From the NCBI GenBank assembly GCA_019055375.1, contig JAHQIW010000321.1, positions 1-64,000 on the forward strand: DNA of 64,000 nt. Direction: 5' to 3'. Positions 1 through 64,000 of this stretch are shown here, piece by piece. The stretch is from Parelaphostrongylus tenuis. Taxonomy: Eukaryota; Nematoda; Chromadorea; Rhabditida; Metastrongylidae. The first letter of the stretch is position 1; each line of letters opens with the position of its first letter. The position numbers and the translations under genes were made by a program. The notes beneath the pieces were generated by a model. The model did no database searches, was not told where the DNA came from, and worked only from the letters and a program-made list of their open reading frames with translations.

Positions 1-187
1 AACATACTATAACAGACTAATAAAAGACTACGTTTCATGATTTGACCATGTCCTCAATTCTGTAAATCTCCTGACTAACAATAACTTATTGTTTCTGATT
101 GAAATTTTTAGTATTTTCACTGCATTTTTTACAGTGTTATGATCATTCGAATATTCCTAAGAGAATTGAGTGGTGAGCAAAAATACG

Positions 188-257
188 GCCTCAGGCGGGA
201 ATGGAACCCGCGTTTCATCCTACTCGGAAACGTGCTCTACCACTACACCATCGAGGC
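188..257 (-). ncRNA. tRNA-like sequence, family A copy 1
   Basis: On the minus strand the sequence starts GCCTCGA and ends CTGAGGC, so the acceptor stem pairs in six of seven positions. The T-arm has a 5-bp GCGGG/CCCGC stem. The D-arm and A box look like GTGTAGTGGTAG, close to eukaryotic tRNA-Gly. The anticodon loop lacks U33, so a decoding tRNA is unlikely; this is a tRNA-derived module inside a repeat. Confidence 0.6.
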
Positions 258-484
258 ACATTTACGCTACCACTCATTCTTCAACATCTCATGTTAGCTA
301 CCAGCCACCAACCTTTGACAGGATTGCTCGAGTAAGCGATTTCGCTTCATAAACTGAGCCCCACTTGAGCTGACAGCCATTCTGATAACTAATATTCAAA
401 ATTTCCAATATTTTTACTGCGTTTTTCGAAGTGTTATGATTATTTATATATTTCTAAGAGAAGAGAGTGGTGAGCAGAAACACG

Positions 485-557
485 ACCTCAGGCGGGAGTC
501 GAACCCGCGCTTCGTCCTATCTGGAGACGCGTGCTCTACCACTACAGCACCAAAGCG
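485..557 (-). ncRNA. tRNA-like sequence, family A copy 2
   Basis: This is the same module as copy 1. The T-arm is perfect (GCGGG, loop TTCGACT, CCCGC) and the anticodon stem is CGTCT/GGACG around loop CCAGATA. The acceptor stem has decayed at its 5' strand (GCGCTTT). It is a tRNA-derived repeat, not an active tRNA gene. Confidence 0.55.
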
Positions 558-739
558 CATTTGCGCCACCACTCATTCTTCAACATAAAAATGCTAGAGA
601 TTTCGAATATTAGTAATCACAATGGCTGTCAGCTTAACTGGGTTTATAGAGCGAAATCGCACACTCGACCTAACTTGTTAAAGGTTGGTGGCTGATAGCT
701 AACACAGAGATGTTTGAGAATGAGTGGTCGTGAAAATGT

Positions 740-811
740 GCCTCGGTGGTGTAATGGTAGTGCATGCGTCCCCGTTATGCATAAAACACGGGTTCAATTA
801 CCGCTTAAGGC
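740..811 (+). ncRNA. tRNA-like sequence, family A copy 3 (inverted)
   Basis: Begins GCCTCGG and ends CTTAAGGC. The A box is TGGTGTAATGGTAG and the B-box-like stretch is GGTTCAATTAC. It lies opposite in direction to the two upstream copies and is more diverged in the anticodon arm. Confidence 0.5.
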
Positions 812-1045
812 CGTGTTTTTGCTCACGCTCAATTTTCTTAGGAATATGTTTTCGTTTTTGATCAAAATTGTCGGTATTTCCTGTCTCGCTGACGAGTTTA
901 CTGCTTAGAGACCTCCGCGGAATTGAAGTGTTACTACTAGATTAAGGAAAAAGTTTTTGATATCAGTGAAAGTTTCAATTTTATGATAGTTTCGCACAGT
1001 ATCGATTATTGTAATTGCATGGGAATATCTCAGGAATATTTCCAT

Positions 1046-1440
1046 AAGAAACTCCACGGGTCTACGGTGCGTTGAAAGAAAAGTGCGCGACATTGATTCG
1101 TCGAAAGCACGCGCTGTTTCAGAAAGATGATACCAACCCTCACACAGCACACAAGACTATGGAGAAGCTTGATGAAATAGAGTTATCGAGGTCTTACCGA
1201 ATCTAGCCTACAATCCTAATGCTGCATCGTCCGACTATGGTCTTTTCTGCTCAAAGCAACATTTTCTGCGAGGAAGCCATTCCGAGACATTTAACCAAGT
1301 CGAAGAGACATGTCAGATATTTTTGATTCAAAACCCAAGAAATGGCGCTTCCAGGAAATCCGGAAGCTTGCAGATCGTTGGCATGAAATCGTGGATAATA
1401 ATGATTTTTACTTTGACAAAAATTATTGCTGTTCTTACTT
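1046..1440 (+). pseudogene. mariner transposase relic, C-terminal half
   Basis: Mariner transposases cut and paste DNA using a DD34D catalytic domain in the nucleus. Conceptual translation, switching frame at least twice, shows the sequence around the third catalytic Asp as DTNPHTAH (family DNARPHTA), then a diverged SPNLAASDYGLF (family YSPDLAPSDYHLF). It ends with a well-kept C-terminus, DSKPKKWRFQEI and RWHEIVDNNDFYFD. In-frame stops and frameshifts show it is dead. The N-terminal half and both inverted repeats are not visible here. Confidence 0.75.
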
Positions 1441-1699
1441 GAATTTATACATAAACTCTGAGTTATCAGCGGGTGTTAAAAAACTTTTCCCCAACTATTA
1501 GTCTCACCAATGTGTTGAAAATTACAGGAAAAGCAAAACAGCTGTTCCAATGGAGGACAGTGTGGAGGATTTGTCAATACATTGCTATAATCCAAGTTAA
1601 TTGGAGCTCCTATCATTTTTCTTCACCAATTTCCCTTCAGATCACAGACTGTATCTCATCTACGGTGATTTTGTGATTGTTACTTACGCCTCCATAACA

Positions 1700-4190
1700 G
1701 CTGTCAAAACTGTAGCAATTGTTGTTGCAATGATTCTAAGATAAAAGTAAAACTGGACGTAAAAAGGCTATGAACACATTATCTCCCATATGCGGTTCAC
1801 TTGTTATCTCCACACCAATACGATCTGGCTTTGCCTCTCTCAGCCATCTATCAACCGTATCGCGTCTATCAGCTCACCCTCGAACGCGATTGATCTGGGT
1901 GGAATAAGTTGGCAATGCTGTCAGTTAAACCGAAGTGTTACTCGAATAAAATTATTATCGTTGTCCAGTAGTCCGTGATAGAAGTGATAGAATTGAAATA
2001 TAGCTGAGAAAGCTCTAATCGGCAGCATCGGTGGCGTGGTGGATAACACGTGAGACTGCAAAAAACCTTATAATGAGTTCCTTACCCTGTTGAGGTTTCT
2101 GATCTCCTCTTTTCTCATCAGTTTTGTGATTACTTTTTGAATCATACCCTACCTTGGAAAGAATGGGCTAAAAATAGAAAATCAAATTTAAACGCCATCA
2201 AATGCCACAGCGGCTCAATGATGCACTTTGTAACTATCAAATCGGCTTCGGCTTTTTTTTCTCGAATCCTTTCAAATGCGAATGTCTTCGCAATTTTACG
2301 CAATTGCACGAGCTCCTCAAGCACTTGCCATTTTGTCAAGATTAGATGCTACATATAGCTCAACATAAAAAGCAGTCTCTCACGAATGGATTGAAGCACA
2401 ATACGGTCATTATTGAAAGATAAATCTGTCGAATATGACTACTGAATCTCTGATAGTAAACAATGATTTTTCATCACTTTTATTACTGAAACAAGTGCGA
2501 ATGTCTCAAAACATTGGATGAAATTTCATTTATACGGAGTGTAAGGTCTATTCGAATTTATGAAGGAAGCAGTATGAGAAGTTCTACAAGTTTCAGTCCC
2601 GACTTTTTCTTTTTTACCTGTTAACAGTGACAAATTAAGCATGCAGAGTAATATAATTAAGTAAAGGTTAGCTAAGTTTCGTATAACAGATTAATGAAGC
2701 GTCACAGTGGTGTCCATAAATAGTGAAATTTCGTTTGCAATCAAAGTATATTTTTTGTGAGCAACACTCGAGAGGGCAAAAACTGAGAACAACAGGAGCG
2801 ATGATGTCAACACTCGAGCAATTGGACAAATTGTCAATAAAAATAGACAGGCACTCGTGTGTAACAAGGATAAATAAATCTCAATGCGCTCCTGCAAAAC
2901 TGCATCTCGTAAAGTTTGGTGTGACAGGAACAAATGTTCTGAAGTTCTGCTTAGGTGTGAAGTTTTTGAATGACAATATGTAGTAGTAGTTATTGCTCTC
3001 GTGACGAGCGACACCTATAAGTGCGACAGTGAAGTTACAGGAGTGACCTATATGGAAAACTGAATGTTATATTCTTTTAGTTGTTATATATTTGCGCTCA
3101 AAAGTTTTTTTCCTCAGCCAATTATTCCTTGGCTTGTCCAACGAAAATGCTGTGATAAGTGTGGTGCACAAAAATCACAATAAAATAGCCAGTTTGAACG
3201 TAAAGTTGCCGGATAGGTCGATGTGATAATCGAAGATGTTATAAAGAGCACAGCGAAAGTGAGATGTTGTCGTGAGGTGTTTCAAGATAGCTTTCAAGAT
3301 AGCATAATAATCACTGCGGTTGACAAATCTGAGCTCAAGGTAGGAAACTGCTTTCGACAATTGTACGTGTCTGTCTGTATTTATTTTCTTTTTCATTTGT
3401 TAGATTACATTCCTCGCGGTCCAATATTTAAGTGAGTCCGTTAACGGCTGACATCGATGTATCCAGTGCCCTTTCTATTTCTATTTGTTTTTTCTCAATT
3501 TTTTCCTCGAGTGGAATCCTTTTTAACTCTGTTTGAAGCCATGAGGCTTTTCAAGCTCACAGAGACTAACATTATTATTGCAGAAATATCTATAAATAGC
3601 TATTTAGAGAGGAGAGAGACCAAAAAGTTAACGTTCTCTCGATGCCAAATAAGAGTAAAAGCGTTTGACGGTAATCAATCAAAGTCTGCCTGCTGCATTC
3701 GACTTTATCATGCAAAAATCAGTGTTGCTCTATCTCTGTCTCCTCGATATTAACTTGACATTTTGAAAGGATGGAAGGCTCTACGAGCCCTTGACACGAA
3801 ATCTTATAAGTCACCGATTAAGTGAGCATTGCAAGGCACTTTCAATCACTGCAATAGGCGCGTTCCTTCCACTACTTAGTGATCATATGGAATTTACAGG
3901 CAATAATCATTGGAAATCTCCCAGATTACTCATTGCTCAATGTGGAAGTGAATTTCAAAAATTATTTGAACGTTATCGAAGGCTTGAGCACTCCTTGCAT
4001 AACGCTGGCGAGCATGCGTGCATGTGAACCGTCAGCCCATGCTAGTTTTCAAGCTTTTACCTCGAAGTAGCCAGTAGAGAGTAGCTAGGCTATACCTTTT
4101 ATCTAGTTCGATCAAGATATGCTATTGCTCCTATACGGATCTCAGAATAAGTACTCCACAGGCAAAAAGGACGATATGATAAAGACTTGA
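1700..4190. other. No recognisable gene
   Basis: A+T-rich sequence with only short open frames lacking matched splice signals or known motifs. Around 2,005-2,080 there is a weak A-box-like stretch (GGCGTGGTGGATAACACG) without a convincing B box. I see nothing else to annotate. Confidence 0.5.
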
Positions 4191-4207
4191 ACACCGCGGC
4201 AGCATGA

Positions 4208-4700
4208 TTAGGTTGGTGAAAAAGTATTTGCGCTTTCAGATTGAAATGTGCCATTCAATATTGGAATGTAGATTTAGACAAATGTGGTTGTTTTGAAAAT
4301 CATTTTGATGCGCACTTATCACTTCATGTTCTGTTGCTAATGACGTGTTACTTGTTGTTTCCCTTTTCATGTCAAAGTGAAAGGATGTTGGTTGATACAA
4401 AAATAAATGCCCCTGCAGGGAGTGATTCGAAGATGAGTCATGAAATAGCAAAGACAACTCAAAACATCAAAACGCACTTGGTCACGGACTTCGAACGAAG
4501 GTACAGTGCAATCGTGGTCCAGGAAGTCTCGTAAAAGAGACGCATTTCAACAATACATAAACCTCGAATAATTCTCTCCTAGCCTTATGAGAAATCATAG
4601 GATGACCATCATTTGACTTGATCTTCTCAAGTAGACCCGAGATGTGGCAGAAGAACCCAACGTTGACCATTCCACCATTCTCGTCATTTGAACCATGTTA
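4208..4700 (+). mobile_element. mariner-like relic, 5' end with terminal repeat
   Basis: It opens with TTAGGTTGGTGAAAAAGTA, matching the mariner inverted-terminal-repeat pattern TTAGGTTGG. About 180 bp later a short frame reads MLVDTKIN, then HEIAKTTQNI and RYSA, resembling the N-terminal helix-turn-helix region of hookworm-type mariner transposases. Further decayed frames (for example NVDHSTI near 4,660) resemble the second helix-turn-helix. There are stops throughout. The catalytic domain is not recognisable. Confidence 0.6.
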
Positions 4701-4979
4701 GAAAAGTAATTGTGGCTTGAGAATGCGCTAAAACCGCATTTAATCTTATACCTGCCCAAATTCCTAGAATAAATCTACGGAACGTCTTTTCTAGAAGTTT
4801 CGAAACATTATTGTTCGCGGACGGAACAGGTAGAGAGGTAAGGACGATTCTAGACTAATGGCAGAGAACAGAAGAAGAAGACTGAAGTTTTTGGAGCTAT
4901 GAAAGTTTGATGAGCTGAATTTGCTAGAAAAAAAAGCCGTGAAAAACTTGTTTGAGAAATTCTTATTGAACATGATCTT

Positions 4980-6880
4980 TTTTGTTCAAAGGAGGATGAC
5001 CTAGAATTATTGCTCTACTGTCGCTTCGCTCCATCATAGTCACTACAACAGAAAACAAAAAATAATGCTACTTCGAAATAATTAGTTCAGTTACTAATTC
5101 ATAGAGTCTCATAATTGGCTCAATTACTAATTCATAGAGTACAGTGGAAGAAAGTTATAGTGAATTAGAATGAAAGTGGAACAATATTCAACTTATAGCC
5201 GTCAATTCTAAAGCCAGCTAGCAGTTATATCAACTTTAGGAATACACAAGGCATTGCTTTCATTCATTGTGCGTGATATCTGACGACGACGTAGGAGGTG
5301 CACACAAAACCCCGTTGTCAGGTTACACGCAGCTTGTAAATGAAATATTAGCCGAATACAAGCGAAGGCCAAAGAAAGACTCTAGAGAGTGCAAGAAGCA
5401 AAGAATAAGAAAAGGGAGAAAAGGAGTGGGTGAAGCTATCGTATTCAATCGAAAAAGTGGTAAACCGAATTGTATAATATATTTATATAATAACCTCATA
5501 CATATGCATATATATATACATGTTTTGAATGCATCTATGTATATGTATATGTACCTACGTATATGTATATATACATATATATAGTAATCTTACTATAAGA
5601 CCTACTTATGCTACGAGAATGATAAAAATGTCACCATTTCAATCATAAGGATAGTGAGTTATGAGAAAAACTGAGAACCTCTAGCGAATTTTGGACACGC
5701 GTTTACTTTTCAGGGTCTCACGTGTATTTCAATTTACTAAAGAGACCCTTATATTCCCTTTCTCTCAGCCATGTTTTCGCCCTATCCGTATTATTAGCAA
5801 TCAATCATCAATGCGAATGACTGACAGCGCTTTAAACTCATCAGATTATTATCGGTGGCTTATGAATGATGATTAATCTTGTTCAAAATTATTCTTTCTC
5901 TTCAATCTAGCAACTTATCAAATTCGACCATTAAAAAATTATCAATCTCATCAACACCTTGAATAGAATTATTCGATGTGATTTGGAAAGAATCGAAAGA
6001 GCGATTTATAGGGTATGTAGGGCAGCACTTTTTGTGAAGAAAAAAGTGCAAAATCATTAACATCTAATTCAAGAAGAGCAAATAATGGTCAAGCTCTCTC
6101 GCGCTTGATTTGCAGAACACAGATTATTTTGTTCAAGATTAGCATGCAGCAAAACTCACAAGCATCACTGCGTTTGTTGCTTCAGAATACGTGGAGTAAT
6201 GTTGAAGAAGAAAGGAAGTTTATTGAGAAACGATCTATCACAAAAGTGAGCAGCGCACTAATCTTTGGAAAACCTCAAAATCACCTTTAATTTTTTGAAT
6301 TTAGGAAAAGTCTGAGCTTGATTGCCAGTGACAGGAAATACTTGTCTGCAAACAAATTGTCGTAGGAAACGACAGACTTGCATCACTTTTCGTAGTTGTT
6401 TTGCATAGGCCCACGAGTCACTTGGACCGTCAGCAGGTGGCAAAACACTCAATCATTTTCTTTTTATTCGCGAAAGCTAGAGAGTCATAGTAACGTGGGT
6501 GATAACAGTGAGTCAAAAGTGGGATCGGAGAAAAAACAAATCGAAAATTATTTTTAGAAAATCTTATATTTGATGGAGTAAGAACCGACTGTAAAACCGT
6601 GGACTACAATTAGCCTTGCGGGTGAAAAAAAGACCACAAATGGAAATCACCTAGCTTTTGTTAATCTAGCAATATGTTGAAGAAAGCTCAAAAGCTTGAA
6701 GTTTTATGTTGTCGTCTGGATTTACATGCAATTTTTATGTCGCATTTATGACCTTGTAGACGCAAATGAGTCTGTTTGCGGGATTGCACCTTGCGGAATA
6801 TGTCGACCAAATGTGTGCAAGACGAAAGTAATCAAAAGTACAAGGGAGGTGGCTATAAGCCTTCTTCAAAAGCTCGATCT
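4980..6880. other. No gene seen; TATATG-rich microsatellite inside
   Basis: The only structure is a run of TATATG/TATATA repeats at about 5,500-5,582. The open frame at 5,267-5,584 ends inside that microsatellite and shows no domain. The rest is unassigned A+T-rich sequence. Confidence 0.5.
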
Positions 6881-6890
6881 AGTAGAGTAT

Positions 6891-7200
6891 CAGGTTGGTC
6901 GAAAAGTATTCGCGGTTTATGCATTAATGCCTGTTGATATTGCGCCACCTTTTAGAAAAATTTGGATATATAAACATATTATTTTAGTGCGCATTTCTCG
7001 CTTTATGTTTCGTTGGTAATGAAGAATTACTTGTTGTTTAGTTTACATTTATTTCAGATTGTGGAGATGATGTCGGTCGATGCAAAAATAATCGCGTTTT
7101 TCGAGCCGCAAGTTGGAAATGAATCCTACAGTAGAAGAAATACAACATCGGTAGTGCATTTGATTCATGAATTACTAAGGAACGTACAGTACAGTGGTGG
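6891..7200 (+). mobile_element. mariner-like relic, 5' end
   Basis: It starts AGGTTGGTCGAAAAGTATTC, a mariner terminal-repeat match. It shares its next ~190 bp layout with the 4.2-kb relic (CGCTTTATGTTTCGTTGGTAA here versus CACTTCATGTTCTGTTGCTAA there). A short frame from about 7,070 reads MSVDAKIIAFFEPQ, then VVHLIHELLRNVQ, comparable with mariner N-termini. It is truncated and interrupted. Confidence 0.55.
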
Positions 7201-7265
7201 TTGTTTTTGTCCACATAGTTTTCGTCCTATTTTATTCCATTTTGATCCGTCTTCATAGTGTTTTT

Positions 7266-7483
7266 TTCAGTGTAGACCCCAGTACTTTAGCATTCAGTTC
7301 GTTGCTCGCCTTCTTCTTGAGCCTCGTAGAATACTGGTTGGAAGTCTCCTTGCTATCTCGAGGATAGCCTGGTTGTGGCATTCCATGATGCGTTGTTGTT
7401 GACTACTGAAGAGAGGTGGGGTAGAGCTAGGCTCCACGCGCGTCGTGACGAGCATTGCAACCACTCGACCACGGCACCCTTTT
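7266..7483 (-). mobile_element. SINE family C copy
   Basis: Minus-strand copy of a tRNA-headed SINE. The head, read on the minus strand, is GGTGCCGTGGTCGAGTGG, like the A-box region of a Leu/Ser tRNA. The body contains the family blocks AACAACAACGC and CTCGAGATAGCAAGGAGAC. The 3' end faces lower coordinates and carries CTAAAGTACTGGGG. No coding capacity. Confidence 0.7.
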
Positions 7484-7489
7484 TGGTCT

Positions 7490-9480
7490 TATGAGGAGGT
7501 CATCGTCTTCTTCTTGTGTTCTTTTTTAAAATGTGAATTCTGTGGATAGATACTGATGATTTCAAAATTCTGCACTGAGAAGAGGCAGAGAGTACGAGTT
7601 CAAGGTACTTGCTGATAGTCACTTCTCACGTCAATAGTACTTCTAATAAACGATGAACAAAAACAGAGAGCTAATCACATAATACATGTGATAATAGAGT
7701 TGATAAATTTACGGATGCATGAATATTAACAATAATTAAGAATAGGTGCTGAAAATCTATCCAAAAGTCGGTTACACATTATCACAATCGCGAACGGAAC
7801 CATAAGCTATTTCACTTTCAAGAAAAGAATGTAATCTGAACAACATGGGTCTGGATATCCACGTGGCCTTGGTTGCTCTTTGAGCAGTTGACTTTTTCTC
7901 AGGACTTTCATTGGACGCCGGCAGAAAAGGTCGCTGGAATTGCTAGATGCCGCAGTGCTTGAATGCTTCCAGATTTTTATTACAGGTGGAGGCTAAAATT
8001 TTAATGTGAATGGAGAAAGCGTTTCTAGGATAAATCCGGTACCTAACTACCGACCATAGAAGCACGACTGACAGATAGCCCGGAATAGCATGGACAGGCA
8101 AGATTTTCTGGTTTCAACGGTTTGAACTAAATAAACGCTTCACAAAATCGAGAAAACCCGAGACAGCAGACAGAAATGACTAGAGTCTGGAACGATGAGA
8201 GTATCACTTTATAGGCAGTATATAATTGCAAAATGAATCGAAATCTAATTTCTCTAGAGATATCTAAAGCGTTAACTCGCATGCTTAGTTCAAATTTTTA
8301 TACTAACTTGTCTTGTGGCATCTTTTTCTCAAAGAAAAAAAATGCTTAGACAATCCGATTGCTAATCAGTGGTTTAGAAATCAGAGATCTGTTAATAGTG
8401 AGTATCAATAGATTTTAATGCGTTTTCAATGTGAAATCAAGTATCGTCGAGATCTATCAACACATTCACGCTTTCAAAACAGCGGATCGATTACCCCAGT
8501 TCTAAATGACGACTCAAGATGTCGTCTATCGTTTACTTACGAGAAGTTAGCTTTTATTATTCACGAAGTCAGACCTTAGAAATCGATAATATGAAAATAA
8601 ACATCACTATTATATTTTGAAGGTTGGTAAAAGATCACGACGTATAGACACTGATTTTGCACATAGATTGATTTGCTTTTCCCGTTATTCAATAGGCAGA
8701 TTTTTGTTAAGCCGCATATTTGCCAAGGTCTCATGGTTTTGCTACGATATGATTCGCTGTCACTTTAATGCAATTTATATCACCTGCCTCCAACTGGCAC
8801 TCCATTGATTCATGCTGGTAGCAACACATCGCCTACCAGCGAATGTCGTACACCTAAGATATGCACTGTGAAGTGCACACTTCAAGGATACCAAGGTCAT
8901 CATATTTCACGCCCACGCTATACATCGAGATATCTAATCATCTAAGTCTAGTACTTTCTTGTGTTGCTAGTATTCCAAGAGAACCATTAGCTAATTGCTC
9001 TTGTTCACCGGTTGCGATTGAGACGCACCACGTATCTCATCCAACTAATTTTTCATTTGAGACAGATTTCCGGTCACTGATCGTCGACGAAGGATCGAGC
9101 TTCGGGATACCTTCGCAAAACAAGATTTCCTTGGCATACCAGGATAACTCTATATTTAAGTATGTTAGCTGACCCTTCGTAATGCTCAAGGTCGCGCCAA
9201 AATCTCAAATAAGTCAAGAGTAATCATACAGTCGAATTTTTTAACGCAGAACTGGCAATCAGCTATCAGAATTTAGTATTTTTCAGCGTAATAAGTGATT
9301 TAGAATTAGCTTTTTTTCCATAGATCTCCCTTTCTTGAGTATCAGTGAAACATCCAAGAAAATATTATCTCTCATAACCCGCTTTCGAGATGAGACCGCA
9401 TTTAATTTGATTTGCATCGTATGAAGTTATTAGAACGACGTCATAGACGAAAAAAATGTTATAGACGTCCAGCGACGTTA
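7490..9480. other. No recognisable gene
   Basis: Unassigned A+T-rich sequence. The frame at 8,861-9,172 (103 codons) has no motif I recognise and no flanking splice pattern I trust. It may be chance. Confidence 0.45.
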
Positions 9481-9487
9481 CACACGC

Positions 9488-9520
9488 ACAAATATATTAT
9501 ATATATATATATATATGTTA
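9488..9520. repeat. AT microsatellite
   Basis: A run of alternating TA dinucleotides directly upstream of a SINE family C insertion. Confidence 0.9.
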
Positions 9521-9526
9521 TAAAGG

Positions 9527-9775
9527 CGGCGCCGTAGCCAAGTGGTAGTGATGTTTGTCGCGGCGCGCGTGAAGTCGAGCTTCCCACCAGATCTCTTCAG
9601 CAGTCAACAACAACGCTCTATAAACTCCACAGAGTTACGCTATCCTCGAGATTGCAAGGAGGCTCTCTCAACCAGTATTCTACGATGTTCAAGGAGAAGA
9701 GGAAACAACGAATCAAACGCTAAACGTACTAGAAACGGCACACAAAAAATACTGTGAAGACGGACCGATGAAGTG
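9527..9775 (+). mobile_element. SINE family C copy
   Basis: It starts GGCGCCGTAGCCAAGTGG (tRNA A-box-like) and continues with CAACAACAACGCTC, CCTCGAGATTGCAAGGAGG and CCAGTATTCTACGA. It ends near CGCTAAACGTACTAG. It sits between two AT microsatellites, so a target-site duplication cannot be told apart from the repeat. Confidence 0.75.
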
Positions 9776-9788
9776 TGAAGTAGAAGAT

Positions 9789-9833
<45 letters not shown>

Positions 9834-9914
9834 TTATACATATATATAATATATATATTATACATACATATAATGTAAATGAATATTATACATATATGAA
9901 TATATACATATATA

Positions 9915-9945
<31 letters not shown>

Positions 9946-9950
9946 ATAAG
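9789..9950. repeat. long AT/ATATT microsatellite
   Basis: About 160 bp of TA-dinucleotide repeats with ATTATACATA interruptions. The apparent minus-strand frame across it (Ile-Tyr repeats) is an artefact of the microsatellite. Confidence 0.95.
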
Positions 9951-10105
9951 ACCGTTGAGTAGTATGCAAGGCAGAAAGAAAGGAAGAGAAGTAGCAAAGC
10001 AATGACCTCGGTGGTGTAGTGATAGCAGGTCCCCTGTTACTGGTGATTAGGAGTTCAACTTCCACCCGATATCAAATGTTTTACATACTACTCAGCGGTT
10101 ATAGA
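9951..10105 (+). repeat. tRNA-like module enclosed by an inverted repeat
   Basis: The flanks ACCGTTGAGTAGTATG (from 9,952) and CATACTACTCAGCGGT (to about 10,100) are near-perfect reverse complements. Between them lies a plus-strand tRNA-like sequence at about 10,007-10,075. Its A box is TGGTGTAGTGATAGCAG and its B-box-like motif is GAGTTCAACTTCC. The plan matches family A (tRNA-like core inside a short inverted repeat), but the sequence differs. Confidence 0.6.
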
Positions 10106-10194
10106 TAAAAACTGAAAGACTATACTAGTGGAGAAAAATAATGAAATAAAGAATTCTCAAATTTACACTATATGTAATAAGTACATGGGGATGA

Positions 10195-10395
10195 ATTAGC
10201 GAAGTGGTTGCTGGTGCGGGGCTTGCGGAAGCAATTTGTTAAGCAAAACCGGTTCATTCCACTCCTCCAGCACCTTGCAATCAACTAGCGAACGCCTTAT
10301 ACAGTGCCTTAGTTCGCTTATAAAGAAAGCATAATACATAAGCAGCGACCGAAGCAACTCGTGAAATGCTCAAAGGTCAATCAGAATTCGCTTTT
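10195..10395 (+). repeat. Family E dispersed repeat (possible tRNA-headed SINE)
   Basis: It begins TTAGCGAAGTGGTTGCTGG, has a B-box-like CCGGTTCATTCC, and ends with the block AAGCAGCGACCGAAGCAAC. The copy at 40.2 kb shares the head layout, the mid block (TTGCAATC followed by GAACGCCTTA) and the end block (AAGCAGCAGCCGAAGCAAC). Confidence 0.5.
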
Positions 10396-10399
10396 ATTT

Positions 10400-10560
10400 G
10401 ACCGCCTCTTGCGGTGGTATGATGTTACAATATATCCAATGGTGTAGAGTGGTGCGCAAAAACGCTTGCATCAGTTGGGATTCGAACCCACATTACACTC
10501 TATCTAGGAACGCGTGCTGAATCGTTGCACCACAACTACACTACACTACATGCAAGACAA
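10400..10560 (-). repeat. Family B tRNA-like element (single arm)
   Basis: The plus strand opens GACCGCCTCTTGCGGTGGT, a self-complementary tail hairpin of this family. It continues through GAGTGGTGCGCAAAAACG into a minus-strand tRNA-like sequence whose B box reads on plus as GGGATTCGAACCC. Unlike the other family B loci, the second inverted arm is not evident. Confidence 0.65.
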
Positions 10561-10569
10561 CCAATGTGA

Positions 10570-11140
10570 TGCCACTTTAGCAAATCTTTGTTCACGCTGC
10601 TGAAACAGAATATATTTGAAGAAATGTTCCAGCGCAGATTACTAACAGAAACAATGCAGATGTTCAGAAGTAAAGTTTGATTTCAAGCAAAGCTGGTTGA
10701 TGAATTTCTGCAATGAACCATTCATAAATGTGAGAGCAAAGGAAAAATGAAGATTGTGCTAGTTAGATGTGTAAAAGCACCATAATATGAGTGAAACCAA
10801 ATGTCTCGCTGGATAAATGCTGCGTCACACTATTACACATACACAACGCCAACATCGCACATCAGAAGAACTAAACCGGATGAGGTGCGCTCCAGTTGTA
10901 TTGCAAATCGAGTAGTGTCTCAGGAAAGATGCTTGCCAGTTATATATTGCAGTATTTTTTTCCACTGAAAAGTATTGGGGAGTTTTCTGTACCAAAACTG
11001 AGCCTTATTTGAATCCGCTCAAATTTGGGTTTTCTCATAATTTTCTTTGCTGTATTGTCTTAAGTTTTTGCTTCTCAAATCCAGTAATTCCTAAAAATCC
11101 GCGTTATGTTGAAGAGTATCCTGGAATCTTTAGCCAGAAA
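10570..11140. other. No gene seen
   Basis: Unassigned sequence between a family B repeat and a mariner relic. No open frame or motif is supportable. Confidence 0.5.
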
Positions 11141-11159
11141 GCCGTAGTAGCATCGCTCG

Positions 11160-11760
11160 CCATTTGAATGAAATGAGCTGCCTCAAAGTGATGTCTGGAT
11201 GGACACGTGATGCATTAACCGATCACGACCGCGTTGCGCGCGTGAAGATCTACAAAAGTCTTTTGCTGTGACCGCATAGGCACGACTTTCTCAAGTCGTT
11301 CATCACTAGGGACGAGTCCTGGGTCTATTACGAATCCACCATGCACGCCTGCTGGTTGCATGACGGTAAGGACCCGCCAGCTTAATCGGAGCCCAAGTTC
11401 TATGCTGAAAGAATATAGTCTCGGCTTTCTGGGCATTGACAAGGTATGTTGTTTCAAAAACTGCTCGGCAACAAACATGCATTAATGTCTACGTTTGGAA
11501 GGAACAACTCTGGAAGCTAACCGCAGTAGTGCGAAAGACGTGTCCGAAATAACTCATCGTCGTTCTTCTCGAGGACGACGCTCGAGTTCGTGTTGCAATG
11601 TGCGCTCGCCACTTTTGGAGAACCTCAGCTATACCACGGTACCAAATCCACCATATAGTCCTGATCTTGCTTCATTGAAATATCACCTTTCTCTCTTCAC
11701 GGAGAGCAATCTGCGAGAGAAATATTAAGAAACTGAAAACATCTCAAAAGTGACTTATCC
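11160..11760 (+). pseudogene. mariner transposase relic, catalytic region
   Basis: The plus-strand translation shows VARVKIYKSLL, then HDFLKSFITRDESWVYYE, which is the mariner motif around the first catalytic Asp (family FL..IVTGDE.W). Next come HACWLHD and, after frameshifts, remnants of the DNA-x-PH and YSPDL region near 11,600-11,680 (PPYSPDLASLKYHL). The stop codons and frame changes make it a pseudogene. It belongs to a different mariner lineage from the 1-kb relic, judging by GDE-type spacing and residue choice (inference). Confidence 0.75.
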
Positions 11761-11821
11761 AACTTTTCTGAGACAATAACAAAGCAATTTGCAGACAGAA
11801 TTTGTCAATTTTTGCTAGTAC

Positions 11822-12095
11822 GGGGGCGCCGTGGCCGAGTTCACGGCGAGCATGCAATTGAGCTTCACCCTCCACTATTCTCCGGCAGTCAACAACAACG
11901 TCCTATGAAACGCCACAACAAGATTATCCTCAAGATTGCAAGGAAACTCGCTCGACCAGTATTCTACGCCGTTTAAGGACTACACGAAAAAAGAATTGAA
12001 TGCTTGAAGTACTGAATGCTGGAAGGGATCCGCACAGTAAAAAAAAAACAAGTTAATGGCGGATCAAATAAAGTGGTAAATAAATAACTGTTAAT
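11822..12095 (+). mobile_element. SINE family C copy
   Basis: The head is GGGCGCCGTGGCCGAG with a local deletion after it. The family blocks CAGTCAACAACAACG, CCTCAAGATTGCAAGG and CCAGTATTCTACG follow. The tail has an A-run and then TAAATAAATAA-type repeats, as in the 52.6-kb copy. Confidence 0.7.
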
Positions 12096-12783
12096 ACGAG
12101 CTATTTAAAACTCAATGTGTACTTTTCCCTATTCGCACATTTTCAGCTCCTTGAGAGAGGTTCTTTTGCAGTAGTTTTTCAAAGTTTGGATAGTCATTCG
12201 ATCACCCAAATCTAGAAAACTCCAACGATGAACTTCAATGTTAAAGTAGCTCGATCTCTATGATGTGAGAACAGAAATGAAATTGTCTCATACACAGCCT
12301 TTTTCTGCAAGATTTGCAAGACAATCCTCTTCCCTTAGAGTTTTAGCTATCATTTGTTACATGAAATTTCGACGATTTTGATGGTGTACGAGGCTTACTT
12401 GGAAGAATTTTTTTGCGATGTAACACTGAAAATAAGATTGCAATTGACATACGACACGCTTTCCACGCTCCGGTATGGGAATGGGTTTTTGCAACATTGG
12501 CATCAACAATCGCGTTTTCGGAACATTGCGCATATCCTAGCCAATAAGAAATACGCGCCGAGTAAGAAACTCAATCTTTGTTTCACTACAACAACGCACT
12601 GAAAAGCCCTTTCTGAAAATTAAGCATGTCAAGAAATTATCGAGGTTTGTGCTATTGAATGGCTATTGAGAGTCTCAAAAAAAAAAGTCATGTTCAGCAA
12701 AAAGTGCCTCCGAGTGTGAAACATAATTTTTATTTTACTTCTAGAGCGCCAAAAAAGATTTTTTTGGTTCTCGTTCATTACAA

Positions 12784-12880
12784 GGCGACAAATGAATATG
12801 CGATCTCATTTGCTGAACAAATTTTTCATAGCGGTGTTAGTAATCCTTCCAAATCTTAGATTTCTGGCTAGCGCCATGCG
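12784..12880 (+). repeat. Family F dispersed repeat, block 1
   Basis: Contains GACAAATGAATATGCG, CTCATTTGCTGAACAAAT and GTGTTAGTAA. Matching blocks occur at 25.66, 28.1 (minus), 32.95 and 63.35 kb. No known family assigned. Confidence 0.6.
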
Positions 12881-12897
12881 CGACCGGTTTTTCAAAA

Positions 12898-13095
12898 GAC
12901 CTGTACCACCTTTTATCACCTGTATCACCTGTCGTCCCGTTGATCGTCGAGTGACTCGAGAGAGTACCAGCAACTCTTTCATTTTCCCTGTAGCGGCAAG
13001 AGTAGCCCAATGGGTCCTCCTCGCTTTAGGGACTTGTTGAGCATCATATCTTTCTTCTATGGTTTTCGTGGAGAAATCGGACCAGAGCCTGATTA
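12898..13095 (-). mobile_element. RTE retrotransposon, 5'-truncated 3' end
   Basis: The minus strand matches the last ~190 bp of the 21-24.6 kb RTE element. The C-terminal residues RYDAQQVPKARRTHWATLA are visible. They are followed by the 3' signature CGAGTCACTCGACGATCAAC and a short tail of GTGATACAG repeats. The copy is truncated at its 5' end, as expected for target-primed reverse transcription. Confidence 0.85.
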
Positions 13096-13179
13096 TAATG
13101 TTTGAAAATTCACGATCTGAAACCACAATTGCGAAAGGGGTCAAATATTCATTTGCCACCGTATAATGGACAGCTACCG

Positions 13180-13695
13180 TTTCTTTCTAATGATCATGTA
13201 CCTCGAATTTCTTCATATTTAGGCTACCACACGATTATCAAAACTTTAGATAGAGCGAAAAATGGGTTTTTATTTTAATGGGGCTGGAAATGGTACGGAA
13301 AGGGAAAAGCACCATCTAATTCTTCCAAATGCTGCGGACAAAATTTTATAAATTCAGAAGCCATGAACAACAGCGACTAGGGCAGCAGTTACTGCTTTGG
13401 TCACGGACACTGCAACGATATGCATGTATTCAAAAAGTCCATATGTCTAGACTCTGGTGTTTGAAAGTGAAAGAAGCAGTAGAAAAAGGTAGCGTTCTAA
13501 ATCATTGGCCACCTTTGTCAAAAGTGCCATTCTCGAAGTTTTATATTTGATTGACTTCTACAAGTTCTAAATCTGTGGATGAAAAAGTGGTCAAATTGGG
13601 ATAGTTTGCTTCACAACTAAATTAACAGACATCCTCTGTTAAGATTCTTGCTACTGCAAAGAACGATTATATACATAGATAAATAAATAAATGTA

Positions 13696-13733
<38 letters not shown>

Positions 13734-14650
13734 AGAATAATGTGGCTAACGGGCAATGCAAACAATGTAATCTAATGCTCCAAATGCAGCACAACAATTT
13801 TCGATTTCGTGACGATCATGTTGACGGAATGAATCGCACACCGTAGTGAATTACTCCAGCTTTGGAAAAAAGATTAGAATGCTTACGTTTCTTTGATTAA
13901 ATCTGTCAGAATTGGCTTATGAGGATGATATAGTCGACATCATTATGTCTCTTCCACATCAGCTTTCTCCAATCTTTTTGTAAAATTTCGCTAATAAGGA
14001 GAGTAACTAGCGATCATTGCTTACCAAGATGATGCTCAATGTGATGGCTGATGTTAATTGACCACCACGTGTTGGATTCCAAAATGAGTATGGACAAATT
14101 ATTATCATCATTAAACAAAAATCTAAGCCGTATAAGTCATCCTAGAAGTACTTGCAATTATGAGCATAAAAAAGCACAGAGCACTTAACGTTGAACTTAT
14201 CTTGAAGGATGCGTCATGCATTTTAGCTTAATTAATCCATTTGGGAATACAGTAGCAATCGCTGCTCGCAGCGCGAATCGCAAAGTGGTGCGCGAGTTTC
14301 GTTCTAAGGTTTATTTTGCCGTCGGAAATCTTTATGGGCTCTCATTGAACTTATGTGTGAAAAAACGAGTGTTTAGTTTTCAGTCATATTGTTTTTCATG
14401 TTTATCCATTTGCAATGAGTCTTACGAATGGTATTGCAGTATAAATCTCTAAGTTATGATAATTCGCATCGCATGCAAGAATTAAAATCAGTCACAGCGG
14501 CCGAAAATCAGACAGCAAGAATAGTTGGTCAAAACGGGTGATGTTTGCTACACCAGTTCTCGATAACTCTCAACAATTCTTAACTTACTCTAGGAATTGG
14601 GACCTATATGGAATTATAGCACGTAGTTTTTTCTGCCGTTTTATGGGCAT
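13180..14650. other. No recognisable gene; AT microsatellite at about 13,698-13,730
   Basis: The open frames here (for example 13,329-13,550 and 14,216-14,452) show no motif. An alternating TA run of about 30 bp is the only clear structure. Confidence 0.5.
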
Positions 14651-14674
14651 CTGTTACTTATATGTCCACTTAAA

Positions 14675-14969
14675 AAAGCTAAAGGATAAAGCTCTTGGCG
14701 TTGATCAATCCCTGAGGGATGCGCCATGCATTCGACTTCAATTTCTAACTTCGTTTGAGGTGATTGAATGCATATCTGGCCTTTACAATGACTCGCGGTG
14801 GCCTCCCGCTGAACCGAGTCAGTGTTGCTTATCCTCCCAGACAAGTCTGAGACCTGTCTGGTACCAATTTACCGACCCCGGAGGGATGGATGGCTTGGTG
14901 AGCCATGAGCGCGAGATCGAACCATTGACCTCGTGCGCGACGCAGAGCACCTCTAACCACTGCGCCACC
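14675..14969 (-). mobile_element. SINE family D, complete copy with 12-bp target duplication
   Basis: The element is about 295 bp on the minus strand and is flanked by TGTCCACTTAAA at 14,663-14,674 and 14,970-14,981. The minus-strand head is GGTGGCGCAGTGGTTAGAGG (A box). About 40 nt on comes GGTTCGATC (B box), so the head is a tRNA-derived Pol III promoter. The body includes CCTGTCTGGTACCAA on plus. The 3' end runs GCTTTATCC then CTTTAGCTTTTTT, supplying a T-run terminator. The duplication shows insertion by target-primed reverse transcription. Confidence 0.9.
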
Positions 14970-15079
14970 TGTCCACTTAAACTTCACTATTAACGTTATT
15001 CGTCTTTGTAACCTTCGCCATTTGAGATGCCCAATGGATTTGCCTGTTCTATATAAAATTCAGCTAATTATCCTTGGAG

Positions 15080-15385
15080 TGCATGCAGTCCAGTGGTTAT
15101 AGGTGTTCCGCGTCACATACAACGCCAATGGTTCCATTGCTCGCTCTTCGCTCACCATACCATCCATCCATCCGGTGTCGGTAAATTGGGTGGTATCAGA
15201 CTGGTCTCAGACATGTTTGGGAACATATGCAGCACTGACTTGATACAGTAGGATGCCACCGCGAGTCATGGGGTCACATATGCATTCAATCACCTCAATC
15301 AAACTTATAAATAGAAGACGTCTCCATGGCGCAGAATTGATCAGTGCTAAGAAATCTATCGTTTTACCCTCGAAGCGAATTCCTG
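15080..15385 (+). mobile_element. SINE family D copy
   Basis: Plus-strand copy in head-to-head arrangement with the previous one. The A-box region GTCCAGTGGTTATAGG and a damaged B box CAATGGTTCCATTGC are followed by CCATCCATCC, GACTGGTCTCAGAC and ATTCAATCACCTCAAT. It ends near TCAGTGCTAAG. Confidence 0.8.
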
Positions 15386-15399
15386 TGCCTTCCTCTAGT

Positions 15400-17400
15400 T
15401 TCATATTCTCAGAATAAATTCAATGTGACCAAGTGCAGGTGGTCGTGGCCGCTCACTAGTAAGCCACAGACTGATCTTCTCAACTGTATTCCATGCGTAT
15501 TCTCCTCAGTTTGACCATTGAATACATAGACTTTATTAACTCACATCAATTATTCGTAGTTCATGTTTGTTAAGAAGAGTCAACACTTAGGCGTTACGCA
15601 AGAATTCTGTGGCTGGAAAGCCACAGGCGCTTTCAGGATAACTAGTAAGTACTGCCTTTTTCGTTTATTCGTTCTTGTCACTTGGCGCTCAGTACCTTTG
15701 GAAGTGCGCTTCCGAAAATGGTAGACTGATGAAACTTCGAGGAATTTGACCTCCACAAGCTCCAGAAATGAGCGAACCTTCGAAACTCTTGGCAGTATTG
15801 TACTGTATTGCGCCCACACAAAGAGAGTATTCATGAGGAGATAGTCGGTAAGTAGTCATAGAGGTATTTGTCATCTAGAATCCTGCTCTACTCTGTGATG
15901 ACGATGGAAGGTGTTCAAAGAAAAGTAAGGCTCACGTACAAGAAACCGATCGAATTAATGAGCTGTACACGCCCGATATCTGAAAGTTAATTGTGGAACA
16001 GACGTATCCATGGCCGTCGCGCAAATCATGAGTAGGAGAAGGCGGTTTCACTCTCATAAGACAGGCGACAATAGTGCGCATCAGGATCTTCTAATATGCT
16101 CATTACCAATGGATGTTCTATTCCAATCGAAAAGATGAGTTATCAGGAGAAGTGAGAGCTATCATTACTAGACAGACTGCACAAATTTCTTCGCTAATAA
16201 GTTATTATCTTCTTATGGCTGTGAGTGTTCCAGCCATCTGTATTCAACTATATATAAACTTTACTATATTCAACTATATAACTTCTAACAGAGCACGCTG
16301 TACAGTTCAAACAACGGACCAACCACACAAGAAGCTAGTCATACTCTTCTGTTGGTGATACTGATACTGCACACCAAGAAGGCCTTTCCAGAAACCAAGG
16401 TCAGCACTGAAATTCTCCATTGTGCAGCCATTGAATGACTGCGAAGAATCTTGTGAAGAGTAGAAAGCACTATGTGTTGACTGTAGGAATTACAAATTCA
16501 TCGCCAAGAGTAAATGTTGACTAGTGCAATGTTTGAGCATAGCTAATTTGATGTTGACCGATGTTGATTGTATGATATGTTGATTGCTGAATATTTTGAG
16601 TAGAAAATCTACATTATCATCGAAAAGTTGCAAATATCTGAGTAAAGCAAATGCACTCTATTCGAGAAAGTACTTCGCTAATGAATGCAAACTCTGTCGA
16701 GGCTCACCCCCCTCCCTCCCCCAGCTTAGTATTAAAATCCCTCCGTAAACGTTTTTTCTGGAAGTCATGCATGACAGAAACGTGTCTTTGAATTATGTTC
16801 TCATAACGCCGTCGAAAGAAATGTGAAAAAAGAGTTTGATCGCGTTATCATCCAAAGAACATAGATTATATAATGATGAGCAACATTTTTAGGATAAATG
16901 GGTATTCTTTGTTAGAAATACTTATGAAGAACTCCCTTCAACAATGATATATATATACAGTAGCAATAAAATTTCTTCAGGGTAGTAATGCTTTTGCATA
17001 CTGGCAACTATGAGTTCAAATAGCAGGCTAATCACATCACAATGTGACATGCTAACTTATATTCATTAGTAGAGGGCACGTGCGATTTTTTTTTCACAGG
17101 ACGAGCTTGTCATTGGAATCGGATTCTCTCCATAAATCTAACAATTGCAAAAACGCAGATAAATTGAGGAAGAAAATGTACAACAACAGACAGAAATTGA
17201 CTTGATTTTTCAAGAATATGTTTTCCTCATTTAAATTCAAGATAATTTTTTCATGCACACAGTCGACTTTTCAACTCGAAATATCTTTGAAAAGTTTTAT
17301 CTGTGAAATCTATCTTTTCTGCAGCAATAATGCTCTAACAATTAAACTTTGTTTCTCTGCATTCGACTGCTTTTATAAACTTTGCTCAGAAACAATAACA
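15400..17400. other. No recognisable gene; hairpin and C-rich tract inside
   Basis: A perfect 8-bp hairpin (CTGTGGCT, loop GGAA, AGCCACAG) lies at about 15,609-15,628. A C-rich tract at about 16,706-16,724 could form a G-quadruplex on the minus strand. No coding gene is supported. Confidence 0.45.
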
Positions 17401-17410
17401 ATCTGATCAA

Positions 17411-17592
17411 ATGATAACATGTTTAGAACTTTTCATGAGGTCTGGTATTGCATTTATTCAGTACTAGCTAAACCTGCTTTGCCTTACTCCGTACTACTGA
17501 TGAGCCTGGAAAGGCGAAACGGGACTGCAATATGCAAGTACTGAAAAAGTGCCATACCAGACCTCATAAAAGGCTCAAAACATCTTATCATG
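17411..17592 (+). mobile_element. HHR element, short inverted-repeat form (family 3)
   Basis: Arms of about 55 bp (17,411-17,465 and 17,537-17,592) are near-perfect reverse complements. Both read ATGAGGTCTGGTAT on one strand and end AGTACT towards the centre. They enclose a 70-bp core with a hammerhead motif. The right arm (CAGACCTCAT, GGCTCAAAACAT) resembles the right ends of HHR families 1 and 2. Confidence 0.75.
17491..17541 (+). ncRNA. hammerhead ribozyme, type I-like, probably inactive
   Basis: Core box CTGATGA lies at 17,497-17,503. Stem II is GCCT/AGGC with loop GGAA (504-515) and GAAA follows at 516-519. Stem I is GTACT (17,491-17,495) pairing with AGTAC (17,537-17,541). The U expected just before the cleavage position is missing (TGC at 17,533-17,535), so cleavage is doubtful. 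Hammerheads self-cleave RNA by attack of a 2'-hydroxyl at the site between stem III and stem I. Confidence 0.75.
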
Positions 17593-17599
17593 TCAACAT

Positions 17600-20500
17600 A
17601 AAATTATAATACCAATAATTCTTATGTAAAGTTTGATTTGCAGATCAGCTACCTTAGTTGGTGGAAAAACGTAATCTTCTTTTTGGTCTTACAGCGCTCC
17701 ATAGAAATTTTTCTTGAAAATCAATCCACACTGCAGAGTTTTCGCGATTTGAGCTAGCGAATCACTGCGAAAAGTTCAGCGACGAGTCGACAAATCTCAG
17801 CTAAATAAACAGAGAAAAATGAATGCGTAAGAAGATCTTTTTGGAAACCAAATTCATTATCAAAATCGTCGAGATCTGACCTTTTGAACACTTGTCAAGA
17901 GCTTGAGGGAAAAAATTTTTTCAAAGATAAAGACTTATAAACATTCGTGTACCAGCACAGGCAGACGCCCTCCCGAGCAGGTTAACCTGTTGAGAACCTC
18001 GTCGATTTTTTGAGCGACAGGCGGCGAAACAGCGCAGCTCCCGCAGATCCGGTAGTTGTCCAATAAAACTCAAATTTTTGTCGTCACCAAAAAGACTTTA
18101 CGTTAGCAAAATATGGAGGAAGAGACTTTTATTTTTGTTTTTGAAACATGCCAAAACAATCATGAAACAATGAATTCGTCAGGAATGATACTGCACATTG
18201 CAATACAATGCCACTTAACCAGCTTCAAAACAAAAAAACTTCTAGATAAGCAAACTTCAGGAGTTGATACTTCTATAGCGTTATATCAGAGGCTTTGTTC
18301 AACTGTCGTATGGGTTCTTCTTGAAAATTCATTTATACTGGTATTTTCATCATTTCGTCGCTGCAGTCTAAGAGTCGTGCTGACGTTTATTTCATAAGGC
18401 AACATTTTCAAAGAGAAAAGCCAGATCCATGATAGGATTATATTTGAAGCTTCAACTGAACAGTTTTATGTTTTTTCATTTACATTTATCCATATTCCGC
18501 TTTATCTATTATTTATTTCCTATAAACGGCTTATCTCTGTTTATTGCTATGGTTCAGCTGACGTCCTCACTTCAGACGTTTTTCCAAGTCTAAGTTTCAC
18601 GCACCACAAATTTCAAATGTCAGTTCCATATTTGCTCATTGAAGACTCCATGGTTTATAATTAAGCGCCCGAAAGTTCCATTCAACATGTATCCGTTCTG
18701 TTATAGAATGTGCGGTAAAAACTCGTCAAAATTACAAAAAGAATCTTGACAGATGTTTCTACGGTAACTTGTTTCTGATTTCCTACAGCTTCTTCAAAAG
18801 AAATAGCACAGTGGATGCTGAAACACGCTATCAGCAGCTAAGGTTCGGCCCCTTTGCTAACGCCATTCTACAAGTTTGCATGAGGACCCGTAACTCGGCT
18901 ATTCCTAAGACCTTTCGGAGAATCCTCTCGATCAGCATCTCAAGACAGTCATAAGATAAGGATATGCCCTGCAGCAGCCAAGACAACACGAGAAATGCTT
19001 GAAGACCTTTTTGGAGGTCCAGTGGGACACGGCTTCTGATATCGGCACAGTGTCTGTTAGGATAGATCTTGTAATGAAAAGCCTTCTCTCTCAGATTATA
19101 AAGCTCTCAATATTGGTCTACTGGTGGAGTGTTGCCGGTTGTGTCATGTGGTAAAACGTACAAATGCGGGACCAAATTTTGACTTATTAATTTGATGACG
19201 CGAAGGAAAGGTTGCGTATGAGGCAGTGAAATTCTATTTACAGGTCCAAATCTTTGACCAGCCGTCTATCAAGTCGTCTCGATCATTTTGTATGTTAATG
19301 GAATTCGACAATGTGCCTCCTAACAAACATTTAGAAGAGAGCCTAATGCACTACCCAAATGTGAATAGGTTACAGTTTTGAAACGTGGACGAACCATAGT
19401 AAAATTCGAAACCAAGATTGAGAATGCTGAAAATCGAGGAAAACTTGGAAATTCAGGTAGGCCGCTGTCACCTTTTCCGGATAATTTCGCATTATCCCCT
19501 ACAGCAGATGAGGCTCTTGCCTTGCCTTTTTTCTTGTCATATCTTAACCCAATGATAGTATCAGTAATGGTGAGTGAACGCCAGTGCTGTGGGAAATAAA
19601 AATTTATCAACTCTAATTTGGCTGAAACTGCTGTAAAATTGCATTTCAATAACTTTTATTCACTATCCATTCTTTCTTTATAAGAGGATACGACAGGTTA
19701 AATATTGATGAAGAGGAAGGCAAAATAGTGACCATGCAAAAGAAAAATAAGTGCTTTTAGCTTATTGTGGATTGCATGAACAATTGTAATATAAATCAAC
19801 ACTTTGATATTTTCGACAAAATCACAATCGTGAGAAAGATGCGTTGTACACCGTTGACATGTAACCGACCTATGGTGGCCATGGACCATACCCCATGACT
19901 AACAGTATCATACTATTCAATGTACCTATTAGTTTCCCCACCAGGAGCATAGTAGAATGAACGCGTAGATGAAAAGGTGCTTCTATACATAAAATTTATC
20001 CAAACTTATCACATATTCTATGGAGCATATCAATAAGCTCGGTTTGGCAAGGCGCCTCACAGTGCAAGTCGAAGTTCATAAGTCGATCTTTCGAAGCTAC
20101 AGCAGAGCAGCCTCGAATCGAATAAGGGCGACAAGCTACGTTATGGATTTATCTTGAAGAGTACACGCCAATCGTTCTCTTTCCTAGGAAACTTACGATG
20201 ATTTGATGAGAGCGAAAATCAAGCTCCATTTCTAATTGAGAAATTGTGGATAGAGAAAGCACAATTTTATTTACCGTTGCTCACATCTGTTGTATTGAAA
20301 TGATGCTCTTATTCTCCACGTACTTTCTAAATGGATGAACGTAATATATGGTGATTAGTGGATCGAGCAGAGGTCCTAAACGATTTACCTTTCATAGACC
20401 TAAACAACAATAGTTAATGTTTTTTATCGCCTGCTCGTCAAAAATGTCCCACAAAGATCTCGTCAAATTATGTCTATTGTATTTCAAAGTAGAAGGATTG

Positions 20501-20700
20501 GAGATTTCATATTTTTGAGTTTTGCTCAAAGTATAAGCCTTGTATCTTCCGGCATAGACACTATAAACTTATGCGTGGCTGCTCAAGTGAGCGAAATGTA
20601 CGCTACGATGTCCACCTTGAATTATTGTTTTCTATAATGTTTATCACACATTTCATGCTTTTAATTTCTCTATTTGCTTACACATTCCGTCATCACATTA
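17600..20700. other. Mostly unassigned sequence
   Basis: It holds a family E fragment near 18,965-19,020 (block AGCAGCCAAGACAACACG) and a possible minus-strand exon at 19,320-19,649. The other open frames show no motif. Confidence 0.45.
19378..19600 (-). CDS. possible exon of unknown protein
   Basis: I do not recognise a family. The longest frame in this part of the window (109 codons, 19,320-19,649, minus) includes IIGLRYDKKKGKARASS and GDSGLPEFPSFPRFSA, hydrophilic and basic. A polypyrimidine-rich TTTCCCACAG lies in the right place for an acceptor and GTAGGG after SSA could be a donor. The complementary plus-strand frame (19,378-19,599) is equally open, so strand choice is uncertain and the frame may be chance. 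Confidence 0.2.
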
Positions 20701-20711
20701 TTTATTGTGCT

Positions 20712-20934
20712 GATCCCAGTACATAGAGCGTTTAATTCGTTTTTCGTCTTTTTCGTGAACGACGTAAATACTGTTCGAGAACGTCTCCTTGCAATCTCGA
20801 CGAAGCCTGGCTGTGGCGTTTGAAAGAGCGTTCTTGCTGACTATCGGAGACTATAGGAGGGGGGAGGGGGGAAGAGATGGAGCTCGCCTTCACGCGTGTC
20901 GCGACGAGCATTACACCGTCGGCCACGGCGCAAT
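20712..20934 (-). mobile_element. SINE family C copy with G-rich expansion
   Basis: The minus-strand head GCGCCGTGGCCGACGG is followed by the usual body and ends CTGGGATCAGCACAAT facing lower coordinates. At 20,855-20,872 the plus strand holds a G-run expansion (GGAGGGGGGAGGGGGG) not seen in the other copies. Confidence 0.8.
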
Positions 20935-21289
20935 ATATATTACTTTCGAAGATAATTCGAAAGAGGTCGTAGTAAAATGTTTGCAACCAGAGAAGCCATC
21001 TTCTTTGCGTTAAGATCACAAAAATCCTTAGATTTTTCTTGAACCAAATACGAGGTTTCATAGCACTATCTATTCTGAGAACTGATGCTTCGGCGGTTTC
21101 ACCTTCTTCAAAACCTAAAAAGACAAGCTGCCCACAACTCAGTCAAACACCTAGATTATAATAAACTTTTGAAGATTGCCCAGGTTAATGGATGCCGCTC
21201 TTGGAAAATGAAGAAAATCTTTCATCGGAAAATAGTCGAACGTTTGAGTAGTAATCGATAGATATCTACTATCTCGAGTACTTACCACT

Positions 21290-24200
21290 CTTTCTTGGAT
21301 AAGCGGTAGGAGCTTATTTCTTGGAGGCGACTCCTATCCGCCTCCCATGTACTTCCCAGCCCCTTGATTGCAGGCTTTTCACCGACTTGATTCGCAGAAA
21401 TAAAGTTTGTCAAGTCGGCGCTGCAGAAGCAGGGAACTCATCCCCCTAATCCACCTGCGTTTCTGGGAAGCACACGGTCGCTTTTGGTTCTTGTTTATTC
21501 CCCTATCCACCACCTGGTGACGTGCCATGTGCCCACGCGGCAGACCAAAGATCCTTCAGAGAGGGAGACCCGTACCCAGCCCCCTTAGAGCCTGGCAAGC
21601 TATACGTTGGGTATCAAAATGCCAAAAACAGTAACGAATATGGGCCTCATTCCCCTTACCCCGAAAGAGCCCCTGGTACGGCAGCGCCAGGTAGGACGAG
21701 TACGGAGAGGCTGCTAAAATCTTAGAGCCAAACTAGGCTGCCAAGATCGGAAAGGACTAAAATGACGAACTGTACCTACAATGCCAGAACCATTGTTCAC
21801 AAATCCGCTGTAGAAGATCTACTGATTCAAGCAAGAAGAATAAGACACGACGTCATTGGCCTGGCTGAGACAAGAAGACGCCACCATTTCCACGCTGTTT
21901 ATGACACCGCAGAAGAACTGTTCCTTGAAACGTGCGATAGCAGAGGTGTCGGAGACGTTGGCGTCCTCGTCAAATCGAATTCAACCGTGAACTCGATTCG
22001 TTTGAACAACTAACAACCCATTTCGGACAATTGCAATTAAAGCGATATGATTCTATGCCGGCTTTGACCATCTTCGTTGCTTACGCACCAACATCAAGCC
22101 ATGACAAATTCGAAGTCGAAGCGTTCTATATGAGCCTCGAAAAATTCTTCAAAGAGGACCATACTATCTCCAAGGTCGTTGTCGGAGATTTTAATGCAAA
22201 AACTGAACCTAGAAGAACGTCTGGAGAACGTCACATTGAGACCCAGGACTAGATTGGAATGAACAGTGTGAGATGCTATCTGAGTTTATCATGACGACCC
22301 AAACCATCCAGGGAAACTCGCAATTCCAATAGCGTCACTCTCAGTGATGGACGTGAGAGTCTTCCAATGGAGAGTATCATAACGAGATAGACCAAATCTC
22401 AGTGAATCGAAGGTTTTGCCTGACCGATGTCGCTGTTCTTCCTATGTTCTACACATGATCAGACCATCGCCTCCTTTGCGCATCGTTCCGTTTTTTGGGA
22501 AGCGGAGAAAAAGCCGCTAAAATCAAACAACGAAGTCCCAGAACTACTACAAACTGGATTGTATTCAAATCATTACTCGGCTCTTGGGAAGATACCGTTG
22601 TCGGCCACATCAACGAAGAATACGAGCGCCACGTTGAATATCTTTACGTTAACGCTATGAAAGCCGAGAGTCCTTAGGTCACAAAGAGACGCCTGTCTCT
22701 GCAGACACTTGAAATGATACGTCAACGTGGAGTCACACGAGCTAGGGGCAACCAAAACCTTACGACCGAACTTGCGAAACGGTGCAGGGACGCGATAAAA
22801 GAAGACCTCATAGCGAGACGAGCAGCAGTCATGGCAGAAGCTGCACAAGTTGGGAAGAGCATTCGCAAAACCCAGCGAGGCTTCGCCAACTATAAGACCA
22901 AGATGATTGCACTCCGATACCCTGACGGGACACTTACAGCTTCCAGAAGGGCTATGGAGAAAATCATCCACCAATACTACTCGGATCTCTTCGCTAGCCA
23001 TGTTCCCTTACCGTCATATAAATTGAAAGAGGACGAATATGTCGTTCCACCGGTCCTTCCTTCCGAAATTCGACATGCTATATCGTCGGTGAAGAACAGA
23101 ACAACACCCGGTCCAGACAGGATTAGACCAGAACACATGAAGAACTTGCCGCCAGTTCTCATCAACACCCTGGCTCGGCTCCTAACTAGCTACCTGTCAG
23201 AATGCAAGATCCCCATTCAATGGACCGTATTGCTGTTCAAAAAGGGAGACCTTCACGACATAGGCAATTATCGCCCAATTTGCTTGCTGCCTGTTGTCTA
23301 TAAACTCTTTACTCGAGTCATCCTAAACAGGATTGACAGAACACTGGACGAAGGACAGCCATGTGAACAAGCAGGGTTCCGAAAGGGATCTAATACCATA
23401 GACCAAATCCACACGATTACAAGACTCAATGAAATTTTACGAGAGTACTAACAAACATTATGTCTCACTTTCACCGATCTGAAGAAAGCCTTTGATTCAG
23501 AAGAAACAGAAGCGGTTACAGAGGCTCTGGATAACCAGGGCGTCCCTACTCGGTACATAATGACTCTTTGTGAGCTTTATAAAGATTTCACGACCAAACA
23601 TCTCCTTTTTACAAGACTATCACCATTGACTTAAGAAGAGGGGTTCGGCAAGCCGATAGAATTTTGCCAGAACTATTCACTGCCACCCTACAAAACATCA
23701 TGCGAACATTAGAATGGGACGATATGAGAGTGGAAATCGACGGTCAACAAATAAACCATCTTCGCTTTGTTGACGATATCACCCTCATAACACCAAACAT
23801 CAGTCAAGCGGAACGAATGTTGACCGATTTCGATAACGCCTGTGGGAAGGTAGGTCTTCAACTTAATTTCACGAACACGATGTACATGAGCAACGGATGG
23901 GTTTCGAATGCCCAATTTACGCTCATTGGAACGAAAATCTCCAAATGCTCCACTTACGTCTATTCAGGTCGTGAAATCACATGATGAACAACCTAGCTCC
24001 AGAGTTGAGCAGGAGGAAACTAGTGGCTTGGGGAAAGTTTGAGAGCATCGAAGATGTAGTGAAGAGGACAACGAACATCCGACTCCGTGCCCACCTTTTC
24101 GACTCGACGATTATCTCTGCATTGACGTATGCAGCAGAAACTTGGTCATTACGCAAGCAGGAAGAAAGATCGCTTGGCGTTATCGAACGCGCAGTCGAAA

Positions 24201-24600
24201 GGTCGATGCTAGGAGTATCCCGTATCTCGCAAAAGAGATAGGATCCGCAGTTCCGATCTACGTCAACGATCGAAAATCAGAGACTCCGTTCTACACGCCA
24301 GTATATCGAAGATAAGGTGGGCCGGACAAGTGATACGCTTCAACGACAACCGATGGACGAGAGCCGTTACCGACTGGATTCCTCGGGACATCAAGCACTC
24401 TACGGGAAGAGCACCGACGCTTTGGTCTGATTTCTTCACGAAATTTATAGAAGAAAGATATGATGCTCAGCGAATCCCTAGAACGAGGAGGATCCACTGG
24501 GCTACTCTTGCACGCTATAGGAAAAAATAGAAGTGTTGCTGGTATTTGCTCGAGTCACTCGACGATCAGCGAGACTACAGGTGATACAGGTGATCTCCTA
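21290..24600 (+). mobile_element. RTE-clade non-LTR retrotransposon, near full length, inactive
   Basis: About 3.3 kb. A G+C-richer 5' untranslated stretch (about 21,290-21,760) precedes an endonuclease plus reverse-transcriptase frame. It ends in the 3' signature TCACTCGACGATCAGCG and short GTGATACAG repeats, typical of RTE tails. The same 3' end occurs as truncated copies at 12.9, 31.0 and 34.0 kb. The exact 5' boundary cannot be set without a second copy. Confidence 0.85.
21762..24530 (+). pseudogene. RTE polyprotein pseudogene (AP endonuclease + reverse transcriptase)
   Basis: In RTE elements this protein nicks target DNA and primes cDNA synthesis there. Visible in order: endonuclease motifs NARTI, DVIGLAETRR (about 21,850), VVVGDFNAK (about 22,180) and SDHR (about 22,455). 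Then come the RT thumb/finger region RTTPGPDRIRPEH (about 23,100), GNYRPICLLPVVYKLF, EQAGFRKG, motif A FTDLKKAFDS (about 23,475) and motif C FVDD (about 23,770, family FADD). The C-terminus is RRIHWATLARYRKK. Stops at about 22,011, 22,250, 22,454, 22,675, 23,449 and 23,634, plus at least two frameshifts, disable it. The start is the ATG at 21,762. Intact relatives are common in hookworm genomes (established knowledge). Confidence 0.9.
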
Positions 24601-24839
24601 TAACCAATGTGATCATTATCTAGGAAGTATGAGCTTGGAAAAAATCAGGTCTTCTCATAGGTTTTGTACTAGAGCAGCAAACACCATACTTAATAGCCAG
24701 AAGTCATCGAAATTGTTAAATAACACCGTTCAAAGTAGGCGCCATCAGCCTAAACATAATTCTTTCATCTCTTAGGCAACACACCGATACCGCATTCCAT
24801 ACAACTCCAACTCGCCATCCTTGGACTCAGAAAAAGTTG

Positions 24840-25180
24840 TGAATTCTCAACGCAAATGGTTAAAATCTTGGAATTTCTTTTTGCTCAGGAAGTGCTGCAT
24901 CGACCGGAAGAGGTGATAGTAAATGGTGACAAGTTTAAAGTATGCGACGGATGACTCGCCGACTCTTACTCCAGTTTGGTCAACTTTCTCTTTGTCAATT
25001 TGGCGAGATGCAGCCTTACGTTGTCTTGAAGCAGGATGAGAATGTAGAGACTTCGACGTGACAGGGCCCCATTGCGGCGGTCCAGATGCTTACAGTTGGT
25101 CTTGGGATTGATCGTCTCTCCGGCTGGCAGCAAACATTGGTGAACGGCGCAATCCGAATCCAAAAGATTATGAGCATAGC
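24840..25180 (-). pseudogene. mariner transposase relic, central to C-terminal part
   Basis: The minus-strand translation gives CLLPAGETINPK (family LLPSGETINSD), HLDRRNGALSR, LQDNVRLHLAKLT (family HQDNARPHTA, second catalytic Asp) and, after a frameshift, YYHLFRSMQHFLSKKKFQD. The pattern is that of irritans/mauritiana-type mariners. The first catalytic Asp region and the terminal repeats are absent or decayed. Confidence 0.8.
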
Positions 25181-25289
25181 TTAGTTCGCACTCGTATAGC
25201 AGAAAACTGCGATAAAAGCTTCATTGAACGGCCATGATGCGGCAACTATGGACAAATTTGGTACCAAAGGAGTAGGAAAATTCTGCATG

Positions 25290-25378
25290 AAGCGGTACTT
25301 ATCTGCTGCCTGAGAGATGGCAGAAATGTGTTCAGGCTGATGGCGCATATTTTCAATTGCTTTGCCAAGTAATTTCAA
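25290..25378 (-). repeat. inverted partner of 24,735-24,800
   Basis: On the minus strand GCCATCAGCCTGAACAC and CATCTCTCAGGCA match plus-strand GCCATCAGCCTAAACAT and CATCTCTTAGGCA at 24,751-24,783. The pair brackets the mariner relic between them, perhaps as outer arms of a larger foldback. Confidence 0.5.
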
Positions 25379-25654
25379 CTACTTTTGGCCAATCAATTTG
25401 GTGCTTATTGCTCTAATGTCAAAACTTATGACAAGATCTATTAGTAGTTGGCTGAATATAACTCTCAAACACTTTCCATAGTTGAAATCAATGTATTTGC
25501 TTCAGGTACCATAGATTCACCAGTAAATAGTAGATACATATCATTCCTAACTACAGGAAGCTAAAACAAAACCTCTTGACTGATCAGGTCAATCATTTCT
25601 TCAAAGCCCACTGAATCATGAAAAAAGGTATAAATATATCACTCGGAGACAAAT

Positions 25655-25905
25655 GAAGAAATGGCCGTTTTTGCTGGGCCAGAATTTTCATAAGAGTGTC
25701 AGTAACCGTTCAAAAGCTCGAATTTCTGGCTATTGCGCTAACATGATAGTTGCTGATGGGACACTTTTATAACGATGTAGCATCAACTTAACAATATGTT
25801 CTGAAGCGACCTCGCATTTATATTATTATTTCGCTGGAAGCACGATCTGTATATGAACGTGTAGAGGAATGCTTTCAGTATTTGAGCCATACATTCTATC
25901 TCTAG
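25655..25905 (+). repeat. Family F dispersed repeat (blocks 1 and 2)
   Basis: Block 1 (CAGTAACCGTTCAAAAGC, then CTCGAATTTCTGGCT) is at 25,700-25,735. Block 2 (TTTCGCTGGAAGCACGA) is at 25,828-25,845. They occur in the same order and direction as in the copies at 28.1 and 63.4 kb. Confidence 0.6.
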
Positions 25906-26039
25906 TTTTCACCAAAGAGGAGAAAAATTCCAAATTCAGTAGCAAAAACTGCACTGCACATTGCATTCCACTAACGGGATCGCGGTACGCCCTACCGAAT
26001 CCATGGCCAGCAGACACTCAGTCCACACATTAGCCAAGA

Positions 26040-27290
26040 GACAAATGCGCCGCGTATGTGAAAGCTAATCTTGTTTTCCCTGCTACACTGCAGTGAAACG
26101 CTCTTTCCGGCAAATAAATACAGTGTTGAAATGGACGAAACTTACTTTTTTTCTGTTACGCGTCTTAAAAGAATTTTCGAAAAAAAAGGCGTAGCGCAGT
26201 AGCCCCAGCATATAGATTTTGAATGATTATTAGCACTATTATGAAAAGTTTTAGTCCAGTAAGTGGTGTTGCTTCTTCATTTGCCTATGAATATCATACA
26301 TGAACCTAAAAAACTATTTTTTTTTGCTTTGAAAAAATTGGGAAGTTTGCAGCTGGCGAAAACATGATAGTATTGCAATAGACCCGCCACTGCAAAAACC
26401 ACGCCAATCGAAGTTAAAATCGGGTTAAAACGATTGACACATAAAAGAAGGGGGTGAACTTCCTATCAATTTGTGCAATATTTCTGCACTTTAAATTTGA
26501 CTTTTTCAAAAGAACTACCAAAATTGAAATAAATATCATACTTGTATCAGTTTTAATAACGTTCGATACTTCATACACAATTATCAATTCTTCGTCATCG
26601 TCTCGTTTACATGCTTAATCTTACACTGATATTGTGATGCAATAGAAGTGCATTACCTATTTTCGTGACTCTGAACCCTAGATTTCCTCACGTAATCATG
26701 TTGAGATTATGGAGGTATTTTGAAAACTAGACTGCAGTCAACTCGACCACCCTAGGCTTGAATAAGGAGAAATTCACCACAATGACAGCTTGTTTGTATG
26801 ATTTGTCTAGTACAACCCTGTATGTCAAAAATGGTTCATCCTAAATTGTGCAACATTTTTGGATAATGGCAGGTCACTTTAGTACGGCTAAAGTTTTTTT
26901 ACAAGAGAACACTGCAAAACAAAAGGTAACTGGTGTGCACACACGACACGAATCAATGTGGCTCTGATGAGCTCAACGCGGCGACGTTAACCATAGTAAG
27001 GATTTACAGCGGCGTATATTTCCATTCAACTCATAGATATCAAAATAATGGGTAACATTTCGAGATTTGGACACAAATTGGAGTAAACTGTCAAAGAAAA
27101 TACAATTGGTGTCTCGATGAGCCAAAAAATAACTCACCGATACTCAAGCAAGGAACGATCATGTAGCTAAGGAGATGTATATCAAGCAATCCGAACAGTA
27201 TTAACAGATATACCGTGGCCGGAGGAAATATAGAAAATAAAGGAACTAATGACTGAGCAGTGAGTGCCTAAATTTGAACCCTTCAACTTC
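26040..27290. other. No recognisable gene
   Basis: Unassigned A+T-rich sequence. No frame longer than about 60 codons and no repeat I can place. Confidence 0.5.
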
Positions 27291-27304
27291 GAACAGAGTT
27301 CAAT

Positions 27305-27530
27305 TGATTTGACCGCCACCAGCGCTTATAACTAATGATGTGGAGTGGTGTGCAAAAACTTATGCGTTAGTTGGGATTCGAACTCATATTTCACCCTATT
27401 CGGGGGCGTGTGCTGAATCGTTGCACTAACGAAGCCTGTTTTGGCACCACTCGGATAGGGTGAAATGTGGGTTCGAATACCAGCTAACGCAAAAGTTTTT
27501 GCGCACCACTCTACATCCCCAATTTTACTT
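27305..27530. repeat. Family B foldback with tRNA-like arms
   Basis: Arms at 27,343-27,402 and 27,452-27,511 are 60 nt each and near-perfect reverse complements, separated by 49 nt. The left arm carries GGGATTCGAACTC (B box of a minus-strand tRNA-like sequence); the right carries GGGTTCGAATACC on plus. The outer sequence GAGTGGTGTGCAAAAAC matches other family B loci. Confidence 0.75.
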
Positions 27531-27609
27531 CTTGAATCATATCATATATTTCAACTTCATTTTCTCCTTGTACCCAATTCACATCCTCGCATTCTCTCCC
27601 ACAAATTTA

Positions 27610-27695
27610 TCAACTTGTGTCTTGCTGAAGTAACTAAGCTAAGGCGATCGCCTGTTGATTGCAACAGGGTATTGGGGAGGAGAATCAGCAACGCG
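27610..27695 (-). repeat. Family E fragment
   Basis: AAGCTAAGGCGATCGCC followed by GATTGCAACAGGG is the reverse complement of the mid block of the 40.2-kb family E copy. Confidence 0.4.
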
Positions 27696-27929
27696 TATAA
27701 CTTTTGCTTCCTGATATATCGCATCAATAACTCTTGCGCTACACACCCTCGATGTTTGTTTTAGAAATTTTTTTAGATCAGATCTTTTGAGCACACTTTG
27801 CATTGAGGTAGAATGAAAATTGGCTTCAAAGTATCCTAGAATATAGCAAGCATCATATAATCACAAGCTTTTCTGTTGAGTAAATAGGTTTCTTATGATT
27901 GTCTCCGAGCCTTCAGGCAGAAAATGTAC

Positions 27930-28195
27930 CATCTTGATATGTATTAGTTTCCGCCTTCAAAAAGAATGTTTTTCGTGCTTCCAGCGAATTATGCGCATGA
28001 TAAAAATGAGGGCGCGAGGCGGTTGTGAAATATAGTATTACTTTGAATCTCACGACGTTATAAAAGGATGTTCCCGAAAACCGATTACGTATGACTCTAG
28101 CCAAAGATTCAAGCTTTTGAATGATTACTAACACTTATATGAGAATCAACTGTCCAGCAAATGGGACTGAATACTCATTTGCCGCTGTTTGACAG
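27930..28195 (-). repeat. Family F dispersed repeat, minus strand
   Basis: On the minus strand GTGTTAGTAATCATTC with AAAGCTTGAATCTTTGGC (block 1, about 28,090-28,130) is followed by GCTGGAAGCACGAAAAACAT (block 2, about 27,965-27,985). Order and spacing agree with the plus-strand copies. Confidence 0.65.
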
Positions 28196-28199
28196 AAAT

Positions 28200-29420
28200 G
28201 AATTTCTGCAAATTTCAAAACCACTGAAATCGTCAAGCACGATGGCGCACCAAGAATAATTCTACCAATAAGCTTTGCTCCGTTTAGACGAACACTCACC
28301 GTCTCCATGAGGCGCAAACTAAGCAGCATCCGCTGGCTCTTTATATTGATTTTTGGTAATCCACTCTGTATCACCAACAAGCTTCTTCTCACTGATATGT
28401 ATGTAGCTTTGAAATAACCACAGTATCATTATGATGGAATCGCGTTGACTTGCCCCAGTCAAGACGCCGTTGTAGATATCGAGCTGGTATAGTCCTCACA
28501 TAACATTTTGAATTCCTGCATAATCCCTCTCATAATGACAGTTGCCACAAAGACATAACCACTTTCATATCAGCAGAATCGATAAACTTTTGCTGACTTA
28601 TAAGAATGATAGACTGTAAGGACATGTAGTGCCAGCAACTCGTGATCATGTGGATGCCACAAAACTTTTTAAAATAATGTAAAATTCTTGCTCCTCTCAA
28701 CGCTTAATGTTGAATGTTTCATCACCTGTGCAGGAAATACGTGTGAGGGAGTTTATAAATGTTAGAGAATAGATATTCTTGGCAACTTTTCCTGAATTCA
28801 CATGCACCTAGCTCAATAAAAATGTGATTGTAACCGCTTTTTAAATCAGTAGATGGCGCCTGTAAAGCTGAGAGTTTGCGTTTGGAAGAATTGGTAGCAC
28901 ATCCGCCTCTGTATAGTTGGGAGATGTTGCTTCACGATATTTCAATCCTACTAAGATAACGCTATTTTCGACCAGTGTGTCGTTCAGACCGTTCTCACTA
29001 GAACTCAGTTCTTATGAGTATGTTAAACGGTGCACACGGTGTGCTAACACGTGCTCACCGAAAAGGGCACACACGATCGAGAAGGGAAGGGATAGCAACG
29101 AGTCAGCAATGCGGTATAGTTGGAAGTTGGTGTACATTTGTTCGATAATAAGCATCTGATTCAACCGCTAATATTGTTTTACGGTCGGCATTCAGAATGA
29201 TTTTAGTGCTAGAAGAACGTGTATTACCTAGTATCGCGTCTCACAACGCTACTTTCGCGGCAATAAAACGCTTAATGGTCGAGTACTTTAGGTATAAATA
29301 AATCAAGCAAAGTTGAATATAGAAACTTCTAAACTGTAGTCACAATCTTCTACCTTCTTATTATCTGCTCGTTTTTCTTGCAGAGTTTTATGTGAAATAA
29401 ATCCACAAGGATGTGGAGAT
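28200..29420. other. No recognisable gene
   Basis: The short frames at 28,135-28,392 (minus) and 28,917-29,159 (plus) show no family motif. Nothing else was placed. Confidence 0.45.
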
Positions 29421-29436
29421 ATGAACAAAGTTTGAA

Positions 29437-29506
29437 ACTGATGGGCCTCGAACCACGATTAGCATGAGGACATTTGCATGCTATCCAACCACATCAGCCA
29501 GTTTGA
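29437..29506 (-). ncRNA. tRNA-like sequence
   Basis: The minus strand begins CTGATGTGGTTGGATAGC (A-box-like) and ends GTGGTTCGAGGCCCATCAG (B box plus 3' acceptor). CTGATG pairs with CATCAG over six positions. Its anticodon arm (CAAATGTCCTCATGC) is irregular, so a functional tRNA is doubtful. It differs from families A-E. Confidence 0.5.
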
Positions 29507-29611
29507 GCTCAATTGAGATCAATGCGATTGGTTCCGCCCAAATCATTTCAGATGGCGGGTGAGTGATGATAGCAGCGATAACACTAGAACTAGATGGCCG
29601 AAAGGAAAGTC

Positions 29612-29682
29612 AAACAAATGGTGTACTGGACGGCACGTGGACCCTCGAAAAAAGACTCTCGGGTTCGAGCTTCATTTGATGA
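29612..29682 (+). ncRNA. tRNA-like sequence
   Basis: CAAATG at the start pairs with CATTTG at the end. Between them are GGTGTACTGGACGGC (A-box-like) and CGGGTTCGAGC (B-box-like). The middle A-run (CGAAAAAAG) is unlike a normal anticodon arm. Confidence 0.4.
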
Positions 29683-29699
29683 TTTGAATTTCTCTCATA

Positions 29700-30560
29700 T
29701 CTTAACATTCACTGAATTGTGTTAGCAAAGCGCTTATTAGTTTTACCGCTTTTCTTTTATTGCGCTTATTTATTAGTGGACTATCTATTATCCTGCAGGA
29801 ATTTCATAAAAAGACGAGTCATCCACTCATTTGACGAGTCTATTCAAAGCTTTTTCTTTACCATAAAATCAACTTCACCCTAATCTCTTTTGCCAGCTAG
29901 AGAAAAATAAACATAGATCGAAAACAAGCACCTGTACAAGTTCCCTCACTTGTTGTCGGGTATGCAGCGACTGAATATTTGTTAACAAAGAGTGGGTTTT
30001 CCAGCGACATATATACATTATCACATAAATCGGGATTGGTAGAACTACAGAACAAAATAGTATATACAGCGTTGGAAGCTGAAAAAAATCTGTACTAGTG
30101 GATATCTTGAATAAAGTTTCTGTTTTTCCATTAATTTTTCAACTCCTATTCCTATACAATATAGTGCCTATATAATTCTTGCATAATTATATAATAGTCC
30201 TTATATCAATACTTTCGTGCCTTCGGTAGAAGAAAGCGAAAAAACGACTTTTTTAAATGACGCCTTACACTCTAATAACGGAATGGAGGAAATCTCACTC
30301 ATTGAATATGTCGCTCGCAAAAGCTTTATCGATTGCCTTCCTAATATGAAGGATTTCTTGAATTTCTGATCATTGTGAATTATTTTGAAAAGAGACTTAC
30401 ATCTTTACCTGAAGCATGTAGCACGTCACTACTAGAGAATACATTGTCATGTTTGGAATGCTGTGGTGTGTGAGCACGTCAGCTTCAGTAACATTTGCTG
30501 AGGTTTTTATGTACATTGTTGCAACCTAAAAATTTCCAAAAAGTGGGAGAAAAAAAATTT
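29700..30560. other. No recognisable gene
   Basis: Unassigned A+T-rich sequence with no supportable open frame. Confidence 0.5.
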
Positions 30561-30582
30561 TAAAAAATTGCATCCTTCTCTC

Positions 30583-30625
30583 CATAGATTTATTTATTTA
30601 TTTATTTATTTGTTTATTTATCTAT
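30583..30625. repeat. TTTA microsatellite
   Basis: Tandem ATTT/TTTA tetranucleotides next to a decayed SINE family D copy. Confidence 0.9.
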
Positions 30626-30649
30626 ATGAAAGGAAAGAGAAAGAAAGAG

Positions 30650-30780
30650 AGGTTGAAGGACGAAGTTTTTGGCGTCAATCAATTGATGAAGAATGCGCCA
30701 TACATTCACTTTATCAAATAATCGTTAGAAGTGAAAGATATTGGACTATGCAAAGTTATAATCGCCACTCGCGGTAATTT
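30650..30780 (-). mobile_element. SINE family D, decayed 3' part
   Basis: GGCGTCAATCAATTGATG, GAATGCGCCATACATTC and CGCCACTCGCGG match the 3' body of family D read from its end. The tRNA head is missing. Confidence 0.55.
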
Positions 30781-30959
30781 CTTAACTTGTAAACTCAGTG
30801 CTTTTGTCTTCTCCGAGTTTGATGGCACTTTGTAGACCTCGAAGAATGGAAAGCTCGCAGAACTACGCGACGCTTATCAAACCTTGTCCACGTAATTATT
30901 CCAGGGCAGAACTACTCTGTTAATGTGTGATCCGTTACGATTAGTTTTCTCGGAATGTC

Positions 30960-31145
30960 AAGCGTACTGAAGAGAAGACCTCCGATCCGATGATCTGATG
31001 TACAGCGAGTATCAAGGGCGAGCAGAAATAGGGCTACTCTTGCGCTTGATAGAAATGATGAAAACTCAGTGGTGTACGCTCAAGTCACTTGACGGTCAAC
31101 TGAACGACAGGTGATACTATTGATACAGGCGATACATGTAGGTTC
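30960..31145 (+). mobile_element. RTE retrotransposon 3' fragment
   Basis: GGGCTACTCTTGCGCTTGAT, CTCAAGTCACTTGACGG and GTGATACTATTGATACAGG match the 3' end of the 21-24.6 kb element, more diverged than the other fragments. Confidence 0.75.
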
Positions 31146-31159
31146 GGAGTTTCACAGAC

Positions 31160-32920
31160 AAACCGCTGCGCTTACTTTCTCTAGTCAGTGGCCCACTTTA
31201 CCTTTTTGATGTGTTAAACTAATGCTTCAAACTCGTCAAAAATTCGAGGCAACACGCCTAAGTGCTCGAGTGGCACAAGGGAAGATAGAGATAAAGCCTT
31301 GGCTCTTTTGGTTCATTGGCTTACAGGTCACAACATAAACCAAATTTGCATTCAGATACCTATGCGATGCTCAGTGGAGCACAGTGTATAACGTGCCTCT
31401 GCCAGACTACTCAATGCTTAACCTTACGTTTTTCTGTGATTTCTACGAAGTCTCAACAATATTTAAATTTCATTTTGCTCGTAAATGTCTCAAGGGATTT
31501 CAAAAAATGATAAAATTCACGAAAGCTGTTGGAACAAGCGTGACCAGCGCATGCAAATACTATTTCGATCTCTTCTTTTTTTTAGATCATAACGTTGGAA
31601 GAAGAAATATTTGTGAAGTTCAAAAATCGGATCAAAATCTCATTGATGTAGACAGTGAAAAGTTCCATTACTGCAGAAAATCAGATTTTATTACAAATAA
31701 CTGAATTCACTACAAAATGAGACATTTTTGCGTGTAATCAATTAATGATACCTAGTTCAATTATACTCATAAATTACAGCAATACATCTTCCGAATGAAA
31801 AAAATTTAACTATTGAATCTTTTGTGAGACATATATAACTCGTGTTGTTGCAGTGTGGGATTTCGTGAATAGTGTGATCACTTTAAGCCACAAAGAATAG
31901 GGAAGGAGATGCAGCTTTTGGCGTATTTATTTTCTAAAAATTACTCCAAAGATTTGATTCTATCAAGGACCGTTAGAGGTGACTGAAAGTATATCTGGCC
32001 CAAATATCAACTTGCGTAGCCTGACACTGTATGAGCTAACTGCTGCTATCCTTCTAGGCAAATATAAAACCAATTCACCTACTACAGAGCCGTAGAAATT
32101 TTGATGAGGCAGGTATAATAACTCCTGTATGGCTTTGCTGATATCTTATCATTCTTTCGGCTTACAACAATCGGACTGGCAGTGCTAACCATTTAGAGAC
32201 GACGCTCGTTGTCCACTCCAAGCGATCGCGCCCTGTTCTTTCTATCGTAGCACTCAGGTACTCCACTGCTCATGCACTTAAAACCGCATTCGACTCATTC
32301 AAGATTGGTTTCGATCATAACTGCATTGTCTGTATCTAAGCTCACACGTCATTGCTGAATATTGAGTTGTCGTTGACATGTGGGACTGCGCTGTAGTGGA
32401 AAGGGAGCACTCACCACGGTGGTGGAGCATATCATAATGGGCTATGCGTGTCCCACCACCGACTACAAGGTATTGCGTCTCATATTTATTCACCCCTCAC
32501 AACCGCTAAGCGGTTCAAGATTATATGTGTGATTCCGTCGCCCTCGTATAACATATGCCCATAGGACGCCTCCACCGATGCAAACGTGGACAGAGCACGC
32601 ATAGCAACATTCCATGCTCTGCCAGCTGGCCGTGCTCCACAACCAGCCCTGATCGTATACGGTCCTTGATTCAAGGTCATATTCATGACTCACCACTGAC
32701 GCTACCTTCCTTGTCAATCTTCGATGCTCTCTGCCAAGATTCATTTACTTACCTTTGACGTACATTCATTCATCAAATTGAGCAAATATTGTTGTGATAC
32801 ATTATTGTATTATTTACAGATACAAAGTGCGAAAAGTTTTGTCAAATTTTACGAATGTTTTAACAGCAGAAAATACTGTATAAACTGATGAATTCATTCG
32901 CTAATTTTCAGTTATAGGGG
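31160..32920. other. No recognisable gene; a decayed SINE D piece and a G+C-richer patch
   Basis: About 31,905-32,010 holds a faint family D 3' remnant (GCAGCTTTTGGCG, TATATCTGGCC). The patch 32,340-32,760 is richer in G+C and has overlapping open frames on both strands without any motif I know. It could be part of an unidentified element. Confidence 0.4.
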
Positions 32921-33150
32921 ACTAAATGAATAATCATCCTCAGTCACTGTACAGGAAATTTTCATAGGAGTTAGTAACCATTCGAAAGCTTGAATCTCTG
33001 GCTTCAGCCCTACGTATTCAGTTTCTAATAACGTCTTTGTCATAACGCTGTAAAACCTGAAATAAAATTATGACACTACCACGCGTTGTTTCTTACCTCG
33101 CTTATATTCCGCTGGACAAAACTTTTTTCTTAGAGAGCCAGTACTTTTCG
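32920..33150 (+). repeat. Family F dispersed repeat
   Basis: TTCATAGGAGTTAGTAACC and TTCGAAAGCTTGAATCTCTG form block 1. A weaker block 2 (TTCCGCTGGACAAAAC) follows about 110 bp later. Confidence 0.6.
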
Positions 33151-33741
33151 CTAACACAAGTCTCAAAGGGCTTAAAAACGTGTCTGCTTTTCGAAAAAGC
33201 TCTTTTGATAGCTCTGTAAGAGAAAGTAAACATTTGTGTTTTACACCTCGCCCGACAGGGCTCTAATCGGCGAGCTTTAAAAGTCGTTGCTTTCAAAGTC
33301 GTTCTTCTTTAATCTTTTCGCCCAAAAAGTGATCACGAGCCATGTTGTAGGTGCGCCAGCTTCAGCTTATTTTTGACAATGGTTCAAACGCTTCAGTTGA
33401 TTCCAAATTTCGTGAGACATTTTGCGAATCGAACGCTCCGGATTTCGTTGAGCTTACAAACGGATCTTCTGAAAGTTTTTCGGAGCAGACGTGGGGCTGG
33501 ACGATCATTTCCCGGACGGTCCTCATTCCCTCTAATCTCTTTGACACACGTCTCACGGTTCTCTAGACACTTGTTGGTTTTGAACAGTCACTTTTGATAA
33601 TGTCGACCGTCCTCATTTTCGACATGTGCAACTCAATTACTGTGATATGTTTATCTTTACGATTCGTAACTTCTAATGAACTGAATGCAATGATTTTTTG
33701 GTATTGATATAACACGTTTTGCGCCGTTTGTTAGGTCTAAG

Positions 33742-33790
33742 TGCGAGACAAGCGCCTGTTTCGTCCCCTAGGACTCTCCATTAACACAGT
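33742..33790 (-). ncRNA. hammerhead ribozyme remnant
   Basis: The minus strand keeps stem II GTCC/GGAC with loop TAGG, the GAAA box (plus-strand TTTC at 33,759-33,762), a GTC cleavage triplet and a 3' stem I strand TCGCAC. The CUGANGA box has been lost (AATGGAGA in its place), so it should be inactive. Confidence 0.55.
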
Positions 33791-33973
33791 CCCTAGGTTC
33801 AGACAATTCCTTGAGGCTACACTCCTCTATGAAGAAGTCGACGGTGTGCAATAAACAGCGCAAGTCACGTGATAGAATCCCCTGACATTGCAAGACCAGC
33901 AGTCGAGCTTGTGCCTGCAAAAATGAATTTGTTTTTATAGCATGAATTCATTTTCTGAGATTTTTTTTCGATG

Positions 33974-34128
33974 GTCCAATTTCTTCACGAAAGCGATAGA
34001 AGAAAGATATGATGCTCAGCGAATCCCTAGAGCGAGGAGGACTCACTGGGCTACTCTTGCACGCGATAGGATGCTGGTACCCGCTCGAGTCACTCGACGA
34101 TCAACGTGACGACAGGTGATACATGTGA
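33974..34128 (+). mobile_element. RTE retrotransposon, 5'-truncated 3' end, nested
   Basis: Starting TGGTCCAATTTCTTCACG it follows the last ~155 bp of the RTE element, including GAAAGATATGATGCTCAGCG and CACTCGACGATCAACG, and ends in GTGATACATGTGA. It sits in the middle of a family 2 HHR element. Confidence 0.85.
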
Positions 34129-34301
34129 ATTCATTTTCATAACCAAAAAATGATATCATTTAAGCAGTCACAAGCTCAACTGTTGGTCTTTGCAATGTCA
34201 GGCGATTCTATCACCTGACTTGCGATAATTTATAACTTTCCTTCACTTCGGTTCCTTCATATAGGAGTACAACCTCAAAGGATTGGCTGAACCGAAGGAA
34301 T

Positions 34302-34347
34302 GTGCTGCTGAAGAGTCCTAGAGAACAAAACAGGCGCTCGTCTGCAC
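34302..34347 (+). ncRNA. hammerhead ribozyme remnant
   Basis: CTGAAGA (34,308-34,314; position 7 may be any base) is followed by GTCC TAGA GAAC, then AAAA where GAAA is expected (G12 to A). After this come CAGGCGCTCGTC and TGCAC. Outer stem I pairs GTGC with GCAC. The G12 change should abolish cleavage. Confidence 0.6.
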
Positions 34348-34904
34348 TTAGACTTAACAAACGGCTCAAAACATATTATATCATTATCAAATTATCAATC
34401 AAAATGGAAAGATTATATGACAGATTCCATATCACATTTAGACAAAGAATTCAATGAAATTATCATTTGTCAAAATTGATAAAAAATATTATATCAATGA
34501 TGGATTAGCAAAGTACAAATTAACAGAACTTTTCTCACACCCTATAGAAGTTAGTCATTATAGTGTACTCTTCAACGCTCATGATAGTGCCGTCAGTAAA
34601 GGCCGAAATTCACAGAAAGCACACGTCGATTTGCTAGAAGGAACAGTACGAGCCGACTACCGGCAGATCACAGAGTCACAACTGAAGCATTCATCAAGTG
34701 AATCACTACAAATCGGTACAACAACTGCAGCAACCAAATTGACTGAAACCACTACATTTCTGATGTATTACCTTTACTGCCGAGGCCACTAACTGCTACA
34801 ACGGGATGCATGGTCGAACAAATGACCACGTGTTTAATGCATGCAACATTAACCACTGCGGTACACTCTCTCTTTTTTGGAAATAAAAGATAAAAGATAG
34901 AACT

Positions 34905-35125
34905 AACGGTGTTGAGCAATCCCTGAGGGATGCGCCATGCATTCTTCTTTAATTTTCAGCTTCGTTTGAAATTAAATGATTTATTTTAGATGATTGAACG
35001 TTTGAGGTTAAATGCATATGTGGCGTTTTGCAATAACTCATGGTGGCCTACTGATATATCAAATCAGTGCTGTTTATCCTATCAGACAAGTTTGATACCT
35101 GGTACTGATAGATTATAAAGATAAA
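34905..35125 (-). mobile_element. SINE family D copy, head lost
   Basis: From the 3' end: TGTTGAGCAATCCCTGAGG, GCGCCATGCATTC and ATATGTGGCGTTTTGCAAT, then CCTATCAGACAAG. It contains a small internal duplication and lacks the tRNA head. It lies immediately downstream of the receptor gene fragment. Confidence 0.75.
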
Positions 35126-35513
35126 ATCGCAGAGAGGAGATGAAGGACTCAAGCAACGAAGCTATTGCAACTAAAGAAAATTCGCGATTTCTTGAAAAAC
35201 AAATGATTAGAGGGAATGGAAAACCTGAATTAGTTGAGATGCATCCAAAATTTACAATAGTGTGAGAACAGTGCGAGGAGGTGATGAGATGGGAAGCCTA
35301 AGCCAAGCACGTCAAATACGTTTCCTTGTAAACATGCTAATGAAAATGTAGTGAACTGATTTCGATGCGACTACTTGGATTATGTTTGCGCGGGAATCCA
35401 CATTATTCAATATGATGCAAAAAATGAAGCATTAGCCGTGTGTTATAGTGATTTTCACGACGACTCCTGCACACATGCTGTCTGGCACTTATGTGTATTA
35501 GTGTATTAGAATT

Positions 35514-36497
35514 TCAGTATTCAACTAGCAATTTACGGAAGAAAAGAGCTACGTATTTCAGTAGTTTGTAGAACACATCGTTATCGAAACATACCATTAT
35601 TGAGAAAGGCATCATATAACCGGCAATGCACATCAGAGCCACAGTTACTGAGCGGCCATTGAAGAATCGAAGGACTAGGTATCGATAAATCATGGAAATC
35701 ATCCACGATATGTATGAATTCAGTGTGAGATGTACTGAAATTGACTCTAGATACTCTTAAAGCCTCTCCTTAGCAATTTAGAGACTAAAAATCCACCATT
35801 CTCTCTGCTATTATCATTCTCTTGGAATATTAAGCAACTTACGCATTGCTGAATACAACAAGTAGCTGTAGAATGGGTGAAGAAATTGAATTGGTCCTAA
35901 GTATATGACAACCATTCGAAACCCAGATGCAGATAGGACCCTAGACAAAGCTTGATTTCTTGATTTTCAACATAAAGACATTATATTTCATTCAACATCA
36001 ATCGCATGGGCGAACTGCTCAAGACTACCGATACGGTTAATTACTGCTAAGAAAAAGGCAGATCTAGGGCGTGGATGGTGTAGTGAGAGCGCACGCTGTC
36101 TCGGAAAGTTATAATCGCGGTCTGAGTCCATCATACGTTCATCGGGTTTCAATTTTTGCTCATATTTTAGATTCTGGTAGTTAGCATTACATCTGCAGAA
36201 AGGCACCAAATGTAAGGAAGGCACCATTAAACATGGAAGCGTATGTCGATATGGATCAGTTTCCATGGCACATAGTATATTAAAAATTTTCACTAACCTT
36301 GGGCAGATTGTTGCAAAGACGACATCTGATAGCATATTAGTAATTGTTGTGTCGGCTAGAAATATCCGATAAGGCGAGAGATTCTTGGGACTTTTGTATA
36401 TTATCAAGAATAGCAAAAAACAATTCGCACTGAATCCCAATAGCGATAATGTGTATACCGTTGCAACATAGACAACATCCGCAGGCGTAAAGAACAT
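35514..36497 (-). CDS. Str/Srd-type serpentine chemoreceptor, first three exons (partial or pseudogene)
   Basis: Nematode Str/Srd receptors are 7-transmembrane chemosensory GPCRs of sensory cilia, normally about 330-350 residues. Exon 1 (36,298-36,497) starts at an ATG one base after TTTTAG, a plausible trans-splice or splice acceptor. It carries TM1 (YTLSLLGFSANCFLLFLII) and the family loop SPKNLSPYRIFLADTTITN. Exon 2 (35,843-35,940) has GFRMVVIYLGPIQF, with acceptor CTAG and donor GTAAGTTG. Exon 3 (35,734 down to 35,595 or beyond) has LHLTLNSYISWMISMIYRYL (TM3) and TM4, with acceptor TTTCAG and possible donor GTATGT. Phases match at both junctions (AG+G gives Arg, C+TA gives Leu), which strongly supports the model. 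TM5-7 were not found before the SINE at 35.1 kb, so the gene is truncated, or its last exons are too diverged for me to see. Confidence 0.7.
36065..36135 (+). ncRNA. tRNA-like sequence inside the receptor's first intron
   Basis: GGATGGTGTAGTGAGAGC resembles the A-box half of family A and GGTCTGAGTCC resembles a degenerate B box at the normal distance. It lies antisense in intron 1 of the receptor fragment. It is likely a decayed tRNA-derived insertion. Confidence 0.35.
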
Positions 36498-36792
36498 CCT
36501 AAAATTTTCCAACAAATCAATCAATCAAATAGTGGCATTACCGCAACGTATAGCATGAGGGAAACAAGCTGTTCGAAATTTTTTGTTTGACCACACAGCC
36601 ACACAGTCGAAGACCAGATCACCTGGTGGTCACTCAAGACGCGATAGTCTCGTAGGTATGAAGTAAGCATCAAAGAAGGAAAACTATTGTGGTAGCTGTG
36701 AGATTCGCTAAAGTTGAAGATTGATAAATAGTACCAGCGTGCCTGATAGTTATTTTCGAGTCATGCATGTGGTCTGCTTGGGCACTTATACA

Positions 36793-36835
36793 GTGCAATA
36801 GACGTGTTTCGGCTTTGAGGCCTCGTCACTTGCAC
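36793..36835 (-). ncRNA. hammerhead ribozyme, C3 mutant
   Basis: The minus strand has stem I GTGCAA/TTGCAC (6 perfect pairs), box GTGACGA where CTGACGA is expected, stem II GGC/GCC around CTCAAA, GAAA, and cleavage triplet CTA. The C3-to-G change at plus position 36,829 is a classic inactivating mutation, although all helices remain. Confidence 0.75.
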
Positions 36836-36997
36836 GTGTCATTTCTCGCAGTCAGTTCTTTGGGGATAGCCTCTTACATAGAGGAGTCGACGACACACTT
36901 TCTACACGTCCCAGTAAGTGATACAATCACAGAACGGGTATTGTTGTACACTCGATTGCTCTTGATCCCCGAGGAACTGACTGAACGAAAAGGCACC

Positions 36998-37040
36998 GTA
37001 CAACTGACGAGGCTGGAAGACTGGAACACGTGTCTTGCAC
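36998..37040 (+). ncRNA. hammerhead ribozyme, GAAA-box mutant
   Basis: CTGACGA at 37,004-37,010, then a weakened stem II (GGCT/GACT), GGAA in place of GAAA, and the triplet GTC before TTGCAC. Stem I pairs with GTACAA upstream in five of six positions. Probably inactive. Confidence 0.65.
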
Positions 37041-37261
37041 TATATAAGTGCCCATAACAGACCACATGCATGGCTCAAAACTATATGGCATATTGAAATT
37101 TGAGCATAATCTCAAGAAACACCTGAAACAAAAGGTATGAATATATCAGCACGTTTGAAAGTGACTGATAAGGCTTAGCACTTTGGAGCAAAATAATCGG
37201 TATTACTTCTCTATCACTTTGTTTGAGCTGTGTCGCAGTTTTTTTTCCTATTGTACAGCTA

Positions 37262-37485
37262 TCGGTACGTCTAGTATCCGATGTCTCCCTTCTTGCTTGA
37301 GTATTTCTTTTTCACGAACGTCGTGAGCTACTGATCGAGCATGATTCCTTGCAATCCTGAAAATGACCGGGCTGAAGCGCTTTGTATGGTGTTCGTCACT
37401 GGTTGTCGGAGAGTGTTGCGAGATTGTGGGATCAATTCTTAGTCGAGTCGAGCAGAGTTTCACCAACCATTTGGTCGCAGCTCCT
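37262..37485 (-). mobile_element. SINE family C, diverged copy
   Basis: Family blocks are recognisable but degraded: TTGCAATCCTGAAAATGACC, CACTGGTTGTCGGAGAG, and the head at CCATTTGGTCGCAGCTCC. Facing minus. Confidence 0.5.
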
Positions 37486-37489
37486 TCCT

Positions 37490-40200
37490 CCCAGAGATTC
37501 AGCTACACTAGCGCTTTGAAGTCACTCACCGTCGGCACCCTTAGTCTGTGGATGAAGTGGTCTATGTCAACACTCGAAAAAGGCAGAGAAAATACTCTAG
37601 CTGTGAAGAAGTGCATCTGATTTTCGGGATTCTCAGATTAATTGAAAACTAACAAACATGAATTACCTCTAACAATGGAAATAATGACGTGATATATAAA
37701 GAAGCTTAAGATATTTATCTATCACAGTCAGGCCTGGTTGAGAAGGGAAGACAAACACAGAGTTATCTGTGTGTAAGAACTCTTTGCTGACTGTTTATTA
37801 TACTGTTTCTTGCTCAAAGAATGTGTGAGAGTCTCAGCAAATTCTTATTTTCTTGAAGAAGATGAATCGATCACAGATATGAGAGATGATTAAAATTTTG
37901 ATAAAAATTTTCTACATTGTGGCTAACCTTCAAAATGAACATTATCATTTGAGTTTTGAATTAGTTGCAGCGAAATTAACGTAATCGGGACGGAGTACAA
38001 ATGGACTGAAAATAAAGCGTGTGATTGCAGCGTGATTGTCATGCGCAAAAAACCTTTCAATGTCAGCATTCAGTGAAGTTGTTCTAATTTGAGCACGCAA
38101 AATTACAACGTTTACCTCTCAGCTCTAATTCAAAACCAGTGAATTGATCAAAAATAGTGCGAACTCAGTATGCGATTCCAGATTGTAGACCTAGAGACAT
38201 TCGTCGCTGGCAGTACTCTTTGTATCGCACCACTCCTCAACTGCGCTGGCCGATGTGCATTAAAGAGAGTACATCTTGTCCTGAACACTCTGATGCTCAC
38301 AGACAAAGATGTTCACCAAAAATTACCACAGAAAGATTCTACCACAAAAGCTCTGATTAGAAGAAGGGTTTGTTGATGCTGCTTTACATTTCCGCTTTAT
38401 AGACTATTGAGCAAAGCTCTTGACGATAATCTAGAGAGCATTAACCATCAATAGCCCTGTTCTTGCAGTAGTTCAGTAACACATTCCATAGAAATCAAGA
38501 AAGATGGAGCGAACATACAATGAAATTGTTCAAAAGTTAGTAAGACTGTTTAAATCGTGTCGTAGTAATGGTGCAATCAACTTCTGCTTCTCAATTTATA
38601 CGGATGTGCTTTAAAATTTGAAATGAATAATCAAGTTCATAAATGAAGAACATATATCACATATGAATATCAGTAATCGTCCGCCTTCTTCAGAATGCAT
38701 GAAAATTTCATAGATGCAAAAAGAGCTGAGTTATGAAGCAGAAATGATTGGTTGGCAGCACGAATTAATCCTTTCGGCGACCAAGAAAGTTTTTCTTTGA
38801 CTAAGGGCCACTTGACCGATCGAAAGTGATGGCAATTGCGGAGTGAAGTAGGCATTGCAGAAGTAATGCATAAGCAGCCAATCTCTATCGAATTCACTAA
38901 CCGAGTCGCGTAAGTATTGATGATTATTGTGATTCTCCAAATGGGTTCTGCCCTCTAAAAGTTCACAATGAGTTAAATGTTTTCCGTTTCAGTCTACGCT
39001 ATCAAAAATTTCGCTCGTTTTTACATAGACGAATCATATTGCTAAAGATGTTAAGTACTGTGTTCACTATATTTCGATACAAATGAGTTTGCCGACAAAC
39101 AAAAATGCGTTCTAGCGTATTCGAAAAATCCCACGCAGTCTCAATTATGTAATAGTACAAACATTTCTATTTATTTGAATTCTGAGAATGAAATACCAAA
39201 TTATGTGTAATTCGTAACATCAACACAAGACATAATGACACCAATAAAAAGCCTCCTATTCAAAAGAATGTTTTTTCGAAACTGAAAAATTTGAAAGGTG
39301 ACGTCTCTATTCATCAAGTCAGTGACATAGTATATGTAGCGCTCTTGTTTTCAAGAAATTATGTTGATGAACAAGAAACAAGTTACAAACGTCGTAGGCC
39401 GTGCACTAATTCACTAATGAACGCTGCCTGTTTTAAAGTAACGTACGATGTAAGATATGATCACAAAGATGCTATAATTCGAGCATAGATCGGAACCATA
39501 GGTGAATTTCGAATGTTTCACGTCCTTGTACACTTTAGCTGAATGCGGATCCAATTTGTGCTTCGCAGATCCTTCCTGTTGGTTAGTGATTGTTATGACA
39601 CCGTAAAGGTCAAGACATGATTGAGGTAAGGATAAGTAATGGTTTTGGTAAGCGTGGTAGATTACATCTAAGCCTCAACAGCGGTAATTGAGGGTACGGA
39701 ATTCGATTGTGGTTCCATGTTTTGCTCATGTATCAACATCCTTAAGGGTGCGTACTATCTTTTCTAGCGCAAAATTTACAAACAAATTCAGTGTAAGGTC
39801 ATCGTTAAGAGAAGTTTATACATTTCATCTCACAATCCTGAACTCAAATAATCCTATGCTAAGTGATTAGTGATTAATTAGTATGATTTAAAGTGGTGAT
39901 GACGATGTGTTTGAGAGCCGTGGTTGAACCTAGATTAGCTCTTATACGTCTTCTTGAATTATTATCTTGTACATAAAATGCGGTATCTGGAAGATGGACT
40001 GATGAAGCGCCAAATTTAGAATCCGATTTTGACACAAGGAAGAGGTGCTCTCATCAAACCAGTGAAAATGCATCAAGAATGATACGTATGTCTTCATGAC
40101 CGCTTGACAGAATAGCCCCAATTTTTTTATGAGACATTTCTCGACCACATAATGCACAGCTAACACTGTTGAATGAACGAACTAGGAGGAACTCGTATTC
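37490..40200. other. No recognisable gene
   Basis: Unassigned A+T-rich sequence. The frames at 38,157-38,376 and 38,670-38,940 lack motifs or matched splice sites. Nothing placed. Confidence 0.45.
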
Positions 40201-40204
40201 TTTA

Positions 40205-40480
40205 AGACAGTATGGGGAGCGCGGTGGTTAGTGATGCAGCGCATCAGGAAGTAACTTTATAAAACAGCAGTAATTCAATCCTTCGCACACTCTGTTGCAA
40301 TCCAACAGAATGGCTACTAACGCCTTAGCTTGGTTGCTCCGAGCTTGCAGAGAGAGTCGTGAGGATCCTCAATTCACGGCACTGTTTGAGAAGATAGATT
40401 CCTTAAGCAGCAGCCGAAGCAACGCATAATTTTTGAAGACCTACGTGGACGATGAGTACGCGGAAAAAGAATCAAATGCA
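40205..40480 (+). repeat. Family E dispersed repeat (possible tRNA-headed SINE)
   Basis: GAGCGCGGTGGTTAGTGATG is an A-box-like head and GTAATTCAATCC a weak B box. The body carries GTTGCAATCCAACAG and GCCTTAGCTTGG, and the end AAGCAGCAGCCGAAGCAAC. It shares order and spacing with the 10.2-kb copy. Confidence 0.5.
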
Positions 40481-40977
40481 AGAAGTGTCAAGACTTGCAC
40501 GTTATATTTTCAATGAAGTATCGCGTAAAGTTTATATCACAGGGGTAAGCAAAAGAAAATTTTGAAGATTTCTAGGATTTTGTCCTAATCGATAAAGTGA
40601 CACCTGTGCTACGTATATTATTCCAAAACTGCACCATAGCTAGCAGATATTTTTCTAGCAATATACCCTGCAACTTCAAGTTGATACATAATTTGAAACC
40701 GCAACTCTTTTTTTCTACACAAAAAGTGTCACTTTGTCGTCGCACCGGTCTACGAACGATTTCAAACGCATGCGCTTGCTTGTTTACTGCTTGGAAACTG
40801 TCGTCTTCGTCATGAATGTCTTCAACATACTAGACAAGTCGATTCAACTATAATTCCGGGATAGCCTACTATGACGTTCTCCTCAGATTAAAGAGAGTAA
40901 GCCGAGTTCAGATGGAGAATAAGGATCTACTGAGCTCGGAACGGAGTACAACTAGGACTCAGAATGGTTGAGCCTTT

Positions 40978-41296
40978 CTTAGTAACTAAGAGAATTGAGT
41001 GGTGAACAAAAACACGGCCTCAGGCGGTAATCGAACCCACTTTTCGTCCTATCCGGGGACGCGTGCTCTACCACTACACCACTGAGGCACATTTGCCCGA
41101 CCACTCATTCTTCTACATCTCAATGTCAGCTATCAGCCACCAACCTTTTGACAGGTTTGGTCGGGTATGCGATTTCGCTTTATAAACCCAGTTGAGCTGA
41201 TAGCTATTCTAATTACTAATACTTCGAAATTACAGTATTTTCACTGCTTTTTTTTCGCAGTGTTATTATGTTCTTATGTAACTAAGAGAATTGAGT
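40978..41296 (-). repeat. Family A repeat unit plus the start of a second tandem unit
   Basis: The unit has the same order as at 0.1-0.6 kb. The left-flank sequence TAACTAAGAGAATTGAG occurs at 40,983 and again at 41,279, giving a period of 296 bp, nearly identical to the 297 bp at the window start. After the second left flank the unit breaks off. Confidence 0.75.
41017..41088 (-). ncRNA. tRNA-like sequence, family A, best-folded acceptor
   Basis: The acceptor stem is perfect (GCCTCAG/CTGAGGC). The anticodon stem is CGTCC/GGACG around the 7-nt loop CCGGATA, and the B box is GGTTCGATTAC. The loop has C at position 33 and T at 37, unlike decoding tRNAs. A Pol III promoter role is more likely than translation. 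Confidence 0.65.
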
Positions 41297-41299
41297 ATC

Positions 41300-43100
41300 A
41301 CCTTTCTTAGTATATTGTATCTCAAGTACGTAACACCTGCCTCAGTTGAAATATTGATATAAAAATTTTTATGGCTAAGAATTACCTGTCATTTTGATAA
41401 TTTTCAACCTTCTCATCCACACAGTAGAGTTTTGGAGACACCATTTCATATAATTCAAAAAACACATTCTTTCTTAGTAGTACAAAATAGTTGAGGAATT
41501 TGCTTTCTCTCGGTTCGTTTCAGTGGACAAAATTTAGGCAAGCTAAAATATTGGACTCGTGCAGCAAAATGTAGAATGGAGATAGAAAGTTTTAAAACAC
41601 TGGGCCGATATGACCTTTATGGAAGTCAGAAGATGCGAGATTGGTCACCGCTTCCCTATTCTCAGTTCGGCTTATCTTAGTACACAGCGAGTCATTGTAA
41701 AAGGTGAATATGCCTTCGAATGCATGGCGCATGTTTCGTGGATTGATCAGCGTCAACAGTTCTACCCTTTCATGAGATTAATGCCAGAGAGCAAAGTTTT
41801 TTTTTGAAAGTCTACAAAAACCGCATGTTGCAATATATTTTGATATCCAAAAATCGCCGTCGGTCTTCAAAAAAGCAGTTCGTCGGAAGTGTGTGGAAAA
41901 GAAAACTGTTAAGTCTGTGTATCAAATGATGTATAAGTCCATCACAAAACTACAGAAGCTAGATGAAATGAAGAGCTTTACTAAGGATCACATTGGAAGA
42001 ATGAGAAGAAGAAGGGCGATTGTCTCGGAACAGTTCGGTTCTCATGAAGATGTTAGTACACAGATGTTGTTCGGAAGAAGTTTCTATTCCATCGACTTCG
42101 TGTTAGCTCATCAATAAAAGACTTCATATCGAATAATCACACCAGAAAAGCTGGCTTCAGAGGTTTGAAATTATCTTTCAAGTATCAAAGCGCCAAGTTC
42201 AATAGAAACCCGTGCATTAACCATTTGGGACGACGTGCATAATCTTCCGTGCATGTGGGTCAGCGCAGCCTCTGGGTTCATGACCTGGCGCTCGTTCACA
42301 TCAAATTTGACAAGCTGTCGTGGCTTCCGAATTTTTTCTGAAATGGTCATTTCTGAACGGTAAAGATGACAATATATCAAAACTAAAAGGCAAACATTGT
42401 GATTTCGTTTGTTCAAAAAGAAACAACTTCATTAAATGTGGACATTGAGGATCTTTCCACACTTCAATCAGGTTCCATTTCCATACTCTAATAGCAAACC
42501 ATCTCGCGAGTGGATTAATATTTTCCGGAACAAATATTTTCAACCGGAGTACACAGCGGCACTAGCGGACGTCCTGGTAACAATCTAAGCATGGTTGAGA
42601 AGAAGGTTGATAAAGATGCTCTTATGATTTCCAGAATCACAAAGCTCGTTATCATACTGAGATGGATTTGATCATGGAAGCATTTGACTATATTAGCACA
42701 TATTGTTTGAAAGTTTATAAGCAACGTAAATACAAAACTGAAACCTAAGATTTTCATAATGGAACCATGAATTACGCGAAATCTTTATCAACCTAAGCAT
42801 TTTCAAGAAACTTCCGTTCTAGAATAATCCAAATGTAAAAGGTGGAAAAGAAGAAGCCGAATTTCAGGCTCACAGCTTCGATTCAGGGGAATATTCTGTC
42901 ATTAACAAAAACCACTGCAAGCACATAATTGAACATACTCACGCCACTGCCGAAAAAAATGAATACATAGAATAGTTATTAGTTCAGTGTCACCAACTGT
43001 TAAGGAGGATGGCCAACATGAAGTTTCATGGGAGACAAGTATATACAAACCCGGTCACGGGGAACATGACCCCGGTACAACAAATATTGAACGACTTTAG
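41300..43100. other. No firm gene; a SINE D fragment and two minor features inside
   Basis: A plus-strand family D 3' fragment lies at 41,690-41,790 (GAGTCATTGTAAAAGG, GAATGCATGGCGCATG). A G+C-rich hairpin (CGGGG, then CCCCG) is at about 43,055-43,075. The minus-strand frames at 42,171-42,543 show no motif. Confidence 0.45.
42515..42757 (-). CDS. possible small secreted protein (80 aa)
   Basis: A single minus-strand frame starts MKILGFSFVFTLLINFQTIC, a good signal-peptide shape (Lys after Met, then a hydrophobic stretch ending in Cys-Ala). The mature part is about 58 residues with four Cys (KCF, LCT, ICSG) and a second hydrophobic stretch. No family recognised. Small secreted proteins are common in parasitic nematodes, but a chance frame cannot be ruled out. 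Confidence 0.25.
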   Translation of the reverse strand: MKILGFSFVFTLLINFQTICANIVKCFHDQIHLSMITSFVILEIIRASLSTFFSTMLRLLPGRPLVPLCTPVENICSGKY

Positions 43101-43383
43101 TGGCCTGCGTGATCAGTGTGGGGTTGAATTGAAGTTAAAATGGTTTGTTGACGAGTTCTGAGCTGTGATCTTGTCTTCTCGATGTATAGTCATTTCTGAT
43201 GTACTATTTATAAGCGCAGAAGCTAAAGAAAATATGGTCAAAGTGAGGCAAAAGCTTTGATTCACAGAGATGATCACTGGAATCAGTGATACTTCAAGCA
43301 TAATCAATTCAAAATAGCATGATAATAACTTTCACATAAGTGCACAGATAATCATAACAAAGAGCAGTGTCATTAATAAGCAA

Positions 43384-43895
43384 TTATTCAAAACTAATTG
43401 TGTTTACAGCTATCGCACAATGCACACGCGCACTTATAGACTGATGTTGAGGAAATACAACTCGTATAGGAAACTGATTCCTACCCATAAAGGGGAGCAA
43501 TTGTCTGTGGTGAAAAAGTTGAACGGCTCCCAAAGCTGTTATGGCATCCCAGCTATTTAAATAGCTTTCAATGGAATTCATGGAAAAGGTGAAGTCCCTA
43601 TTTTGCAGCTGAACACGCTTGCAAATCCGAAAGTTTCCATAAATTTCGGATGAAGATGACGAAGGAAATGAAGGATTTGCTGAGGCCCACATATTCAATA
43701 AGGGGTCTAATAAATATAATGCATAAAAAACGCTGCCATAAACTTACAAAACATCGTCTTATATTCACTATATCGAATAGAAATAGTTAATAAGAATTGA
43801 ACTATGTGAAAGAATAAAGGGCAAAGTGGTGAGACAAAACAGTGAAGGAATGTTGCGTACAGCTGTGAAGAAAGAACTATCTGCAGACACTTCAA
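43384..43895 (-). CDS. possible two-exon membrane-protein fragment
   Basis: Exon A: after the acceptor-like TGTCTGCAG, residues QLYATFLHCFVSPLCPLFF then HIVQFLLTISIRYSEY form a hydrophobic stretch, closed by the donor GTAAGTTTA (about 43,746). Exon B: after ATTTATTAG, two frames are open; one begins PLIEYVGLSKSFISFV and RNLWK, loosely like the end of a serpentine receptor. Choice of frame is unclear and no family motif is firm. Confidence 0.2.
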
Positions 43896-43966
43896 TACTT
43901 CTTGGAAATCTTATTTTCATAATGAAAAGTCAAAAAGTGACCCTTACAAAGGTAACAAAACTTTAT

Positions 43967-44235
43967 CGTCAGCCAGGATTTGAACCCAGATCTCACTCTT
44001 TTCGGGAACGTCTGCGTCTGCTAACAGTTGCACCACCGACGCTTATCTTGCAGAGCACTCTGTTTACGCTACAATGCGTTATCTGTCAACAGCCAACTGT
44101 CTACGGTCTGGCGGGGCAGTCGTTATCGGCATTGGACTAAAGTGGCATTGAAACAAAATGTTTTTTGCAGAGCACTCCACATTATTGGGTATATTACAAG
44201 ATTAGACCACCGAGGAGGCGATCAAATAAACGAAT
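43967..44235 (-). repeat. Family B tRNA-like element with distant inverted tail
   Basis: The minus-strand tRNA-like core (43,967-44,042) has acceptor GCGTCGG/CTGACG, A box TGCAACTGTTAGC and B box GGGTTCAAATCCT. About 120 bp on, the plus strand carries the family tail GAGCACTCCACATTATTGGG and ACCACCGAGGAGGCG, matching the other foldback loci. Confidence 0.65.
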
Positions 44236-44559
44236 TGCGACTGATTATCGGTAACAAAATAGTCAATGATTTGTAGTTATGGTTTATTCCATGACATATT
44301 CTAATAGAGTGGTGCAGAAGGAATGATGGCTTTTCAGCTTTGATATGCTAGCACTAGTTTTACAAAGTTACTGAGGAATGAAATTATAAACTTCCGAAAG
44401 TGGTAGTTCTCCTACAGTATTTTCGGGGGATTTTTATATTGCTGGTAGACGAAATTAGTACACGTCGAGATAAATAAAATTTTGATCTGAAAAATATTGA
44501 ATATACCAGCCAAGAACAATCGCGTATACAATGCTCTGTGTTCGGTAATAATTTCACTG

Positions 44560-44790
44560 GATATAGAGTGTAAAACGTTCGTCGTCGCTAACTCGCAGTG
44601 TGGGGACTGGAGCACCCACAGAGATTAGCAAAAGACGAGAAAGGGTAACTGCCCGACTGACGAGATCGCAAGATCGAAACACGTGTAGCGGGCTCTATAA
44701 GTCAGCCCTCATTGACAGACCACTGACATGCGTGGCTCAAATAATGATTATCAAGCATATTAAATATTTCGATTTGAAAGATAAGTCGCA
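44560..44790 (+). mobile_element. HHR element family 1, single plus-strand unit
   Basis: GTTCGTCGTCGCTAACTC, GGACTGGAGCACCCACAGAG and a variant of the GGATTGGCTAAAAG motif precede an intact hammerhead. CAGACCACTGACATGCG and GGCTCAAATAATGATT follow. No mirrored left half is evident at this locus. Confidence 0.8.
44647..44700 (+). ncRNA. hammerhead ribozyme, type I, core intact
   Basis: Box CTGACGA at 44,657-44,663; stem II GATC/GATC with a GCAA tetraloop (664-675); GAAA at 676-679; a two-pair stem III with loop ACGT; cleavage triplet GTA ending at 44,687. Stem I pairs GCCCG (44,651-655) with CGGGC (689-693). Beyond an internal loop (TCTATA) it continues with GGGTAACT against AGTCAGCCC. The short stem III is typical of metazoan hammerheads, which usually work as dimers. 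All residues known to be essential are present, so cleavage after 44,687 is predicted. Confidence 0.9.
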
Positions 44791-44835
44791 CTGCGAAATC
44801 TTCAGGAAATTTCGCAACATAGCTTCATATCAGAG

Positions 44836-45135
44836 CGCATGTGGTGCAGTGGTTAGAGGTGCTCTGCGTCGCACACGAAATCAATGATTTGATCTCGCGC
44901 TCATGGCTCACCAAGCAATCCATCCCTCTGGAGTCGGTGAATTGGTACCAGACTGGTCTCAGACTTGTTTGGGAGGATAAGCAGCACTGATCCGGTTCAG
45001 CGGTAGGCCACCGCGACATTCTAAAGGCCAGATATGCATTCAATCCCCTCAATGGAAGTTAAAATTGAACACGAATGCATGGCGCATCTCTTAGGGATTG
45101 GTCAACACCGAGAGCTTTAGAGCATCAAAGCTTTA
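44836..45135 (+). mobile_element. SINE family D copy, near full length
   Basis: Head TGTGGTGCAGTGGTTAGAGG and weakened B box TGATTTGATCTC, then GCTCATGGCTCACCAAGC, GACTGGTCTCAGACTTG, GGATAAGCAGCACTGA and GAATGCATGGCGCATC. It ends AGAGCATCAAAGCTTTACC. It lies just downstream of an HHR element. Confidence 0.85.
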
Positions 45136-45249
45136 CCTCCATATTTGACAGCTTTTTCGAGAGCTCGCTCGAAATTCAATACATCCTAGCATCATATTGG
45201 AAGCCGTTCATGACGTCTCTTGCACCATGTCGAGAGTTCGATGAACGTT

Positions 45250-45282
45250 TTAGCTTATTTTAGCAAGACTCATCAGTTGCAG
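45250..45282 (-). ncRNA. hammerhead ribozyme remnant
   Basis: The minus strand keeps CTGATGA (plus 45,270-45,276) and a possible stem II ending AAGC, but GAAA has become TAAA and the stem I 3' strand is not found. Inactive. Confidence 0.45.
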
Positions 45283-45677
45283 GTTTCTTTCGATTCAGCC
45301 AGTCCCTACATACAAGGGAATCGGCGCCAAACCACGTAAAGTGATAAAATTCTCTAATACTACGGTGGCAGGATATCACTGCATGTCGAGTGATAAGATC
45401 ACCTGACATTGCAGCAATCAACAATCAATTAATCAGGGCTGGTCAATTGCATGATACCTTTCTTTATATTTGACTGTTTATTCCAGACTTCACTGGAAAT
45501 TTGTAACATCCTAACAACATCTACTGTTAATCATTACAATTTCAGGTGATCTTTACACTTGATATGCAGTGATTTGTTATCATTGCTACGTCGGGTGATC
45601 TTATTCACCTTACACGCAGCACAACATGTCCGGCGTCAATTGCCTTCTATGTAAGGATTGGCTGAACTGAAGGGCAC

Positions 45678-45721
45678 GTGCTACTGATGAGGTTTAGAAG
45701 CGCGAAATGTATGTCAAGCAC
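45678..45721 (+). ncRNA. hammerhead ribozyme, type I, core intact
   Basis: CTGATGA at 45,684-45,690 and GAAA at 45,704-45,707. Stem III has two pairs (A-U, U-G) around GTAT, and the cleavage triplet GTC ends at 45,715. Stem I pairs GTGCT with AGCAC. Stem II (GGTTTAGAAGCGC) is weakened by an apparent one-base loss, so activity may be low. Confidence 0.8.
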
Positions 45722-45789
45722 TAGAGAAATCATAGCAGACCTCTTGAAAAACTCAAAATATAATGTCATGATGTGTTGAAGTTTACAAC

Positions 45790-46490
45790 ATCGTTGTCGA
45801 TTGCGTTGTGGAGTATTAACACTCAGCATGATTGAATTTTATGTGTTCAAATGTTCTGAAATTACATGTCGTAGTTCCGACGCATTTCGTCAATTAATCG
45901 AACCATACATAGATTTTGGGTATTGTTTGAAACTTTCATTTTGGTAAAACCACTTGATTCAGCAACGTAATATGTCTTAAAGACCATTCTCTATCGCACA
46001 CCTTAATGTGGATGAGGTAACGTGGAATTCATAACCAATCCATTATTGCTCAGTCAATAAGAAATCATAATATATTTGCGTTGTAAAATGTTAAGCAATT
46101 GCTAGATATTTATACAATTTCGCTAACAGCATTCAAAGACTTCGCATCAATGGTAGCTTCCATGTAGTTGTCATCAAGTACTAATTAGCGCACTTGTGCT
46201 TCATCAAAATTAAGGCTTATCTTTCCAAAAAAAAAAAAAACAAACATCCAGTGCATAAAGTCTTGAAAGCTGTCCATTGATTCTCGCTCTGATTGGATTG
46301 CGAAAGCCGAAAAATTGTGAACTCTTCCGTGATTTGAACAAAGTAATGCCGGCTTTTTTAAAACTAAACTTTACTATTAGATAGTTAAGCGTTGTATGAT
46401 TGAGATTATCATAGAATTTTGAAAGAAGCTTTTTTTATTTTCATGAAAGTGCCGCTGTAATATCTACTCACTTATCTCTTCCATATTCAA
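45790..46490. other. No gene seen
   Basis: Unassigned A+T-rich sequence. It includes a 14-nt A-run near 46,227. Confidence 0.5.
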
Positions 46491-46499
46491 AGTTATTTT

Positions 46500-46645
46500 T
46501 TTTCCTGTGCAGACTTCAGTATAGTACATTTCGCATTCAGTTCTTTTTTCATCATATTCGTGAATGACATAGAATTCTGGATGTGCATATTTGTCGAATC
46601 ATTACCGCATCGCGTCACAACGAGCATCACAATTACTCGGCCACA
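46500..46645 (-). mobile_element. SINE family C, internally deleted
   Basis: It keeps the 3' part (TTCGCATTCAGTTC, GACATAGAATTCTGG) and the head (CGCGTCACAACGAGCATCAC then TACTCGGCCACAG), with the middle missing. Facing minus. Confidence 0.6.
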
Positions 46646-46860
46646 GTTTTCTCTGCCATCCGACCATTGCTTTGTATATAACACCTTTTATTGGAGTTCG
46701 GCCATCAAATACACCTCTGTCAAAATCTCTACGAATTTTGCAGCAAAGTGCCAGGTTAATACTGAATATGCGACTTTATTTCATGTTATATTCTACAACA
46801 ATGGGGTTTTTTCAGACATTATTTTATACTTTTTCCACTCTAATTTGCATAAAGGATGAA

Positions 46861-46990
46861 GGATAAAGCTTCCAGCGTTGGTCGATTTCTGGGAAGTGCT
46901 TCATGTAGTTTATTTTATCAGGCTTCGTTAGAGATGAGTGAATGCAATCCTGGCTTTTACAAAGACTCACAACTGCTCACCGATACAACA
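46861..46990 (-). mobile_element. SINE family D 3' fragment
   Basis: GGATAAAGCTTCCAGCGTTG then GAATGCAATCCTGGC, TTTTACAAAGACTCAC. The tRNA head is absent. Confidence 0.6.
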
Positions 46991-46999
46991 ATTCAGTGA

Positions 47000-48720
47000 A
47001 GCTATAATTCATGAGAATTTTGGACATAAAGTGCTTAGAATAAGCTTTGCGTAGAAAAAACAACGTAAATTCAACATGAAAATGAAGTAGCGCATTCGGT
47101 ATCAGTTTCTGTATATCTTTGGAAAAAATTCTCGGAAATTCTGAAAATGTTGCGCTTGACAAGTGAACTTTGGTGAAAAATGTCATATAAAGTGGAAATA
47201 TTGAGTAGATGAAGACTTTCTTTCATAATTTTGTGATACTCCTGACCACACATCATTTAAGCACCGAAAATTTTTAGTAAATTTCTTGAAAAAGCAGCCT
47301 TCTTTTGTTCAAATCGCGAAGATGTTCACAGTTTTTTGGTCGCCTCGAAATCAAGTGTGACTCGTAATTCTGAGGTGGATGCAGACCGAAATCTAATTAG
47401 AGCGTGGATCAGTGGGCAGCTCAAAAGGGATAATGCATTGTTATATGACTTTTTTGCAGGAAATAAGCTTCAATGATGACAAAATACATGAGCGTCAGCC
47501 AGTATCTGATAGTGACCACATGAAAGCGAGACTAGAATCAGAGTGTTCAAATGTTGCTAGAGAGGTTGCGGATGAACACTCAGCAACTACTTCACATTCT
47601 GAAAGCGATTATGATTAGTGATTTCCATATAATTTTTTTTATAAATTCTACAGTTCCCGGACACATTGTGATGTGTCACGTAGAGTAGCCGAGCGATGCA
47701 CGGCTCTGTTAAGATAAGTGTACCCTTCTATTTTAGAAAATCCGATTTTTATTCGACGGTTATAAGCAAGCATTTTCCGTAGGCAATACTGTGAAGACTC
47801 TAATAACTTCTACTTGAATTTAGCAAAGTTGATTGTGGGCTAAGATATGCAAACACAGTCTGGAATCGCAAAAAAATCGGGCATTAAATTTGTATGCATG
47901 GACTGGAAACAAACGTTAGTCACCGAAAAATCTAATATTCTAAATCAGAAGTATAAGTGCCATTAGACCTCAGCATTATCAACTCAAACTAAATTATGAC
48001 TCTTTTACTAAAACTCTTCCCCCAACCGACCATCTATTTTACTTGAAGCACGCGCTCTGTGGTAATGTGATATCTGACGTTCGGCAAATTCGTTTCTATT
48101 TTTTGGTTCGTCTAAGACACATAAATTGTGATGTATGGCGCCTCATTAGCGACCTTTTTATCTAATAAATCAAACGTTGAGCTTTTATCAGTAAACGGTC
48201 ACCTAAATTAATTGTGAATAGATTTATGCTATTCATAGAGAACTTTAGCTAAACAATTGAATGTGTTGCGGTATAGTACGTATGCTTTGAGGGAGGAGAA
48301 ACTTGCGAAACGTCAGATAATATTTTGTAGAAGACACAAGAGCCCGCGTAAATCTCAGAAAAAAAGATAATTCGCAGGACACTACCGAAAATAATTAGTG
48401 TTTTTTGTTAAACAGACACAAAACTATCAATGCATTCTTGTTGTTTTCTGACCATTGCTCCGGCGCTCTTTCATGAAAGCCGGAAGGGTCACACTGGTCG
48501 TAATGTGCCTGCCACATAATCTCTCATGTCAAGCAAAAAAAAACTCAAAGCGAAATTTGAAAGGAATGAAGAACACTTTTTGAAATTATTTATAGTTTTT
48601 GTAAGCATATAGCAGTAGTGGAAAGGTCAAATGGATACGTAGCTCACTTAGACAAACATTTTTTCCACCAAAGCAAAAATGTTTGTACATAGATTTTTGA
48701 ACTGCAACGTAAAACAGATT
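47000..48720. other. No recognisable gene
   Basis: The frame 47,412-47,618 (plus) is hydrophilic and acidic with no motif. The rest is unassigned. Confidence 0.45.
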
Positions 48721-48727
48721 CTATCTT

Positions 48728-49010
48728 TCTTTTCGAGCGTTTTCCAAGACCACGTTCAAATTTCAATATGTCAGATAATCATTTTTGAGCCACGCATGTC
48801 GTTTGGTCAGTTGAAAATGAGCTGACCTATAGAGCCCGATACACGTCGTCTACTCTTAGTAAAGGGGACTGAGCATCCCGAGAGGATTGGTTAAAGACAA
48901 AGGTGCCCGACTGACGAGATCGTCAAGGTCGAAACACTGTATCGGGCTCTACTAGTCAGTCCCTTTTTAATAGGTCACATGACATGCGTAGCTCAAAAAT
49001 GATTTTTTGG
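48728..49010 (+). mobile_element. HHR element family 1, compact inverted repeat
   Basis: The ends AATCATTTTTGAGCC and GGTCAGTTGAAAATGAGC on the left mirror GCTCAAAAATGATT on the right. The left half is cut inside its ribozyme (only ACACGT and the GAGCCCGATA strand remain) and joins directly to the family motif ACTCTTAGTAAAGGGGACTG. The right half holds an intact hammerhead. It looks like a shortened form of the divergent-pair element. Confidence 0.8.
48905..48947 (+). ncRNA. hammerhead ribozyme, type I, core intact
   Basis: Stem I GCCCGA/TCGGGC is six perfect pairs. CTGACGA is at 48,911-48,917; stem II GATC/GGTC has loop GTCAA; GAAA is at 48,931-48,934. Stem III is a two-pair hairpin and the cleavage triplet GTA ends at 48,941. 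Compared with the 44.65-kb copy, stem II changes by a G-U pair and stem I is better paired. Predicted to be cleavage competent. Confidence 0.9.
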
Positions 49011-49562
49011 CATAAAAAGATTCTTCTGAAATTCTCATATTTATTTCTTGTAGTTCGCCCACTTGTTCCCGGGGACCAGCCGAGCAGACCCTTTATGGCA
49101 TGAAGTGGGCCTGACTAAGATCTACTCTAATCGATCAGAGCTATGCGCCATACTGTTATACATCGTTTATCTTGTATGTTGTTTATATCGTTTATCGATG
49201 AAGCGCATCTTCGTATAGCTCACATGTCCTATTTAATGAATGCACTTCTAGTCTCTTGTTATGTACAGAAGTTTTTCTACATTTTCTTGAGGATCTGAGG
49301 AGTGATAGCCTTGATTTGTAATTCCATGTGATCGTAACCTGCTGTTGTAAAGCACCCCTATTTTTTTGTCACTGCTAATATCTTCGACATAAGACCGTAT
49401 GAGGTATATTTGCCATCTCCTATTCTACTGTTAGGACGCACAGTGCCCTGTTGTGCAGAGACGGTCATACAGGCGTTTGCGAGGCAATTGACGAAGCGAC
49501 GTATCAGGTAAAGTTTCTAAATCTACTACGCACTTTAGCATTTTATTTGACCCATCATCCAG

Positions 49563-49788
49563 CGTTTTTTCACTTTGCGGATCCCAGTACTTCTAGTATT
49601 CTATTCGTTTTTTCGTTTTCTTTTTGAAAGGCATAGAATACTGGTTGAGCGAGTTTCCTTGAAATTTTGAGGATAGCCTTGCTGTGGCGCTCCAGAGGAC
49701 GTTGATGTTGATTGCCGTAGAGGAGTGGGGCAAAGCTCGGCTCCACGCGCTCCGTGACCAACGTCACAACCACTCTGTCACGGAGCCC
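49563..49788 (-). mobile_element. SINE family C copy
   Basis: From the 3' end: TTGCGGATCCCAGTACTTC, GGCATAGAATACTGGTTGAG and GAGGATAGCCTTGCTGTGG. The head on plus reads GTCACAACCACTCTGTCACGG. Confidence 0.8.
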
Positions 49789-49931
49789 TCTTCTCCGTAC
49801 TATGAGCACATTTTTGCGCGGCTATCATGGCACTGTACGACAGGTGCCGACTTCAAGTGCTCTATGTGAATTTTTAGAGACTGATTGCTTTTGTTTGATA
49901 TTATTAACACAAGTTGTTGACCCAATATGGG

Positions 49932-50078
49932 GAGTGCTGTGCAAAAACGTTTGCGTCAGCCGGGATTCGAACCCAGATCTCACTCTTTCCGGGAGCGTAT
50001 GCTAACCGTTGCACTCAACGGAAAAAGTGAGATTTGGGTTCGAATCCCGGCTGACGCAAACATTTCTGCACAGCACTC
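49932..50078. repeat. Family B foldback, 60-nt tRNA-like arms
   Basis: Arms 49,932-49,991 and 50,019-50,078 are near-perfect reverse complements with a 27-nt loop that holds the A-box-like part (GTATGCTAACCGTTGCAC). Both arms carry a full B box, GGGATTCGAACCC on the left and GGGTTCGAATCCC on the right. The family tail (CATATTGGGTATAC, then ACCACTGCAAGTGGC) follows the right arm to about 50,125. Confidence 0.85.
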
Positions 50079-50129
50079 CACATATTGGGTATACTATAAC
50101 ATTACCACTGCAAGTGGCAGTCAAGAATA

Positions 50130-52150
50130 AAGGAATTTAGATAAGTTGTTGATTTCGGTATGTCACATTGACAAGCTGCTAACAATATCATCATTATGTA
50201 AAATATGACACAATAGAATCCATGCCTTAAAAATGTAGGTCTCATATGAAAACTAGGGATTTCTAAGACAACTGAGCGCTCCTTTACTAATACTACGTTT
50301 ACAGAAGCCCCTCAAATCATAATCTGCCAATAGTTTCGTATTGGTGAGGTTTTCTTAGAATAGAAGTTTTGCTGTGTAAGTGCCAATGAATCCTCTGTAA
50401 AGTTTGAAGAACAGGCAAACTTTCCAAAAAAAAAAAATTCTATCCTTTATTTCGCTAGTAACACAGGCTGAAGATCTTCTTTCCAAAAGCCAATCTTTGT
50501 TTTGTAATCTCCATTATCCGAACTAACGAAGTACTGAAGTCTAGTGGATTTGCTTTTTTTTAGAAAAATTTGAGAGTACTGAACGCACTCTTTAAAATGC
50601 GATTGCATTCAACAAAATTTTCTATCTGGAACTAAGGATTCTCAAGACAATCATACGTTCTTTTTACTTTTAAGACATTCAAGTGAGTCCTTTTATGCTA
50701 ATCTATTTTTTTAGCACTAAAGTTTCCGGAAAAAACAAAATATCTTTGTATAATACCGAAAAATACGTTGTGAAGTATGGAAAATGAACAGCGATTGCAA
50801 GACGTTATCTTTTTTCTAAATGAGGCATACCATTAGCATAATTTTACATAACAAGACTACTATTGAAGTTAGAATTTCCCAAGCTATCGACTCACCACAG
50901 AAATCAAAAAATGAGAGAAAATGTTCAGTAATAGTTGAATTTTAGTTCCTTCTTCAAAGATGTTGTTTACTCTTTGAAAAATGTAAGATTTTAGAAAACA
51001 TTGGCGTTTATTTCACAATCAATCATACAGGAGTCTCCTTGATAATATATCATTATTCCAAAGATTGTTTTTTTTCAAACTTAGTGAATCCAAGCATGTT
51101 CTGGGACACGCATCAATCTTCGTAGCCTTCCAAATTGGACGACCTTCCGCAAGATGCTAAAGGAATTGCTGGCGCAGCAACTGACCATCGCTAGTGATTA
51201 CGAAAAGGAACCATTCAAAGTGATTGAAATCTTATGAAACTAAATCAAAAAGGAGGGATAGATCCATGACGGAAATGATGGCATGATAAGCACAAACGGA
51301 AAATACTTTGTAATTGTCTTTTAGGAGAGGTGAAGTAAGGTCCGTAAGTTAATCAAAAAGCGTCTGAAAACAGCGATTTGGAAAACTCTGTGGGACTTGT
51401 AGGATATTTACACAACACGTCGATGATCGGAGTAGAACCGCCTGTATGACCGTTTATGCAATGTATCTATCTTCACGATAGAGGAAGAGATCTGGTAGAG
51501 TTTGAGTATGATATACCTTGTATCTTCTAAGAGACGTGGTAAGAGTCATAAGGGAAACGGGAGGATCATTTTCAAAGAACAAAAATGAAAGTTGAAGAGT
51601 CGGACAGTACTTCCCTGTGTACTCACAGGGCAGAGAGTCATGACTGTGATGGATTTGAAGTGATGGTGTAAATTGTGGAATGATTCTTGGCGTGGGAACC
51701 TTTCGGCTTCTTACGTGAATTTAATGAGTCTTCAGGCGGATAAGGAAAAGTGTCTACACGCATAAGTGATTATGACGTACATCTCAGTTCATTTTCTACT
51801 TTTAGTAAGTTAATTACTCATACTCTGTGACGACACAGCGCCCACCTTCCCACGTGGGAAGTTGAACGATGAATTTCCCTCGATAGGCAAGTTTTCAATT
51901 TGATTTCAAAATAGATTCACATTGGATACAGAAAATCCTAACTGAATCATCAGATCAGGTACAACGTAAATTGATTGATTAGATTTGGTGCAACAAATCA
52001 CGTCGTTTTGTAAGCTGAAATTACTGAAACGTCAGACTCCACTATACAAGAAAGTATGCCAATCTCATACAAGCTTTAAAAGAGAACAGCTTGTAATATA
52101 TTCACGATTATAATTGCCAAAGTATAGTAAAAGTCGCACTTCCGATTAAC
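50130..52150. other. No recognisable gene
   Basis: About 2 kb of A+T-rich sequence without a supportable frame, known repeat or RNA motif. Confidence 0.5.
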
Positions 52151-52159
52151 TGATTAATA

Positions 52160-52530
52160 ACAGCATTCAATAATGTTGAGCGGTATGCAAAACTCTTGAC
52201 GGAAGAAATCCAACGCAGTTCATCCTTATTAAGGGCGCGTGCTGATCAATTACACTATCAGCACTACTATTCCGCCTTTACTCTTTCTGCAACATAAGGC
52301 ATCGATTTCTCAGTAACTACTCGTCAAAGGTTGACTTGCAAGCACATATCGGCAACGAACCCAATTACGCTTACAACTATTGAATATACTTTTTTCATGC
52401 AGCACACGCTTTGGAAAGAGTGAATTGCGGGTTGTATTCCCTTTTGAGTTCTCATAGTTTTGCATATTATCCAAAATTACCGGGTATATATTTGTAACAG
52501 CATACCACCACTCAAAGCGGTAAATAGAAA
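52160..52530. repeat. Family B foldback, decayed
   Basis: The left arm (GAGCGGTATGCAAAACTC, GGGCGCGTGCTGATCAATT) and right arm (GGAAAGAGTGAATTGCGGG, then the tail ACCGGGTATATATTTG and ACCACCACTCAAAGCGGT) keep the family order about 150 bp apart. Confidence 0.55.
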
Positions 52531-52586
52531 GATATTTAGTTGGTTATGAATAAGTATTGGGTTTTCCGAGGACTAATGTCGAACTT

Positions 52587-52848
52587 TGGAGCGCCGTGGC
52601 CGAGTGGTTGTGATGCTCGTCGCGATGCGCGTCCACCCTCCAAACTTTCTCCCGGCGGTCAACGACAACGCCCTACGGAACGCCACAGCATGGCTATTCT
52701 TGAGATTGCAAGGAGACATGCTCGATCAGTACTCTTCGTCAATCAAGAAGAAAACGAAAAACGAATCGAATGCTAAAAGCACCGGGATTGCACAATATAA
52801 AAATTATGATGACAGGCCGTTCAATTAGATAAATAATTAATGAATAAT
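52587..52848 (+). mobile_element. SINE family C, complete copy with 13-bp target duplication
   Basis: Flanked by TAATGTCGAACTT at 52,574-52,586 and 52,849-52,861. The 262-bp element starts TGGAGCGCCGTGGCCGAGTGG (tRNA-like A box) and shows CAACGACAACGCC, CTTGAGATTGCAAGGAGAC and GAATCGAATGCTAAAAG. It ends with an A+T tail of TAAATAA-like repeats. The duplication and tail show that family C moves by retrotransposition. Confidence 0.9.
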
Positions 52849-52864
52849 AATGTCGAACTTCAGG

Positions 52865-54280
52865 CTGTGTTTTGGAGTAAAATATTTCCGCCTAAATAAG
52901 CTTTGTCAAATTTGAGTAGGGTCATCGTGATCTTAACATTGTGGCAAAGAGGGAGCATGTTTGCATATACCTATCGATCAAAAAATCCAAGTTCGCAGAG
53001 GTAAGGAATTCATCGATTTTGCTTTGGCCTAAATTTGGTCTCTAAAGCATTTCTTGCACCTGGATTTGTCAGAATACTTGAAAAAGTGATAGTCAGTAAG
53101 TGAGAGGTAAGTTTGATTAATGAGTGAGAGTTCCATAATCCAGTCTGACCAACCTATGCAGCTAGTTGAACAAGAGACGTTACCGCTATTTATCATAGAA
53201 AATATTGCTCCCCTTCTCTTGACAAATACGGGGCGTTCCTGTTTACGTCGATTTGTTGTACGCAGTTCTATGTCGTAATCGTACTACACAATTTGAATAC
53301 TGCAACAAATCGGAGGAATCGTAATCATAGAACGGTCATCGTGATTGTTCAATGAAATTTTTGCTTGATCTCTCCCTGATGCAACTTTTATCTAAGATAC
53401 TGCGTTGAGATTTTGCTCTGTTCAGCCCTTAAGCTGATGGACGTTGATTATCAGCGAGGCTCCATATCGTGGAGCGCTTCCAATGCGGCCGGAAAACGTG
53501 TGGTTTTATTTGAGCAGAAGAAGCTCCAGCGATCGCTCTAATTGAAGATTTATATAAATGTCGTTCAATTCATGCCCCATGAATTTGTCAAAATTCGCCA
53601 GCTCCAAAGGTAGCAGCTTCGTAATAGTTACATTCTGTTCTTCAGGCTCTCAAGAAATGTGTGTGCATCGACTACCACCAAACTCGTCAATTCATCATTG
53701 CCACTGGCTGAAGGTCGTTCGCAACATCCATTCTCTTTATCTCTAAATTCACCACAACGAAATTAACGAATCGAAGTCGGATTGTGCACTTTTGAGCATC
53801 TGCTTGTTCCCATATCTGATTGATGTTGATTAGCCTGGGTAGGTTACACCCGGCTTAAAATTGCAGTGTTAGGTTTTAACTACTTTTCTGATCATAAGTT
53901 TGTCAAAAGCTGTGTTTATTCTGCTTCCTCAGACTTTTGCCAGTATGATGTCGCTTGAAAAAATCTTCATCCCGTTAAAATTCCTCGGTTATGCCTTCCT
54001 TGAAATACCAATGATTGGAGTCTATTGTTCGCAGTCATTCATTTTACCAAGGTAAACCTTTGTGGTTGCCGCGAGAAATCCAACAAGTAAACAATGAAAT
54101 GAAGTAGCCTCGCTCGGAGCTGTTCTTTGAACGAATTATTGCTGACTAATTTTCGGCCTGTAATGCTCTCTTTTTAAGGCGACATTCCATCGTGAAGCAC
54201 TCGGTATCATATGAAATTATACACAGCAGTAAGGTCTTTAGAAACTAACTTTTACTCAAAAGCCTCTTTGGAATAGAAGA
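52865..54280. other. No recognisable gene
   Basis: The plus-strand frame 53,558-53,746 has no motif. Nothing else placed. Confidence 0.45.
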
Positions 54281-54282
54281 GT

Positions 54283-54552
54283 GTATGTGGCGCAGTTGTT
54301 AGAGGCATCCTGCGAAATCACTTAGTCAGTGATGCGTTTCCGATTTCCAAACTCATCAAGTCATCGATTCCCTCAGGTGCCAGTGAAATGCTGACCGACT
54401 TCTCGAAGATTGTAGGAACGCTCAAGTGATGCATCAGTATGCCAGCACGGATAAAATACAAATACGCATTCAATGGTCTTCTAAGATATCTAATGGAGTT
54501 GATGCGGAGCTTAATCTTCGCAGCCAATCAACATTGAAAGCTTTATACTTTG
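54283..54552 (+). mobile_element. SINE family D, diverged copy
   Basis: Head TATGTGGCGCAGTTGTTAGAGG, then a diverged body with AAATACGCATTCAATGG, and the end CAGCCAATCAAC, GAAAGCTTTATAC. The tRNA B-box region is degraded. Confidence 0.65.
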
Positions 54553-54559
54553 TCCTTTG

Positions 54560-56270
54560 TGCAAATTAACAAAAATGCATAAAATGAACTTTGCAATCAA
54601 AGTCGCTGTTGCAAAAATGAAAATAAAGTAGCTTATCCGATTATAAATTCTAAGCACCATAAAATCCCTCCACTCTTCTCATTAAAGCGTTTGGCAAGTG
54701 AATTTCTTCAAAATGCTGCATGGAGTAACAACATTATATGAGTGGGGAAATGCTTCTTTTACTCCGTGATATTCCTAACAATACAGCAACTAACTATCGA
54801 AAATCTGTAGTATATCGCTGGAATTAGCCGGCATTACCGTGCTTCAATCAAGAATAATTCACAGTTGTTGGCTTCCTCAAAATCAACTGTCATAACATCT
54901 GTGTTGAGTTGTCACGTTAACTTCAGATTAAGTGTGTGCCATGGACAGCTCACAAAAACTTGATGTATTGCTTGTTAACTTTTTTGCAAAGATAAGTTTC
55001 GATGACGATTAGAGACAGGTGTTTCAGCTTTCGACGGCGGCCATAGGGAAGCGATAGTTGAAGCGTATTCCTCAAATGTTAATGGTGTCGTTGCGAAATT
55101 AAAAGTATCCACGGTTTTATGACATCTGAAAGAATCTAGAAGTGCCTGATTCGTATGTAGAACGTTTGCCTTTCGCAGTGCTATCCTATGGTTTTGTACT
55201 TTTGAACTGTCACTCTCTTCTTTTCCCTCACGTCTTTTCTACCTAATCTCTATTTAGGTATTATAATACTAACGGCCGCTTCAACATCGGTCTCGATCAA
55301 CTTCTAACAAAGAGCTGTAATGAAAAAGTGAAGACGAGGGAAATGTCGTAAGCCTGTTGAGCTCCCTACTAGACACTCTATAGAAGGCAACTGGAAGGAA
55401 AAAGATCAAATAATTGATAAGCTGGTGTAAAATAGTCAAGTTGTAATATCACACAGCCTCCTTTTCTTCGATAAATGTAAGACTACTATAAATCGACAAA
55501 TAGAAGATTGTAGCACATTAACACAAACGACGGCCACATTCACAGACAACCAGACACTTCTCATAAGTTATATAGCCGAAAATTGAGATTTGGCGGTGAG
55601 CAGAATGAATTCATGTTAAACGGACATATGTATCGCATCAAGCGACATTTTCTGAATAGATAAAAAAGTCAATGGGTAATTGCTTTGAGCTCGGATTGCT
55701 AGGATACCACACCTGAGGAATTATTCCAGTACGCATTCCGCTTCTGTTTGCCACCTTATTTCAGCGCGTGTTATGACGAAAACAAGATTTCATTACTAGT
55801 GAAAATATCCATTTGTTTCCCTAATCTGACTACTAGCGGCAGAAAATAATAGCTCAAACTTTATTTGTGTGCAAAGACGTTCTATGAGCCACATTTGAGA
55901 GTTCATAAGCAGGAAAGGTATGCATGTCAGCGACAATAGTAGAGATTCAAGGTGGTTTCTCTCTGATTGATTTTAAGACAACACAAAAACATTTGTGGTA
56001 TTTGAAAAATGCGGTTTTTTCTTCTATCTGAGAAGAAATGTAAAGTCTAAAACCGAAAGATAAACAAAGAGTAGGGCAAACGTCAAGGATTTTTGGAAAA
56101 GCCAATTATTCACCAGCTTAAAGTCATCACATCTCGTCCCATACACACTCATTACTACACATAAACTCATTCTAATGTTGCTCCTGCGTCTACCGACCTC
56201 ATTTGAGCTTAACAATAGTCAGTTGTAAACATTATCACAATTGAATGTTTTTAGACCTTGCCATAAACAT
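54560..56270. other. No recognisable gene
   Basis: Unassigned A+T-rich sequence. Confidence 0.5.
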
Positions 56271-56284
56271 TCACTATAACTTCT

Positions 56285-56784
56285 GAAAATGTTCAGAACC
56301 TTTCCGAGGTTGGGACGTCAGTGGCATACGTACGCTTCGGCAGTACTGCCCGCTTCATAGGTGCCACACGACCCAAACTGATCGCTACTTCATAGCAGAA
56401 ATGAGCAAACGTGTTTTTGGGTGACAACATGTGTTATTGTGTTACCACCATTTTTTAGTCCCTGGATTACGTCTGGCAGTGAATATATACGCATGAGTAA
56501 ATGATGAAAAACCTGAAAACCTCTGAACATTCTCACAGACTACATTAAATGTATGCAGGGTCAAAACTGTTGATTGGAAGTATGTCGGCATATTCAGTAC
56601 CGACCGTAATCCATCGACTAAGAATGGTGATAGCATAATAACACGTGCTATCACCGTAACGTCTTCCCATCCCTGTTATAAAGTCGGATACTGCGAGATG
56701 TGTGACACGTTTGAAGCGGGCAATACAGCAAAACCTACGCATGCCACCGACGTACAAACCTCGAAAAGGCTCTAAAATTCTCAC
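56285..56784. repeat. Inverted pair of ~200-bp unclassified repeats
   Basis: Plus-strand 56,296-56,485 (CCTTTCCGAGGTTGGGACGT, AGTACTGCCCGCTTCA, CCTGGATTACGTCTGGCAGT) is mirrored by minus-strand 56,784-56,560 (CCTTTTCGAGGTTTGTACGT, GTATTGCCCGCTTCAA, ATGGATTACGGTCGGTACT). The motif GTCTGTGAGAAT occurs at both ends of the minus copy. No coding capacity or known family. Confidence 0.65.
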
Positions 56785-56789
56785 AGACT

Positions 56790-57200
56790 ATGATCAGTTT
56801 GAGCTCGATTCGATGCTTAAGATGACATATTTCAAGTCTCACCTTCACAAAATTATCAAGTCGTATACCAGCCTATTTTTTTAGCTACAAAGTCTTCCTC
56901 TGTCATCTGGATCTGCACAGCCAAGCCTATGTATGTAATGCAGTCATTCTCACGGCGCTCTACATAATGCAATTGTTTAGAATGATGCTGCATTATGGAC
57001 CATTAGCAAAGTCTTCATGGAAAATTGAGAGAAATAAGTATAGACTGCTGGCGTTACTTCTAACACACTACTTAGGTGGTCCGAAAATTACTATGGAGAA
57101 CTTAGAAGGCTACAATGGCACAAACATTATCACCTAGCCTTGGCATTGCCTCTAAGGTTTAATCTCTGTTGCCAATTGTTGTCCATTGAGTCGATTTTTT
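56790..57200. other. No gene seen
   Basis: Unassigned sequence between two inverted-repeat elements. Confidence 0.5.
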
Positions 57201-57204
57201 TTTG

Positions 57205-57575
57205 TTTGACCGCTTGCAACGGTGGTATGATATTTCAGATTTACCCAGTGATGTAAAGTGATATGCAAAACTTTTTCCATCAGTTGGGACTCGATCCCAC
57301 CTCTCACTCTATTCGGGGGCGCGTTGTCTAATCCAGTATCTTCAGCTTGACTGAGTTCAATGCCGACACGGACTACGCGGGCCAAGCCATTGACGGTTGG
57401 CGGTAGACAGGTAGATGCGTTTCATCGTAAAAAGAGTGGTATGCATAATGGGCGTTATAGTGCAACGGGTTAGAGAACGCGTTTTCGAATAGAAGAGATG
57501 TGGGTTTGAGTCCCGCCTGACGAAAAAGCTGTGCATATCACTCTACATTATTGGGTGTTGTTCATTACTTTACTG
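57205..57575. repeat. Family B foldback with tRNA-like arms
   Basis: The left arm, on plus, runs GACCGCTTGCAACGGTGGT, then GGGACTCGATCCCAC and CTCTATTCGGGGGCGCG. The right arm has a nearly full plus-strand tRNA-like sequence: A box GTGCAACGGGTTAGAG and B box GGGTTTGAGTCCC, ending CTGACG. The centre is about 140 bp. Confidence 0.7.
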
Positions 57576-57594
57576 TCGATACAAAACTTTCTCA

Positions 57595-57690
57595 TTATGT
57601 ATAATAATAATCATATATAATAATATAATATAATTATATATAATACATAATAATATATAATTATACATAATATATAAAATAATTTACAAA
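57595..57690. repeat. ATAATAT-type low-complexity tract
   Basis: Nearly pure A/T with irregular ATA and TAATA repeats, directly after a family B element. Confidence 0.9.
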
Positions 57691-57699
57691 TTACATAAT

Positions 57700-58200
57700 C
57701 AAATACCAAAAAAGATTTTTTCTCATCTGCTTTACACATAAAAAGACGGACAATTGCTTCGAACTATTGATGGAATAGTCAGAGTATAGTAGGTCTACAT
57801 GAGAAAACATTCAGAGAACTGGCATCCATTTTTGAACGTTCAAACTCATCTCTGCGAAAGTGGCTGTATTAAGAAGCGAAATCAAAGGCCAAGCAGCAGA
57901 AAAATACTGCGCACATTTTTCCTCTCATCCTTCGTACATTAAAGACACTTATGAATAATATTGGTTAAACATCAAACATTTGTGCGCAGTAGAAAAGTAA
58001 AGGGATAAATCGCCAAATTTGGCATGATGACTAGCTATTTCCGATAGCTATGATGTAGCAGCCATTATTTTCATACCAAATAATGTATGCCTCAGAACAA
58101 CAAGTCAAATGTATACAAGTCAAACAAGATATATTCCTTCTTAAAAACCCTTCGTATCAAACGAGATACGTAATGAAATAAAACCAAAAGAGAAATAGGT
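57700..58200. other. No gene seen
   Basis: Unassigned A+T-rich sequence. Confidence 0.5.
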
Positions 58201-58204
58201 CTGG

Positions 58205-58255
58205 TCATTATTTTTGAGCCATGCATGTGGTCTTTAATGGGCATATGGGCAGCGA
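58205..58255 (-). mobile_element. HHR element family 1, end fragment
   Basis: ATTATTTTTGAGCCATGC, TGTGGTCTTTAATGGGC is the reverse complement of the right end of family 1 (GCCCATTAA, CAGACCACATG, GGCTCAAA). The ribozyme is not present. Confidence 0.6.
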
Positions 58256-58259
58256 AGAG

Positions 58260-59400
58260 AGTATAAGAATTTCTTGTAAGAATTACAGCAAAAAGAAGAA
58301 GAAGATAAAACGTTGCAAATGCGAAAGGTCAACGACGAGATAAGCAACTGGGATCAGTACCGGACTTTATAAATGCATATCAATGTTGCCTTCACTCAAA
58401 TTCCGAGTCGGATGATGACAAAAAATCAATTAGGAGAAATTCTAGACACCAGAATTTGCATAATCTGAGAAAGAAGGAAAAAATGCCATTGAACCAAAAA
58501 AAAATCTAGGAAAAGTCATGCAAAGCAAACCTACTGCTGTGACGTCTGCCTTTCTTGAAGGAAAAATGTAACCACGCTAGTGCATGGCAGTAGAGGAGTA
58601 GCACTTCACAGACGGAAAGCCTTGCAAAATAATGAAGATTTTGCTCAATATGTACATATTGTGTTGGGAAAGCAGCTTCGCATAAATATGCAAGAGAAAA
58701 CCATCGAATAGAGAGCTTCAGATATTTTCTGAGTTCGCTATATGCCTCATCAAACAGTTTAGTAACCAATGAAGCCAAGATTGAACTCAAAAAACTCTTT
58801 GTCGCGTCAGTCCACTGCAAAGGATGCCCATCACTGAACGACGTCTTTCATCGGGATCAGTTATTCTTCCCAAATTGTTCGGACTCTTTCTTTGCTCCAG
58901 ATTCGGACGAAATTCGATTACTTCGGATGATGAAAGTGCATTCTTACTAGTCCAACTTTATGAGGATGACTTCGTTGTTGCAAACAGCTCGTGGTTACTC
59001 AGTCACAAGACACCTCCTATCCAATCAGCACTAGAAATCGTCTCACTAGAGTCGTCCTCGAACTAGTTACATCCCCGTTGCTTCTAACAGGAGTGATTTA
59101 TTTCTACCTAGACTAGCGCAGATAGGATTGTGAATTAATTCAAGAATCAGAGGGTATCTTATGGTTCAGCAACTTATTTTAATAGCCGTCGACTTGGGAA
59201 GATCTCTACATGTCTGCACACGTATAAAACAAAGATCCAGCAATTCTAATAAATCTTAGTAATATCATATAATTCCAAAATAATTGAGACTGAATGGAAT
59301 ACTCATTCAAAATGCACACATGACTATTGTTACAAAAAACGCATCAGGTCATTATAACAAGAACAGTCGCTGTCGCTTCAGCTTATATATGATGCTATGG
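58260..59400. other. No recognisable gene
   Basis: The frames 58,506-58,820 (minus, 104 codons) and 58,824-59,066 (plus) show no family motif. I cannot support a gene. Confidence 0.45.
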
Positions 59401-59482
59401 GACTATTATTACTATTCCAATGTATCTCATAATTGTTATTTGAGCCAGCTTGTCACAGGGTCTGCTAATGGACTCTTATACA

Positions 59483-59527
59483 GCCCGATATACGTGTTTC
59501 GACCTTGACAGTCTCGTCAGTCGGGGA
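59483..59527 (-). ncRNA. hammerhead ribozyme, type I, core intact (minus strand)
   Basis: Minus strand: stem I CCCGA/TCGGG, CTGACGA (plus 59,514-59,520), stem II GACT/GGTC around GTCAA, GAAA (plus 59,497-59,500). Stem III has one mismatch, and the triplet ATA is followed by TCGGGC, so the cut is predicted between 59,489 and 59,488. All essential core bases are present. Confidence 0.85.
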
Positions 59528-59792
59528 GAAAGCTACGTCTTTTAGCCAATCCTCTGTGGGTGCTCCACTCCCACACTAAGAGTAGGTGACGACGAACGAC
59601 ACTACACCACTGCACTACACTGCAGTCAAGTGAAGATCACTAGATCGGCAGTTTTGTGCAGTTTTGCTCATGGCCAGTATTTTGAAATGTATTATACCGT
59701 TTGCTTCGAGTGTTCTCTTAAGATCACGCTCAAATTTCAGTATATCTTATAGTATGCGGACTGGAGCACCCACAGAGGATTGGCTAAAAGAC

Positions 59793-59830
59793 GTGACGAG
59801 ACTGTCAAGATCGAAACACGTGTATCGGGG
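59793..59830 (+). ncRNA. hammerhead ribozyme, stem I strand deleted
   Basis: Box GTGACGA, stem II GACT/GATC region, GAAA at 59,813-59,816, and GTA then TCGGGG. The upstream strand of stem I (GCCCGA in other copies) and the C of the first box have been deleted, leaving AAAGACGTGACGAG. Inactive. Confidence 0.7.
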
Positions 59831-59964
59831 TGTACGAGAGCCCATTAACATATCACATGACAAGTTGTGGCTCAGGTAACAACTGGGAGATATTTTTAGA
59901 TTTGAGCGTAGTCTAAAGAAAGCACTCAAACCGAACGGTAACATTACTGTTGTTTCTTGGAGCA

Positions 59965-60365
59965 AGGCATCCTTACACTCCCTTCTGGAAGATATTTATG
60001 ACTGGAACAATAATTTGCCAGATTCATGTATAGAGCAGTGGACCAATATATGCACAAAAATGCAGGGCTTTACAATACCTTTAGCACGTTGCATTAGCTC
60101 AAAGAATGGCAACTACACTCTAGCAACCTTTGCCGACGTCGAAATGAAGCTATCGCTACTTGCATCTGCCCGCGATCTAATCATTCAACGAATCTTATTG
60201 TATTAAAAGGCGGGCTACTCTCACTGGAGTCTCAATAACGCCAAAGATAAGACTAGACGTTTTTACTCTAGCACCCATAGTAACAGGCGTCGAAGCAATC
60301 TAGCCTCAAGAGTAGTTAAGATTCAAGGATATCTAATTGTTTCAGATTCAAAAGCGTATTTGGTT
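59965..60365 (+). pseudogene. BEL/Pao LTR-retrotransposon relic (region between RT and integrase)
   Basis: The polyprotein of BEL/Pao elements has a conserved Pao/A17-associated and RNase H-like stretch downstream of the reverse transcriptase. Here one frame (about 59,970-60,205) reads WNNNLPDSCIEQWTNI, GFTIPLARCISS and YTLATFADVEMKLSLLA (family FADAS). After a stop and frame shift come VSITPKIRLDVFTLAP (family TIPKLELNALTLA) and LIVSDSKAYLVG (family FSDS..VL.W). It is interrupted and short. No LTR, integrase or gag is seen. Confidence 0.6.
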
Positions 60366-60399
60366 GGATAAGTGCAAACGCGACGTGTTAAACTCAGAG

Positions 60400-61735
60400 T
60401 ATAAAAATGATTTATGGAAGTAAAAAAAAAATTGTCAAGCATTTCCAAATCATCTGTTCTCGTTGCACCCCCTTCGGCTACATTTTGGTGCATTTCGGTT
60501 GTCGCACTCCATTTTACACCCCTTTTCCACGTTTCAAAAATTTTAGCGGTCATTTTGTTAACCTAAATATTTAAGGATGCAACATTGTGCATGCTTTTTT
60601 GTAGATAACTCATAGTTGTGCTGATCAACAAAAATCAAAAATACTTTCACGTTTGACAATTAGTAGTGGAGGTATTTTTTTTTCTCTTTTTGAAACTTTC
60701 TCCTCCAATTCGTATATACTCTAGGCTTGCCGAGGCTTTGTTTCGCTTTGTATCACCAAATGAACCAGTTACTAACTAAGCTTGAGTCGAAGCAGCATAG
60801 GTCTCATAGTGCAAAAAGCAATCTTCTTTCCATCCTTCCAGTGCTCTATGAAGACTTTTTTGGAACAAAACTCAATTTAGAATCAAGTAGATCGATGCTG
60901 TCAAACAACTACTGAAAGTTTTTTCGACTATTCACAGCCCTAGCCGCCTTGGTGTTGTTCGTTGCGAAATGTTGCGCAGTACCAGCCACACACCCATTCA
61001 TAAACCGTAGGCGAAAACTGCACAATAAGTGTAGGATGCAATAGTACTTCCGCTATTACGTCGCACTAGAAAAGGTTTCCTTAGAAACCAAATATATGAA
61101 TGATTGTTATAACTCTGAAAAAAGCGAAAAGGCTTCGATCTCAAAGTTTGAAGAATATATCACTTTGAACGTTTTTTACAGAATTTTCTACATTACTTCT
61201 GGATTGACTGACTGTCAACTCAATTTTGTAGGCAAGAAGAGATCGCGGCTATAGGAAAGCAACATGGAATTACTGATGGAGGTTTCTTACTCTTACATAT
61301 ACCTTTTCAAAAAAGTACACCCGTTGCGAAGACTTGCGTATGAATAGCCTTGCGTACAAGTATTTCAAGTAGGAACAAGAAGACCCTACCTTAACAAAGA
61401 GTTCATAGATCACATCCTGTCGAGAACGTTCGCCACAACTATTCTAACCCACTAACATTAACCGAATTATAACCCACTCAACCAAATGCAACCGAGCTGT
61501 AGCAGCATACATGGCCACCAGATTTATATATCTGGTTATCGTATCAACTTCACAACCGTCACATTCGTTTATGCATCTAGGTCGTTTCTTCGCTGCACAG
61601 GGAACCCTCTTCGATGCAGAAAACACTTCCAATGAATGTCGGTAATCCATTCAAAACGATTCAAAGATAAAACGTACTGTTGTCAGTCATGAAATATAGT
61701 AAAGATATATCTCATAATTAATATCTGCGCGAACA
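60400..61735. other. No recognisable gene
   Basis: It may contain more decayed BEL/Pao sequence after 60,365, but I could not follow a frame. The minus-strand frame 61,444-61,650 has no motif. Confidence 0.4.
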
Positions 61736-61771
61736 TGTCATGTGCTCTATCATGGAATGGACTCATGTGCA

Positions 61772-61816
61772 GCTCGATAGACGTGTTCGGCCTTTAGCAA
61801 CCTCGTCAGTCGAGCA
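61772..61816 (-). ncRNA. hammerhead ribozyme, one-base deletion in GAAA
   Basis: Minus strand: stem I GCTCGA/TCGAGC (6 perfect pairs, two of them changed by compensation relative to GCCCGA/TCGGGC), CTGACGA (plus 61,803-61,809), a GU-rich stem II, then GAAC with one A missing, and triplet CTA. Probably weak or inactive, but a strong witness of helix conservation. Confidence 0.75.
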
Positions 61817-62166
61817 CGCCCATCGTCTTTAGCCAATCCTTTCGGTGATGCGCCTATCTCCCTACTTAGAGTAGGCAACAACGAACGATTTAGACAACTG
61901 CCTTCAAGTGAAATAATCAAGCAGATCGGCAATAGTGTACACTCGAGTGTTCGATAATGATCATGAGATACATTGAAATTTGAGCGTGATTTAGAAATTA
62001 CTCGAAACAAACAGTATAATGTTTGAAAAATACCACAAAGAACATTCAAAGACTGCCAATCTAGTAATTTATCTAATATGACCGCAATAGTCGATCGTTC
62101 GTCGTCGCCAACTCTAAGTAGGGGGATTGGAGCACCCTAAGAGGTTTGGATAAAGACGAAGGGCCT

Positions 62167-62208
62167 GCCCGACTGACGACGCTGCAATCCGAAACACGTG
62201 CATCGGGC
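62167..62208 (+). ncRNA. hammerhead ribozyme, decayed stem II and cleavage site
   Basis: Stem I GCCCGA/TCGGGC is intact, CTGACGA is at 62,173-62,179 and GAAA at 62,191-62,194. Stem II (CGCTGCAATCC) is no longer paired well and the triplet is GCA rather than GUA, so cleavage is unlikely. Confidence 0.75.
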
Positions 62209-62577
62209 TGTACAAGAGCCCATAAAAGACCACATGACATGATGACTCAAATAATAATTTTGAGATATATTGTTATGTGGGCGTGGTCTTGAGAAACACT
62301 TGCGACAAGCGGAAGCTGTTTCGTCTGTTCCATGGCCATAGGACTCTTATGATTAATAAATCGAGCTTTGCGAAAGTCTTGGAGCACCAAAACGTTTATT
62401 GGAGTATATGAAAACAATGAAAGACGATTCTATAATTGATACACGACCATTATTGATCGTGGAATCACATCCAGCACGATGAGAAATACTCAAACCGATC
62501 CCCTTCAGAATTGATAGTAATTCCTTCTCCACCGGATGGACTTGACAAAGAAAAGAGCGGCTCTCTTCACCTCTTAC

Positions 62578-62811
62578 GTCAAACCCACAAGCTATTGTGA
62601 GAACAAAAAACCATAGCTTTCTGGGAGCGTCCAAATGGATTAGGAAAGGAATGAAGTACGAAACATTTCCTTGCAAAAAGGCGGATATAGCAACTGCAAC
62701 CGAGATAGTGTTGAACATAGGTGAGATAAAAGAACTTGTCACGAACGTAAAAAGAGTCGTTAGTAAAACTGTTGTCTCATTACCCGTAAGATCGGCGGAT
62801 TTCGTAGACCA
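62578..62811 (-). CDS. probable internal exon of an unrecognised membrane or secreted protein
   Basis: 78 codons, open throughout, bounded by acceptor GCATTCAG and donor GTAAGAGG, both phase 0. Residues begin WSTKSADLTGNETTVLL and include hydrophobic runs (LLTTLFTFVTSSFISPMF; SYFIPFLIHL) and RKLWFFVLTIACGFD at the end. I do not recognise the family. Good splice signals at both ends of one frame argue for a real exon. The antisense frame (62,597-62,815) is also open, which lowers confidence. Confidence 0.35.
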
Positions 62812-63329
62812 CTGAATGCTTTACTTCCAGCTAAAGATGATGATATGCACTTTCAGGAAAAAACCAGAAAACAATCCGTATCAAAAGCGAGCAACGTTCT
62901 TCTAGTCGAATCAGAAGCACATGAATTAAGAAACAATTTGTCCACAGGAAAATCAATTGATAGCAGAGTATAAAAAAAACAATTATAATTTTCTGCCGAG
63001 AAAACGTACAAACCACTTAGATTTTCTAATCTCTTCACAATCAACACATATTCCATTGGTTCTCTGCATACTATTCCTAATCACGTCGACAAGTCGATGA
63101 TCACAAAATCAACCAAACATTGGACATATTGAATGTATAAGTGGAGGAATAGAAATAACATCATCATATCGCGCTTCTCATGGAGTATGTGGATTCCTTC
63201 AAGACTTATGACACATCACAAAACTGAAAAAGATCTCACCTACTTTCAAAAATGGTGAGTGCTGCACAGCACGGAACGAGATGGGACAATAGCAGCTCAT
63301 TACGAAAATTTGGGTTATTTCAGATTAAG

Positions 63330-63600
63330 CGCACAAATGAAAAACCGATCTCATTCGCTGAAGAAGATTTTTCATGGGAATATTAGTAACCGTTCGAAAG
63401 CTGAGACTTCAGGCTAAAACCCCACATCGTCGATTTTCTAGAGCATCCTTTCATAGCAATAAATCATTCAGAAAAAAAATGTTATATACCCTCCATGGCG
63501 CCTTCATTTCCCTACACGCATAATTTGCTGGAAGCACGAAAAGCATCTCAGTGTGTAGAGATTTTTCCGGAGTATCAGAAGCATACGTTTTCATCTGAAG
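63330..63600 (+). repeat. Family F dispersed repeat (blocks 1 and 2)
   Basis: Block 1 ATTAGTAACCGTTCGAAAGC (about 63,383-63,402) and block 2 CATAATTTGCTGGAAGCACG (about 63,519-63,540) lie in the same order as in the other copies. It lies within the presumed intron between the two flanking minus-strand exons. Confidence 0.65.
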
Positions 63601-63784
63601 TTTCTGATAATCAGGTGAAGAAATCCTCAATTGTAACAATATTTCAAACGTGATCGATCGCCCGCCCCCCGCTTTGTTAATCAACCAACAAACAAGGTCG
63701 TCGAAAATGTAAAGCTCGATCGATTTTCTCCGCTAAACCGTGTTTTTTAAAAATAAGCGCAGCGTTGGAATCATTGGAACTTAC

Positions 63785-63935
63785 AATATCTAACGAGTAC
63801 TGGTAATCCGAAGAAGGAACTTTGTCCGGCAAGATTTGATGCACAAACATTTTCTTCTCTACAGCGCTATGAAAAGAGTTTTTCCAAAAAGCAATCATAT
63901 TCGAGTTCGTCAAAACTTGTGCTACCGAATGAGTA
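63785..63935 (-). CDS. possible exon, perhaps of the same gene as 62,578-62,811
   Basis: Acceptor-like GTGCTAG, 50 codons, then donor GTAAGTTCC in phase 0, matching the phase-0 start of the exon at 62,811. Residues include NSNMIAFWKNSFHSAVEKK, FVHQILPDKVPSSD and YQYSLDI. No family recognised. The joining of the two exons is inference from phase only. Confidence 0.3.
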
Positions 63936-64000
63936 CTAGCACCTTAAGGAGTACTGTTCAGTGAAATATGAGCGAGATTGGAAAAAAGCATATTGTTCTG

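What the first reader, a model, noticed from the sequence alone, without database searches (positions are those of the whole stretch)
17411..62310. A belt of hammerhead ribozymes carried by small repeats
Thirteen sites in eight element loci match type I hammerheads: stem I strand, CUGANGA, stem II hairpin, GAAA, tiny stem III, NUH, stem I strand. The chance of repeated exact agreement of these parts is small. Type I hammerheads with very short stem III are known from metazoan retrozymes and Penelope-like elements (established). Their presence in several element families of one nematode window is, to my knowledge, little described. This is the best candidate for a new system here.
Basis: partly seen in the sequence, partly recalled or inferred. 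Interest (0 to 1): 0.93.

Follow-up and report, generated by a model that had tools for sequence, protein, structure and literature searches.

The report
Hammerhead ribozymes in mini-Penelope repeats
The window, likely from a roundworm, holds eight old copies of a short repeat family whose ribozyme motif recurs at hundreds of sites in the genome; most copies are two halves joined head to head, they encode a predicted self-cutting hammerhead RNA, and they were likely inserted by Penelope-type jumping genes.

Summary
Eight repeat loci carry type I hammerhead (HHR) motifs: seven sites score 20 or more of 23, against 0.32 per shuffled window. Stems I and II covary. Five intact genome copies match Rfam RF00163 end to end at 32.6-33.3 bits, just under its 34-bit cut-off. 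Only two window sites pass a strict descriptor; the window copies are decayed. The 481.5-Mb genome has 710 sites near one 32-mer and 220 near a 44-nt consensus, 8 exact; reversed controls 0.

Seven of eight window loci, and 27 of 40 fetched loci, contain head-to-head inverted pairs. Five clean cases show target duplications and one short, one tailed end. The same genome has many Penelope-like elements (RT plus GIY-YIG) with their own HHR; 18 of 21 listed neighbours are head to head, and six of six pairs examined have 12-14-bp duplications and unequal ends.

Best reading: ORF-less, Penelope-mobilised HHR elements, predicted to cleave as dimers. No convincing sequence similarity to the Penelope ends compared was found; cleavage is untested.

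The parts
44536..44778 (+). single unit, family A; HHR 44651-44693, predicted cleavage after 44687 (A-G mismatch next to the cleavage site)
   Evidence: 82.2 bits; used to build the model; RF00163 22.8 bits
48729..48846 (-). left arm of inverted pair; 3' part of the unit with the long tail (tail match 48702-48784), no HHR core
48844..49023 (+). right arm of inverted pair; HHR 48905-48947, predicted cleavage after 48941, the best-scoring copy (23 of 23)
59414..59738 (-). left arm of inverted pair; HHR 59483-59526, predicted cleavage at 59489 (minus)
59740..59932 (+). right arm of inverted pair with long tail (profile match 59636-59932, overlapping the other arm); HHR remnant 59768-59851 whose stem I 5' strand is lost
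   Evidence: 39.5 bits, not used to build the model
61698..61946 (-). left arm of inverted pair; HHR core 61809 (minus), stem I changed by compensation to GCUCGA/UCGAGC; GAAC in place of GAAA
62042..62307 (+). right arm of inverted pair with long tail; HHR core 62173, U16.1 changed to C (probably inactive)
36730..36957 (-). left arm of inverted pair; HHR core 36829 (minus), C3 changed to G
   Evidence: 72.5 bits; used to build the model
36952..37130 (+). right arm of inverted pair with long tail; HHR core 37004, GGA in place of GAA
   Evidence: 74.4 bits; used to build the model
45152..45437 (-). arm of inverted pair, family B; degraded HHR core 45276 (minus)
45505..45787 (+). arm of inverted pair, family B; HHR core 45684, predicted cleavage after 45715, weak stem II
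   Evidence: 15.1 bits, E 0.055 with a model built without it
33703..33894 (-). left arm of inverted pair, family B
34173..34406 (+). right arm of inverted pair, family B; degraded HHR core 34308
17376..17497 (-). left arm of inverted pair, family B
17440..17638 (+). right arm of inverted pair; HHR core 17497 with perfect stem II GCCU/AGGC
   Evidence: 19.5 bits, E 0.0028 with a model built without it
58147..58253 (-). tail fragment of the same repeat family, no HHR core

Best explanation
The belt is eight decayed copies of short repeats that carry type I hammerhead ribozyme motifs, predicted to self-cleave and likely as dimers, and that were likely inserted by the Penelope-type retrotransposon machinery whose genes are found in the same genome. 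SHOWN by sequence: HHR cores with covarying stems I and II; hundreds of sites; mostly head-to-head pairs; arms of one locus more alike on average than arms of different loci; in clean copies target duplications and unequal ends (one arm with a tail of about 45-55 nt); Penelope-like elements (one ORF with RT and GIY-YIG endonuclease) with the same orientation rule, duplications and unequal ends and a smaller HHR. INFERRED: a source copy is transcribed into a short RNA; the HHR trims it, probably when two RNAs pair through the 8-nt palindrome ACACGUGU of stem III; a Penelope-like enzyme cuts the target and primes reverse transcription on both strands at two internal start sites of the RNA; the two cDNAs meet head to head and are joined. 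That would make each insertion an inverted pair with one short and one tailed end. PREDICTED: a transcript through a whole inverted pair folds into a rod that hides the ribozyme, so active source RNAs should come from single or tandem units.
For: HHR: descriptor against shuffles. Covariation: in 7 window copies 6 of 12 pairs have changes on both sides, 12 such cells against 4.9 shuffled, slid controls 1-2; in 48 copies 8 of 12 pairs, 30 cells against 7.8, slid controls 3-8. RF00163 end to end at 32.6-33.3 bits on five intact genome copies in L022, L056, L057, L066, L068. Core alike between loci in 663/814 comparisons against 7740/14437 elsewhere, but within loci 44/57 against 832/1146: constraint before insertion, near-even decay after. 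Copy number. Architecture: window 7 of 8 loci; in 40 fetched loci 29 head-to-head, 14 same-strand and 3 tail-to-tail neighbours under 400 bp. Arms: 0.792 identity within pairs against 0.732 when re-paired, 0 of 5,000 permutations. Target duplications: 10 of 36 pairs against 83 of 1,260 controls; five clean ones, each with one short and one tailed end. Penelope side: 150 GIY-YIG matches scored of 1,723 candidates, those shown over the cut-off, open frames up to 902 aa; RVT_1 plus GIY-YIG in both ORFs tested; arms 99.3-99.8% identical in L041, L042, L048; HHR in all 8 of L041-L048 and 8 of 12 of the shorter L029-L040; 2,215 sites of that HHR, control 0; 18 of 21 neighbours among the 100 listed places head to head, none tail to tail; in six pairs examined (L041, L042, L048, L069-L071) duplications of 12-14 bp, at most 1 mismatch, and unequal ends: long arms reach 101-122 nt beyond the HHR core, short arms 55-62 nt in five and 23 nt in one. 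Papers: PMC3846280 (passages: inverted pLTRs, head-to-head most frequent, optional 31-bp tail on one inverted pLTR, 8-10 bp duplications); PMC11167929 (main-text section read: cuts and extends both strands, starts internally, tail lies between two start sites, HHR present).
Against: The small repeats show no convincing nucleotide similarity to the two Penelope ends compared (8 comparisons: 16-34 of 500 shuffles as high in four, 90-408 in four), so the driving element is not identified. I saw no listed HHR place within 5 kb of a listed GIY-YIG place (by eye; the lists are partial). Unequal ends over all 36 pairs: 23 one short and one long, 9 both short, 4 both long, p = 0.052. The partner arm is the closest arm in only 6 of 52; in the window tree the 45 kb arms are not sisters and the 48 kb arms are unresolved. 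The duplication count includes L016 and L060, probably copies of one locus, and matches that are element motif or simple repeat (L022, L015). Window copies give no duplication above chance one by one. In one search the number of pair types is not above shuffles (377 of 500), and the shuffles ignore relatedness. The outer stem I helix shows no covariation (7,683 of 20,000 permutations as good). The two-strand priming step comes from one lizard element in vitro, where HHR mutants inserted normally and no difference in start site between strands was seen (PMC11167929). 13 of 40 fetched loci have no head-to-head pair. No cleavage or RNA data.
Confidence: 0.72

Rival explanations
1. They are ordinary metazoan non-LTR retrozymes: tandem repeats of about 300 nt transcribed, cut by the type I HHR, circularised and reinserted by some LINE-type enzyme; the inverted pairs are secondary rearrangements.
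For: Units of up to about 300 nt with a type I HHR, with tail pieces on both sides of a unit at 59 and 61-62 kb; 14 same-strand neighbours of 46; PMC7229834 (first part of the text and passages seen) describes such repeats in several invertebrate phyla.
Against: Head-to-head pairs dominate (29 of 46, 3 tail-to-tail); clean copies have target duplications around the whole inverted pair, so the pair was inserted as one; the main text of PMC7229834 has 0 occurrences of 'inverted' and of 'nematode'.
Confidence: 0.15
2. They are miniature inverted-repeat DNA transposons or foldback elements that happen to carry an HHR in each terminal repeat.
For: Inverted arms, and duplications of about 10-17 bp.
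Against: The outer ends are not inverted repeats of each other: one arm ends about 45-55 nt earlier in the five clean cases; the inner ends of the two arms often start at different unit positions; arms are more alike within a locus than between loci.
Confidence: 0.06
3. The HHR is only a remnant: the repeats are Penelope-derived but the ribozyme has no role in their spread.
For: In the lizard element HHR mutants insert normally in vitro (PMC11167929); only 2 window sites are strictly intact.
Against: The core stayed alike while flanks of different loci diverged; stems covary; 22 of 41 genome copies pass an intactness test, though these rows were chosen for a readable core.
Confidence: 0.12

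Closest known systems
Penelope-like elements with pseudo-LTRs (Drosophila Penelope, Adineta Pen families, Anolis PAc)
   Same: Head-to-head inverted repeat units of about 200-300 nt, an optional tail on one arm, target duplications of about a dozen bp, HHR in the repeat (PMC3846280, PMC11167929)
   Different: No RT/endonuclease ORF; HHR with a longer stem I (6 bp against 4) and a longer stem III palindrome (8 nt against 4) than the Penelope HHR of the same genome; no convincing nucleotide similarity to it
Metazoan non-LTR retrozymes (PMC7229834)
   Same: Non-coding units of up to about 300 nt with a type I HHR, hundreds of sites
   Different: Mostly inverted pairs, not tandem arrays; circular RNA not tested
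Dimeric hammerheads of newt satellite DNA and of Penelope elements (PMC6155905 passages; Lunse et al. 2017, title seen only)
   Same: Very short stem III with a palindromic sequence; two RNAs can form an extended stem III (fold)
   Different: Dimer cleavage not tested here; stem III palindromes of 4, 8, 10 and 12 nt in families of one genome
Sm-alpha and W elements of Schistosoma (titles and abstracts; PMC6155905 figure legend)
   Same: Non-autonomous animal repeats with type I HHR
   Different: Flatworm; arrangement not checked

Membership tests
Hammerhead ribozyme, type I | Conserved core C3UGANGA9, G12AA(A), NUH at the cleavage site | tested here: met
   8 exact 44-nt consensus copies in the genome; several window copies carry core mutations
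Hammerhead ribozyme, type I | Three stems, open at stem I, kept by covariation | tested here: met
   stems I and II; the two stem III pairs show no change on both sides; outer stem I helix not supported
Hammerhead ribozyme, type I | Rfam RF00163 gathering score | tested here: not met
   window 19.0-22.8 bits, five intact genome copies 32.6-33.3, cut-off 34; best family on the window stretches
Hammerhead ribozyme, type I | Self-cleavage | not testable with these tools
   needs in vitro transcription
Penelope-like element (non-autonomous derivative) | ORF with RT and GIY-YIG endonuclease | tested here: not met
   window arms of about 120-325 nt are too short for it; three stop-to-stop frames of 106-128 aa that overlap them match no Pfam family; so they are not autonomous Penelope elements; such ORFs occur elsewhere in the genome
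Penelope-like element (non-autonomous derivative) | Head-to-head inverted repeat units | tested here: met
   (27 of 40 loci); same rule in the genome's Penelope elements
Penelope-like element (non-autonomous derivative) | Optional tail on one arm | tested here: met
   5 of 5 clean cases; 23 of 36 pairs overall, p = 0.052
Penelope-like element (non-autonomous derivative) | Target-site duplication | tested here: met
   five clean cases of about 10-17 bp; window copies: not demonstrable one by one
Penelope-like element (non-autonomous derivative) | Sequence descent from a Penelope repeat | tested here: inconclusive
   no comparison clearly above shuffles; only two Penelope ends compared
Metazoan non-LTR retrozyme | Tandem head-to-tail units | tested here: not met
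   14 same-strand of 46 neighbours, some of them tail fragments
Metazoan non-LTR retrozyme | Circular RNA | not testable with these tools
   needs RNA
MITE / TIR DNA transposon | Matching inverted termini at both outer ends | tested here: not met
   unequal ends in the five clean cases

The most novel reading that the evidence does not exclude
A distinct class of parasites of Penelope elements: ribozyme-bearing non-coding RNAs of about 300 nt that hijack a Penelope enzyme, cleave as palindrome-joined dimers, and are copied from both ends of one DNA break at once, so that an insertion is born as an inverted pair; the many such pairs in one nematode genome would be a fossil record of two-strand target-primed reverse transcription, and each inverted copy silences its own ribozyme by folding into a rod.
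Probability: 0.35. Interest if true: 0.78.

Novelty: new variant of a known kind. Interest (0 to 1): 0.62.

Why it matters
How Penelope-like elements insert, and what their hammerheads are for, are open questions. A genome with 2,215 Penelope-type HHR sites and hundreds of short HHR repeats sharing one insertion anatomy lets both be tested: the unequal ends and inverted arms predict two internal start sites and priming from both DNA strands, and the palindromic stem III predicts dimeric cleavage. It would also extend HHR-bearing mobile elements to nematodes: five searches of the held papers with hammerhead, retrozyme or Penelope and nematode terms list no such report in the titles and abstract starts shown; three of the five found more papers than they listed, and the two closest papers are not held.

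Tried and rejected
Rfam at gathering scores: no hammerhead in the window. Viral contigs for the motif: none. Outer stem I helix: no covariation. Target duplications in the window copies: not above chance one by one (for example the 9-mer at 59 kb occurs in 200 of 2,000 random pairs); two window pairs, 33/34 and 48 kb, have 11-mers with one mismatch. Similarity of the small repeats to the Penelope repeat: not convincing. Twin priming of a LINE was considered: it also gives head-to-head inversions but would not by itself give two recurrent end positions. Snap-back priming was considered: it should give equal arms and a palindromic centre, which L069 has, but L041 and L042 have arms of unequal length. 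A further HHR family with a 10-nt palindrome in L047 could not be counted: the genome search did not complete.

Host: not given. A nematode is inferred from a Srd chemoreceptor fragment, and a strongylid from the Penelope protein's nearest named relatives in Necator, Ancylostoma and Haemonchus (own records may be left out there).
Full report
OBSERVATION. The window's core motifs were listed and compared with one another. A profile of the units finds arms at eight loci from 17.4 to 62.3 kb plus a tail fragment at 58.2 kb. A strict type I descriptor finds 44,687 and 48,941, none in 300 shuffles. A relaxed score gives 7 sites at 20 or more, all inside the repeats, against 0.32 per shuffle (60 shuffles), with three at 21-23 that no shuffle reached; at 19 and below chance matches abound. 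A covariance model built from the seven family A copies finds the family B sites 17,491-17,553 (E 0.0028) and 45,660-45,739 (E 0.055), but also an unrelated place at 14,970-15,045 (E 0.042), so family B rests on homology and structure together.

STRUCTURE. In the seven window copies stems I and II keep pairing through compensating changes: 6 of 12 pairs, 12 cells against 4.9 expected, slid controls 1-2; the number of pair types is not above shuffles. With 41 genome copies added (48 rows): 8 of 12 pairs, 30 cells against 7.8, slid controls 3-8, 89.8% of cells paired. The shuffles do not keep relatedness; the slid controls do. Exchanging stem I strands between eight window copies is as good in only 25 of 20,000 permutations; for the outer helix it is as good in 7,683, so that helix has no support. 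Stem III is A-C, four loop bases, G-U; the eight letters ACACGUGU are self-complementary. They are intact in 25 of the 34 rows that could be parsed, of 41, and a two-strand fold forms the eight-pair stem. Other families in the genome have palindromes of 4 (ACGU, Penelope), 10 (L047) and 12 letters (L022). Rfam RF00163 covers five intact copies end to end at 32.6-33.3 bits, 0.7-1.4 under its cut-off; three window copies score 19.0-22.8.

SELECTION AND AGE. Between loci the ten core positions agree in 663 of 814 comparisons and the other positions in 7,740 of 14,437; within loci the figures are 44 of 57 and 832 of 1,146. So the core was held while source lineages diverged, and copies decayed about evenly after insertion. 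In the window arms of a locus are 63-78% identical. They are sisters in the tree for 17, 33/34, 36/37 and 59 kb, group together for 61/62 kb with the 58 kb fragment inside, are unresolved for 48 kb (with 44 kb) and are not sisters for 45 kb. Across 27 genome pairs the arms of a pair are 0.792 identical against 0.732 after re-pairing, 0 of 5,000 permutations, though the partner is the single closest arm in only 6 of 52.

ARCHITECTURE. Seven of eight window loci are head-to-head pairs with both units pointing outward; not every arm keeps a ribozyme core. In 40 fetched loci (39 from the places with at most 1 mismatch, one chosen for its visible pair) neighbours under 400 bp apart are 29 head-to-head, 7 and 7 same-strand (some of them tail fragments) and 3 tail-to-tail; 27 of 40 loci have a head-to-head pair. 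Loci with two near-identical copies, such as L014/L064, may be assembly duplicates and were not removed there. Eleven-letter duplications flank 10 of 36 pairs (29 of these loci, 7 of the window) against 83 of 1,260 mismatched controls, p = 0.0001; some of the ten are weak, as told above. Read by eye, L010, L025, L027, L055 and L060 are clean: duplications of about 10-17 letters, and in each one arm ends within about 15 nt after the GGCTCAAA box (or its variant) while the other runs about 45-55 nt further, to or past the CACTCGAAA stretch. Over all 36 pairs 23 have one short and one long end, 9 two short, 4 two long (p = 0.052).

PENELOPE ELEMENTS. A GIY-YIG search of the genome scored 150 of 1,723 candidates, those listed over the cut-off, many as inverted neighbours. 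The two ORFs tested hold RVT_1 and GIY-YIG; the nearest named relatives of one of them are in Necator, Ancylostoma and Haemonchus. L041, L042 and L048 are head-to-head pairs with arms 99.3-99.8% identical. All 8 of L041-L048, and 8 of the 12 shorter loci L029-L040, carry a small HHR, GGCU-CUGAAGA-AGGCGAACUGCC-GAA-ACGU-C/AGCU or a close form, with 2,215 sites in the genome within 2 mismatches and none for the reversed pattern. Of 21 neighbours under 5 kb among the 100 listed places 18 are head to head, 3 same-strand, 0 tail to tail. L069-L071 are short inverted pairs of this element with too little room for its ORF (HHRs 150-766 bp apart); L071 lies against a copy of the small repeat. In all six pairs examined (L041, L042, L048, L069, L070, L071) there is a duplication of 12-14 bp with at most one mismatch, and the ends are unequal: the long arm reaches 101-122 nt beyond the HHR core, the short arm 55-62 nt in five pairs and 23 nt in L069; [quoted passage not shown] So the anatomy of the small repeats is what Penelope insertion has recently produced in this genome.

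MECHANISM. Published Penelope copies have an inverted terminal unit, most often head to head, an optional 31-bp tail on one inverted unit and 8-10 bp duplications (PMC3846280, passages). A purified lizard Penelope protein cuts and extends both DNA strands, starts inside the RNA, and the tail lies between two start sites (PMC11167929, main-text section read). Put together, priming from both sides of a break on copies of the RNA gives an inverted pair with outward-pointing units and two recurrent ends. This is inference; that the small repeats are served by this enzyme is inferred from shared anatomy, not from shared sequence. In silico, five of the eight HHRs tested keep stem I (pair probability above 0.5) as separate units, two of them also stem II; the other three do not. 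In all seven that lie in inverted pairs the probability of stems I and II is zero to two decimals in the whole-locus fold; the one unpaired locus keeps 0.5 or more except at its mismatched first pair.

LITERATURE. Seen: PMC7229834 (first part and passages), PMC11167929 (main-text section), PMC3846280, PMC6155905, PMC7761336, PMC6431247, PMC7960049, PMC10085705 and PMC3088659 (passages only). None of the passages describes nematode hammerhead repeats; PMC7960049 names Penelope fragments in a nematode, and the passages shown mention no ribozyme. The two papers most to the point (Cervera and de la Pena 2014; Lunse et al. 2017) are not held, so it cannot be excluded that nematode Penelope hammerheads are already listed there.

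VERDICT. Real, well above chance, and larger than reported; a new variant (short, ORF-less, inverted-pair, palindromic stem III) of Penelope-associated hammerhead elements, with membership resting on anatomy and not yet on sequence descent.

Noticed in passing
window 21941-24530 +: Broken RTE-type non-LTR retrotransposon (RVT_1 pieces, a sub-threshold Exo_endo_phos_2 match; the RTE name is recalled, not from a call).
   Followed up: partly
window 59880-60206 +: Remnant of a BEL/Pao retrotransposon (Peptidase_A17) directly beside the 59.4-59.9 kb pair.
   Followed up: partly
window 35988-36524 -: Fragment of an Srd chemoreceptor gene, a sign that the host is a nematode.
   Followed up: partly
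window 33960-34110: The spacer of the 33.7-34.4 kb inverted pair holds a piece that by eye resembles the 3' end of the RTE-type ORF, perhaps a nested insertion.
   Followed up: no
window 187-257, 484-556, 41016-41088 and 49960-50015, all minus: tRNA or tRNA-like matches over Rfam's cut-off; three of them look alike and may be a repeat family.
   Followed up: no
G000:C242:73651-74758 (about 10 kb beyond the window): A head-to-head pair of Penelope HHRs with a GIY-YIG match at 74197-74460.
   Followed up: no
L047 1150 +: HHR of another family with a 10-nt palindromic stem III (ACACCGGUGU); copy number unknown because the search did not complete.
   Followed up: partly
L022 1132-1201 -: HHR-like copy with a 12-nt palindromic stem III (ACAGGCGCCUGU), by eye close to the 33-34 kb family.
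   Followed up: no
L047 893-1068: Hairpin matching a microRNA model below its cut-off on both strands, probably a palindromic repeat.
   Followed up: no
G000:C555 11918 + and 12152 -: Two small-repeat HHR sites facing each other (tail to tail), the rare orientation.
   Followed up: no
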